This document shows positions 1 to 64,000 of a DNA stretch of 64,000 nucleotides, piece by piece. Under the pieces are notes generated by a model, which saw only the letters and a program-made list of their open reading frames with translations, did not search any database and was not told the DNA's origin. This stretch comes from Mactra quadrangularis. Lineage: Eukaryota > Mollusca > Bivalvia > Venerida > Mactridae. Both the position numbers and the translations under genes were made by a program. The stretch spans positions 39,879,380 to 39,943,379 of the forward strand of contig CM046303.1 of assembly GCA_025267735.1 (NCBI GenBank), written 5' to 3'. Each line of letters starts with the position of its first letter. The stretch's first letter is position 1.

Positions 1-478
1 TTACAGTTTTGGGAGTTTTATGGCATTAATGAATGTTTTACTTTCCATCATATGTCAACCTTGGCCAGTGGTCTAGGTGTAACAATATAAGTTTTAAATA
101 ATCATAATGATTCAATCTATCACTTACATACATGTGATAATTATGTCGTCCAAATTGATTTCTCCCCACCTATAAATATATTACACAACTGCAAGAGTAA
201 CAGGATAAATCTAAGGCTCATATAAAACAAATTTTCTTGGTTTAGTTTTGTTTAGTAGCCAAAACAATTACTAGATCTGGAACCTGTTTATTAAAAAAAT
301 CATTTTGCCACAATAGAGTGTTTCAATGCAACTTTGAATGACAAACTTTGTCATAGTATCTGTTAGATGTACAACAGGATTATGATGCAAAGTCCTTTAT
401 GTAGTATACTTGAATTTATGTGATTAGTAAATAATTCAATGCATTTATAATGGTAGGATTATCAGTGTTGTACACAGA
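1..478. other. Downstream flank, no gene seen
   Basis: AT-rich sequence with no coding signal or recognisable repeat. Confidence 0.5.
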
Positions 479-856
479 AAGGTTGTGTTTGATTGGCGAG
501 ATCTGAGTAATTGGTGTACTTCGATCTCTGAAAAATTGAATCAAGCGTTTCAGATCACACGCTCTCAGAGTACTCCAAATACACTTGCTTTTAGGTGGTG
601 TAAGAGGAGTGTGACGTAATTAAGGTGGTGGAAACGAGACCCATATTTGAATGTGAGGATTGCAAATATTGTTTTTGACCATATTTTATGTCAGATTGTC
701 GTCATACTCTTTTGATGAACTGCTGTCATGTAACAAAAAGCATCTTGTAACTTTTTCCATCAGTCTGTTGTTCTGCATCAAAATTGGGATATTTGATTCA
801 TCGGTGCTTGCAGAATAGACCGGAGTTCTTGGAGTAGACCGAATCAAACACGCCCT
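479..856. mobile_element. Candidate MITE with GTGTTTGATT ends
   Basis: The left end (ggttgtgtttgattggcg) and the reverse complement of the right end (agggcgtgtttgattcgg) share about 12 of 16 bases. This resembles termini of PIF/Harbinger- or hAT-type MITEs. No clear target duplication. Confidence 0.4.
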
Positions 857-1317
857 AAGACAAACGTTGACAATGATCATTATTTATTGTTTAGGAACTG
901 TAGAATTGTGCTGTGTGTTAATTATGACAATTCCAGATATCTTTGTTTTGTTTTTATATATCTCACATTTTGCAATATTGATTATTATGTTTAAGCATTA
1001 TGTTAGTGGTATGTGTTTAAAATCATGCATGTTTTTTAACTATTTTTGTTATACAGAAATTCAAACATAAAAAACATTTATTTATTGATCAAAAGTTACA
1101 TTGATTATTTTTTGTGTTTTAATCAGAAAAATAAATTGTTGGCTGGAACTAAGTTGTTCTGTTTCCTTTTGTGTTTTACACAGTATATTAACAGTTTATC
1201 TGTTATAATACATTGGCCTGTATTCCTGATTAGGGTTATTAAATAGTATCCTTATGAGAAAAAAATCAATCTTGGTGATTCAGAAAATAACACCTATGTC
1301 TTATATTCAAGAAGAGG
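857..1317. other. AT-rich flank, no gene seen
   Basis: Short open frames only, low complexity, no homology recognised. Confidence 0.4.
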
Positions 1318-2350
1318 TATAGTCGAACAATATTAACCTAAGCTTGAACTACCGTATTATTAGGGCTCTATATCGGTCAGAATGATAGATACGATATTCG
1401 TATCGATACAAAATGATCGATATATCATATGATATTTTAATAATATATAGATTTTTTTATAAAACAACAAAACAGTGAATTATTATTTCAATTGTAGTGG
1501 CACTATACTACTAATTGCACTGTCTTATTAACACTTTAAATGTTAAAATATACGCCGTTTGCATGTTTTTAAGAAATATCATTGCATCCAGTGAGTCTTG
1601 GTCTAGACATGATTTTTCTGCTGGCAGGATGTCTCCTTAAGATGAAAATACCCGTTTAGAAGCTACAAAAGTGGCCTGAGCAAGCAACTATTAAGTAGCT
1701 TATATGCGTAAATGTGGAAAGCTTTACCAGTTTTTTAAAGCAAATGATTAGAATGTCTTGGCATGTCTCTCTAAGCTTTCAATTCTTTATCGGTCATTTT
1801 TTAAAAGCTTCTACTGTTGACAGAAGAAACTGATTGGTCATCACTCATCAGCATCAATTAAAAAAGCCTTCATCAATGTTTTGGCTCTCTTATGTGATGG
1901 TTCACCAATTTCACTTTAGTCTTTCACTTAAATACTGATTGTTGGTTCCCGGACTAATTGAAGATGAAAGTACATATGAAGGACATTCTAACAGCAACAG
2001 TTTCTTCCCTTTGATTGAAAAGAACGTACCATTGCGTAACATGTGTAAGACATTGCGGAATAGGCTGCCATATTATGTGATAGTTCGGCCACAAATAAGC
2101 CCAAACAAAACCGGAAGCAGTAGAATCAATGACGTCTATGAGTAGAATGTTGATTTGGCGATACAAAATATCAACTGATTTGCAAGCCATGGATTTTATT
2201 TGTATGACCGTCATGGATCGATATTTTGTTCGATACGGAAACGTACGATTCGATATATCTATCGAACCTACAATACCGGTATTCGATATATATCGTATAC
2301 CGGTGTAGAGCCCTACGTATTATAATAATTAATCATTTCACTTACATTAC
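1318..2350. mobile_element. MITE-A end, interrupted by a hAT element
   Basis: 1318-1360 matches the right terminus of MITE-A (copies at 21615 and 30507, reverse complement). The match resumes at 2316 (aataattaatcatttcactt). The 955 bp between is the hAT insertion listed separately. Confidence 0.75.
1361..2315. mobile_element. hAT element, 955 bp, with 8-bp target duplication
   Basis: Termini tagggctctatatcggt and (reverse complement) tagggctctacaccggt form a 17-bp TIR with two mismatches. Flanks are the 8-bp direct repeat cgtattat (1353-1360 and 2316-2323), the size typical of hAT. The minus strand at about 1570-1760 has decayed segments loosely like a hAT transposase C-terminus, but no intact ORF. 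Confidence 0.85.
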
Positions 2351-4298
2351 CATAAATACTCAGTTGTAAGGCACCCTCGCCTGTAAGATGCACCCCCCTC
2401 TTTAAGACTCGTCACTTTGGAATTTTATGTGAACCCTTGTATTAGACGAGGCCATATTTTGACAAAATATATCACATGATTCACTCTAAACACTTGACTT
2501 ACTCTCATGTAGGAATGTAAATACTCGAATATTCTAGTCAACTCAGGCATAGTTTGTTATCAAGTATTAATAATTTTACAGCATATTTAGTTTCACAAAA
2601 TAAACGCTTCTATGTATCATTCCCACCTTGGGCCCGGCAAATGATAATGTATATAACTTCTGTAGTCTGGCTTCAGATGCTGGCTTTTATTGTACCAACA
2701 CCCTTGCTTTTTCTGAACCATTTCATGTTAGTTAAGTCATGTTTGCTGGTAATGAAACCAAACCTAGGAAATGTCCTTTTTAAACATTAGATGTTGCTGT
2801 AATGAAAGGCAAGGAAGTCTAAGTAATACATTTTACCTATGTTACCAAGATATACAAGATCAACTTAAACACACAAGGGCAATATGCAAGTTTACAGACT
2901 GGTTGGTCAGACTGAGGAAGGTACTAAATCCCCGGCACTTACTGTAAATGTATTGCTTAAATAAACATTTGCCAGTCTGTCTGCAGTAAATTAAAATATG
3001 ACGTCATAAATGGTCAATAAAATTGACTACTGGCTGAGCTTTCCTTGACTATGGGACATATACATGGACTGGGTGACGTCACATCAAATATAGAGGATGT
3101 TAAATGACGTGAATATAGAAAGATTACTAAATATTGAACTTGCTAATTTAACTTTATTATGAATAACTAAACTGAATTAAACAACAACAAAATATTAATT
3201 AATGTCAGAAGACTAAATACCTATAGTTTTAACAATGACTGAAGATATAAATTTTTAGAGGAAATGCTACAAAAATGATATTAATTTTTTTAAAATAGCA
3301 AGAGTACCTGTACCAATATATAACATAATGTCCCCAGACAATGTCTATCTGACATTTAAGAAATTTGGTAACCAAAAGTTTTGAAATCAGTGAATGCCAA
3401 TTTGAGCTAATCAATATAAAGAATTTACTAAGCAAGGTAATTTCTGTCTAAAGATTGAAATGAAATGTTAAAGGATTCTCATGCTTTAGGGTGGACAAGG
3501 TTTAAATCTAAATTGTCCAATAGACATTAGCCCAGAAACCCATAACAACCCAAGTTCTGTTACTGGTACAGGCATAAACTTATTGATAAGTTTTACATTG
3601 ACAAGTTTTCTCAAGACATTTGACAGACAAAAATATAATTGTTGATTTAAATGTTAATTTGCACAATGATGTCAATTTTTTTTATCAAACAAGCATGTCT
3701 ACAGGTAAGGTAAATCTCCATGCCAAGTTTGAATTCAAAAGGTTAAGGGTACTAAAGTAAAGAAACTTTGAAACCAAATGATCCAAAATCCACGGGTTAG
3801 GACAAACACTTGCTAAGTTTTAATTCATATAGTTAAGGGATTGTCTAATAATTTGGTATACAGAGCAGCCCTTTATGGAACAAAATTAATACTCTGCACA
3901 TCAACAGCTTTAGGTATTTCCCTTAGGCTTTATTTTAATCAAATTCAACCTATACAGAGCAATGATCTCTTAACTGCAACATACTTAATTGTTTCCCCTG
4001 GACGTTTTTCAAGAGAGGTTATATAAGGTTTGGTTTTTACCTATCAACAGACGTACAAACCAACCAACCTACTAATTTACCATGGGTGCTTGCACAACAA
4101 TATTCATCCATTGGTTGGAAAGGAATTAATGATTATTAGTAATTTAAATTACTTGATATGAGCCTGTGGCCATTAATCTATAAAATATTGTCATTGAGTC
4201 ATAAGCAAAAAATAACTGGCATTTTTTCAGAAGACTACAAAAAACTAATAGCCATTGCTACCTATCTTTTTTATTACAAACATTGTTCATGATTTTAT
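2351..4298. other. Non-coding AT-rich flank
   Basis: No coding signal. Two full palindromic TGACGTCA sites lie at 2999-3006 and 3074-3081. Otherwise nothing recognised. Confidence 0.4.
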
Positions 4299-4576
4299 TT
4301 ATTTATTGGAGTTAATGCCGTGTCAACACAATTATAGGTCATTTTACGACGTCCAGCGCACCTAACCTAGCTTTCCTGGACTCTTGTCTATAACCAGTAC
4401 TCACCCTTCCACAAGGCCGGAAACTTCTCCATATTATCTAATCAATGGAGGAAAATTGACATTATTGTCTAATTTTCATGGAAGGGTATAACCTCCCCGG
4501 GTGGTATTCGAACCTGCACCCCCTCGGGCACGAGTATCCAAATCCCGGCGCGCTACCAACTGCGCTATTGACCCGG
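4299..4576 (-). repeat. SINE family 1 (tRNA-headed), minus strand
   Basis: Read on the minus strand, a tRNA-like head (A-box-like agcgcagttggtagcgcg, B-box-like ggttcgaat) is followed by a body ending in cctaggt, tgacctataattgtg, and a short AT tail. Related copies lie at 22345, 23874, 48786 and 54426. Confidence 0.8.
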
Positions 4577-4674
4577 GTTTTCATGATTTTAGAAAAATAT
4601 ATTAATAAATTACAATTTTAATTACCGGTACAAAAGGAAGTGAAGAGCATTTTCTCTCGCCAATTTTCTCTCAA

Positions 4675-4739
4675 CAATATAATGTTCTATCTAGAAAGAT
4701 GATATAACAACAATTTTCACTTGTCTTTGTTTGTTTTTG
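4675..4739. repeat. 65-bp direct duplication, copy 1
   Basis: Identical over 65 bases to 5522-5586, which is inside the last intron. This copy lies beyond the stop codon. Confidence 0.9.
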
Positions 4740-4844
4740 ATTAAACCCAAATTATAAAGACTTTCATAATATAGAATAACACCTCCATAACACACAATCA
4801 GATGAATACATGTGAGTAAATACTTTTTTGATGATAACAAAATA

Positions 4845-4850
4845 TTTATT
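4845..4850 (-). terminator. Alternative poly(A) signal AATAAA
   Basis: Canonical AATAAA on the minus strand about 520 bases past the stop. It would give a longer 3' UTR that includes part of an AT-rich tract. Confidence 0.3.
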
Positions 4851-5294
4851 TATATGAAATAACCTTTTATAACCCACAAATATGATTATATAAACATACA
4901 AGTAAAGTTTGTACAAAAAAAACAAAGCACTGTTCATATAAACAGTACAATGAACTAATCCATGACAGGGGATGCTTAGGATGGCAATAACATAAATCAT
5001 TTTGATACATTTTATGAGTGTCTTGACAGTGTAACGTAAAGCCTTCCACCATTACAAGCACGATTGACCAAGGGTTGGTGGTATATCTGCCATGCTAACT
5101 TTGTTAAAATGAATTATACAACTTTAATTATCAATACTGCCTACCTCTGAAATGGATTATTTCATTCTTAATGTTTACGCTAACATGTTTTGTTTTTTTG
5201 CATGAACTATACTATTTGTTGTACCCATATCATTAAATTCATAAGTATGTAAAAAGAGCACATATTTGAAAACAAATGTCCTCAGCTAGGTTCA

Positions 5295-5300
5295 TTTAAT
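5295..5300 (-). terminator. Candidate poly(A) signal ATTAAA
   Basis: ATTAAA on the minus strand about 71 bases after the stop codon. A canonical AATAAA lies further on at 4845-4850. Which one is used cannot be told from sequence. Confidence 0.4.
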
Positions 5301-5370
5301 ATACTGTTAATACAAGTAAAGAACATTGCACTTATGGAATACTATTATTCAACAGTTCAAGGAGCTAACG

Positions 5371-5496
5371 TTATTTATCAGGTTCCAATTGACATAATAC
5401 AGCATTGATTGTATCAGATATTTCATTTCTCATTTCATACAGGAATTGCTTATGTCCAGTATTCAATATATGAACAGATACACCTCCAGTGTATAC
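5371..5496 (-). CDS. Exon 26: last coding exon, TE triad His and stop codon
   Basis: 126 bp including TAA at 5371-5373; residues 1940-1980. GGVSVHILNTGHKQFL aligns with FASN GKVSVHVIEGDHRTLL, so the triad His is kept (His1954) although Ser and Asp are not. The protein ends CQLEPDK, close to the usual FASN end. Acceptor tacatttcag. Confidence 0.93.
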   Translation of the reverse strand, partial: VYTGGVSVHILNTGHKQFLYEMRNEISDTINAVLCQLEPDK

Positions 5497-8400
5497 CTGA
5501 AATGTACAATATATCAAATATCAATATAATGTTCTATCTAGAAAGATGATATAACAACAATTTTCACTTGTCTTTGTTTGTTTTTGTTGGGTTTAACGCC
5601 GTAGCAACACATTATGTAGGATATATAACGGTGGTCAGTCAACCTACTCACTTCTCCTGAAATGGCTAAATCTCTGGATTTAGCGGTTAACCAACTACTA
5701 AGCGCAAACTTTTGTCAGTGACTGACAACTGCCCTACATAATAAAAAATCATTGGTAGGAGGGAGAATGGCTGTAGAAATAATTTCATGACCAAGCTCCA
5801 CAAAAGTATGCCCTGCCCAGGAATCAAACCCACAACCCCTCGATCAGTAGACTTGTGTGCTTCCAACTGAGCTAGCCGAGCGGCTTTCACTAATCTAAAT
5901 AATGGTTTTTTTCACAATAAATATTTCAATTATATTAATCACACATTTCAAAATTAAAGTGAATATCAAAATCAACTCCCTTAAGGTTCATGTAAAGTCT
6001 TGGTTAAGTGCAAAATATTAGTAAAAAAAATAGCTCTAGTTCTGTCCTATTTCCACCAACACCATTGTTTTATATATCAAACTGTATCTTATGAAACATA
6101 CAAAGTGATGCTAGTCATTAATTACAACAAACTATTTAACAAAAGAAGCATTTGCAAAATTGATGTTGCATAAAAAAATACTAAATTATAATATCAAAAT
6201 TTTCTTGCTACAAAATTTAACATTAAATCCTTTACAGAACATTATAGTACATATTCCAATGAAGGTACTGCAATATTTATAACCTCAATCAAAATTAAAA
6301 GAATGTCATTTTAAAGGTAATGATACAAACCTTAGATAAGAAGTAGTCACTTGGTGTTTTGACATCTTTTGGACGACCTCTACCTCTGATCAATGTCATC
6401 TTACCCTTATATTTACTACATGGTTTGTAGTCACCAACTAACATGTATGTGATGACATAATGTAGAATCTTTGAGTTGAGCTCACTGAGTGATAAACTAT
6501 TAGATTTCTTCTCAGATCTCAACCAATGAAATACATGAGGGGCAAGTGAGGCAACTTTCTCTTTCAACGTTAGTTCTTCACTTTCAAATACCTCCAAAAT
6601 CTAAAACAAAACAGAGAATAGTACAGAATGTGCAATATGTTTGTTACAGATAATCACTAAGCAACAATCAAACTATTCATATTAAATGCTCTCACTGTAA
6701 GGAGAGCTTACAATGAAATATGGAGCTTATATACATATGTGAACCATAAGGCCATGCCAAATGGGAATTCTGTTAAGCGTCAACTCAAATTTGACAAACC
6801 TAGGTGCCTATTCACAAAAACACAACCGAAATCGAAAACACAAATATTTTTTACGACAAAAAGATGCATTTTATATTGTTTTTAATAGAATAACATCCAA
6901 TAACAATATTAATGACGTGGTTATGATAAATTGCTAACGTTGAATAACACGTTGCTGAACACAATTTTCCTGAATTAAATTGTCGTATTGAATCCCGGAA
7001 CATCGGAATTATTTAAGAAAAAATTTTACCAACAATTTTGTTTTTTATTTTGACTGAGGACTCCAAAACCTACGCGCACGCAGACACTTAACAAAATTCC
7101 GATATGGCATGGCCTAATTAAAGACCTGAAATAGCACTTACAAATGACAAGAGCTCTGCTGGGCAGGACATATGACATACATATACCTTTATGGCACATA
7201 CCTGTCAAGGATTGCAAGAGTCAAAGAGTGCGGATTGGATTCCTAGGGGCAGTTGCCCCTGGCAGGGGAACTCTCTCAGCAGAAGCTAACAGTGTATTAC
7301 TTTATTGATGATTTTCTTGAAAATATGATTAAAATCATTGCATATTGAGCTGACAACAAACATGTATATTTTTGCATAACATTTATGGCATCAGTTTCAC
7401 TGCATCCTTGCAGCAAGTGACAACACTCTCAAATCTTCAAGATTAACAAGAAGAGTTAGCATTCATTACTCACAGCAAGAAGTTACACAAGATTGTTTAT
7501 GTCAGTAATAATGAAGATCAAACCATTATAACAAAAATAGTACAAATTAAAAAAAAAAATTTAATATCTATGAATTTGAATAAGAAGTTTGATTCTGTGT
7601 GTAAGAAAGTGATTTTTGTTCTAAATGACACTATGAGTTTCAGGCTGAATGCGCGAGACTTGACATGTATGAAGACATTGACTCCAAAGCAATAGAATTG
7701 TTTATAAGAAACAACCAATAATATTTAGTTAATGAAGGAAAAAATATTGTAAATTTATCATTTGAAATGTTTTGTTCTGTTTACAAATCAAGACGAGTCA
7801 ACCTTTGAGGCATGGGCCCCACACTTAATGAGGTTTGCTTGTTCCCTCCAACCTTTTTCTAACAAAATCCCTGTAACAATGTGTTGTGGACTAACACTGA
7901 ATTTACAATGAAATATTACCATAAATGTATACAGTGTGATATCTTACCTGAGTAGTTACATGATCAGAGATATGTGTATACAAATCTATGTAAGTTAACA
8001 AAGCTTCAACTTCTTTATCTACCTCATCTTGTTTTGTATACATATCTTGATAGTAACAGATCTCATCATTCAATGCTACATACTTCATAGATCCTTCTAT
8101 ACAGACAATATGTTTGATAACATCCAAATCAAAGGATTGTAGTTGTAGAGCCATTTCTATAGCAACAGCACATGCCATCTTGTGTCCAATCAGAACAAAT
8201 GCTTCTAAATTGTTATTCAGGAACAATTGCTGTAAGTGGAGGAAACATTTTATGTTTATACAAAGACTGTAAGTACTGTATGCTTATTCCTCATTGCTAG
8301 GATACCAAATTCACATGATATCTGAGGGCAATACCTTACAAAGATTTGTTTATTAAAAAAGTTAAAGAAAATGGCAAGAACCAAAAAATAAGGATGAAAA

Positions 8401-11400
8401 AAGTATAAATATTATGTTGAATATCAAGGGCTGAATGAAACACTATTGTAACTCCATTTGAATACAAAGGGAGTTGCAATAGCGTGTCATTCAGTCCTTG
8501 ATATAACATGGACCTTAGAGCTAAAAGTCAAGGTCTTACAACCTATTGCATAGTGAGAAAGTTTTATAGCTGAGACAAAAGATCAGGACAAGTTTACGAT
8601 TTTACATGATTTAGAATCTGTGGTAGGAGAGGGACTGGCCATAGAAATTATTTCATGACCAAGCTCCACGAAAGTATGCCATGCCCGGGAATTGAACCTA
8701 CCAACTGAGCTAGCCAGGCAGTTTTTATGTTTGAGATTAGGCCACTCCTTTTTTATTTTTTGGTCTACAAAAATTGTCCTGAAAAAGGTCCATTTGGTGG
8801 TCGAAAAAAAAAAAAAAGAAGGAAAAAATTCATTTCGTTTCTTAAAACATAGTATTTGGGCATAGCAACGGATGGTTCCCCTACCTTTCCTGATGAGGTT
8901 AGACTTAAAGGTCAAAAACTTTTACGGAAAAAATACTAAACTTGTTATGATATGTGCCTTATTTAGTTCATATTCATTCCATTGATTTTAACCAGGTTAG
9001 GACCATTTTTTTAGGAGTTTCAATGTACAGCAGAAAGGCAGTTACCAGGACAATGCCATTTATATATATTTTTTGAGGCTCAATATATGTGGGGCTCATA
9101 GTTCTCAGTAGGATTTAACAAAGAGGAGTCCAGTTATTCCAATGATATCATATATCATCGGAGCAGTAGCCCAGTGGTAGGACGTGCGCTTAAAGATTAT
9201 GGTCCTGGGTTCGAACTCCACCAGGGGCACTGCTTATTTCCTGGAGCAAGAAATTTACCTATGATTGCTTCACTTCACCCAGTTGTAATTGGGTACCTAT
9301 GAGGGTGAAAATATTCTGTTGCGCCAATATGTGGGCTGCACTAAGCAAAGTAAAAGACTCCCAAGGGAGACTGATAGATAGATTCCACTAGCCAGATTAC
9401 AAGTCAATGAATGTGTATAAGCATGAAACTTAGACTATAAAATGCCAACTTTTATATAAAAACATTAACTTTATAGTTTCTGTCATTGTTGGGAAATAAG
9501 GCCATCATCGGAAATGGCCATATCGATGTATCACTGATTCTTAACAGGCAATCCTATATTGATTCCCAGTTTGGAATATCGTTACAATCTAGCATTTTAT
9601 AAAGCTATAAAATAAATAAAGGTGAAGTTTAATTTAACATCCCTGCGTTGTATTTATCCTTTTTTACATATCTGAGTTTTCATGTTTTCTATTAAGTATT
9701 AAAAACAAGAAATTACAGTTTGTTTTAGTTTGTTTTATGTCTGTAACAACTTTTAACATCACTCATAACATCATTATGGGACATCATACAGAATATGACT
9801 GGAGTTCTAGCAGCTTCTATTACACTCCTTGTCTGACTTGATATTTTAATGTATCACCAATAACTACCTTTCAATATATTGCTACAAAATTTTATATCAA
9901 TGGCAGCTCTTTTGGCAAACAGACCCATGTATAAAATTACATACACATTGGTAATGCCTATGCTGTTACTCAAATCTTGTTTTACATGTTGTCCAGCTGA
10001 CAAAATGACACCCGAGTTCTAAGACTCACAATATTAGAAATTTTGAATGTAAACAAATTTGTCTATTTAATCTAAAGTACATTTGCTGTTCATACAATAT
10101 GAACATTCAATTTAAAACTTCCAAGATAACTGTATAAATTTAGAATCAGTTCTGCTGACATCATCATGGACCAAACCTGTTAACTTTGGTGTATAAGTAA
10201 AGTCTCAATGTTATTGGGTAAATTATAAAGAGATAGGCTCAACAACATACAACTGCTCAATATAATTAAGTCATCCAAAATGTGTACCAGCATCCCTATA
10301 AAATATTAATGGACCAGTCCTGTTGACTTTTTGGAGTATACATAAAGTTAAAATATTATTTGTGAAATAAGGGATTGACTCAACAACAAACAACTACTCC
10401 AAGTACTTAAGTCATCATGAATGAGGATTTTATAGTCAGCACCCCTATGATAATAATAGACCTAATCTGTTGACTTTTGAGTGCATAAATACAGGCTTGT
10501 CATTTGGGCAAATTATGCTATAGACTAAACAAGAAAGAACTGCAACATGCTAATATACCTAAGTTATCCAGAAGATTGCAATTAGAATCTGCACACCTCT
10601 TAAACGAAAATGGACTTAACCTTTTGGTGTTATGCAAAATACAGCTTTAATTTAAATGAGACTGTTTGAGTATTTTGGTGTAATACATGTAACAGTAGAA
10701 TGTGAAATCTTCTACCCTGTCTTAATTACCTGTTTGTCATCAGTAGTAGTGTTAACACAGCAGGGGAACATATGACGTCACATATCTGTGTTGAGTTGAT
10801 GCAGACACTAAGTCTACGTCACTGTTCAACCGAGTCTGATGTTAAATCAATTTAAGGTGTATCATGTGTTAAACTCGGTGTTTAAGTTAAAGTGGTTAAC
10901 ATGCATTGCATTTACGTATTCATTTTGTAATTAAATATAAACTAGATAGAATTTCTAGGATTAAGAAGAACAAAGGAACAGAGGCTTGTGTCTTTATCAT
11001 TGCTTGTGACGTATGTTAACATGACTGATTTGTTACAATTCTAGTAAAGTTATAGTGATAAATGTTGATATTTAGACATCAAATTATTGAATTACTCTAT
11101 AAAACTTCTTGGTCGAGTGCCAAAAAATTGACTTTGAAAAAATGTTTGTTTCGACGATTATTTTCCTGTGGCATTTTATTATTTTGTTTACTCTCAAAAT
11201 AGAGTTAGTGTTTTTTTTCCCAAAAATGGTCTGGGTTTTTTTCATTTTCATGGATTTTTTGGTCGGTCAGAACAACAAAAAATAAATCAAGAGCACCGCT
11301 AGGCGGAGCATTATATGCCCGAAAGTGTTTTTTTTAGTTAAGATGAAGCATTTGTAAGACATGAGAATATTTCATATGAATATTATATTATGAATAACTG

Positions 11401-14400
11401 TGGAAAACAAAGTAGAGAAAAAAGATAGCATGGACAATCCTCCCATGAAGTTTGAATACGTGGGCCAAATGAAACTTAAGTTATGCTCCGGAAACTGTTT
11501 TCAGTTTTAAGGTAATAGTGACCTTTGACCTTGTGATCCCAAAATCAATAGGGGTCTTCTACCCGATATGGACAATCATCGTATGAAGTTTGAATATTGT
11601 GGACCAAATTGAATTTAAGTTATGCTCCGGAAACTGTTTTCAGTTTTAAGGTAATAGTGGCCTTGACCTTTGACCTTGAGACCCCAAAATCAATAGGGGT
11701 CTTCTATCCGATAAGGACAATCATCGTATGAAGTTTGAATATTGTGGACCAAATGGAACTTAAGTTATGCTCCGGAAACTGTTTTCAGTTTTACGGTAAT
11801 AGTGACTTTGACCTTTGACCTTGTGACCCCAAAATCAATAGGGGTCTTCTATCCGATATGGACAATCATCGTATGAAGTTTGAATATTGTGGACCAAATG
11901 GAACTTAAGTTATGCTCCGGAAACTGTTTTCAGTTTTACGGTAATAGTGACTTTGACCTTGTGACCCCAAAATCAATAGGGGTCTTCTACCCGATATGGA
12001 CAATCATCGTATGAAGTTTGAATATTGTGGACCAAATGGAACTTAAGTTATGCTCCGGAAACTGTTTTCAGTTTTAAGGTTATAGTGACCTTGACCTTTG
12101 ACCTTGAGACCCCAAACTCAATAGGGGTCTTCTACCCGAAAATTTATTTCGGGCATATAAAAAGGAGTGGCCTAAAGACATTAACCTTAGAGCTATTAGC
12201 CTGGGTCTTACATGTAACATATTGACAAATGTCATTTAACATTTGTGTGAAGTCTAAGTAAAAATCATTTGGTAAAATAAGGGAATTATAATTTAAACAT
12301 TGAATTAAGACAACTTTATGCTTGACCTTAAAAATGAGCTTCACCTTTGAACTAACAGACCAGGACTTGTACACAACACATTACAACTTCATGGGAGGTA
12401 CATAACTATGGACAATATCAAAGCGCGATAGTGCAGTAAGACATGAGGTTTTGATGGTATATATGGCTGTATACAACAAACAGAAGCAATACAAGGGACA
12501 TTTACTTTACATAAGCCAGATTAGATATACATGCACTTCAATTGCATAAACAGTGTATTGTCTGCTAGTAATGCATGAGGACTACATAAATTGCATAAGT
12601 AATTATCCCTTTAATTGTGCATATGATGCCTAAAGTAATCCTCTGTGGCAGATTTTTATGAGGATTTGGAACAAAGTTAAAAAAGGTTAAAAAGTTAAAG
12701 TGCAGTTTGAAGTCTGCATTCATATACATGTACAATATGTTCAGCCATCTTTACAAATCTTCAACAATAACTCTTAATCACTGAAATCACCCTCAGGCAG
12801 GCGATCCCTCACAGTACTCATTTACACCTGGGTGGAGTGAAACAATTGAAGCTTTATTTTCTTAATTTTCTTCTCTTCTCAAGTAAATAAGCAGTGCCTC
12901 TAGTGGAGATTGAACCCAGGACCTCTTGATCCCTGAGCGCACATCCTACCAAAATCCATTGCATGCATGGGAAAACCTCATGTAATCAAAGCACTGGAGT
13001 GCTGGAGGAACGATGTCCTGAACTTATTTTTTGATTAAAGAATATATAATTATGTATATCATCTATAAAATAATGTATTAAGTAACAATTAACAGAATTT
13101 AACAAAAGCATAGCACTAGACTTCTCAAGTGGTTTGCTCATGACAAGGTTTATCTTACTTTATCAAACAAAATAAACCAGTCAAAGAATTAACTTTCATC
13201 AACACATTTTAGGGTCATGTACAGCAGCCATCTCACCGAACCAAAGATTATACTGGACTATTTTCTTTAACCACAAGGAGCTGACAACTTCTCATTTTTG
13301 GTTATCAATGGGTATTTTGTAACGAGATCGTTAATATTTTCGTTAAAATTTTAAAGATTTGGTGTGGAATGACAAGCTGCATTTTTTTCACAAAAACATC
13401 GACTTTCTAACAATTCATTTAAGGTTTTCCCCCAAGTACTAAGCTCTTTTGCATCAAGCTACATTCCCATTTTTGTTCACGAAATTTAAGTCAAATTAAC
13501 GTTTTGCACTTGCAATTTATTCACAATTAAAATTACTCTAAGAATCGTCCATTTCCTATAAATATTTGCTTAAAATTCCGTTCAAAATTATACATATTCA
13601 TTCCAAAATATAATCAAACTCTATAACTTAAAATCGCTCCAGTAAACTTTTAATGTGACACTTTGAAGACGACAACGTCATATCGCCGTATATTAAACAC
13701 CCGGTAAGAGTATTAGTCATATCCAAAATGGCGGGTATAATAACAATTGGATAAGTCACGTCAGTAAATATTTGTTTATTTCGAGTAATAATGAACTTAA
13801 ACAAGTTTTTCGACGTTTTAAAGTTGAAACATACGCATGTTATTTGACTTGCGTAACTCTAGCCAACCCAGGCAGGGTTGTCTACAGTTACGGAACTTCC
13901 GTAACTCTAGAACCTGGGCCTAGAGTTACGGTACTGTAACTCTAGCCACTGCCTTATTTGTAACGTTGACGTCGTGTTTTAGATATGCACAGAACGGTGC
14001 GCACAAAAACTACCAAAATCGTTCTTAATGTATTGACATAAGTATCATAATATAATACGATTATTTAATATTGTTTATAACTATCGAATGATTTAATTAT
14101 GCTACGCATATAACAGGCATTGTCAAAAACCTCGTAGGCCCTTTTTACTCCAACAAGTAATCTTTGCAGTTGTCACGGTCTGAGTTGTCTACGGGTTGAG
14201 TTGTCCCGTCTCCATTGCAAAATTTGTATGTCCTGAGAGTAACCTCCCTTTTCCTGAAGAGTTTCAAGAACGACAACACAAGCCAGCGTTGTATTACATT
14301 TAAATGAGATGTTAATGAGTTTCACGCTTGAACTACACCTCTTTGTCTATGTTGAAAATTGTTAAGCGTGAAAAGAGTAATCTTATACTTTCTTGTTACC

Positions 14401-17400
14401 ATTGGAACGATGTCCTAAGACAAAAATGTATTCTACGTTATATACTTCACCTGTATGATATATCCAGCTTGACATTGTACAGATTGAACAGGTATATCTC
14501 TGTTAGTTTTACATATACCATATACACAAGATTTTATCATACTAGATAATCTTAGAATATCATCATAGTCATCTGTATAAATAATATAGAAAAATACCAT
14601 TAGTAGATATTTTATAAAGTAACACTAAAAAATTTGATGGTCTGAAATGAGATCTGAACCCAGGATCTCTAGACACTACCATGGGGCAATAAAAGCTAGA
14701 TTGTTTTGTTAGTTTTTTAAACACCGTAGCAACACACTGCATAGGTCATATAACGGCGGTCAGTCAACCTACTCACTCCTCCTGGAAAGGCTAAATCTCT
14801 GGATTTAGCTGTTAACCAACTACTAAGCGCATACTTCATTCAGTGACTGACAACTGCCCTACATAATTAAAATTCATAGGTAGAAGGGAGAATGGCCGTA
14901 GAAATAATTTCATGACCAAGCTCCACAAAAGTATGCCCCGCCCGGGAATCATACCCACAACCCCTCAATCAGTAGACTTGTGTGCTACCAACTGAGCTAG
15001 CTGAGCGGCTTCCAATAAAATTTTACTGCATATAAATGAACTAGATGGCAAACCTGCCAACTTTTCTGAATTTTCCATAAGTCACTCTGAAAGAAGCACA
15101 AATGCAAACTCCAATAAGGCCAGAGTTTTTTTATAATCTGGTTTACGGGAAATGTCTGGACACATGAGCATAAGGAGGAGGAAATAAAAGTATAAAAAAT
15201 GGAAAAAAGTGAGCATCGGAAAAATAAATAAAAATAAATCGAAAACAAGAGCTCCGCTGGGCGGGGCATTATACGCCCGTGTGCAGTCCATGCTGTGTTC
15301 TATCTCATATGAAGTCCCTGTGACCTTGACTAATGACCCCGGGATCTAAGAATAGGTCCCATCCTTAACTGGAGGGCTATCCAAAGCAAAGATTTTGAGA
15401 ACCTAGGTACAGCCATGGTTGAGTTATCACCGGCACAAAGTTTTCCAATACAAACTTCCGGTGACCTTGACCCTGGGGCCTCAGAACCAAAAGTTCTTGC
15501 CCTTGGCCCAAAGATTAAAAGAGTATTGATACATAAAATTACAATTATTATTGAGTTACTGTCCGGAAAATGTTTCAGTGACTTTGACTTTTGACTCTGG
15601 GGTCTCCAAATCAAAAGGGAACATCCTCTACCAAAGAGCTATCAACACATTACATCTTGACAAATGGGCTGATCCACATAAAATTTGGTTAACCTAGGTA
15701 CAATCATTGTTTAGTTATTGTCCGGACAAGGGTTTTCCATATGATGCCCCTGTGACCTTGACCTTTGACCCAGTTTTGACCAAAAACTAATTGGGAACCT
15801 CCTTGACACATGGGCTACCCTCACATAAAATTTGGTGAACTAAATTCATGTTACTTACCATGTTACCATTGTTTGCCATTTTGACTTTATTAACATATTG
15901 ATTGAACATTTAAAGTCACTGCTTGGTAATTTGATATCTTCTGGATGATGGTTTAAACTTGACCCAGGGGCCCCAAAACCAATAGGGAACATCCTTGACA
16001 CCAGGGCTACTCTCACATGAAATTTGGTGGACCTAGGTGTAGTCATTGTTGAGTTATTACCCGGACAATGTTTTTCAATATGATGCCCCTGTGACCTTGA
16101 CCTTTGACCCAGGGGCCCCAAAACCAATAGGGCATAACCTTGACACATGGGCTACTCTCACATAAAATTTAGTGAACCTAGGTACATTGGTGGTTCAGTT
16201 ATTGTCTGGACTAGGTTTTTCCATATGATGCCTCTGTGACCTTGACCTTTGAACCTGGGGCCCCAAAACCTAATGGGAACATCCTTGACACAAGGGCTAC
16301 ATTCACATAACATTTTGTGAACCTAGGTACAGTCGTTGATGAGTTATTGTCTGAACAAGGTTTTTCAATATGATGCCCCTGTGACCTTGACCTTTAACCC
16401 AGGAGCCCCAAAACCAATAAGGCATATCCTTGACACAAGGGCTACCCTCACATAAAATTTGGTGAACCTAGGTACATTGGTGGTTCAGTTATTGTCTGGA
16501 CAATGTTTCATTGTTTGCCATTTTGACTTTATTGACATATTGATTGAACATTTGAAGTCACTGCTTGGTAATTTGATATCTTCTGGTTGAAGGTTTAAAC
16601 TTGACCCTGTTTCCACAAAACTGATAAGGCACATCCTTGACACATGGGCTACTCTCACATGAAATTTGGCGACCCTAGGTACAGTCATTGTTGAGTTATT
16701 ACCCGGACAATGTTTTTCAATATGATGCCCCTGTGACCTTGACCTTTGACCCAGGAGCCCCAAAACCAATAGGGCATAACCTTGACACATGGGCTACTCT
16801 CACATAAAATTTAGTGAACCTAGGTACATTGGTGGTTCAGTTATTGTCTGGACTAGGTTTTTCCATATGATGCCTCTGTGACCTTGACCTTTGAACCTTG
16901 GGCCCCATAAACCTATAGGGCACATCCTTGACACATGGGCTACCTTCACGTCAAATTTGGTGAACCTAGGTACAGTCGTTGTTGAGTTATGGTCCGGACA
17001 AGGTTTTTCAATATGATGTCCCTGTGACCTTGACCTTTGACCCAGGGGCCCCAAAACCAATTGGGAACATCCTTGACACACGGGATACTCTCACATAAAA
17101 TTTGATGAACCTAGGTAGATTGGTTGTTCAGTTATTGTCAGGACAAATTTTTTTCCTATATGATGCCACTGTGACCTTAACCTTTGACCCAGGGTCCCCA
17201 AAACCAATAGGGAACATCTTTGACACATGGGCTACTCGTACATAAAATTTGGAGAACCTAGGTACATTGGTGGTTCAGTTTTTGTCCGGACAAGTTTTAC
17301 CTATTTTAAGTCCCAGTGACCTTGACCTGTGACCCTGGGGTCTCAAAATCAATAGGGAACCTCCTCCACCCAAGGGCTATCCACACATAAAATTTGAGGA

Positions 17401-20400
17401 ACCTAGGTACATCCTTTCTTGAGTTATCATCCGGACAAGCAATTGTCCACGGACGGACAGACGGACAACATCATAACATAATACGACCGTTTTTTCAAAA
17501 CGGGCGTATAAAAATGAAAGAAAAATTTATTTTATAAAAAGCTTAAGTATAATGTCAAATCTTCTTTGTTTCAACAATTTTTCCCTGCAAAAAACGTGGT
17601 TGACTGGTTTCAAATATACATACCTAAGGAAAAACACTATTCATAAATAAGCTTGACGCAGTCTGCATACTGGTGCGTACACAGGGATGAGCCTGGGTTC
17701 CAAATTTAGGGAGAAGTGACTTCTCCCTTCTAGTAATTTTGGGAGAAGTGCAGTGATGTGAGGGAGAAGTTGGGAGGATAGACAAGCGGGAAAAGTTCAA
17801 TGAGCCAAATGGAATATTTTGAACAGTATTCACAAACTTCTAAAATGCAAACTTTTATAGATTTCTATCCTTTAAATACATGCAGTAACTATTTACTATA
17901 CATTTTGTAAATAATAGGTCTGCTGTAACTCACAAGTAGTGTGAGTATTAAATACTCCCTGGATGTTTGGTTACTGAGTTATTTGTTCTATGTTTTACAC
18001 AAAATTCACAGAACACATTGATTTTGTATCAAATTGTAAACTTAAATTATCTAACTTTCATTTCAATAAAAAGTTCTTCTTTTGGGTTTAGCATTTTTAC
18101 TTGCTAGTATTATGTTCATCAAAAGATATAAAAATGCATAAAAGACCATTTTTGGAAAATATGTTATCAGTGTCCTTGTTATTGACCCTTCTTTGTTTAA
18201 ATATTTTTTATTTAATTAGTTCTGCTGTTAATAACATACCTTTTCTTAAATATAACATAATTATTATGTAGCAATCTATGCTTATTATTGAATTTTTAGT
18301 CTGCAACACGACTTTAGCTGGTAGATTATGTGACGAATACTTTGACAATTTTCATGAATTCAATTAAACCAACCGGTGTTTATTCTTGAAATCGAAAAAT
18401 TGAGGGAATTTTCCACTTACTTATTGCTGAATTAAGAAGAAATAATAATAAAAATATAAAATTATTAAATTACTAACGTAGATTTAACCTTCTTTCATTT
18501 GATTAGCGATAGCGTGGGTCGCGAAAACATATGACATCACGCTTAAAAACAAATAATTGCAATCATTGGCAAACTGCTAATTCATCTTTTCTAACTGCCT
18601 CACAACTCGCTCATAATTTAATACAATTATCAATTAAACGGCGAGCATAAAAGAGCTTAATCTACTTTTATTATTGTAGTATTACAGTTTGACACGTGTT
18701 TGTTAAAATTGCAACAGTTTAATTACGATATCAATCTTATCGGGCTGACATACAACACTATTGATTTTTAAGCGGATGCTGGTTGGTCTTAAAGGTGACA
18801 ATATACACAGGGGCCATCAACTAACGAGTCACTAATTATCGGCTTTTGAAGCGTGTATACTAACAGCACAACTCCCGCGTAGTTGATTGGTAGATAACAA
18901 AAGAAATGCGGATGTAACATACGCTCCATCCGTCGTTGAATCGAGGTCGCGAGGACTGTCATAATCTGGGTCATAATTTGTTTACTTGATTTTCCGAAAA
19001 TGTCGGCGACTTCGTTTTCGCTTTGATGTGCTAATAGAGCGAAGTTTACGCTCCAGCAATTTTTTTGGAACACGGTAAGCTAACGGAACCGTCGGAGAAA
19101 ATAAAAATAAAATACTGATTCTTGAAATTTATTTTTATTTGGGTTTTGCAAAATTTAGGACCGGCGCTCCCGTAAACCAGATTATAAAAAAACTCTGGCC
19201 TAACCAGCAGAGAATGTAGGACCAGGGTTTTACACAGCCATTGATAATTGGGGGTCCACTGGATGCAGGACTGACAAAAACAGGGGTCCACACAGTGAAA
19301 TCAGGGGTCCAATACCAAACTGCAAACAATTTTGTTGTATCAAAGTTATGATTGTTGTTTGATATGTTTAAAATAAAAAAAGGAAATAAAGGAAAATTAA
19401 ACCACCAGAAAACTTGTATCTCAGTTTATTGAACATTGGTAGTAACAACAGTGACCGTTGGATAGTCAAATTTTATTGAGTAGACACAAAATTCATACTC
19501 TATTTGTTCCGTTTACTTGAAGGGGGGAAATTGTTAGAATGTAAACATTGCCACGTGCTTTCAGGTAAATAAACAGTTACCCGTGATGCGCGGCGTCTCC
19601 GTACAAAGGTCAGTCAGACTGTTTGTGTACAGAATGCCCTCTACTTAAACAACCGAAAGTTCCGAATGCGCGCCTTCTTGAGTAAACATCCCGCAGCGGT
19701 TATTTCCCTTTATCAAATATATTAGAGTAGCAACGCGTGACGTAATCGCTACGAGGAGTTTACTTCTTTGGCTTACTAGGGAAATACCCTATTACGTCAA
19801 CAGTGTTTACATCCAGGGTATTGAAATGGAATTTCTTATTTGATTGCCTACAAATACGATCAATCTTAGCTTAAAATATAAATGTTTCCAGTTAACTTGT
19901 GCAGTTGAAAGAATATCTGAGGATGTTGCTATGTATTTTATGCGTCCAAGTGGACGCAGGCTTTAAAATGTTTGCGTCCACACAGGTAGTTTATGTGTAT
20001 ATGGACGCGGATTTGTGCGTCCCGTAAAACCCTGTAGGACATAGGATTGCTGTGACAGTGTGTTTTCAAAGCAAAAAGATTCCATTCTATAACAAGAAAG
20101 TCTTTTACCTTCATCAAAAATAACATAGACAGGAATCTCATTGTTGTTGTTGTTGTTGTCATTTAATATTGTCACACATGACTGGTAATCTCTGGATGTA
20201 TTTACAATGGATTCTGTTCTATCTTTCTTAGTAAATATTTCATTGTACCATTCTACATCATTGTCACATATACGTTCTAGTTCTCTCCTCGTAAGTATAG
20301 AAATCTGAAACAATCACAACAATTATCACTTAGTGGAACTGATCAGGTAATAAAACAGTTATTTCATATGTGATTTGGGAACAGTCAAACTGTTGGCCCT

Positions 20401-23400
20401 GGAGGGAATAGTGTTTTTAACTGTTTCCCGAGGCTGTAGGCCGATCAATTACCAGTTTAACCGTACTTGGCATGTTTACATCTGGTAAATCAAGATCGAT
20501 GGATGCTTGATGCATTCTAAAGTGTCTGATCAAACTTTCCCTTATTTACGTACAGTAACAGTTCGAATAACATTATGTGACGTCAGAGCATGTGCGGGTA
20601 AACAGTAAAAACTATTGACCCGCCAACAGTTCACTCAGAAAACAGTTACAAACATTGAATTACACTTATATAAACAATCAGGTAATAATATTTATTTGTT
20701 AAGGAAAGAGCTCAGACAAATCTAATGTAATTTCAGACTCTGTAAATCTTTAGGTACAAAATCCACTACTCTGACAATTCATAAACAGCAATTCAAAATA
20801 TAAAAAGATGTCTGCAATAAAAGATGCAATAATTTCTGAACTTCTTATTGAGGTTGGAACCCTAACTATTTCGTGCAATAAAAACATTTTTAAAGTTCCC
20901 TATCACATTTGATTGAAAACACTGGTAAATTCAACAATGTCATTTAAATATATAATAAAGTAGGGCTGTGGATCGTTGAGCACTTGTGCCGATCCGATCC
21001 TAACCACGATTCATGTGTAGCTATTCACGAATCTAAAACACGATTCACTTGTTAATGGAGAATCATATAGGAATTTATGTTAAAACAAAAGTAAGTTAAT
21101 AATTACAGAAGCTTTTATTATATGGAAATCCATGAACTCGAAATATTTCTATTACCAGATGTTTTATGGGCATTTTCAGTGATAACATATTTGTTCAAAT
21201 GTGCATCAATCGAAATTTTGACACAAGATAATTCGGTTCCTACATATATTAAAGTATTCAGTAGTAGTGCGACTTATTTCAGTGGTAATTAAGCTTAAAT
21301 GTTCTTTAATTTTTTCCAAAACTAGATCGGGAACCGACGATTTCGAATGTGACCGATATTCGTACTCTGGTCTGGATCGGGAATATCCAAGTACATGTAG
21401 TCGGATATTTGCAGCAGCCCTATTAAAGCCTCTAAGAAAATAGAGAGTATAATAAAACATTCTACTCTACCTGTTGAGATGTTATATTAATACCAGTTTC
21501 TGTTACCAATAAATCCCTTATCTGTTCTATCTCACCATCATCAAAAATATGGCCACATAGTGTTTCTTCATGTAAAGTGTCAATATCTGTAACATTATTA
21601 GATTAAATTATATGTATAGTCGGACAATATTAACATGTGCTTGACCTTTATGCAAGAAAACAATAAACTCAGTATTTACTGTCTATTTTTGTCATTTGTA
21701 AATCGCGCTTTTTTCGGAAACTTTCCATACAATATACATACTAGTTTTGTAATTTTGTTTTTAAAAGAAAACATACTTTGAATTCATGGTGTGATATTGC
21801 GGAATAATGTGTTTCCACATAAAGGAATGAGTCCAAAATTATAGTAACAAAAATGCCATGTTTACAAAATTCATTTATAGTCAAATAGATTGATAAAACA
21901 TGTGTATAATCGTTTACACGCTTACACAAACTCACAATTTAATGTAAGTGAAGTGTATAATTATTGTAATAAGGTAGTTCAAGCTCAGGTTAATTTTGTC
22001 AGACTATATTATAAGTAACAACTCTACAAAGATGCATGTTCAACCAAATACAATATACAGTGCCCACCAAAGGTTTGCATCTTGTAAAAGTGGTGGATTC
22101 ATAAAAAATTGATTTCATTTTTTTACAATTAAACCATTAATTATCAATACCGGTATATCTAGATATGATAGTTCTACAAAAAAATTAAGAATTTTGGTGA
22201 ATTTCCTTTTGTCTCCAAACTTCTGGTTGGCACTGTATATTCATCAACACTGATAGACTCATCATCATAGATAATTGTAATTCAACCTGTATCAGGCCAA
22301 TGTCACATATAAGTCATGTTTCAACTCAACAATAATAATATATATATATATTTTTTTAAATTGGGTTTAATTCTGTATCAACACATTTTTTGTCATTTTA
22401 GGGCTTCCACCACACCTAACCTAGCTTTCCTGACCCTTGTCTATAACCAGTACTCACCTTCCCTTTCACAAGGCCAGAAACTTCTCCATATACCATATTA
22501 TGGAGGAAAATTGACATACTTGTCAAATTTTCAAGGAAGGGTATAACCTCCCCGGGTGGGATTCAAACCCATACCCCCTTCAGGACACGAGATTCCATAT
22601 TCCGGTGTGCTACCAACTGCACGATCAACCAGGGTTACAATAATATATAAACAAACTTCTATCAAAGTTTGCATCAGTTGACAGCTAGACCGTTTGAAAT
22701 ACACAATATAAAAATGTCAAACTCAAAATGTTCATTATAGTTACATTTTTAGAATTTAAACAGCCAAATGCAGAATATACAACGTAAAATAGTCAAACTC
22801 TTTGAACTCATGTCTGCATGTACAATAAAAATTGTCAAACTTTTAAAATGCTCAAACTAGTTGGACTGTAGAATATACAATATAAAAAGATCTGCACAAA
22901 CTTATTAATTGCCATCAGATTCGTGATGGCGTCAAACTCTATGGAGTGTATAAAAAAATATATGATTCAAACTGTTTGGCATTTTAGCTCAACCTTGAGA
23001 GACACAATCATTTACAGGTTAAATTGTTTAAACATACGATTGGAATCAGTTATTTCATGAAACAAGTTCTTTAAATCCCCATTTTGACTCTGACATACTC
23101 AAAATAATTCTACACAAACTTAATGATAGTAGGATCTCCAGGAAATTATCTACAATACCTTAATCATACAAGAGATTAATATAATTGTCAAAATTCATCT
23201 ACCGTAAGAAATAAAAGAATGGTACAGAATCATGGAGTTACTGCAATCAGTTATAGTAGTCATGTGATCAACAACTCACATGTATGACGTCACACTCATG
23301 TGTGACGTATTCCCTTTGTTCTGTGACATATATTTAAGAAAATGAACACTTTAAAGATCACACCAGAGTTAATGAGTTTTTTTAAAAATGTTATCAAATT

Positions 23401-26400
23401 GACTAGGCTTATTAAGCTTTTTAAGGTGGAATCTAATAGAAAGACTTTAATCAAAGAGGTTAAGACCCATTTATCATATTGTCCCTCTGCCCACCAGAAC
23501 CATCCAATAGATCATCTATGAAGTGAATAAAACAGCAATCAATACATCTAATCTCAATATACATCTTACCAACTGCATGAAATTTCTTTATAGTTTCATA
23601 TAACTTTGTACCAGATTTCTTAGATTTCTTGTTTGGGGAATGTATACTTAAACGAACAACATGTTCATCTTGTTGAAGTAAACATTCAAGATTGTCAAGA
23701 ACTGTCATCATAACTTGCGCATCATTCAATCTTGTCTCTTTCTCTACTCCATCCAAACCTGCACACAATCCTGTGAAAACAGACATACATTTTATAATAG
23801 CAAATAAAGACACTTTGTTTTTGTTCCAGCAGGACTTGGTGTGTCTATCTGAACAAAGACAGATTTTATTTGGTTTTTTTAATTTTATTTGGGTTAAACG
23901 CCATGTCAACAAGTTTTGATCATTTTATGACATCCAGTGCACCTAACCTAGCTTTCCTGGACCCTTGTCTATAACCAGTACTCACCTACCCTTCCACAAG
24001 GCCGGAAACTTGTATATTGTAATATTGTAATTTTGAACATTTCATAAGATACTTGTATATGTATAATAAATGTTTGGAGTATCAACTGAAAATATCATCA
24101 TAAATTTATTGTGAACTCCCTAACCTTGATATCCTGCTGTCACCCTCTGATCTATGATTCTTTGTAAACCTTTCATAACAAAACTCTGTGCTGATTGGTT
24201 TAAATTTGCATTGCAGCAAGTTACAGGCATAACAACAAACCAATCAAGAGTTTTGTTACAATGAGTCCTGGTTACTTCATCAATATGTCTAGCAAGAGGA
24301 AAAGAAGAATTTGGTACCATATCCATTACACTTTCATCTACCTAAATATAAAAAATACAGTTATATATAAACCATGTTTAATATCTTAAATGTTCTAGAA
24401 GTTTGTAAACTGCAGAAATACTTTTGGTCAAATTATCAAAATAGATTTATCTATCTTGAACTCATTGAGTACACAAATCTAATGCCTCAGTCCCATAAAA
24501 TCGTGGCTTGTTACAGACCCGCAAATGCAGACAGCCGAAGGCCGTGTGAAGTCTTGCATATTAAGACGACAGTACGCACATGGCAGAAAAGAACACACCC
24601 ATACAAAGCCGTAGCTGGAAGATATGCAAGTTTAATCCATACTTGACCACGGTTTTGTTCACTATTTGACTTTGAAACTGATATGTGTATCCACGGCTCT
24701 TCTCATGGACCCTGGTACGTACGGGTACGTACGGGAACATAATTGAAATTATTTGTTCAGCTACAAAGGCAAACTATTTTATGATTCTACATGAACAATT
24801 TAATAGGTTCTTCAAGCAAAGAGGAAATAAACATAAATATAGTTAACACAGGAACAGAACAGAACATTTTTTTCAGTATACAATAGTATCTAGTTACAAA
24901 CAAATGAAAATAGACAATGTATCAGATAGAGCAATTGATTATGTCTGATAATGTGTGATTATGTCATAATTACTCCTAGGTTTGAAATTAGACAAGTTTA
25001 GTAAGTAAAGCTACCCTTTAACACCAACACACTTATAAAGTGCCATTACTAAATAGAACGCTGATAATTGTCAAGTATCACGCTTTTGCTTAAAACTCAT
25101 GCAAACATTAAATGAATATATAAAACGCATCCAAGGCACAAAAAACTCAAGTATTTTCTCCAGAATTTACACTAATACTATTTTTCAAAAAGTGATAAAA
25201 CCCAAAGTAATGACTTTACAGAAAATCACTGAACTCAACGAACGAGATTGGAACATCCCGTTGTGGCTAAAAGTAACCACAACTTCAAATTGGAAGAAAA
25301 CAAATTTTCTGCTTTGATAAATACACTTTTGTATAGTGAATTTCGTGTGAAAGCCAATTAAAATTCACAAAATCATGTAAATAGTTGTATACATGATAAT
25401 ATACTGACGGGAAAAGAAACAAACCAATTATAGTCACTAGACGAAGACAAAATCTTTATCATCAATTTAAGAGAAACGTTTGCAGATAGGCCACGTTTAG
25501 GTAAAATGAGTGAAATGTCGGTAAGACAACTAGATAATAATTAATATTAATTATATATTAATATAATATTTACGCCATCGTCATTCGCGTAACAGATTTT
25601 CATGGTAGTATCTATGTCATGTGTGGTGAAAGGGTAACCATGTATGCCAAATAAGTCGATTAACAATGGGAAATCTTATTGTTTGGCGTAAACTGTTCTA
25701 AAGTTATGCCACTGTCACCAACGTATATCTCTCTGCTTGTATCATCGCGATCATGGTGTTGGGAGTATGTAGAGTTCAGTGAGGATTCGCGTTTCAGCTT
25801 ATCTAACGCCCTCAAATTTATCAATGTTTCAAAACGTTTAAGTCACAACTCATTGTTTGCCAAGGTAATCTCGTGGACATACACATACCAGCTTTTATGC
25901 TTGGTGAGTGTCACTATATTCTGGCAACATCATGACTGTGTCTATCAGCATAGTAACGACAGACCTTACATTTGCGCATGTCACCAAGGATTTCTTACTG
26001 GGTGAAAACATTAATGTTTCATTATATTACTCTGAATCATGAAAATTGTGTACCTAGATGAAATGAGGCGTTTCTTTTGAGCATCAGTTTAGATGTTTGC
26101 ATACTCAAAATTTGCACGCACTGATTTCTCGAGTAAACACTTTACTACAATTTTGTGTAAGTTTTATCAAACACCTTTTAAGCAACTTGATTGGCTGAGA
26201 GGGTAATTCCGTAGTCTAATTTGCATGTTATAAAAGTACCCCACCTTTTTAAGAAATTGATATTTTGAATAACTTGACCCCTAAAAGGGAACCCACTAGA
26301 GAGAGTTATTATAATCCAAAGGCAGCTATATTCTATTGTCTTTTTGATGGTGTTACTTGTTTTTAAATTGATGATAAAGATTTTGTCTTCGTTTAGTGGC

Positions 26401-29400
26401 TTTAAGTTATGGTAAACTAATTTATTTTAGCTCGATTGTAAAACAAGTTCTTTCAACTTAGATGTATCACTTTCTAGTCTGCTAGTAGGTTAAAGTTTCT
26501 TGCTCAAGGAAACAATGGGGTAGGTTTTTAAGTTCACAACATTAATTAACATATAAAAGTCAGAATGTGTTTAACTTACATTGGGAAGATAAAATATTCC
26601 ACCAATAGGACCGTGTGTCTTGGCATGTTGTATAAATTTATAACAATCCTCAGATGTATTTATATCTTTATTATAAACATTTACTATGATTCCTCTAGTA
26701 TACCATTGTTGTAATAGTCTCTTCTCATAACCTGTCCTCTCATCTAATAAAAAAAAGTCACCAACCAAAAGTGATCTTTTTTTAAAATAAGAGGGCTGTG
26801 ATGGCCCTTTATCGATCACCTGAGTACCATTGACATATACATAAATCATTGCTAAACATTCTTTCAAGGACAGGCTGAAGAACAATGGTACTGTTGGATG
26901 TGTATAAATCATAAGTAATTACTTTATTTAAACATTAGCACAAAGAAGCTGCCTCTTAGACATCATTTATATCAATGCTATTTACTTCTGTAACTGTAGT
27001 CTACATACAAGTGAAATAAAAGTGTCACCGGGTCATTAGACACCGTTCCTGATGGATGAGTGTTATGAGTGTATCTTATGTATGAGTGTATATATATATC
27101 TATTATAGATCATTAATTTCATCCTTATTGTATATTTATTCATTTTCTCTTACTCATCTCCTACTAACTATTATTTGATATTCATATGTGACGACAACGA
27201 TGCTTTCCTTATTCGTTGTCTATCTGCACTTCCTTCACGCATGCCCACTCTGCCATTGACACTGAAACTTGAAAACGTTCATTTGTCTTTCTCTCTTCAT
27301 TTTTATTAATTTGTGCGTCCATTGCATATTATTTGCAGGCTTATACTGCACCTGCTGTCAACATTCTCGACCTGAATCTACTAGCAGCATCTTTATTCAA
27401 CAGAATCTGTGACACAAGTTATTAATATAATACAAGCTGGACTTTCCAAGTCAGATTTTTGAACATTACAGCCCACTGCGACCATGGCAGATTAAAGTTA
27501 ACATGGGATGACCTGGTCGAGCTTGATCAGCTGAAACTTTTAACTTTGGATGACACCAAATCTCAGGACTGCCAGACATCGAAAGGAAGACCTTGTTCCA
27601 AACAAGACAGCCTAAACAGGCCACATCCTTGCCAAAGGAATATTCAGTTGCTTGTGACAAACTAAAAAGGATGATGATGATTATTAAGTATGAAACCTAC
27701 CACAGCTACTGGTCAAAATCAATTTTGTTGCATTTCGTTCAATCAACCAATCAGCCATAAGTAATCCAAAGTGATTCATTCCATTAACAATGATGTAACA
27801 CTTCTGTTCTGAACATATGATAAGTTTGTGTGCCAATAAACTGGTAGGACCATGGTTGCTTTCATCACCAAACTATATAACAAATTAAATACCAAAATAT
27901 ATAAATAATTATACATTTTGTCTGTTATCATTGTTTTAATAATGTAAATAATATTCTATGATCTACGGACTAGGACTACAAATATATTTATAGTACTAAG
28001 ATAATCAACTTAACACTTTCAAGATCACCTGAGACAGTCAAAGCGTAACACAATCAGTATACATCTATATTTTCTTGTTTAGCTAATTCTGACAAACACA
28101 TTATCATATAATGCTATTTTGTCAAAAACATTCAAAATCAAAACAATATTGTTGACCAGTGCCAATGAGGGACAGTAGTCAGTTATCTTTCCTTGATAAA
28201 ATCTGAAGCCATCCAATTCATAAGTAGGTCCTATCAGTTGGAATCCTGGAATTATATCGTTGAAGTCCTATGTAAGAATTATAAAATATTTCATCCAGTA
28301 TCTTTCTTGTTCATTAAGATATTAACCGAAGTGATGAAATTGAGATAGCTCTTCACCCTTACAATACTTAGCTTGATTTTCAAACAAATTAAATTATTTA
28401 CAAAAAAGTTATTTATGATTAATTGTGGCAAATTGACATTGAAAAGTAAGGGTAAAATCCAAGTAATCCAACTGATGGGACCTACCTATTTTAAGGGTAT
28501 ACAAGGGGGAAAAACTGACTAAAGTCCCTTATTGAAGATTCTATTATCATGACAATACTTGGCCTTATCTTGTTCATAGAACCTCTAATTAAGTGTGTTC
28601 CCATAGCTGTTGCATTATAATAACATCATACAAGAAGAATGAAGTGTGAATACATGTTTGGCTTCTTTCAACAACAGAAACAATAGTAACTATTGTCATT
28701 CCTCGAACATTATTGTATAAGTACTCTGGGTAACAGTAAGTAAATGTGTATATATTGAGTTAAAACTGTACTGTTACAAGCTGGTAAAATTTCTTCAATC
28801 TTATTGTGTTTGGAAGGATATTAAATCAGTATAAACTATATATCTATCGGGCAGCGATATTCACCCTTTGGCAGTCTTGCCATACAGATATGTCATTTCA
28901 GCTTGTATAAGTCTTGTATATTTTGTTAATGGCATTTAAAAATAAAATGCCCATTTTCAATCAACCTCCGTTTCTGTTGTTTTTTGCCTCATGTCATACT
29001 AGTAGACACAAATATAATAAAGCATTAACTGTTTACCTTAATAGTAATGTTATGGTCAGTGTCCACAAGTTTATGAGAGTAAGCCATCTCTAAGTTAGAA
29101 CAATCATATACTGTAGATGTAAGAGGTTTTATATGACTTAGTTTTAAACCTTGAGATATAAGTTTACTTATATATCTTATATCATCTTCTAATATATTCT
29201 CTAAACTTATACATGATTGTGTACAATTCTTCTGTAATAAATCACCATCTGAAATAAAGTTAAATCACTTATTTTTGTTTGTTTGTTTGTTTGTTTGTTT
29301 TGTTGGGTCATAGCAACACATTGTATAGGTTATATAACGGCGGTCAGTCAATCCACTCACTGTTCCTGAAAAGGCTAAAATCTCTAGATTTAGCTGTTCA

Positions 29401-32400
29401 CCAACTACTAAGCACAGACTTTCGTCAGTGACTGACATTTGCTCTACATTATCAAGAATCGTTGTTAGGAGGGAGAATGGCCGTAGAAATAATTTCATGA
29501 CCATGCTCCACAAAAGTATGCTCCTTCCGGAAATCGAACCCATGACCCCTTGATCAGTAGACTTGCGTGCTACCAATTGAGCTAGCAGGGCTGCTCACTC
29601 TTTTTATTATAACAGATGAACAAATGTTACCTCTCAAGAAATGATAGTATGATGTAAGTAACGGTCACACAGCGCTACATGAAAGGATTAACAAGTAAAT
29701 CTGTGAGCTAATGCTCACTAGTGATACCCCCGCTGTGAGAATATGACTATCATAATGTAACTTTCATTTAACAAAATCTAAAAATATGCGACAAACAGGA
29801 AGTAGATGAGCAAGGAGCATGAAATCGCTTTACACCACATGGGACTACGGGATGAAGCAATATGCAAAGTATTAGGCTGCTGCATGTTATAGTTGCTGAG
29901 AAAACTGCGACGGAAATTTTGTAACAGACGGACGCACACACGCACGGACAAGGGTAAAACAGTATACCCCCCTCTTCTTCGGAGCGGGCGTATAATAACT
30001 CTGTCAAGAGCAATGCTGGCAACGCCAATAGAAATACTAAGTTCAAACAAAACTCAAATTGATAGTAAAAAATAAATTCTACTATTATAGGTTATAAAAT
30101 AAGTATAAGTTATTTTATTTAAGAATAACTTACAGTTGTCTAATGTGTTTTACCCATTATTAAAATATAGGCACAAGCTTTGATCCGCGTGTAATTAAAT
30201 CACAAGTGCTTTAGCCCAAGTGATTTAATTAGCGCATCAAATAAGTTGCAAATCCCTATTATATAAAATCTGTGATCGCAGTAAAAATCCAATCAATACC
30301 TAATGTAAACCTGTCTGTCTGTTCCTCATCTATGTTGATTAAGTGACCACCAGGTTTCAGAAGATGAGACGTGACTAATGTTGTATCTTTACAACTGTTC
30401 AATATTATATCTACACCTATTGAAGATAAAATATAAACTTAACAAACAATTAGTACATGATGCATGTACTAATACATATAACAATTTGAGCAGTTAGTTT
30501 ATATGTTATAGTCCGACAGTATTAACCTGAGCTTGACCTTTAAGCAAGAATATATTAAACTCAGTATTTACTGTCTATTTTTTGTATTCCTTTTGAAATC
30601 CCGCTTTATCGAAAGCTTCGGCAAAACTTCCGCCAAAACACACATACTAAACAAATAATTATGTTTTCATAAGAATAAATACTTTGAAATTGTGCCACAA
30701 TGTTGCGGCCTTATGTGCTTCCTCCAAAATGAATGGGTCCAAAATTAAAAGTACAAGAAAATGACTTTTTACTAAATTGATTCATAGTCACATAGGTTGT
30801 TAAAACAAGTGCTTAACCGTATACATGCATACAGAAACTCACGATTTAATGTAAGTAAAGTGTGTAATTATTATAATTAGGTAGTTCAAGCTCAGGTTAA
30901 TATTGTCGCACTATACATCATTGTAAGATTACATCAACATCATAAACTTACAGACAAACCAGGAACTATTGATGCAAGGTATCAGAGATAGCTCAGAAAT
31001 GTTTACAAATAATAATATGTATACTCACTTATATCATGGTAAAAATACATCTAGACATGCAAAATGCAAAATCCATACAACCAAGTGAAAGTCTGTACAT
31101 TAATGTAACACATTATTAGAACACATTGTTTCATACTGGATTGTTTACTTTAAACATGCATTGTTCAAGCATGACCAATAAAACAGTACACTGAAAACCC
31201 TCTTTTAGGACTGCCGTTTTATCTTTGAAAAAGTGGTCTTATTAGCAGAGTGGTTTTAACAGCAGATAAGTGGGTCTAGTATCAAAAGAAGTACAAAGAT
31301 TGCCTTGGTTTCTGTCATCATGTGGCAAAGATTGCCTATGTTTCTGTTATCATGTGGCAAAGATTGCCTAGGTTTATGTTATCATGTGGCAAAGATTGCC
31401 TATGTTTCTATTATCATATGGCAAAGATTGCCTAGGTTTCTGTTATCATGTGGCAAAGATTGCCTAGGTTTCTGTTATCATGTGGCAAAGATTGCCTAGG
31501 TTTCTGTTATCATATGGCAAAGATTGCCTAGGTTTCTGTTATCAAAGATTGCCTAGGTTCTGTTATCATGTGTCAAAGATTGCCTAGGTTTCTGCATATC
31601 CAACTATTTGTCCTTTCGTAACTTACTGATTTGACCTCTCGATAAAATCGATAATTAACCAGAGCCTCCGTTGTTGTGCTCGGTATTGTTCGGAAATTTC
31701 CGATATGACACCCTGCTGTGATCATAGATTGATAAAACTGATCAACCCCATCAATACACCACGTGATAGACTCTGCATGACGTCTAGTACCAACATTTGA
31801 TGTCTGTTATATTTTTCATATAAACTTATAGATAACAAATCCTGCAGTGCGCGTTAAGAATAAAAATATATTCCATTGAGTTTTATTCACGTTTCCTTTT
31901 AGGAAAAGAATTAAAATCTATGAACTTTGTATCATACATATGATTAAACCTTTTATGTATTAACATTTGCAACAGCGTAAGTTAATGTACACATTAATAT
32001 ACATTTGTAGTTCGTTTTTTCTCAACTGTCAAAACATGAATAATTTCACGGTGACTTTGTGCTTTTTATTTTACACCCATGTTATTGTGATATTGTGTAA
32101 TCAATCACTATGAACTTATTCAAACTTTGACACATGAGAAACAAGAGCTGTCAGAGGAGACAGCATGCTCGACTTAGTTAGTGTTTGTCACAGGAGTAAA
32201 AAATATGTATAAGGAGTTATAAACCTAGTCACATGGGATGTGGTTGATAATAAGAAACATATATTTAAAGTTTGAAGTCAATACCTTAAGAAATAAAACA
32301 GTTGCAGTAAAAACAAACATTTTTTAAATTTCAAGGGGAGATAATTCTGAAAAAATATATTTGGAATTATACACCTTGTCACATGAGATGTGGTTGATAA

Positions 32401-35400
32401 TAAGGAATGTACATTTAAAGTTTGAAGTCAATACCTAAAGGAATAAAACAGTTGCAGTAAAAACAAACATTTTTGAAAGAAAACTCTAAGTTCAAGGGGA
32501 GATAATTCTGAAAAAAATATATTTAGAGTTATGAACCTTGTCACATGAGATGTGGTTGATAATAAGAAGCATATATTTAAAGTTTGAAGTTAATATCTTA
32601 AGAAATAACAAAGATATAGGAGAAAGTATTTTACTGCACAAAAACTTTAATCTGTGCACAAAAACTTTAATCAGTTCAAGGGGAGATAATTCTGAAAGAA
32701 ATGTGTTTGGAGTTATATACCTTGTCACATGAGATGTGGTTGATAGTAAGGAACATATATCTAAAGTTTGAAGTTAATATCTTAAGAAATAACAAAGATA
32801 TAGAAGAAAGTATTTTACTGCACAAAAACTTTAATCAGAAAGGTGGACGCGGACGCGGACGCCGACGCCGACGCTGGGGCGAGTAGGAGAGCTCTACATT
32901 ACTACGTAAAGTCGAGCTAAAAATAGACAATACCTACAATAAACATAAATAATCATTTCAATGACAATTAAAAACATCAATCAATAGGCATATAAATTGT
33001 ACACTTAACAGACGCTATAACTCAGAGAGGCAATTATGAACGCAATGACTGAACATGAAAATACTGAAAATAGGTTTATTCTTATAAATTATTATTCTTT
33101 ATTTCATATAAACTTTAAGAAACATCAATCCATATCAATATATGCTTTTTAAAAGTATACACATCGGCTTTTTTTTAAACTTCAGTGCCAAACAGGCAGA
33201 AAGCATTTCACAGATTTATTGTTTGAAAAATAAAAATCTATACCATCCTCGCTAGACTGTGTATGTTTTACGACCCGGATGGTATAATAATGACTGTAGT
33301 ATCCTGTCATAAAACAAGCACCCTGTTAACATTGGGTCCTTGCATTAAATGACACCCGCGTCGATGTAGATAAACGCATCAACAGGGGTCCATTAAGAAG
33401 TGTAATAAAGTTCATCAATGCGTATCAGGTCATATCAGAAAGAATAAAGAATTATAGAAAATGCAAGTCCAAATAGTATATTGATAAAAAATAAAGAAAA
33501 GACAAATGTTATAAGTTGAAACAGCATTAAATTGTATGAGTAGGCAAATAACAAGAGAAATACTTGTTCAGTCATCAGGCTTTTTGTTGTTGCTGTTTTT
33601 CTCAGCTCTGCGTAAATTATCTAGTTCATTTTATATAATTATACATTGTTATAAGTTTTATGAGCAAAAATTAATTTGAGTTTTATTACTTATTTTATGA
33701 ATTCTCTGGTAATGGAAACTTAGTAAAGGTGCAGTTATTCAATTAATCATTTAAACAGCATCGTATTATAAAACTAAATAATATCCTTTCCTCTTCTTAA
33801 ATAATTAGTTTACAGTATTACTTGTCTAAAAATAAGAAACAAATACCATAAGATTTTAAACTTTCGTAACAAGTTAGCTTGAAATTAGAAAAAAATGCGT
33901 TTTAACCTTGTCAAAATTCATGACTTATTTTAAAATAGTAAAAAATCTTGTATCTGTATTTATAAATCTATTTCAAACACTTCTAAAGAACAAACTTTTA
34001 AGACATATAAATGAATATAGTGTGTTCTTATAATTTTAAGTACCCCACTTTTTTAAAACACGGACACTTAGTCAAGCTCGAATTTAGAAAGCAGAATGGT
34101 TTTAACAGTTTATTTTATTAAATGCATGTTTTGTTTAATAACTTAATGTTAGTAAAGCAGTTAGTTTTCAAGTTGATAAATATATCTTCATATTTTGGCT
34201 TCGATTATAATGCTCGATAACAAATAACATATTAGACCGCTGATAAGATCGGTAGCGATAAAGCATCGTATGCTTTCGGTCGTTCGGCTATCTTCGCCAG
34301 TTTCCGTAAAGCGAAACGGAATCTCCCGAAGAAGAAAAAAAAACAATACTTACTAAACTAATTCGCTAATTCCCCCTACTAAATATATTTCAAAAATGAT
34401 AATACCTATACCATTCATTAAAGAAAAGATCTTAGTAATTGAATCCGATTGGGATAGAAAAGATTTGTAAAAAATTAAACAGATATTGGACAAAACGTTG
34501 CCAATGTTGAGGTAAAAAAAATCATTTTTGTATTGAAATGCATAGGAAATAGGGTTAACATTTTTAACTCAAAATTCCCCAACTATTAATTTCTCAATTT
34601 TTATAAGATATATACCATAAGAAAGAGAATGAAATGAATTATATGAAACTGAATGGGATGGAATAAAAAATACTTAAAAATTCGAGTTATATTAGATTAA
34701 GTACTAATGTCCTTCTTATTTCTATATAGCGCGTACTGGCCTACTAGGCTTATCGATAAAGGACTAATAGTTGGATATGTTATCATGTGGCAAAGTATTG
34801 CCTAGGTTTCTGTTATCATGTGGCAAAGTATTGCCTAGGTTTCTATTATCATGTGGCAAAGTATTGCCTAGGTTTCTGTTATCATGTGGCAAAGTATTGC
34901 CTAGGTTTCTGTTATCATGTGGCAAAGTATTGCCTAGGTTTCTGTTATCATGTGGCAAAGTATCATATTGTTCAATAAACAGTAGAGTTTACAGTAACTA
35001 CCTCAAAACATATTAACAAAACAAAGGGACACATTTGATTAGTCTAAACTGCAGATGAAAAATTAAATTTAGTGGTCTTAATAGTGTGTTTATATAGTGT
35101 GTTTAAATAGCATCATCAATGTGTTATGTCGGCAAAACATGGTCATATTATGTAATAGCAGGGTGGTCATATTTAAGGGTAAAATACCATTAAAGGCACT
35201 ATATGAAGATTTATTCATCAACAGTAGACTTGAAAACTGTTTTTTAAACACGAAGTTATGAGAATTCAACCTGTATTAGAGACACAATATACAGTTGAAA
35301 CCATTCTGCTTTCTAAATTTGAACTGGACAAAATATCTGTTTCCTTAAAAAAGCACGCTATATTCATTTATACCCTTATGTTCAATATATCTGATCCAAA

Positions 35401-38400
35401 ATAGTTTAAAGCTTAAATGTAAAATGTAATTTGGAGCAGTGTTTATCTATAACAAGACTTTAAAAATAGTTAAATGTCTATTTTCTCTGTAGTCCAAAGT
35501 CAGTGTTACTTTTGATAATGAGGCTTTAAATACAGAACAAAAATCATTTCTTTTCTAAATAACAGTTTTATTAGATAGGTTATGTAACTTATTAGATAGG
35601 TTATGTAACTGTAGTCTCTTTTGAGTAATTTTGATGTTTATAAACAGGTGTTAAAATCAGAATAGTTGTTAAGTGAGGATTCAATGTACATACCTATACC
35701 TTTAGTTGCCCTCAAAACATCATCTAACTGTGTGTATGTATTAACAACAGTATTCTCATCATCTTGTTCTGTCTTACATAGATCTATCTTCTTATATATA
35801 TCATATGATACAAACACTTGGCTACAGTGTTCTGATGCAATGGCAACTGTAGCTTTACTGATATTTGTGTCACCAGTGATCAGAATTGACTAGATTAAAG
35901 ATCATGGTAAATAAAAAAAATACATTAATTCAGCATTAAACTCTAGTTAGCCAAAAGCTACTTGGACACCACTGGGGAATTTACCAATGCGTAAAGATAA
36001 TAAAATATTTCATCTTATATCTTTCTTATAAATTAAGATACAGTATTAACAGGAATGATAAAATTTAGATAGTTCTTTACCCTAACAATACTAAGCTTGA
36101 TATTCAAACAAATTAAATGATTTACAAAAAATAGTTATTTAAGATTAATTGTGGCAAATTGACATTGAAAAGTAAGGGTAAAATCCGAGTAATCCAACTG
36201 ATTGGACCTACCTATTTGAAGAGTATACAAGGGGAAATAACTGACTAAGGTCATCCAATGATCACAATTCAAATACTCTGACAATACATGAGTCCCAACA
36301 GTAAATTAACAATGTGTACCTGATCCTTCCTTATTTTAGAACAAACAAAGAGTGCATAATAGGCTAGCAAATATACTCTCAGTAGAACACTAGCATCTTC
36401 CATACTAAGCCAGTCAGGAAGTGTCCAAGTCAAATATTTGTAAGTATGAAGCTTTGTAGATGGTTCCTGAAATTACAAGCATTTCAATAGGAAGAAAACT
36501 AGAGCTTTTTTTCATGCACTTAAATATTATAACTTTTTCAGTTATCGTATTACACATTTTTGCCTCTAACTTTTAAAGGGATTCAAATGTAGTTTATGGT
36601 ACTGTATTCCTACTTTTGACTAACTTTTTCTATCATTTTAGTTTTATAATTTGTTTTTTATGGGTTTGAATTCCACCAATTTATTATGTGTTTTATTGGT
36701 TCAAAATTAACTCAAGATTTTTTTTATTTGTTTATTTTACCAGGAAATTGCTCATTAAATTATTGGGCTTCAATTAGCAATTACATTGGTCAAGTAAATC
36801 AAGACTAACCACTTGACCTAACAACTAACAAGAATGACTTCTTTGGCCTCTAGTTACCAGGGGTAAGAAGTCATGGGCATTGATTTCATTTCAATTAAAA
36901 GAACAGAATATTCGAACCCAATAAAATTCCTTTTTTTTTTGGTTTAATGCCTAGCAACACATTGTATAGGTTAAATTGGTGGCAGTCAGTCAACCTACTC
37001 ACTGTTCCTGGAAAGGCTAAATCTCTAGATTTAGCTGTAAACCAACTACTAGGCGCATACTTCCGTCAGTGACCGACTACTGTCCTACATTAGTTAGATT
37101 TGGTGGTAGGAGGGAGAATGGCCGTAGAAAATTATTTCATGACCAAGCTCCACGAAAGTATGCCCCGCCCAGGAATCGAACATACGAGCCCTCTATCAGT
37201 AGACTTGTGCACTACTGACTGAGCTAGCCTGGCATGCTAATAAAATTACGAACTCTGTTGCAAAAAACAAATTCAGTGCTTCAGCAACTTGATTATAGAT
37301 TATATTCTTACCATTAGTAACAGAGCAACATATCTCCCCCTATATGTACAGAAATGAAACATTTATAAAATTTGACTTACTGTATTAGTTGATATTCCCA
37401 AAATCTTACTACCACCATCATCGTAACCACTGAATCCCAAACCAAGTCTCTTATATATAGACAAACCTAGCGATTTCTTAGAATCATCAGAGCATTTTAA
37501 ACCTAAAATATATACAATTATTATATTAAACGAAAATAAAGTACATTTCATTGAGAAACAAGAGCTCCGCTGGGCGGGGCATTATACGCCCGTGTGCAGT
37601 CCATGCTGTGTTCTATCTCATATGAAGTCCCTGTGACCTTGACCAATGACCCTGGGATCTCAGAATAGGTCCCATCCTTAACTGGAGGGCTATCCAAAAC
37701 AAAGATTTTGAGAACCTAGGTACAGCCATGGTTGAGTTATCACCGACACAAAGTTTTCCCATACAAACTTCCAGTGACCTTGACCCTGGGGCCTCAGAAC
37801 CAAAAGTTCTTGCCCTTGACCCAAAGAGTATTGATACATAAAATTTGGTGATCTTAGGTAAAGTTGGTTGTTGGACAAGGTTTTTCCTCATGATTTTTCT
37901 TGTGACTTTGACCTTTAACCCAGGGACCTAAAACCAAAGGGGCATATGCTAGACATTTAGGCTACCCTTAAATAAAATTTGGTAAACCTAGATACAATCA
38001 TTATTGAGTTACTTATGAATTAAGTCCCTGTGACCTTGACTTTTGACCCTGGGGTCTCCAAATCAAAAGAGAACATCCAATACCAAAGAGCTATCAACAC
38101 ATTACATCTTGACAAATGGGCTGATCCGCATAAAAGTTGGTTAACCTAGGTACAATCATTGTTTAGTTATTGTCCGGACAAGGATTGTCCATATGATGCC
38201 CCTGTGACCTTGACCTTTGACCCAGTTTTGAGCCAAAACCAATTGAGAACATCCTAGACACATGGGCTACCCTCACATAAAATTTGGTGAACTAAATTCA
38301 TGTTACTTATTAAATATAGCATTATTTCCATTGTTTGCCATTTTGACTTTGTTAACATATTGATTGAACATTTGAAGTCACTGCTTGGTAATTTGATATC

Positions 38401-41400
38401 TTCTGGATGGTGGTTTAAACTTGACCCAGGGGCCCCAAAACCAATAGGGAACATCCTTGACACATGGGCTACTCTCACATGAAATTTGATGAACTTAGGT
38501 GCAGTCATTGTTGATTTACTACACGGACAATGTTTTTCAATATGATGCCCCTGTGACCTTGACCTTTGACCCAGGGGCCCCAAAACCAATAGGACATAAC
38601 CATGACACATGGGCTACTCTCACATAAAATTTAGTGAACCTAGGTAAATTGGTTGTTCAGTTATTGTCTGGACAAGGTTTTTCCATATGATGCCCCTGTG
38701 ACCTTGACCTTTGGGTCTGGGGCCCCAAAACCTATTGGGAACATCCTTGACACAAGGGCTACATTCACATAAAATTTTGTGAACCTAGGTACAGTCGTTG
38801 ATGAGTTATTGTCAAAACAAGGTTTTTCAATATGATGCCCCTGTGACCTTGACCTTTGACCCAGGAGCCCCAAACCCAAAAGGGCATATCCTTGACACAA
38901 GGGCTAACCTCACATAGAATTTGGTGAACCTAGGTACATTGGTGGTTCAGTTATTGTCTGGACAAGTGTTTCATTGTTTGCCATTTTGACTTTATTAACA
39001 TATTGATAGAACATTTGAAGTCACTGCTTGGTAATTTGATATCTTCTGGTTGAAGGTCTAAACTTGACCCTGTTTCCCCAAAACTGATAAGGCACATCCT
39101 TGACACATGGGCTACTCTCACATGAAATTTGGTGAACCTAGGTACAGTCATTGTTGAGTAATTACCCGGACAATGTTTTTCAATATGATGCCCCTGTGAC
39201 CTTGACCTTTGACCCAGGGGCCCCAAAACCAATAGGGCATAACCTTGACACATGGGCTACTCTCACGTAAAATTTAGTGAACCTAGGTACATTGGTGGTT
39301 CAGTTATTGTCTGGACAAGGTTTTTCCATATGATGCCTCTGTGACCTTGACCTTTGTGCCTGGGGCCCCAAAACCTATTGGGAACATCCTTGACACAAGG
39401 GCTACCTTCACATAAAATTTTGTGAACCTAGGTACAGTCGTTGATGAGTTATTGTCAAAACAAGGTTTTTCAATATGATACCCCTGTGACCTTGACCTTT
39501 GACCCAGGAGCCCCAAAACCAATAGGACATAACCTTAACACAAGGGCTACCCTCACATAAAATTTGGTGAACCTAGGTACATTGGTGGTTCAGTTATTGT
39601 CTGGACAAGTGTTTCATTGTTTGCCATTTTGACTTTATAAACATATTGATAGAACAATTGAAGTCACAGCTTGGTAATTTGATATCTTCTGGTTGAAGAT
39701 TTAAACTTAACCCTGTTTCCCCATAACTGATAAGGTACATCCTTGACACATGGGCCACTCTCACATGAAATTTGGTGAACCTAGGTACAGTCATTGTTGA
39801 GTTATTACCCAGACAATGTTTTTCAATATGATGCCACTGTGACCTTGACCTTTGACCCAGGGGCCCCAAAATCAATAGGGCATATCCTTGACACATGGGC
39901 TACTCTCACATAAAATTTGGTGAACCTAGGTACATTGGTGCTTCAGTTATTGTCCGGACAAAGTTTTTCCATATTATGCCACTGTGACCTTGACCTTTAA
40001 ACCTGGGGCCCCATAAACCTATAGGGCACATCTTTGACACATGGGCTACTCTTACATAAAATTTGGTGAACCTAGGTACAGTCGTTGTTGAGTTATGGTC
40101 CGGACAAGGTTTTTCAGTATGATGTCCCTGTGACCTTGACATTTGACCCAGGGCCCCAAAACCAATTGGGAACATCCTTGACACATGGGCTACTCTCACA
40201 TAAAATTTGGTGAACCTAGGTAGATTGGTTGTTAAGTTATTGTCAGGACAAGTTTTTTTCCCATATGATGCCACTGTGACCTTGACCTTTGACCCAGGGG
40301 CCCCAAAACCGATAGGGAACATCTTTGACACATGGGCTACTCTTACATTAAATTTGGTGAACCTAGGTACATTGGTGGTTCAGTTATTGTCCGGACAAGT
40401 TTTACCTATTTTAAGTCCCAGTGATCTTGACCTTTAACCCTGGGGTCTCAAAATCAATAGGGAACCTCCTCCACCCAAGGGCTATCCACACATAAAATTT
40501 GAGGAACCTAGATACATCCTTTCTTGAGTTATCATCCGGACAAGCAATTGTCCACGGACGGACAGACGGACAGACGGACAACAGCATAACATAATACGAC
40601 CGTTTTTTCAAAACGGGCGTATAAAAAGACAACACAATTCCAAGTAAGGCTTAAGTCTTCAAAATAATAAAGCTTTATTCAAACAGGTAACCATTATCTA
40701 TTTATGTTTTGGACTGCTCTTCTTTTACACAGTTCTATGAAGTCAACATTGACATATAAGAATCATTGAGCTTTCAATTGAGACAGATATATAACATTTA
40801 GACACTTTTAAAGGTGAATTGATTTAGTAGAATATGGCGAATTGTGAATTAAAATTATACTATACAATGCACTTTTATTAAAAAAAAAATTTCAAAGAGT
40901 GACATGTGCTGAGCAAAAAAGTATCACCCTCAAAGGTCTCCTTTTTATATAGTCCGGCCAACGCCAAGGATGACCTTGCACGAAATGATGTAGAAAATGT
41001 TATTCAATTTATTGGTAGACATGGTCTTACTGATTCCAAATCCGATTGATGCCACTTTGTCATCTTTGGGCAACTCCCAGAATCCAAGATGGCGACCAAT
41101 ATGGCGGCTAGAGGCTAAATTATACATGGAAAATGTATTTTTACACATTATGGTCTTAAAATGAAGAACAAAAGTGATTTCAACATTTACAAATCGAGTT
41201 GGTTAAATTTTGTAATTCTTATACAAACTTTTAAATACAAAATGGCGGTCAAAATGGCGGGTAAAGGCTATTTTCCCAGTATCTAAAGAACAAACTGGCA
41301 GAAAAAGACTGAGTGCTGTAGAAATTTATTTACTTATAGAATAGTTCATGTTATTAAAGAAACCGATTGATTTCACTTAGTCATAATTTATTATTAACAA

Positions 41401-44400
41401 TTATAAATCCAAAATGGCGGCTAAATGGCCCATATGATCTAATAGTGCAGTACATAATACACGAGTACATACATTCATTGAACGGAAACAAACCCATTTG
41501 GGTTTAAGTTTCAATGTTGGTTATATGATTTTTTGAATCTTTATTAACTCTCAAGTTTGTAAAACTAGTTAATCCCACCTGATAATCTATCAGCAACTCA
41601 AGATTCAAGGTGAGGTCAAAGATTACGATTACGTAAGCAAATTCAACCAATTCAATTTTTTTAGCAATAATGTATTGTAAATAATGAAGTGTTTTCATAA
41701 TGGCCTAGTTATTTTGCTGAAAACAGTGATATTATCCTTCGCCTGTGGCCTAGGTTTATAATTACTGTCTTCAGCCGAATACAGGCCGTTATGAAAACAC
41801 TTAATTAACCATTGTCGCAGATAGGGTCCCAATAAAAACGCTCAGATTGTACCAACATTCAAAATGGCGGCATTTTTTGTGGAAGAAAAAAACACGGCCG
41901 TCATGAGAAAACTCGGTCACTATGAGATTCGGACGCAATCAAAATGCCCGAATCTCCTAAAAGCCGAGGTTTAAATGAAATGGAAATTTGATAAATAATT
42001 CGAGGGTTGCCCGCAAGATTCTAGCTCTTCAACGCAATGTACTTATTACAGTCTTGCTGGCAACCCTCGTATTGTGATGGACAAACTAATTCAATTTCCA
42101 AAATATAAGCCATTTAAATAAAGAAAAACGGGAAATAAAATTGGGTTAATATACAATTTACATTAGACAATTTAATTTAGCGTTATTATGCAGTGCTATC
42201 ATTTTGTTTAAGATTGCAATATGTGTGGATATATGAAAAGCTTATAATCCTTTTAGTTGAAATATTTCGATGCAGTGAAAATAAACTGAAACATGTCAAT
42301 AGCAAAATAAGCGTGTGCCAAAAAATGAGGAAGAAACTAATTGACTGAGCTCTATCAATATCATTACACAAAAAATGATACAGTCCGACTTGACTAAACC
42401 TGACTTAATTAGAATATGTTCTTAAATGTTTAAGTTTGCTTTTGTTTAATAATATTGCACGACGATAGCACAGTTTCTCTGGTCGTTTTATATGTTGATA
42501 ACAACATGTTCAAGTGACGACACAAGTTATTGTTGACAGAGTACATTGTATTTTGAACTCGACACTCTAAGCACATGCAATGGTAAACTGAACATAATAT
42601 AATTTATTAATAATTATTATCTTTAGAAAGTATCCAAGCGGGTACTAGCTTATCGCCAAAAGATATCGTAAATGTCTTCACTTTTGATGTAGAATACATG
42701 AACTCGCTTTAAAAGCATATTTACACCCATGCTAATAGTGTACCTTCTTTACAATGTCAAAAACTGACTGACTTGTAGCATTACATTTTGGACGAATGTC
42801 AGTTGACCGCATTGTTATAGTGTCACTCCAACAAGATATATATCTCAAAAGAATATTAGCACACCAATGTCGTCAGATATTTTTGGTGCTCAGCAAATTG
42901 CAGCAACAAAGATAAATCATTTGTTGAACAATTTTGTTGCCAGTCATTTACAATGAAATAAAGAACATTCATGATTCAGTTGTGATATCTGATGTCTAGA
43001 TCGAACTTGAAATAATCCTATTGCAATTTCTCTTATTAACTATCAAAATGTGTTACAATGTCAACAGAATTTCTATCAATTGCTTTGGCATAAATATACT
43101 CTTGAAAGATAATGGAACATGCACACAATACTTACAATGTCATTAGTTTTTTTATAACCTCCTTTAAATAAATATTGATTATTATTTAAGTGGCAAACAT
43201 ATTGGGAAAGTGGTTGCTATTCTAAGTATATCACAACAAATGTTGTTCAATGAATTAAATATTATCAGAATAGTGTTTCTAAATTGCCATCTTAGAAGAA
43301 TTTGCTTCCAGAGTCAACTGACAAGCTAACAAGTATCAACGATTTGATATTCGCAAGACCAAGAGATATAAAAATCTAAACATAACGCTGTATACCCATT
43401 AGTTAGGAGTTATGTCTTTCAATGTGAATTGAAATTAATTTTCAAACTCTAATAATTCATTTTGACCACCATCTTAAATTCTTGAAGTTATCCAAGAATA
43501 CCAATATGGCATCAATATTACATAAAGGTTACATAAACAAAAAAATTGACTACGAAATAAAATGCAATGAAATCATTTTGTGCAGTTTTTATCTGCCATT
43601 TTGTCCGCCATCTTAGATTGGATTATAAACGAGGGGTACCAAAATTGCAAAACAATAAAATTGCAGATAATGTTAGACTAATTTCAGCTATTTAAAATTA
43701 TACTGTGATAAGGATGGATTTATTATACATTAATCAGCTTTCATCCGCCATTTTGTCCGCCATCTTGAATTTTGGGAGTTGCCCAAGAGTGTCGAAGTCA
43801 CATCATCCAGTTTCGTAAACTACGATGTCTTAGCTTTAAGAAAATGCAAAAACATTTTTTACATCCTTTCATGCACGGTTAAATTGATTTGTGTAGTTTA
43901 TATACCGGACTAATATATACCCGACAGTTAGTTATTTATGCCATTCTAGCCGCCATCTTGGATTTGGAAATTGTCCAATTATGCCAGTGTGGCATCATCC
44001 AGTTTTATAAACTAAACTTAAGAGTTATTACTTCAAAATGCATTAAAACTTTTCTGAAATGCATATATATACGATTCTGCTCATTGGGGTTGATATTCCC
44101 GACAAATGTATCTTTTATCCGCCATCTTGTCCGCCATCTTGGATCGGATACTAAGCAAGAGGTACAAAATTTGCATGAAATAAAATTGCAGATAATGTTA
44201 GACTTATTTCAGCTATTTAAATGATCAGACTGAGGTTAAGATGGATTTATTATACAATAATCAGCTTTCATCCGCCATTTTGTCCGCCATCTTGAATTTT
44301 GGGAGTTGCCCAACAGTGCCGAAGTGGCATCATCCAGTTTCGTAAACTACAATGTCTTAGCTTCAAGAAAATGCAAAAACATTTTCTACATCATTCCATG

Positions 44401-47400
44401 CACGGTTCAGTCGATTTTTGTAGTTTATATACCGGACTAATATTACAAACTTAAGGGTTGAACCATGTGGTCACTTTGTCAAAGTATGAGCAAATTCTGA
44501 GCATTAATAAAAGAGTTATGAGCATCTTTACATTCTTATTGTAGGTCTATAGTTATTGTTTTCAAGGCGGCTATTTTGAAATCCAAGTTGGCCGTCCAAA
44601 TAATGACATGAAAATTTGAGGATGATACTTTTTTAACTACAATTCCATAGATCAAATCAAAACCATTTCAAAAAAGTATAGCATAATTATTTTTTTGAAC
44701 CCATTTTTTTCCATAAGAAAAAAATAAAGGTTGAATCAATTTTAACATACCATATGTATGAGCCACGCCAACATTAGTTAGAGTACAATATTTAGGGTAA
44801 CATGCCAATCTGTCTGTGTCACTGTCTATAAGGCTTTCAGGTTTAGCTACTAATGTAGGTAGACATGGTGATCCAATACCTTTCACTGACACACAAGAAC
44901 TCTTCATCTTCTGTTTTAAGTCTATGGAGCAAAATACAAATACCATATTAAATAAAAGTGTTTAGATCTACAGGTCGTATTCTAGGTCATGCGTATTTTT
45001 GTACTTTAAACAATGAACTTGCCCTCAAAATAGGTGAGTAAGCTATTGCATGAACATCATTTTACTGATTTAAACAGACCATTTTTATATGTATCATTTA
45101 TTTTAAATAGTGTGTTTGCACATTGTATATATTATATAATGATATGTTTATCAATCAAGTGTAAACTAATTAAACTATAAAAAATATAAAAATAATTCAC
45201 CCCTAAATATTGGTGTGTAATGAAACTGGCTATGTTTATATACACAATGTTTACGTGGACAACCTGTATAAATCAATTTTCAAAACATGGCATGTTATTG
45301 TACTTTTAATTTTGGATTCATCCGTTTATGGGGGAAACACATGTGTCCATTAAGTTTCATTAAGTACTCATTCTTGTGAAAACAAAATTTATTATTCACT
45401 ATGTGTGGTTCAGGGTATAAAAGTGTAGATATATTTCTCACTTGTTATATATATAGATTATAAAAGAATATTTCTGAATATATTTATCCATCCCTTTTTT
45501 TGAAAGACAGACTATTCTTTTGTTAAATCTACCCCCAAGTTAAAATCAAAGTACTGAAAGTACTGTTGGAAGGAATTTTTGAATGATTTTAGGAGTTCAA
45601 AGTTACTATTTCGATATCCATCATCATCTCTTTATCATTCATAATCGAATGTGTTTCATATTTCATTTTACATGCATATTATGCTACTGATCTAGAAGTT
45701 GTATGTTTTGATTCATGGGCAGGGCATACTTTCGTGGAGCTATGCCATAAAATAATTTCTACGGTCATTCTCCCTCCTACCACTGATTCTAAATCATTTT
45801 AATACGGCAGTGTTCAGTCACTGAATTGCATCTAGTAGTAATCCAGAGACTGAATCTTTTCAGGAACAGTGAAAGGTGGATTGCTGGTCACGATGTAACC
45901 TAAACAATGTGTTGCCATTGAGTTAAGGCCACAACAAATTGATCACATGTTCTATGTATTTTGTTTCAAAGAATGGCACTAAGGAGCAAATAAATTCTTT
46001 TTCCATATTTTGAATTTTGAGAAGCGAGCGAAAGCAAAGAATAAATTTGTGCGGTTTCTAAGGCATTTATTTACCATAAGTTAAAAAGAGCAGAAAAAGT
46101 ATGGACTTTCTTATATTACATATAACCATATATCTATAGACTATAGTGTAATCACGTAATAAGTAGTTCTATGCTATATAAAGCAAGTTAACAATTACTC
46201 CAGATGAAAATTCAATTGAATTTAAAACTAGTTAGAAGTAGGGTAGAAGAGGTTTACACCTTCATGAGTTCATACGGAATTATAACTTCATTTGTCTTTG
46301 GTATTACTTTTGTTAATACTAGATAACTAGGAAGCACAGATTACCAATTAACAGAACCACACTAATCTTATAATGGACCAACCTGGTTCACTTTTTGTGT
46401 ATACAATGTAATTAGATTTTGGTAAATTATGCTAATGTCTAATAATACTACAAGAATTAAATCAAGCCTTATATGTTATTTTGGGACATCAAAATTGTAG
46501 GAATGTAAATTTTTCTCCCTGTTCTACCTGCTCTCTATGGATCAATCTTCATATTTTACACTACAAAGACACGTATGACGTCACACATCAAGATAAGTTG
46601 TGTAGAGAGAGTAAATGTTCAGTTTACGGTCTAAGACAGAGTGCAGTTAATGTATCATATTTCTGAACAATGGATTGTGTCATTGTAATTTCTAATGCCG
46701 TATGTTAGCAAGAATACATTACTGCTTTACCATAACAGTGAAATTTGCTGATTCATTTTGCTATTTAGAATTAGAATTTTAATTTTAGAACTTCTGATTT
46801 TCCGAAGTTTATGATGCGTTCATTTTTTTAAAGGTGCGAGAAATCAGATGAACATAACGATTAATTTGTTGCAGTCTATTAAAAAAAAAAAAACATTTAA
46901 GAAATTCGCTTCGCGCTGTCACTAAACCTCTACGGACACCCATCCAAAGATTAACTTTGCATTTCGTTGCTTAACTTCGATACATGTCCAGCGCTTTACG
47001 CTCTCAAGTAAACTCCTGCTGTGTTAGCCGCTTGTTAAAATTGTATGTATATACAAGCGTGTGGTAGATACTAATGCGCAATAATACAAAAAAAACTTCT
47101 CTCCGTGCACAGTTAGAAAGTTGTTTGATTAATGTGTAAAAAAACCCATTAAATATCATAATTTTAAGTATTTGTTTAAATTACTTTTTTCAACTTATCT
47201 ACTTTTGATAGTTCACATTTTTTTCTGCTGCACTATTTCTTGATCGCATTGACTCATTGATTTCTATTGAGTTGAAGATGTTGTTCGTTCTTTTTCAACT
47301 TTCCCAGAGCGCTGACATAGAAAGGAATTCTTTGAAAAGAATTCCTTCCAAAAATTCACTTATACAACTGATAGGCACATATTTTATGCAAATATCAACA

Positions 47401-50400
47401 AAAGCAAATATACACAAACAATACACTGGACCATTCTAGGTACATTTGCAAACAAAGTTTCAAAGACATTAAAATCTCACACTTAAAATCTTTACCAAGA
47501 AATGTTAAGTCTAAGTTGACACCAATATGCAAGGACAACTGAGAAAGAGAGAGAGAATGAGAGCCTACAATTCTCTATATAATATATTTAAGTAAACTAT
47601 GATTTAGTTGATCAGCTTTGTATCCCAATGACCACTATTTCAATTGCTCTGTAAGATGGATAGACAATTAAAATACTCTATCTGACAGCAACAAAATTGC
47701 TGATATAATATTATGGAGTCATGTGAGTTCTGTATACATTCTAACTGAATTGAGTGTAGATGTTTTAGTTTTCTAGTTACCACCCTTTAGACATTCTATA
47801 AATCAACTAAAAGGGAGATAACACACTCTCGTTTTTCTAACTTGAAAGCACGTTCGGAACAATTCTTGCTCCTTGGCTAACCACTCATTGCATAAAGGAA
47901 TGGTATGAATAAAACATGCAATGGAGAATTTTTGACAAAAATGGACGAAATAAAACAAATATTGGCACAATGGAGATTTAATTATTTAAATAAATAGCCT
48001 CTAGGACCAAACTAATTACATCATTTAATTGCATGTCTTTTCCATCAATAGGCCATGTCTATAATCATATTAATTATAAGTAATAATGTTTACAATTATA
48101 CTTTTAGATATAGGTAAATGATGATATCGTCCCCATTCACCATTCTTGTATATATTAGATATAACATTCTTCTTGTATTGACATAGAAAGGAAACATTGG
48201 AATATACATTGTCTTGAGTTAACTCCATTTTATCATCTTCTATATAAACAAATCTGAAAAAAAAATGCAAATACTTGATGAAAACATGATGTATTTGTGA
48301 ACTAACTTACAGTACCCTCCAAAAGTTTGGAGACATTTTCACTTTAAAGGTCTACTGAATAGCTTTTATTTAACATTTGATAACTGTTTATTTCAAAATG
48401 CCTTTTAGTTGTGCTTTAGTTTTTGGTTATCATTATTATTATAACTGAGACTACAAAATTAGCATAAAAAACTATGTTATAGAAAATAATTACAATAAAC
48501 ATGGTTTTGGAGGCTTTTGGATGTCAGATGCTGAATCTTAAAAAAAGTGTTGCATTAATGAAATTTTTCATTTTATCACAGACCATACATTTAAAACAAT
48601 GATTCATAAAAAAAATCATCAAAATTCAAGAAATGTAGTAAATTTCTTTTGTCTTCAAACTTTTGGTCTGAATACTATATGTAGAGATTAATTACAATCA
48701 AAATCTAAAATAATATTCACTCACACAATCTTTATTTCATGTTAAGCCCAGGACACACAAAAAACTGCGTACAAAAAGAGTAAACTTTTTTAATGGGTTT
48801 TATGCTGTAATGCTGTACAAATGCAACACAAACTAGGGTCATTTTACAACAGCCAGCTAACCTAACCTAGCTTTCTGGACCTTTGTCTATTACCAGTACT
48901 CCTCAATCTTAGCACAAGGCTGGCTTCTTCTCTATATACCTACTAAATGGAGAAAAATCAAAATAATAGTTGAATTTTCATGAAAGGGTATAAACAGTAT
49001 AGGTATGACTCCAACCAGCAAACCCTTTGGAATAGATTCTAAATCTGGTACCTAGCCTTCTGGGTCACAGACCAGGGTAAAATTAAGCAGAAAGAATATG
49101 AAGTTGAATACATAGAATATTAATGGAGATGTATTTGTAACTCAGTTATCTATGCCATTACTAACATCAAGTAGATATTTATAATCAAATGTAATTTTCT
49201 TTTTCAATTTATTTTTGCACCTTTAATTTAGCACCAAAGCGTAATAAATAGCTTTTTCAAATCATCAGTCCATTGAAAGTAGGAATCCAGTAACTTCAAA
49301 TAGTAAAATGATACATCAATCTGGGTCAGAATCCATGCAGTCACCACCCCAGCAAAATGTGTTTTAGTTTCAATACAAATTCACAATATTTCTGGGATCT
49401 GTTCATTTACTACAAAGATATAAAAATATAACCTGATACTTGGTTTGTTTCCACTCTTTGGTATTTTTGGGATCAAGTCCATTGTTCCATAAGTTGAATC
49501 CCCTGTTAAACATACAACATGAGACAGATGATCTTCAGAGTTCTCAGACCAAGATTCCATTTTCTTTGATAAATTACCAAACCAGTCTGCCTCAGAGCTA
49601 TCAATATGTATCAAGTCAATACACATACCAACATTTCCAGTGGAAGTTGAACAAAAACCTTTCTCTAGTTTGTTTGATTGCTTCCTCAAAAGAAACAAAG
49701 TAGATACCATATCTTTTTTTCTGGCAATTACATTTAAACCATATTCCTTGAATAGTTTGTTCCAACTATCTTCATCAATCAAGGACTTGGACCCTTTCAA
49801 GATCATCTTATTTTCATAAAATACATGTAGCACATATCTAAGAAGAAAGTCCACAGTATACTCCCTAATCAAAATGAACCCATCTTCAACAATGGCATCA
49901 ATAATATTTGACAAACTGACAGTAATACATGTAGCTTCTACCTGAGTAAGGACATTATCTAAAACAACAACATCAAAAGGTTTTATTTCAGGAGGAAATT
50001 CGTCAGCGATATTCCAGTTAAGATATCTGTATCTTGTCTCAGAAGGATGTCCTGTAACATAACATTCTGATGATCTATCAAATACTTGTAACCATTCTTG
50101 TGTTAGAGCCAGTAGATCTGAATCCTTGCATACAGAAATATCTAAGATCCTGAGATTTTTCAATTCTAAATTCTCACAGAGAATATCCAGACATTGTTTT
50201 ATACCAGAGGTAGAATTAAATGATGTAAACATGCAATCATCTTGTAATCTAATCTTATTATCATCAAAATTCTGTCTTAGGGCTCTCACATTATGAGGAT
50301 AGTTTTCATCAACAGGTATAGTTATCAACATATCTAAATATTTTCTGACTGGACCAGAGATAGTAAGATCTTTTTCTAAATCAGTTATATCTTCAATATG

Positions 50401-53400
50401 ATAATCTCCCATCCTTTCTGTATGTTGTTTTAAGGTTTCTATGAGTGAAGCTGTACATACATCTTTATCAGTGCTTTCAAGTAGATTTTTCACACAATGA
50501 GCAGCAAGTTTAGAGCAAACTTTAATATAATTGAGCACTTCATTAACATCATCACTATCTTCTATAACATTCTTATCATATGGTATAAATGTCACAGTAT
50601 TGACTGTACAAGTTAATGACTTTACTACAGGTTCTGATGTAGTCTTTACACCAACAATGCTTACACCTCCTGATTTAATCTCTTGTACATCAGTATCCAA
50701 AGTAACTGAAATAACAGATCAAATGAACATATTTATCAGGGCTGCAACGTTTCAATTAGATACATCAGAATCAATAGACTATATCTAGAATTCAAATATT
50801 TGTGTTTTACCCTTCAGTACAAACAAACTTTCACCATTACAATGAAAACACCTGTACAAAGAACAATAGGATTTAATCCATAGCACATGCTATTCAGCAA
50901 AAATGTGTAACAAACTTTGTTTGTGACCCTGTGCAGGGCAGAAAAAAACCCATAAATTTGAATTCCAGATTAGGCCTATTGCAAAGGGGGCTGATTCGAT
51001 TTCCGTTTTGATACAGTCTTCTAACATGTCTATAAAAATTATAAGAATAAAAGCCAAAACATAGTCTCTTTCAACTCTTTTAGTTACAATGATAAACTGA
51101 TGATGAATCAGTACAAAATTTCATTTGCTTCATTGATCTTGTTCTGAAAATTGTCAATAGTCAAAGATTGTTGAAAATTTCAGTAACACTTACATTTTAT
51201 CAATATTAGTTAGTTTTAAGCTCAAATAAATGATTTGATGTTTATTTCCAAACAATTGAATCAGAAAAACAATGGAATTGAATCGCATCCAACTGATTTT
51301 CTGGTGACTCATTGCAGCCCTATTCTTTATACTATACAAAATAATCTTCATATTACCCAGACATTGAGTCATATTGTTGTACAATATTAAAACGTATTTT
51401 TCTTTATGACTAAACTAAATCATTGTAAATAATATCTAGGTAAAGAAATACTTAAACCGACTGACAAAACAAAATATAAACTTCATAGTTTGTGTAAAAA
51501 TAAACAAGCAAATTCGTTGAATTAATATCCCCCACCGAGTACTTGTTTTTACTAACACAACAACTGGAGACATAAGGCTTTATCAATAAATATAAAAATC
51601 CATAAAACCATAATAGGGAACATACATAACTCCATGTTAACAAAAATTATCAGGACATGCCAATGAGATACAAATTTCTTTTCTGTATTGATGGTTTCCA
51701 TAAAATCTTGTTGAAATCAATCCAGCTGTTGCAAAGAAATAGCAATATTTCTCTATATGAACACTGCACAATTAATCAAGGGCAATAACTCTGAGCTGAA
51801 AGGTCTGACCAGAACAAGGCGACGATATGCGCGTCTCCTCTAGATATTGATGATTCCCATAAAGTTTCGTTGAATTCCAGCCATTAGTTGCAGAGAAATA
51901 GCGCAGAAATTTTTTTCCTCTATTATGCATACTGCATATCTAATCAAGGGCCATAACTCTGAGTTAAAGAGTCTGACCTGAACAAGGCAACGAAATGCCT
52001 ATCTCCTCTTGGTATTGAAGATTCCCATAAAGTTTCGTTGAATTCCAGCCAGTAGTTGCAGAGAAGTAGTGTGGAAACGATTTTTACTCTATATGCATAC
52101 TGCATAACTAATCAAGGGCCATAACTCTGAGGTTAAAGTGTTTGACCGGAACAAGCTGACGATATGTGCATCTCCTTTTGGTTTTTAAGGTTCCCATAAA
52201 GTTTTGTTGAATTCCAGCCATTAGTTGCAGAGAAGTAGTGCGGAAACGACTTTTACTCTATATGCATACTACATAACTAATTAAGGGCCATAACTCTGAG
52301 TTAAAGGGTCTGACCGGAACAAGCTGTCGATATGCGCATCTCCTCTTGGTATTGAAGGTTCCCATAAAGTTTCGTTGAATTCCAGCCAGTAGTTGCAGAG
52401 AACTACTCCGGAAACGACTTTTACTCCATATGCATACTGCATAACTAATCAAGGGCCATAACTCTGAGTTAAAGGGTCTGACCGGAACAAGCTGACGATA
52501 TGCGCATCTCCTATTGATATTGATGATTCCCATAAAGTTTCATTGAATTCCAGCCAGTAGTTGCAGAGAAGTAGCGCGGAAACGACTTTTACTCTATATG
52601 CATACTACATAACTAATTAAGGGCCATAACTTGGAGTTAAAGGGTCTGACCGGAACAAGCTGACGATATGCGCATCTCCTCTTGGTATTGAAAATTCCCA
52701 TAAAGTTTCGTTGAATTCCAGCCATTAGTTGCAGAGAAATAGAGCGGAAACGACTTTTACTCTATATGCATACTACATAACTAATCAAGGGCCATAACTT
52801 TAAGTTAAAGGGTCTGACCCGAAAAAAACTGATGATATGCGCTACTCCTCTTGATATTGATGATTCCCATAAAGTTTCGTTGAATTCCAGCCAGTAGTTG
52901 CAGAGAACTACTCCGGAAACGACTTTTACTCTATATGCATACTACATAACTAATCAAGGGCCATAACTCTGAGTTAAAGGGTCTGATCCAAAAAAAGCTG
53001 ACCACATGCGCATCTCCTCTTGATATTGATGATTCCCATAAAGTTTCGTTGAATTCCAGCCAGTAGTTGCAGAGAACTACTCCGGAAACGACTTTTACTC
53101 TATATGCATACTACATAACTAATCAAGGGCCATAACTCTGTGTTAAAGGGTCTGATCCAAAAAAAGCTGACCACATGCGCATCTCCTCTTAATATTGATG
53201 ATTCCCATAAAGTTTCCTTGAATTCCAGCCAGTAGTTGCAGAGAACTACTCCGGAAACGAAATTCGGACGGACGGACGGACGGACAGACTGACGGACGGA
53301 CAACGCCAAAACTATATCCCCCTCCCGATTTCATCGGCGGGGGATAAAAAAGCATAACAAGAGCTGTCAGAGGAGACAGCATGCTCTACTAAGTAAGTAT

Positions 53401-56400
53401 TTGTCACATGAGATGATGATGAACCTTGTTACATGAGATGTGGTTGATAATAAGGAACATATATTTTAAGTTTAAAGTTGATACCTTAAGAAATAAAAAA
53501 GTTATAGTAAAAGATATTTTACAGCACAAAAACTTTAATCAGAAATATGGATGCAGATGCCCATGCCGACCCTAGGGGGAGCAGGAAAGCTCTCCATTTA
53601 CTTTGTAAGGTCGAGCTAAAAAATCCATCATCAGTTTTGCCATGATACATTACTCCACTATGCTGTGTTATGTACCAAGTAAATAATCACTTTAAACATT
53701 TTAGAGATTATTTTTACTATTCCTGTAACTATATCATAAATTTGGAGCAGGCCTGGCCGAGCGGTAACAACGTTGGACTGGTAATTATTGGATAGCTAGC
53801 TCCCCGTTGGTTCAATCCCATACCTCCTTTGTTTCCTGCAAGCTCCTTGTTGGTTCAATTCCATCCAAAACCAACCTCGTTGTTTCCCAGAACAAGAAAC
53901 TTTATCCTACTAGCTCACTACTGGGGGACCAGGAAGTGGACTGGAAAGTGATAAATCTAAGTTGTAAGAAATTATTTCACAATGGAGCTAAAATAAATTA
54001 GTATAAATCATAAGTATTACATGTTTACCATGCTACAGTACAACCTCTTCTGAATGACACACTCAGGGAGAAAAAGCGTTGCTCTGCAGAGGTTAAATTC
54101 CATTAAAATCACACCTAAGGGAAGTATCAAAAGCTGGTGTTGTGTAGAGGATTTGTTTAGAGGAGGGTCGCTCTGCAGAGGTTATACTGTATAACAATAA
54201 TTGTTATGAAAGGTGTGGTTACCAGGACCAATGCCTTCTTGTATGATAGTTCTATGTTGATTGGGACATATCATTATACTCTTAATTTCATAAGGTAAAT
54301 GTACTGATTTCACTTGATTAGACAACAAATATAGTTGTATCATTCCATCAAGGTAGGTAATCCAGTCACCAGTCCATTCTAAATGACCATTGTTTCCTGT
54401 AAGTATAATATTAGTATAGTTAAAAAACCAGGGTCAATAGCGCAGTTGGTAGCGCGCCAGATTTGGACTTTCATGTCCCAAAGGGGGTACGGGTTCGAAT
54501 CCCACCCAAGGAGGTTATACCCTTCCATTAAAATTTGACAATAATGTTAATTTTCTTCCATTAATAAGGTATATGGAGAAGTTTCAGGCTATGTGGAAGG
54601 GTAGGTGAGTACTAGTTATAGACAAGGGTCCAGGAAAGCTAGGTAAGGTGCGCTGGACGCCGTAAAATGACCTAAATTGTGTTGACACAGCGTTAAACCA
54701 AGTAAAAATAAAAATAAATAAAAGGATAGTAAAACTGTCTTTGATTCATTTGTAAGCAACAGGCACCATAATACAAGGCGAGTCATTTTGAACTTATGAA
54801 AATCAAGGTTTTATCAGAGAAATTCAGTACCAGGCATCCAATGGAATTGTCTACTTAAAATTGTTAGATAACACTTATAAAATAATCTTACAATTAAATA
54901 AAAAACACTGCATTTCAAAAACATGGTTAATTGTACTAGAATGTAATATTACATGTGTTTAAAGTACTTCTAGACTCAAAAACACTCCATAATTATGACC
55001 ATTGATTTAAAGTAATTCATACTAACCAGCTATGTCCATGCTCTTCAATGATCTATATTTCCCACAGTAATTATGTCCCCTTGTTTCAAATTTAAAATAT
55101 ATGTCATCTTGTGATAACTGAAACATAAAAAACATTGAAAACTTAACTTGTAAATAAACATAATCAAACAATTCAATCTAACATAGGCACACTGTTTTTC
55201 TGGCTGCAGACAATGTCATATTCAAATTTCTGGGCATTATAATTAGTATATGATAAAGATATTATTTTCACATTCCCCCTTCAAACTATCAAAATTATTT
55301 GAGTCTTGTGAGAAACAAAAGATCTACAGTATAATTACCATCATGTTTTGTTCATATTTTTCAGATGTTAAATGTTGTGAATATTGTCTACCATGTTCAA
55401 CAACTCTTCCAGAAACAATCAGTTCATTGTCTGTAGTTATTTCAAAATTACCAAGTAAAGGTATCATATTGACAGTAAACTTAATAATACCTGAAATATA
55501 CAATTATTAAGATACAATGTATGCTATTTAATTACTAGGGGTATAAAAATATGGTCAAAACCGTATTGCAATATATTGCAATACGTACCGTTAAGTTTTT
55601 TTTTGCGTAGACATAAGATCATGAATTAATGCATATAATGCATATATTAATTCATCAACTTAATTTGTTGAACATTACATACATATGTGTATTTTAAAAT
55701 TGTATCAAATCAAAAGGTTTAAATGACTTGTATAAGATGGAATATATGTTATAAAAGTGTATATTTTGAAAAGGACTTTCTATAAAAGACTATTGATCTA
55801 ATTTGACGAATAGATGAATCGTTTTAAGCACAGTAAGAATACTTCAATGCACCAACACACTTAAACGTTTACACAAATATTTAAGATTCATATTCTGATA
55901 AAAACATGAGTACAGCATATATATAACTACTAAAACAGGTTCAAGGAAAAACGAACTGGTTAAAAACTGCCCAAATTTGTATGGCAATATTAAGTGGTAA
56001 TGGGTTAACCATAACATCCCTACACATAACCATCTCTATACTCAGTCTTAACATTCAATAGGCTGAAAGTAGATCATAGGGACAACTATGGAATTTATCC
56101 AGTGAAGTCTAACTAAAGTGACACTCATATTACTTCTTTGATGCAATAACTGCGAGCATACTTAATGTCATAATTTCATATACATGTATATGTAGTCCTA
56201 TAAATGTAAAATCTTATTTCTGGATTCAAAACCACTTTGAAATACAGCTTGGCTGAAAACTGCACTGATTAATATAAGACAGACACTTGAATATCAACAT
56301 TCTTCTATCAAACAGTAACTTAACAATCGTGTACAAAACAATCATGAAAACATATAAAATACATGTACCTGTCTCTGGAATAGCCAACTGTCTGATTACT

Positions 56401-59400
56401 TTAAATTTTTCGATTCCTATAGACAGCTCATAGTGAACTTTTCCAAAATAAATAGCAACAGCCTTCCATACCATGACAACATACAGAGCAACAGGTATAG
56501 TTACTATACCATTGATCATGTGACCCAGCAACTCTTTGTCTTTACCATGTAACGCCGTATCAAATAGGAAACTAGAGTCACTCCATTGCCCATGACTACC
56601 TCCCAAACAATCTTCTGGTTCCGGGACATGCCATGATTTAGAATGATCCCATTCAACCAATGAAGATAAACTAGGAGTTCCTCTAGGAACTGGGAAATTC
56701 ACTTTTGGGAAAATACCCAATGGATAAAAAGTCATGCCTTCCAAGTAACATCTAAAAGAGAAAAATACAAACAATGTACAGCCACATTGGGAGCCTTTTT
56801 TACATAGAAAATAAATACACAGCAATTTTTAATTGACTCTACCATGTCAGTGTAAAACATAGCATAAAGGCACAGGGAATGAATGATTGTTAGTATACTT
56901 CTGACAACAAGAGCAGTCCAAGGACAGTGCGCTCGACTTTTTGGGTGTTTTGTTCATGGCAAGGCTTATCTTAAAACAAAAGTAATTTCAAGCCAGGACA
57001 TAATTTTTGAAAGGATATAATTCAGTCAAACAATAATTACCAATTCATATTTGTAAAATGTAAAAGGGTCATTACTCCTAAAACATTCATCCATAGTAAC
57101 GTCCCTTCAGAGTAAAGTAGACGTAGTATCAACGAATAAGCATACCTACTTTTATTTATATATCTATATGAAGAACTACAAATACATTGTATTTCAATTT
57201 CAACAAAATTCAAAATTAAAGTAAAGGGGCATAACTTAAAAAACATCAAGAGTTATGTCCCTTTGTAGTCGCGTAGAAATAGTACTGATGAATAAGCATA
57301 CTAACTATCATTTAAAATACTTTCTCCCGAATTAAAAAGTTGAAAAGGGTCACAACTCCAACAATAATTCATCAATAATTACGTCCCATTGTATTCGACT
57401 AGATGTACGTAGTACTGATGAAAAAGTATACTAACTTTCTATCAAACAAAATATATTCAATTTGAGCTAACATAAGCCTTAAACATCAAAAGTAGAAAGG
57501 GGAATGACTCGGAAAGTAATTAATCCAGAGTTATGCCCAATTATAGTCCGATAGATGAAGAACTGACGAATAAGCATTCCAACTTTCATTCAAATATATT
57601 CATAAGTTCTAAATATATCCCATTATAACAAATTTTAATCTTAAATGTTAAAGTTTAAAGGGACATAACTCCAAAAATAATTCATCCACAGTAATGTCCC
57701 TTTATAGTTGTGTGATATAGTACCGATAATTAAGTATACAAATTTAAAGTCAAATATCTTGATTAGTATTAAAGATATTACATATAGAAACAAGTTTAAC
57801 ATTATATTTTGCATTTTTTTTAGTATAAAAGGGCAATTATTCCAAAAATAATTCATCCACAGTTACATCCCTTCATAGTCGGGTAGATATAGTACCGATA
57901 AATAAGTATACAAACTTTAAGTCATATATCTTGATCAGTATTGAAGATATTCTACATAGGAAAAACTTTAACCTCATATTTTGCAATTTCTTAAGTATAA
58001 AAGGGCAATAACTCATAAAATAATTCATCCAGAGTTATCCCTTTCACAGAATGGTTAATATAGTCCCACTTAATAAGTATACCAACTTTGAATAAAATAA
58101 CTTGGATAGTGTTAAAGTTATAAGTGTTTCAAAAAACTTTAACCTGAAAACCAACGCCAACGCCGACGCAAAAGTGATAGCAATAGCTCTCATTTTCTTC
58201 GAAAAGTCGAGCTAAAAAAGTACAAAATACAAATGTACAATGAAACCCATTAACAATGACCACTCAGGGAAAACTGGAAAGAGAACATTCTAGACAGAAC
58301 CCTTGACAGTAATTTAAGATTATTTTTAAGTACAGATTATTCTTTAAAAAAAAATGATACGTTTCTTGTATTCAAATGATAAAAAGTTTATACTTTAGAT
58401 TTTTGACATATCTATTCAATCAGTATGGAATCAATGCTTTGACAAATCAAGGACCTGTGTTTCTAGCAAGCTATGGTAATGTTACCAGCAATGTTAAAAA
58501 TTGTGGACTAGCTAGAATACAATCTGATTACAACCCGATCTAAAGTTTTCCCCTTGCCTACTCCCTAATTTAGATCTGGTTGTTTTCTTATGAGGGTCAC
58601 ATTCAGGTGACCTTTTCTCATAATAATAAGGTTCCATGCGAACCTTAGAGATCCTGTACGACAACGCTCTACAGGATATCTGTTTAGGGAGATTGGTTAG
58701 TATACTAACTTTCCAAGACTTGTAAAGAAGAATTCCACATTATCTGGATGATTCTGTCTCATCAATCCAATATGGAATATATTGTCATTTAAAGATTCAT
58801 CACATCTATTTAATAGAGAGTCATCTGGTCCAATCACTAGGATGATACTATCAGCTGGTATCTGTTTTAATCTGTCATGGAACCATACAGGACTTGTTAA
58901 CTTCTTAATATATTCGCTATGTTCTTCTTTACAACTCTGAAAGTATCAGATTTTAGATAAAATTCAATCTTTCCAACTCTTTTTCTTACATAACATTTGT
59001 GTACATAAATATCTACAGGTGCCTACCAGTTTCTGTCATTTTTGAAGCCACATAAGAAAATTGTTGTGCCCCTTACAGAAAGAGCAATAATATTTCAAAG
59101 TTAAAAGTCCCTTCCTGATTTTTTTTGACACTTGACCCTTTTTGTCTTTAGATGACAATATACATCAAGGGTTGCCCGCAAGAATGCAGTAACTCCCTAA
59201 TTAACACAATGCACTTATTAAAGTCTTGCCGGGAAACCATCGAGATGTACATTTTAATTTTAAATACTGTGAAAATATAATATTCTTAAAACAAACCAAG
59301 AAGCGCCGCAATGCGACGAAACCAGGTTTTCAAAGACCAAGTTTTGATGTGACAGGAATGAGAAATGAAAGATGGCAGTGGAGAAAAATGATGCTGTAAT

Positions 59401-62400
59401 TTTGGTTGCATGCAGATTGTGATCTAGTAGAAACCATACAGGTTTAGTACTAAGGATATGGTGAAACACTGCAATAAATAAATGATTAGGAAAAAAGTGG
59501 TTGATGAAACAAATCAATTATAAGGCTTGTTCCTGGTAGCAATCGCAAGCTGCCTCTTGATATAAGCAACCCATACACCAAGTTTATTGTCATAGGTCAA
59601 AGCAAACTAAAGTTATTGAGCGGAAACTGAATTTCTATTTTCAGTGTCAGTGACCTTGACCTTGATCACAGACACCTGGGTAGCAATCCCAAGCTGCCTC
59701 TTGATATAAGCTACCCATACACCAAGTTTGGTGTCAATAGGCCAAAGCAAACTTAAGTTATTGAGCGGAAACCAATAGTTGATGCCCGACCGCCCACCCG
59801 CACACCCGCCGACTTCGGCATTATACAATAACCCTGTTTTCATTGAAAACCTGGTTAATAAATCTAACTGAAGAAGAACATATTAAAATGGCAGTTTTTT
59901 AAATGCATTGTAATAAATTTAAGAGTTTTAAATCAATTGTCACAAGGCATAATTGATTATTAAGTTCTATCTATCATGTTAAAAACTATGATTTATCTAG
60001 AAATAATCATGTCTATTCTTCAAAAGAAATGTTTTAAGCTATGCCTGATGTGTATTGAATGAAGGTGATGATTATTGAAGACATATAAGCATTAAGTCCC
60101 CCATTCACGCACAATATAATTGTCAATAAGTTTGTCAATTATGAAGATTGTCAATGATATTGATAGTAAATGGGTGGTACTGAAGGCCCTGTTAATGTAT
60201 TGATGAACATTGGAGAGCTCAAATATTTATTGACATATTGACAATTTTATTGATGAGTATTTTGCACATCTCAATAAAATTGAGTCAATATTCATTATTG
60301 TCGAAATTTTTTAGGCATAAACATGGCAAAATCAACAAAATATAAGAATATAAGAAAGAAAATTTAAATTGGTAGTCATTGACGTATATAGAGAGCTTCC
60401 TGCACTCTGGAAAGTTACTTGCCACAATTATAGTAATCGCGGGAAGAAGGAGGATGCTTACAATACATTACTTGAAAAGTATAGGGAGCGATAGTTCATT
60501 CAGCAACTTTACATGACCAAACTGATACTTTATCTAAAACCACCATATCGAGGGTTTAGCGCAAAATGGTTGTAACTCCCTCTTTTCTTATATTGAGTTA
60601 CGACTGTTTTGTACTAAACCCGCGATATAGTCCAAAATTTCTTCCGTTTTAGCTTTGGTTTATTCAATGCTAGCGCAATGCTGATGAAAACAACAGGATC
60701 CATGCTTTTCCTTTGGTGTCAGAAGTACAAATGAACTAAATATGGGTCAATATTTTTTTAACAGCTGGAGGCAAAAAAATAAACTGTCAGTATTATTGAG
60801 TCAATATTATTGACAATTATATAGTGCGTGAATGAGGGGGGGGCTTTAAGTACAAACCTTTGGAAAATATTTTTTTAATATTGGAGCTACAGCATTAATG
60901 GCTGGGGCATTATATGCTATTCCACCAGTTTTTATCTCAGCTGTGTGTATACCATCTTGTTCAAGTTGTTTAATAAACTCACTAACTTTATCAGTTGGTC
61001 CTGACACTGTTACTGTCTTTGGTGCATTCTGCCATACTGGAACCACTTTGTCAGGACACTGGGTTATAGACTCATCCCAAGATAAACCTTCAAGTAAACC
61101 CAGATTATACTTATTCTTACCAAAGCCAAATAGTATCAACAAAAAAAAAAAAATATGATGCTACATTGTAATAAAGAGATAATAAACTCTTGTTATAAAG
61201 AGTTGATTGTTTGTTTGTTTGTTTAGTTGGGTTTTATGCCATAACAACACATGGTATAGGTCATATAATGCCGGCCAGTCCACCTACTCACAGTTCCTGT
61301 AAAGGCTAAATCTCTGGATTCAGCTGTTAGCTAGCCAACTACTGGGCACAGTAAGACTGACTACTGCCCTACATGATTTAAAATCAGTGGTAGCAGGAAG
61401 AATAACCAAAAAAATTATTTCATGACCCAGCTCCACGAAAATATGCCCCGCCTGGGAAACAAACTTCTGACTCCTCCATGGGTAGTAGACTAGTAGGGCT
61501 GGGCGAGTATCCTAGTACTTGGATATTCGTGATCCCGACCAGAAAATCGAGTATGAATATTCATCACATACCAACATAAAAGACACACTGTCAAAGAATG
61601 GATACGATTAAATAGTTCACCCGGAAAACAACGTGCTCACAGTCATGCTGATACTAAAATATTCAATAAGTGCATACCCACTTCTGCCATTTTACCAGGG
61701 GAGGGGTTCAACTCTTGTATACTAAATCCCTCCCAATATGCAATAACCATGGCTTCTTCTGCTGTTAAACACTTGTTAGCATAACCACAAGCAATTTCAC
61801 CAATCGTGTGACCTACAACCCCATCTGCTTCAATCCCCATTTCCTTCAAAACATCAACTAGAGCTATCTGTGTACAACATAAATGATCAAGATATCAACT
61901 AGTGTTATCTGTGTACAAAATAAATGATCAAGATATCAACTATAGCTATCTGTGTACAAAATAAATGATCAAGATATCAACTAGAGCTATATGTGTACAA
62001 AATAAATGATCAACTAGAGATATCTGTGTACAACATAAATGATAAAGATATCAACTAGAGCTATCTGTGTACAAAATAAATGATCAAGATATCAACTACA
62101 GCTATTTGTGTACAAAATAAATTATCAAGTTAGATATAAACTAGAGCTATCTTTGTACAAAATAATTTTTCAAGTTAGATATAAACTAGAGCTATTTGTG
62201 TACAAAATAAATGATCAAGTTAGATATAAACTAGAGCTATCTGTGTACAAAATAAATGATCAATACATCAACTAGAGCTATCTGTGTACAAAATAAATGA
62301 TCAAGATATCAACTAGAGCTATCTGTGTACAACATAAATGATCAAGATATCAACTAGTGCTATATGTGTACAAAATAAATGATCACGATATCAACTTGAG

Positions 62401-63967
62401 CTATCTGTGTACAACAAAAATGATCAAGATATCAACTAGAGCTATCTGTGTACAACATAAATGATCAAGATATAAACTAGAGCTATCTGTGTACAAAATA
62501 AATTATCAAGAAATAAACTAGAGCTATCTGTGTACAAAATAAATGATCATTACATCAAATAGAGTAGATATTAGATGAGATTGAACCAACGTAAAGCTGG
62601 CTATCCAATGATTACCTGTCCAACATTGTAACCTGTGTACAAAATAAATGATCAATACATCAACTAGAGCTATCTAATGCAAAATAAATTATCAAGATAT
62701 CAACTTGAGCTATCTGTGTACAAAATAAATGATCAACTAGAGATATCTGTGTACAAAATAAATGATCAAGATATAAACTAGACCTATCTGTGTACAAAAT
62801 AAATGATGAATACATAAACTAGACCTATCTGTGTACAAAATAAATGATTAATACATCAATTAGAGATATTTGTGTACAAAATAAATGAATAATACATCAA
62901 CTAGAGATATTTGTGTACAAAATAAATTATCAAGAACCTTGTGCGAAGATTCCTAAGCTATCGAGAAATATCAAATGAAGAGAACAATCAGGGCTCCAAT
63001 TAAACCAAAAAATAGGACATTCAGATCTTATTTGTTAATTTTATTTTGACTTGCAAAATGAAAAAACACTTGCATTTTTTCCATAATTTCCAGACAAATT
63101 TGGTTTGCAATCAACAAGTAAAAAATCACTTACAGACATAGCTGTGACATGTATTAGATAGGTAAAAATCTAGCCTGTGTCATCATTAACACTATAACTT
63201 CCAAGCTTATAACCTGTAGTGATACAGGTAAGTATATAATAATACTTTATTATCAATTTATATGGCATTTTTTAGGCTAACTTGAGCTAGACAGTGATAT
63301 TTTTAAGCAGTTTGCAAATTGAAATTAATTTAAGATATTCAAAATCCACATGCGTTTTTCATCAAGATCCATAAACTACTTTAAACTACTATGAAGCTGT
63401 GAGGTTACAATGTTGGACAGGTAATCATTGGATAGCCAGCTTTACCTTGTTTCAATCTCATCTAAAACCTACCTTGTTGTTTCCTTGAGCAAGAAATTTA
63501 TCATACTAGCCTCGAAAGTGATACATCTAAGTAGTAAGAACATGTTTAAAAATTGAGCTAAAATAAATTAGTACACCATAACTACTATTTTTGCAATTTT
63601 TAATTAAATCAGCATTGCCTCTTGCTGTTTTCAAATGTGGGACCTCTTGCTCCAGTAGGATTTGAATGTGAAACCTAATGCCTAAAATTATTCGTTTGGT
63701 GCTCAAACAAATAAAAGAGCGTTATACCTGAATAGCTGTAGTTATGATGAATAAGTTCAAAGGTCTATCATATGATTTATCTGCTCCTTCTTTGATCAAT
63801 TTATACAAATTAATACCAAATTTCTTCAAAACTTCACTACTCTTCAGTATAGAAGATTTAAAAGAGTCTAGTTTCATCATATTACAAGCCATACCAGGCC
63901 ATTGTGCTCCAATACCACTAAATACAAACCATATCTTCCTAAAACCTTTAGAACCAACTGAACATTT
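5371..63967 (-). CDS. FASN-like: FASN-like multidomain gene (26 exons in window, 5' end outside), catalytically degenerate
   Basis: Seen: 26 exons joined by GT-AG introns with matching phases encode 1,980 residues and a stop. Domain order is AT (1-295), DH (296-590), pseudo-methyltransferase and pseudo-KR (about 590-1040), ER (about 1040-1360), KR (1360-1600), ACP (1600-1660), TE (1700-1980). The length nearly equals the matching part of vertebrate FASN (about 2,020). Known: FASN is a cytosolic homodimer that makes palmitate from acetyl-, malonyl-CoA and NADPH. Odd: catalytic or cofactor residues are missing in AT, ER, KR, ACP and TE, while the reading frame is intact. Only the DH His/Asp pair remains. 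Inference: an expressed pseudo-megasynthase or regulatory paralogue. The alternative, an animal FAS-like polyketide synthase, fits less well because a TE is present and the AT, ACP and KR are dead. The ketosynthase lies past 64000. Confidence 0.95.
5522..5586. repeat. 65-bp direct duplication, copy 2 (last intron)
   Basis: Same 65 bases as 4675-4739, directly in front of a SINE family 2 copy. Confidence 0.9.
5580..5884 (-). repeat. SINE family 2 (tRNA-headed), minus strand
   Basis: The minus strand begins with a tRNA-like promoter (ggctagctcagttgg A box, gggtttgattcctgg B box). The body contains the palindromic tagtcactgac region and ends with a gggtttaacgccgtag-type tail in intron 25. Same family as 14704, 29275, 36930 and 61203. 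Confidence 0.85.
5885..6330. other. Intron 25 remainder
   Basis: AT-rich intron sequence, nothing recognised. Confidence 0.5.
6331..6600 (-). CDS. Exon 25: TE domain lid and core
   Basis: 270 bp, 90 codons, phase 0 at both ends; residues 1850-1939. LEVFESEELTLKEKVASLAP aligns with FASN [35 protein letters not shown] with KYHGNVMLLRAKTGG; SDYFLSK with ADYNLSQ. Acceptor ttttgttttag, donor gtttgta. Confidence 0.93.
6752..7118. mobile_element. MITE-E with about 30-bp TIRs
   Basis: The left end (aaggccatgccaaatgggaa) and right end, read in reverse complement (taggccatgccatatcggaa), match over about 30 bases with a few changes, about 370 bp in all. No ORF; non-autonomous. Confidence 0.7.
7146..7200. 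repeat. Truncated 5' end of a tandem-core element
   Basis: caagagctctgctgggcagg matches the start of the elements at 15246 and 37559. The stem CTGC/GCAG replaces CCGC/GCGG there, a paired change. Confidence 0.5.
7201..7947. other. Intron 24 remainder
   Basis: AT-rich; nothing recognised beyond a short palindrome (ggggcagttgcccc) near 7237. Confidence 0.4.
7948..8229 (-). CDS. Exon 24: TE nucleophile exon with Ser-to-Lys change
   Basis: 282 bp, 94 codons, phase 0 at both ends; residues 1756-1849. FASN YRVAGYSYGACVAFEM is here FVLIGHKMACAVAIEM, so the GxSxG elbow is GHKMA and the nucleophile is Lys1772 (AAG). The triad Asp (LFLFDGSPTYV) is Glu1800 (IVCIEGSMKYV). The rest keeps the FASN helix pattern. 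Acceptor ccacttacag, donor gtaagat. Confidence 0.95.
8230..9157. other. Intron 23, 3' part with a SINE 2 fragment
   Basis: 8618-8724 is the tRNA-like head and part of the body of SINE family 2 (minus strand). 8733-8800 is a reverse-complement relative of the flanks of the element at 11287. The rest is AT-rich. Confidence 0.5.
9158..9400 (+). repeat. SINE family 3 (tRNA-headed)
   Basis: A-box-like agtagcccagtggtaggacg and B-box-like gggttcgaactcc, then a body with caagaaatttacc and acccagttgtaattggg. A decayed minus-strand relative lies at 12783-12955. Confidence 0.75.
9401..10139. other. Intron 23, unassigned
   Basis: AT-rich, no repeat or coding signal recognised. Confidence 0.4.
10140..10630. 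repeat. Degenerate tandem repeat, unit about 145-150 bp
   Basis: Three to four diverged units share the order ccTGTTGACTTTtGGTGTATA, then tgggtaaattat, cAACAACtaCAACT, taagtcatcca, and CAgCaCCcCT. A related single unit occurs near 46320-46520. Confidence 0.6.
10631..11286. other. Intron 23, unassigned, with one full CRE palindrome
   Basis: TGACGTCA at 10773-10780. The rest is AT-rich; the end is the left flank of the next element. Confidence 0.4.
11287..12162. mobile_element. HINE-like tandem-core element, family a
   Basis: Starts tcaagagc with a 5' hairpin (gcaccgc-tag-gcggagc). Arm tatatgcccgaaa (11312-11324) is an exact 13-nt inverse complement of tttcgggcatata (12147-12159) next to the 3' end. 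The core has about five units of about 155 bp holding gtgaccttgacctttgacc and tatgctccggaaactg. Flanks match an uninterrupted relative at 8733-8800 in reverse complement, which supports these ends. Confidence 0.8.
12163..12782. other. Intron 23, unassigned
   Basis: AT-rich sequence without recognised features. Confidence 0.4.
12783..12955 (-). repeat. SINE family 3, decayed copy
   Basis: In reverse complement it carries gcgctcagggat, tcctgggttcaatctcc and the cactgcttatttacttgag body seen at 9158. Confidence 0.6.
12956..14450. other. Intron 23, 5' part; palindrome-rich patch at 13855-13952
   Basis: Mostly AT-rich. 13855-13952 has four forward or inverted copies of a gttacg/cgtaactctag motif. 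13670-14000 has more CpG than its surroundings. No exon found. Confidence 0.4.
14451..14572 (-). CDS. Exon 23: thioesterase (TE) N-terminal segment
   Basis: 122 bp, two bases in, phase 0 out; residues 1715-1755. It lies alone between 5.5 kb and 6.2 kb introns and was found because exons 22 and 24 do not join in phase. VYGICKTNRDIPVQSVQCQA followed by GYIIQ aligns with FASN [20 protein letters not shown] and YYIDCI. Acceptor tatttatacag, donor gtgaagt. Confidence 0.87.
14704..15013 (-). repeat. SINE family 2 copy
   Basis: Full-length relative of the 5580 copy, minus strand: tRNA-like head at 14930-15013, tail near 14704. Confidence 0.85.
15246..17514. mobile_element. HINE-like tandem-core element, family b, copy 1 (2.27 kb)
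   Basis: Starts caagagctccgctgggcgg (hairpin gctccgc-tgg-gcggggc). Arm tatacgcccg (15270-15279) pairs with cgggcgtata (17501-17510), which also closes a 3' hairpin. The core has about 13 units of about 145-155 bp, most with tgaccttgacctttgaccc, followed by a ggacggacagacggac tract. No real ORF; open frames here are translations of the unit. Confidence 0.85.
17515..20108. other. Intron 22 remainder, no gene found
   Basis: AT-rich. 17700-17775 repeats gggagaag several times. 19170-19204 is the inverse complement of 15113-15158 (ccagattataaaaaaactct). 18470-19100 and 19560-19800 hold more CpG than the neighbourhood. No exon or RNA gene recognised. Confidence 0.4.
20109..20304 (-). CDS. Exon 22: ACP last helix, ACP-TE linker and first TE strand
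   Basis: 196 bp; residues 1650-1714. ILTRRELERIC closes the ACP. The linker contains six Asn encoded by an AAC microsatellite (20141-20158). IPVYVIFDE aligns with FASN RPLFLVHPIEG, the first thioesterase strand. Acceptor ttgtttcag, donor gtaaaag. Confidence 0.9.
20141..20158 (-). repeat. Coding AAC microsatellite (poly-Asn)
   Basis: A GTT run on the plus strand encodes six Asn in the ACP-TE linker of exon 22. It is in frame, so length changes by whole units would be tolerated. Confidence 0.85.
20305..20961. other. Intron 21, unassigned
   Basis: One TGACGTCA at 20578-20585; otherwise AT-rich with nothing recognised. Confidence 0.4.
20962..21426. mobile_element. Decayed hAT-like MITE
   Basis: Begins tagggctgtggatcg and ends, in reverse complement, tagggctgctgcaaat. 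Internal gatccgatcc and gatcgggaat motifs. Flanking octamers agree only partly (aataaagt / attaaagc). A similar left end lies at 61497. Confidence 0.5.
21471..21586 (-). CDS. Exon 21: acyl carrier protein (ACP) centre, attachment Ser replaced by Asp
   Basis: 116 bp; residues 1611-1649. FASN LADLGLDSLMSVEVRQTL carries the phosphopantetheine Ser in DSL. The ungapped match is LCGHIFDDGEIEQIRDLL, so DSL has become DDG with Asp1627 (GAT) at the Ser site. NITSQQ then continues into ISILTRRELERI, matching FASN VREVRQLTLRKLQEL. Acceptor aatgttacag, donor gtagagt. Confidence 0.9.
21615..22008. mobile_element. MITE-A, copy 1
   Basis: Ends tatagtcggacaatattaac and, in reverse complement, tatagtctgacaaaattaac form an imperfect TIR of about 35 bp. 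Homologous over its length to 30507-30915. Confidence 0.85.
22058..22235. mobile_element. Tc1/mariner-type MITE
   Basis: TIR cagtgcccaccaaaggtttg against cagtgccaaccagaagtttg, flanked by TA on both sides, total 178 bp. The sequence resembles Tc1-group termini. A second decayed copy is at 48310. Confidence 0.8.
22345..22636 (-). repeat. SINE family 1 copy
   Basis: Minus-strand relative of the 4299 and 54426 copies; head at about 22550-22636, tail near 22345. Confidence 0.8.
22637..23569. other. Intron 20, degenerate repeats
   Basis: 22660-22900 repeats variants of gtcaaacTc and aatatacaatataaaaa at loose spacing. TGACGTCA at 23285-23292 lies beside an inverted tcatgtgtgacgta. No exon found. 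Confidence 0.4.
23570..23770 (-). CDS. Exon 20: KR C-terminal part and KR-ACP linker
   Basis: 201 bp; residues 1544-1610. GLCAGLDGVEKETRLNDAQV and MTVLDNLECLLQQDEHVV align with FASN GLAVQWGAIGDVGI and [20 protein letters not shown]. The conserved QWG after the KR active site is AGL. A Lys-rich linker (SPNKKSKKSG) leads to the first ACP helix (LYETIKKFHAV). Acceptor gttttcacag, donor gtaagat. Confidence 0.9.
23874..24010 (-). repeat. SINE family 1, 3' fragment
   Basis: Carries the gggttaaacgccatgtcaac tail and the acctagctttcctggaccc body of family 1; the tRNA head is missing. Lies in intron 19. Confidence 0.75.
24125..24341 (-). CDS. Exon 19: KR catalytic exon with Lys, Ser and Tyr all replaced
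   Basis: 217 bp; residues 1472-1543. IDEVTRTHCNKTLDWFVV aligns with FASN LDRVTREACPELDYFVV, so register is clear. The catalytic Lys (KYSG) falls on Ser1484. FASN [20 protein letters not shown] becomes MPVTCCNANLNQSAQSFVMK, so the Ser is Pro1510 or Val1511 and the Tyr is Gln1523. QRIIDQRVTAGYQ continues as FASN ERICEKRRHEGLP. Acceptor atatttag, donor gttaggg. Confidence 0.93.
24342..25431. other. Intron 18, unassigned
   Basis: AT-rich. A stretch near 24500-24660 has balanced base composition but no reading frame I recognise. Confidence 0.4.
25432..26402. mobile_element. MITE-D, about 970 bp, with about 36-bp TIRs
   Basis: cactagacgaagacaaaatc at the left and cactaaacgaagacaaaatc in reverse complement at the right, continuing through tttatcatcaatttaa, give about 36 bp with one mismatch. 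A 108-codon open frame inside has no recognisable transposase motif. Confidence 0.8.
26580..26743 (-). CDS. Exon 18: KR domain, middle
   Basis: 164 bp; residues 1417-1471. ERTGYEKRLLQQWYTRGIIV aligns with FASN [20 protein letters not shown], and THGPIGGIFYLPN with QLGPVGGVFNLAV. Acceptor is a long T run ending attag, donor gtaagtt. Confidence 0.93.
27020..27695 (+). mobile_element. 3' remnant of a LINE-type retroelement
   Basis: The plus strand encodes GRLKLTWDDLVELDQLKL, like the GRPxxxWxDxVxxDLxxLG end of many LINE reverse-transcriptase ORFs, then frame decay and a short gatgatgatgatt tail. The 5' limit is uncertain. The tail ends about 10 bp from the donor of exon 17. Confidence 0.5.
27701..27872 (-). 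CDS. Exon 17: ketoreductase (KR) Rossmann start, glycine motif lost
   Basis: 172 bp; residues 1360-1416. FASN [20 protein letters not shown] is here CYIIVNGMNHFGLLMADWLI, so the NADPH-binding GGLGGFG is NGMNHFG (1389-1395). VQKLVLTSRSG is ATKLILTSSC, so the Arg that binds the NADPH 2'-phosphate is Ser1415. Acceptor aactatatag, donor gtaggtt; a LINE 3' tail ends about 10 bp into the intron. Confidence 0.93.
28223..28488. mobile_element. MITE-B, copy 1
   Basis: TIR aggtcctatcagttggaat against aggtcccatcagttggatt; 266 bp. Homologous to 35968-36215. Lies in intron 16. Confidence 0.75.
28489..29036. other. Intron 16, unassigned
   Basis: AT-rich sequence, nothing recognised. Confidence 0.4.
29037..29248 (-). 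CDS. Exon 16: ER domain C-terminal part
   Basis: 212 bp, two bases in, phase 0 out; residues 1289-1359. LISQGLKLSHIKPLTSTVYD aligns with FASN VQAGIRDGVVRPLKCTVFHG; LEMAYSHKLV with VEDAFRYMAQ. The Lys-rich GKVVVQ end of FASN is DHNITIK. Acceptor ctttatttcag, donor gtaaaca. Confidence 0.9.
29275..29592 (-). repeat. SINE family 2 copy with (gttt)n tail
   Basis: Minus-strand tRNA-like head at about 29520-29592; the far end is a tgtttgtttgtttg run at 29275-29300. Confidence 0.85.
29701..29998. mobile_element. Short HINE-like element without tandem core
   Basis: 5' hairpin tgagc-taat-gctca (29704-29717). Arm tacccccgct (29725-29734) is nearly inverse-complementary to agcgggcgta (29983-29992). Ends with a ggacggacgc tract and a 3' hairpin before tata. 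Confidence 0.6.
30300..30416 (-). CDS. Exon 15: ER domain, GVDLVLNSL segment
   Basis: 117 bp, two bases in and one base out; residues 1250-1288. GVDIILNSCKDTTLVTSHLL with KPGGHLINI matches FASN GVDLVLNSLAEEKLQASVRC and LATHGRFLEI. A donor 11 bases earlier (CAG|gtttac) is plausible but puts exon 16 out of frame; ACATTAG|gtattg keeps the phase. Confidence 0.85.
30507..30915. mobile_element. MITE-A, copy 2
   Basis: TIR tatagtccgacagtattaac against tatagtgcgacaatattaac, continuing through cctgagcttga. Internal sequence parallels 21615-22008. Confidence 0.85.
31285..31594. repeat. Minisatellite, 32-bp unit, about nine copies
   Basis: Unit tgtggcaaagattgcctagg plus tttctgttatca. Each unit holds the small inverted repeat ggcaa-aga-ttgcc. 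The array stops abruptly inside a unit where the next element begins. Confidence 0.9.
31595..34779. mobile_element. 3.2-kb TIR element inserted in a minisatellite
   Basis: catatccaactatttgtcct at the left and catatccaactattagtcct in reverse complement at the right. The flanking minisatellite halves (ttctg and ttatca) rejoin exactly into one unit, with no target duplication. No long ORF; a HINE-like element (32142-32924) is nested inside. Confidence 0.75.
32142..32924. mobile_element. HINE-like tandem-core element, family c, copy 1
   Basis: Starts caagagctgtcagaggagac (hairpin gctgtc/gacagc). Arm gctcgactt (32167-32175) pairs with aagtcgagc (32909-32917). The core has four units of about 165 bp (cacatgagatgtggttgata and so on), then a ggacgcggacgccgacgc tract and a 3' hairpin. 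Confidence 0.8.
34780..34965. repeat. Minisatellite, 33-bp unit, about six copies
   Basis: Unit tgtggcaaagtattgcctag plus gtttctgttatca, one base longer than the units at 31285. It is the other half of the array split by the 31595-34779 element. Confidence 0.9.
34966..35693. other. Intron 14, unassigned
   Basis: AT-rich. A 22-bp stretch is duplicated in tandem at about 35570-35610 (ttagataggttatgtaact). Otherwise nothing. Confidence 0.4.
35694..35889 (-). CDS. Exon 14: ER nucleotide-binding core, glycine motif lost
   Basis: 196 bp; residues 1185-1249. FASN binds NADPH through TLLIHSGSGGVGQAAIAIA. The matching segment here is SILITGDTNISKATVAIA (1185-1202), so SGSGGVG has become TGDTNIS, with no GGVG. 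The surrounding strand-helix pattern (VAIASEHCSQVFVSY) is kept. Acceptor tttaatctag, donor gtatgta. Confidence 0.92.
35968..36215. mobile_element. MITE-B, copy 2, left end decayed
   Basis: Shares gacattgaaaagtaagggta and the right TIR (ccaactgattggacctacct) with 28223-28488; the left TIR is barely visible. Confidence 0.65.
36320..36466 (-). CDS. Exon 13: ER domain, AYYAL helix
   Basis: 147 bp, exactly 49 codons; residues 1136-1184. WTLPDWLSMEDASVLLRVYL followed by LAYYALFV aligns with FASN [20 protein letters not shown] and TAYYALVV. Acceptor taatttcag, donor gtacaca. Confidence 0.92.
36467..36929. other. Intron 12, unassigned
   Basis: AT-rich intron sequence, nothing recognised. Confidence 0.4.
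36930..37235 (-). repeat. SINE family 2 copy
   Basis: Minus-strand copy with head ggctagctcagtcagtagtg near 37205-37235 and tail at about 36940. Confidence 0.85.
37381..37502 (-). CDS. Exon 12: ER domain, GMEFSG segment
   Basis: 122 bp; residues 1095-1135, phase 0 out. RLGLGFSGYDDGGSKILGIS aligns with FASN [20 protein letters not shown]. Acceptor tatattttag, donor gtaagtc. Introns of 7.2 kb upstream and 0.9 kb downstream are filled with repeats. Confidence 0.9.
37559..40627. mobile_element. HINE-like tandem-core element, family b, copy 2 (3.07 kb)
   Basis: Same 5' end, arms (tatacgcccg 37583-37592; cgggcgtata 40614-40623) and 3' hairpin as 15246-17514, with more core units (about 18). Many blocks are nearly identical between copies, including a ttgtttgccattttgacttt insert that recurs at intervals. 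Confidence 0.88.
40915..44634. mobile_element. 3.7-kb TIR element with reiterated CCGCCATCTT motifs
   Basis: TIR aaaaaagtatcaccctcaaa (40915-40934) against aaaaaagtatcatcctcaaa (reverse complement of 44615-44634), with weaker similarity further in. CCGCCATCTT occurs six times at 43604-44293. Near the left end the opposite orientation appears (aagatggcgacc and several aaaatggcgg). No long ORF. Confidence 0.7.
42001..42069. mobile_element. Mini hairpin element (69 bp)
   Basis: cgagggttgcccgcaaga and tcttgctggcaaccctcg are inverse complements with one mismatch. The same unit, more decayed, is at 59164-59243. Confidence 0.65.
44751..44921 (-). CDS. Exon 11: start of enoylreductase (ER) domain, degenerate
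   Basis: 171 bp; residues 1038-1094. CVSVKGIGSP and the following VAKPES correspond to FASN AFVSTLTRGDLSSIRWVCSS. The hallmark ER segment YYASLNFRDIMLATG is here KYCTLTNVGVAHTYG, so the conserved NFRD has become NVGV. Acceptor tgctccatag, donor gtatgtt. Confidence 0.88.
44922..48101. other. Intron 10 with SINE 2 fragment and degenerate repeats
   Basis: 45718-45935 is a plus-orientation SINE family 2 fragment. 46320-46600 resembles the repeat at 10140 and includes TGACGTCA at 46576-46583. 46840-47040 is CpG-richer with no recognised content. The rest is AT-rich. Confidence 0.45.
48102..48253 (-). CDS. Exon 10: pseudo-KR C-terminal part
   Basis: 152 bp, one base in and one base out; residues 987-1037. 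SNIYKNGEWGRYHHLPI aligns with the invariant FASN segment MNVYRDGAWGAFRHFLL that precedes the ER. The acceptor has a long pyrimidine run ending ttcag; donor gtataat. Confidence 0.92.
48310..48676. mobile_element. Tc1/mariner-type MITE, decayed
   Basis: Left cagtaccctccaaaagtttg and, in reverse complement, right end with ttcagaccaaaagtttgaag, flanked by TA. Related to 22058-22235 but longer. Confidence 0.65.
48786..49078 (-). repeat. SINE family 1, decayed copy
   Basis: Contains acctagctttctggaccttt and taccagtactcc of the family 1 body; the tRNA head near 49078 is eroded. Confidence 0.65.
49433..50705 (-). CDS. Exon 9: long exon for DH tail, pseudo-methyltransferase and first part of pseudo-KR
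   Basis: 1,273 bp, about four times larger than most other exons; residues 563-986. DTDVQEIKSGGVSIVG closes the DH. LKNLRILDISVCKDSDLLAL takes the place of FASN KVLEVLAG, with no glycine-rich SAM motif. The segment ISLIDEDSWNKLF to LFLLRKQ aligns with FASN GILSQDAWESLF to LFLCRR. The end (DWFGNLSKKMESW, VVCLTGDSTYGTMDLIPKIP) is the pseudo-KR. FASN's own methyltransferase and first KR are also inactive, so decay here is expected. Acceptor ttatttcag, donor gttatat. Confidence 0.95.
50706..51654. other. Intron 8, 3' part
   Basis: AT-rich sequence, no repeat or coding signal recognised. Confidence 0.4.
51655..53352. repeat. Tandem-core element, about 158-bp unit, about 10 copies
   Basis: Unit holds aagggccataactctgag, ctgaccggaacaagctgacg, cccataaagtttcgttgaat and ccagtagttgcagagaa. 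The first units are diverged and the last nearly identical. It ends with a (ggac)n tract and the 3' hairpin tatccccc/gggggata before a T/A run. A 5' terminus like the other families was not found. Confidence 0.85.
53358..53622. mobile_element. HINE-like element, family c, copy 2 (short)
   Basis: Starts caagagctgtcagaggagac as at 32142, holds one core unit, and ends ggtcgagctaaaa (53609-53621). It starts 5 bp after the previous array ends. Confidence 0.75.
53747..53995 (+). repeat. SINE family 4 with Leu/Ser-tRNA-like head
   Basis: A-box-like tggccgagcggtaac and B-box-like ggttcaatccc, then a body with gtttcccagaacaagaaact and aagtgataaatctaagt. A 5'-eroded relative is at 63390-63590. Confidence 0.65.
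54223..54396 (-). CDS. Exon 8: DH C-terminal half with catalytic Asp
   Basis: 174 bp; residues 505-562. GNNGHLEWTGDWITYLDGMIQ aligns with FASN [21 protein letters not shown], and the catalytic Asp is kept as Asp521, pairing with His373 of exon 5. VHLPYEIKSIMICPNQHR matches LYLPTRVTAIHIDPATHR. Acceptor atacttacag, donor gtaacca. Confidence 0.93.
54426..54716 (+). repeat. SINE family 1, best-preserved copy
   Basis: tRNA-like head (gcgcagttggtagcgcgcc, ggttcgaatccc), body with acaagggtccaggaaagcta, and tail taaaaataaaaataaataaa. Lies in intron 7, plus strand, opposite to the host gene. Confidence 0.85.
55027..55117 (-). CDS. Exon 7: DH domain, GYDYGP-loop equivalent
   Basis: 91 bp, phase 0 in, one base out; residues 475-504. 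DIYFKFETRGHNYCGKYRSL aligns with FASN AEVYKELRLRGYDYGPHFQGI. The YGP loop lining the DH tunnel is NYCGKY, a weakening of an otherwise conserved site. Acceptor tatgtttcag, donor gttagta. Confidence 0.9.
55339..55490 (-). CDS. Exon 6: DH domain, middle
   Basis: 152 bp: two bases complete Gly424, then phase 0 out; residues 424-474. LLGNFEITTDNELIVSGRVV aligns with FASN AGTFEVSDNGNLVVSGKVY. Acceptor tatatttcag, donor gtaattat. The variable loop here is shorter than in vertebrate FASN. Confidence 0.92.
55491..56368. other. Intron 5, possible hAT remnant at 55536-56020
   Basis: ctaggggtataaaaatatgg near 55537 and catccctac near 56012 could be eroded element ends, with ttgcaatatattgcaatac palindromic sequence just inside. 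No target duplication. Confidence 0.3.
56369..56751 (-). CDS. Exon 5: dehydratase (DH) N-terminal hotdog fold with intact HxxxGxxxxP
   Basis: 383 bp; residues 296-423. NFPVPRGTPSLSSLVEWDHS matches FASN [20 protein letters not shown]. The DH catalytic motif is complete: HMINGIVTIP at 373-382 keeps His373, Gly377 and Pro382. VALYVVMVWKAVA follows as in FASN (TGYLSIVWKTLA). This is the one catalytic motif in the window that is fully preserved. The donor gtacatg follows PETG. Confidence 0.95.
56908..58218. mobile_element. HINE-like tandem-core element, family d
   Basis: Starts caagagcagtccaaggacag (hairpin with gtcc/ggac). Arm gctcgactttt (56931-56941) is an exact 11-nt inverse complement of aaaagtcgagc (58202-58212). 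The core has about seven diverged units of about 160-180 bp (aataattcatccacagt, tatagtaccgat). Ends with acgccaacgccgacgc and a 3' hairpin. Confidence 0.8.
58710..58936 (-). CDS. Exon 4: AT C-terminal part and AT-DH linker
   Basis: 227 bp, phase 0 in, two bases out; residues 221-295. SEYIKKLTSPVWFHDRL aligns with FASN AEYNVNNLVSPVLFQEAL, and MRQNHPDNVEFFFTSLGKL with MKKDHRDNLEFFLAGIGRL. Joining directly to exon 3 is in frame but leaves out about 22 FASN residues (the segment holding RWLSTSIPE). I searched 58937-60857 for a small exon encoding them and found none. Confidence 0.9.
59164..59243. mobile_element. Mini hairpin element, second copy
   Basis: aagggttgcccgcaagaatg and the inverse arm agtcttgccgggaaaccat; same family as 42001-42069. 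Confidence 0.55.
59297..59860. mobile_element. HINE-like element, family e
   Basis: Starts caagaagcgccgcaatgcga (hairpin cgccgc-aat-gcgacg). Arm aaccaggttttcaa (59320-59333) is an exact 14-nt inverse complement of ttgaaaacctggtt (59843-59856). Holds about two core units with gtgaccttgaccttgatc. Confidence 0.75.
60090..60853. mobile_element. MITE-C with about 35-bp TIRs, abutting exon 3 donor
   Basis: cccccattcacgcacaatat at the left and, in reverse complement, ccccctcattcacgcactat at the right, both continuing ataattgtcaata; flanks attaag/tttaag suggest a TTAA-type site. No ORF. The right end is only a few bases from the splice donor at 60857. Confidence 0.8.
60858..61087 (-). CDS. Exon 3: AT domain, catalytic His replaced by Asn
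   Basis: 230 bp; two bases complete Gly144, then 76 codons to Lys220. GLSWDESITQCP matches FASN GLSWEECKQRCP, and TVTVSGP matches TVTISGP. FASN GGMAFHSYFMEAIAP, with the catalytic His, is here GGIAYNAPAINAVAP, so the His is Asn203 (AAT). The acceptor (ttacttgaag) has a poor pyrimidine tract; it was chosen because it restores AEVGLSW in frame. The donor gtttgta is followed within a few bases by a MITE end. Confidence 0.9.
61203..61495 (-). repeat. SINE family 2 copy, head eroded
   Basis: Shares aaggctaaatctctggatt, the gactactgccctacat region and ccagctccacgaaaatatgc with the other copies; tgtttgtttgtttag run at 61207. Lies in intron 2. Confidence 0.8.
61497..61580. mobile_element. hAT-like left end
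   Basis: tagggctgggcgagtatcct followed by ttggatattcgtgatcccga resembles the ends of the 20962-21426 element. No matching right end before exon 2. Confidence 0.4.
61678..61867 (-). CDS. Exon 2: AT nucleophile-elbow exon with Ser-to-Thr and Arg-to-Glu changes
   Basis: 190 bp, phase 0 in, one base out. Residues 81-143. FASN has GHSxGE here; this exon encodes GHTIGE (99-104), codon ACG for Thr101 in place of the nucleophilic Ser. The flanking IACGYANKCLTAEEA is strongly FASN-like. The Arg that binds the malonyl carboxylate (YWRG in FASN, 25 residues after the Ser) is YWEG, Glu126 (GAG). The acceptor tgtacacag abuts a minisatellite that repeats this same junction. Confidence 0.95.
61868..62940. 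repeat. 41-bp minisatellite that iterates the exon 2 splice acceptor, about 25 copies
   Basis: Plus-strand unit gagctatctgtgtacaaaat plus aaatgatcaagatatcaacta. On the minus strand each unit reads a T-rich tract, tgtacacag, then ATAGCTCTAGTTGAT: the acceptor and first 15 bases of exon 2. The array runs directly into the real junction and is interrupted at about 62565-62632. Confidence 0.92.
62941..63727. other. Intron 1 remainder
   Basis: AT-rich; 63390-63590 is a 5'-eroded relative of SINE family 4 (gttggacaggtaatcattgg, caagaaatttatcatactag). Nothing else recognised. Confidence 0.45.
63728..63967 (-). CDS. Exon 1 of window: start of acyltransferase (AT) domain
   Basis: 80 codons, phase 0 at both ends; acceptor ttttcag at 63968-63974, donor gtataac below 63728. 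Residues 1-80. FSGIGAQWPGMA (16-27) matches the FASN AT entry motif FSGMGTQWRGMG, followed by a conserved helix (LDSFKSSILKSSEVLKKFG). It ends in TTAIQ, continued by IALVDVL in the next exon exactly as in FASN. The preceding exons (ketosynthase and linker) are outside the window. Confidence 0.93.
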
Positions 63968-64000
63968 CTGAAAACATGGCAATAAATATGTGAATAATGT

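Follow-up and report, generated by a model that had tools for sequence, protein, structure and literature searches.

A full-length fatty acid synthase paralogue of Mactra quadrangularis that has probably become a pseudoenzyme

Described animal FASN-type proteins

Fatty acid synthase (FASN) is a dimer, and pseudoenzymes are usually single domains. The Smith laboratory is reported to have engineered a FAS heterodimer that works with one dead subunit; this laboratory construct, not a natural protein, provides a precedent for an inactivated subunit supporting a working dimer. The gene family is known, as are FAS-like mollusc paralogues (AFPKs) and partly dead FASN-like proteins.

The mollusc-wide FAS-like group mo-clade 4 was found in all mollusc classes surveyed, yields no antiSMASH domains and is described as having "as yet unknown biochemistry" (PMC10764717). 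In Aedes aegypti, the FAS paralogue AaFAS6 is reported to lack the KS catalytic motifs; it has 1,386 amino acids, contains C-terminal domains only, gave no detectable transcript and is considered a likely pseudogene by its authors (PMC9235097). Loss of the His of HGTGT marks the KS0 domains of type I PKS, which are expected to be non-elongating (PMC4661987). The same His is replaced in two bivalve database proteins, from Mytilus edulis (P0143, 2,359 aa; G) and Tegillarca granosa (P0170, 1,619 aa; C). In both, the Gly-rich nucleotide motif and the Lys of the ER are also replaced, and the KS Cys and AT Ser-Arg-His are retained. P0143 also retains the KR, the ACP Ser and the TE Ser, with the TE Asp changed to Glu, while P0170 stops before the KR. 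P0143 represents a cluster of 18 members (90% identity), which hints that the gene is conserved among mussels. Other partly dead proteins occur in the tardigrade Paramacrobiotus (P0047; DH, ER and KR dead), the wasp Leptopilina heterotoma (P0048; KS His residues, DH His, ER and KR lost) and the moth Dendrolimus (P0241; KS Cys, first His and ER lost). All of these database proteins are named FASN-like or are unnamed.

The gene described here, labelled A, shares domain order, a similar length and 27 of 28 introns with canonical FASN. It differs in its active sites: its intact paralogue B keeps 25 of 25 catalytic positions and the Mactra antiquata protein P0121 has the same motifs, whereas A retains 7. 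Judging from the sequence, with a probability of roughly 0.75, A is an intact FASN paralogue turned into a full-length pseudoenzyme, in which frame, splicing and fold have been selected and chemistry has not. A resembles P0143 and P0170 in the three replacements that they share, and differs in having lost what they keep. Its KS has lost the Cys as well, and KS0 domains sit in active assembly lines (PMC4661987). AaFAS6 is, like A, a FAS paralogue in which KS catalytic motifs are reported missing, but A is full-length and AaFAS6 has C-terminal domains only (PMC9235097). By description, mo-clade 4 proteins resemble A as mollusc FAS-like proteins with few recognisable domains, and A could belong to this group; they are, however, termed enzymes, and section 8 of that paper does not describe catalytic loss across a whole protein (PMC10764717).

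The original prediction held that no animal pseudo-FASN of this kind had been described. This stands for the full-length case: in the literature covered, which took in few subscription papers, no obvious earlier account was found of an animal pseudo-FASN of full length in which six of seven domains are affected by loss. It has to be narrowed in view of the partial losses in the Mytilus, Tegillarca, Leptopilina, Dendrolimus and tardigrade proteins and of the already published mo-clade 4 (PMC10764717).

Gene model and catalytic positions

The window is the whole stretch of DNA analysed, 64,000 nucleotides at C11:39879380-39943379, in a genome of 979 Mb and 447 contigs. Three FASN-type loci were found in this genome: A, in the window, and its paralogues B (C11:31.97-32.00 Mb) and C (C4:18.09-18.12 Mb). 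An active FASN paralogue was sought and found in B, a canonical intact FASN on the same contig as A, 8 Mb away. C lies on a different contig from A and also keeps 25 of 25 catalytic positions; its DH has lost the YGP motif (GQEFQGAF), and it evolves fast. A and B are 30% identical. The closest annotated FASN is that of Mactra antiquata (Mactridae); residues 980-1520 of B (DH end and pseudo-ME) are 85% identical to P0121 and 53-56% identical to Mercenaria and Ruditapes proteins.

In a tblastn search, a human FASN sequence gave successive exon matches on the minus strand in FASN order. Spliced alignment was guided first by human FASN and then by the intact FASN of the same genome, paralogue B. 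The human sequence served as first guide and as an alignment row; the final models rest on B, itself initially traced with the human guide. The structure given in the original prediction was reproduced exactly: 26 coding exons on the minus strand at 5371..63967, bounded by GT-AG introns and in phase, with 5,943 nt that comprise 1,980 codons without a stop and a TAA. These exons, numbered within the whole gene, and one intronic repeat are listed below in window coordinates.

63728..63967, minus strand: exon 9, AT start; 40% to FASN by tblastn; GT-AG, phase 0-0
61846..62935, no strand: minisatellite, 41-bp x 27, in intron 9; the unit copies the exon 10 acceptor and about the first 22 bases of exon 10
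61678..61867, minus strand: exon 10, AT; GHSLGE->GHTIGE (nucleophile S->T), YWRG->YWEG (R->E); tblastn, alignment
60858..61087, minus strand: exon 11, AT; AFHS->AYNA (catalytic His->Asn); tblastn, alignment
58710..58936, minus strand: exon 12, AT end; start shorter than in the intact paralogue, splice phase equal; spliced alignment
56369..56751, minus strand: exon 13, first half of DH; HxxxGxxxxP kept; tblastn, alignment
55339..55490, minus strand: exon 14, DH; its 3' intron is absent in paralogues B and C; spliced alignment
55027..55117, minus strand: exon 15, DH; GYxYGP motif lost (GHNYCGK); alignment
54223..54396, minus strand: exon 16, second half of DH; catalytic Asp kept (YLDGMIQ); spliced alignment
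49433..50705, minus strand: exon 17, pseudo-methyltransferase plus the beginning of the pseudo-KR; a single open exon of 424 codons; spliced alignment, fold
48102..48253, minus strand: exon 18, pseudo-KR; end fixed by conserved intron phase; spliced alignment
44751..44921, minus strand: exon 19, linker between pseudo-KR and ER; similarity weak, start placed from phase and splice signal; spliced alignment
37381..37502, minus strand: exon 20, ER; spliced alignment
36320..36466, minus strand: exon 21, ER; tblastn, spliced alignment
35694..35889, minus strand: exon 22, nucleotide-binding region of ER; GSGGVG->GDTNIS; spliced alignment
30300..30416, minus strand: exon 23, ER; catalytic Lys lost (LEIGKFD->INIDE-EQ); spliced alignment
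29037..29248, minus strand: exon 24, ER end; D of LLDAFF -> E; spliced alignment
27701..27872, minus strand: exon 25, KR; GGLGGFG->NGMNHFG; tblastn, alignment
26580..26743, minus strand: exon 26, KR; tblastn, spliced alignment
24125..24341, minus strand: exon 27, KR active site; Lys, Ser, Tyr and Asn all lost; joint by eye, alignment
23570..23770, minus strand: exon 28, KR end, shortened (QWGAIGDVG region); spliced alignment
21471..21586, minus strand: exon 29, ACP; GLDSLM->IFDDGE, pantetheine Ser lost; spliced alignment
20109..20304, minus strand: exon 30, ACP end, linker and TE start; spliced alignment
14451..14572, minus strand: exon 31, TE; spliced alignment
7948..8229, minus strand: exon 32, TE; GYSYGA->GHKMAC (nucleophile Ser->Lys), LFDG->CIEG; spliced alignment
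6331..6600, minus strand: exon 33, TE; tblastn, spliced alignment
5371..5496, minus strand: exon 34, TE end (His kept) and stop TAA; spliced alignment

The upstream part of A consists of 8 further exons at C11:39944186-39963625 (window-equivalent 64807..84246), which hold the ketosynthase. The whole gene has 34 exons, 7,491 nt, 2,496 amino acids and one terminal TAA, and full-length spliced alignment places the domains in one chain in the order KS-AT-DH-psiME-psiKR-ER-KR-ACP-TE. Every intron is GT-AG, every joint is in phase, and no stops, frameshifts or broken splice sites were found across the 34 exons. The frequency of stop triplets in the introns of A, 0.065, leads to about 163 stops expected in 2,495 random codons, and the open frame is therefore not a product of chance. 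For exon 17 alone, the longest, the probability of 424 open codons at this frequency is about 4e-13.

The start codon is a chosen one, the first ATG following an in-frame stop, and the joints at exons 2, 12, 18/19, 20 and 27 were placed manually with regard to phase. The gene model was picked for openness and contains these manually placed joints, and is consequently biased toward an absence of stops and toward conserved phases. The aligner also suggested short additional exons (0 to 36 nt); these were dropped, the flanking exons joining in phase without them. An earlier joint between exons 18 and 19, the sole phase mismatch with B, gave way to one in phase 1 whose splice signals are good. The earlier joint, which differs by about a dozen residues, underlies the catalytic, constraint and intron counts and the trees, apart from the leave-one-out trees (P0143 or P0170 removed), for which the corrected joint was used.

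Catalytic positions were read from an alignment of A with 173 FASN-type proteins, namely 170 of 252 database proteins (FASN hits of more than 1,500 aa), B, C and the human sequence; the 82 excluded were PKS and other non-FASN proteins (P0049-P0120) and P0243-P0252. The 7 of 25 catalytic or cofactor positions retained by A are the minimum of the 174 aligned rows, and the next lowest count, among rows with at most one gap, is 15. The losses claimed in AT, ER, KR, ACP and TE are all seen in this alignment. The ketosynthase exons beyond position 64000 proved to be dead too, with the second His alone kept out of Cys-His-His (DTACSS->VTGGDIS, EAHGT->ELNTD). In the AT, none of Ser-Arg-His is kept (T, E, N). 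The ER retains one of five positions (nucleotide motif and Lys/Asp), and that one depends on the alignment; the KR retains one of seven (nucleotide motif and Lys-Ser-Tyr-Asn). The phosphopantetheine Ser of the ACP is lost, and the TE keeps only the His of Ser-Asp-His (Ser->Lys, D->E). The claim that nearly all catalytic residues are replaced is right, though not all of them are: the DH has all three of its positions, His, Asp and the P of HxxxGxxxxP, despite the missing YGP motif. Without an ACP serine, a KS cysteine or an AT nucleophile, A is not expected to synthesise anything alone.

At an E value of 0.001, Pfam recognises KS, KS-C, the KS extension, AT, the first half of KR and the FAS pseudo-KR in the full A protein, with no match to DH, ER, ACP or TE. 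The frame of exon 13 alone gives a PKS_DH_N match with an E value of 1.7e-4, under the curated cut-off. For exon 17, a piece of 423 residues aligned with 27 relatives was folded with AF2, resulting in a model with a mean pLDDT of 73 and a pTM of 0.71. Its best 17 PDB matches are EcPKS2 and EcPKS1 (modifying regions or full chains) and human FASN, with E values of 1e-13 to 1e-10 and 15-18% identity. The alignment holds intact relatives, which aids prediction, and the fold consequently counts as support and not as proof.

Coding constraint, placement and alternative readings

Neutral evolution was simulated by letting paralogue B drift to 31% identity in two sets of 10 and 20 runs. The simulated genes contained on average 131 (10 runs) and 136 (20 runs) stops, with a minimum of 115 in both, compared with 0 in A; the view that A is not a dying pseudogene is supported by all 30 simulations. 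The retention of hydrophobic cores was likewise supported. At core columns (at least 95% of references hydrophobic), A is hydrophobic at 530 of 616 (0.86), against a neutral maximum of 0.68 in 20 runs; at polar columns the figure is 158 of 1,053 (0.15), against a neutral minimum of 0.28. Core columns are well kept in KS (98/112), AT (93/103), DH (61/68) and TE (52/56), and less so in ER (82/110) and ACP (16/22); outside its active site, the ACP keeps 1 of 9 invariant columns. Replacements in A are milder than neutral ones (mean BLOSUM -0.36 vs -0.91), and codon usage correlates with that of B at r 0.97, compared with 0.88 for introns.

Conservation was also assessed at the 388 columns whose invariance across 158 reference proteins reaches at least 97%. 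A keeps 5 of 21 catalytic columns, 27 of 66 near active sites and 143 of 301 elsewhere. The contrast between catalytic columns and those elsewhere is modest and the only one that is nominally significant (Fisher p = 0.042); for the whole active-site neighbourhood, i.e., catalytic columns with four residues on either side, the difference from other columns is not significant (p = 0.087). The 27 B introns with a counterpart in A are no more than three alignment columns away from it, and 21 coincide exactly. Intron phases agree in 26 of 27 cases, and the last agrees after the exon 18/19 correction; since a few joints of A were chosen with phase in mind, this line of evidence is not fully independent. 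Six introns of A are without a counterpart at the same place in B and C. Taken together, the stops, core pattern, replacements and codon usage point to coding constraint that lasted for most of the branch, and they are compatible with very recent silencing. Selection would accordingly appear to keep the fold of A and not fatty acid synthesis. This part of the original prediction is supported indirectly, by the stops, core and polar columns, intron phases and the 7 of 25 positions, and the interpretation as a whole only in part.

Trees built from 45 and 29 proteins place A with P0143 of Mytilus edulis and P0170 of Tegillarca granosa (SH-aLRT 100 and 97). In the leave-one-out trees, A joins P0170 alone (SH-aLRT 92) and does not join P0143 alone. 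A probably belongs with these FASN-like proteins, although the placement is uncertain: its branch is of extreme length, at 2.4 to 9.4 changes per column, and a position within heteroconch FASN is only marginally rejected by the AU test (p = 0.0425). Descent from paralogue C was ruled out, the grouping of A with C being rejected (p-AU 0.003), and a retrocopy or recent duplicate was ruled out by 27 shared introns and 30% identity. No orthologue suitably close for dN/dS turned up: none of the 120 listed of 134 matches, nor any of 12 of 12, exceeds 35% identity to the query; this silence says little, as the Mactra antiquata FASN is also missing from those 120. P0143 and P0170 are already without the KS HGTGT His and the ER nucleotide motif, and the loss consequently looks stepwise. 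The ancestor would have been a bivalve FASN paralogue with a non-elongating KS and a dead ER, and AT, KR, ACP and TE would have been lost later on the lineage of A.

A recently silenced, decaying pseudogene that is stop-free by luck would fit the very fast evolution and the loss of most catalytic residues; it is nevertheless very improbable, as at least 115 stops are expected at this divergence under neutrality, and milder replacements, core pattern and codon usage indicate constraint over most of the branch. Even less credence is due to an artefact, i.e., misassembly, a chimeric gene model or contamination. Similarity is weak at some joints (exons 18-20 and 30-31), and the assembly includes two small bacterial-looking contigs, but A lies on one 70-Mb contig with 34 ordered exons and 27 shared introns. 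Genome searches with the AT/DH exons and with exon 17 gave a single near-identical place in each case. There is a slim chance that A is a fast-evolving AFPK with new chemistry on unrecognised residues. The features of mo-clade 4 noted above (PMC10764717) speak for such a protein, whereas the lost pantetheine Ser leaves no recognised covalent carrier, and the KS thiol and TE nucleophile are gone too.

If A is a full-length pseudoenzyme, as preferred here, several roles can be considered. Given expression, it would dimerise via surfaces of the FASN type, and the most plausible partner is an active FASN subunit in the same cell; the putative heterodimer would be regulatory or half-active, a role given somewhat less than an even chance. 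An active partner is favoured because A is not expected to synthesise alone and because the presumed ancestral state, with AT, KR and ACP and no elongation, would be useful mainly next to an elongating partner. The broader proposal, that a natural whole-length dead FASN subunit pairs with active FASN or the second paralogue, controls its output and is the last stage of a bivalve paralogue line in which elongation was lost first and nearly all sites later, is rather unlikely. An acyl/CoA-binding homodimeric scaffold ranks next on the same proviso and is tentative at best. In its general form, this reading is of a non-catalytic homodimer whose relict pockets would bind acyl-CoA, a fatty acid or some other ligand and which would act as carrier, sensor or scaffold with no active FASN partner. 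It is doubtful, though a serious contender: all domains are present in order and the KS, AT, DH and TE cores are kept, while the less well kept ER and ACP cores and the single invariant ACP column count against it, and the pockets are purely putative. Third is a residual enzyme in which only the dehydratase/hydratase survives, acting on acyl-CoA or the acyl-ACP of another synthase. The retained His, Pro and Asp point this way, yet the YGP motif and the protein's own ACP serine are gone and the three DH positions may be structural, which makes this role improbable.

A seven-domain megasynthase of about 2,500 residues thus appears to have been kept whole despite the loss of six of seven functional sites. 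If expressed, A would be a natural test of roles of the FASN scaffold besides catalysis, of dead subunits regulating live dimers and of the way in which active sites disappear successively from a multi-domain enzyme. It may also account for FAS-like mollusc proteins that are opaque to domain predictors.

Related loci and intronic repeats

No second copy of A was found among the best-scoring candidates of genome searches with the KS family, AT-DH and pseudo-ME. The AT-DH search with A gave 20 matches, of which 15 fall within A, B and C and the other 5 within PKS-like loci; the pseudo-ME search (exon 17) gave 3, located in A, B and C. The search with the KS profile yielded 33 matches, of which loci L001-L008 were read and C8, C143 and several C16 matches were left out. 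Besides B and C, these loci appear to comprise PKS-like genes (L005, L007, L008), a mitochondrial-type KS (L002) and bacterial-looking KS (L001, L003). The last two lie on small contigs (C96 and C145), each with a FabF-like ketosynthase in one open frame, and probably represent contamination or symbionts. The five PKS-like loci, at C7:30.99 Mb (L033), C14:17.647 Mb and C16:5.49, 5.57 and 27.5 Mb, have AT matches within open frames of 1,790 to 2,414 codons. At C16:5331794-5355794 (partly covered by L026), three minus-strand fragments about 10-14 kb apart match only the first ~33 residues of the KS profile and could be gene remnants.

Tandem repeats occur in the introns of A. The minisatellite in intron 9 places many degenerate copies of a 3' splice site in tandem ahead of the real exon 10 acceptor. 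One 145/290-bp repeat family forms two intronic clusters 22 kb apart (15959-17439 and 38421-40544); further arrays have a 145-bp period (11430-12139) and nine units of 168 bp (51751-53260).
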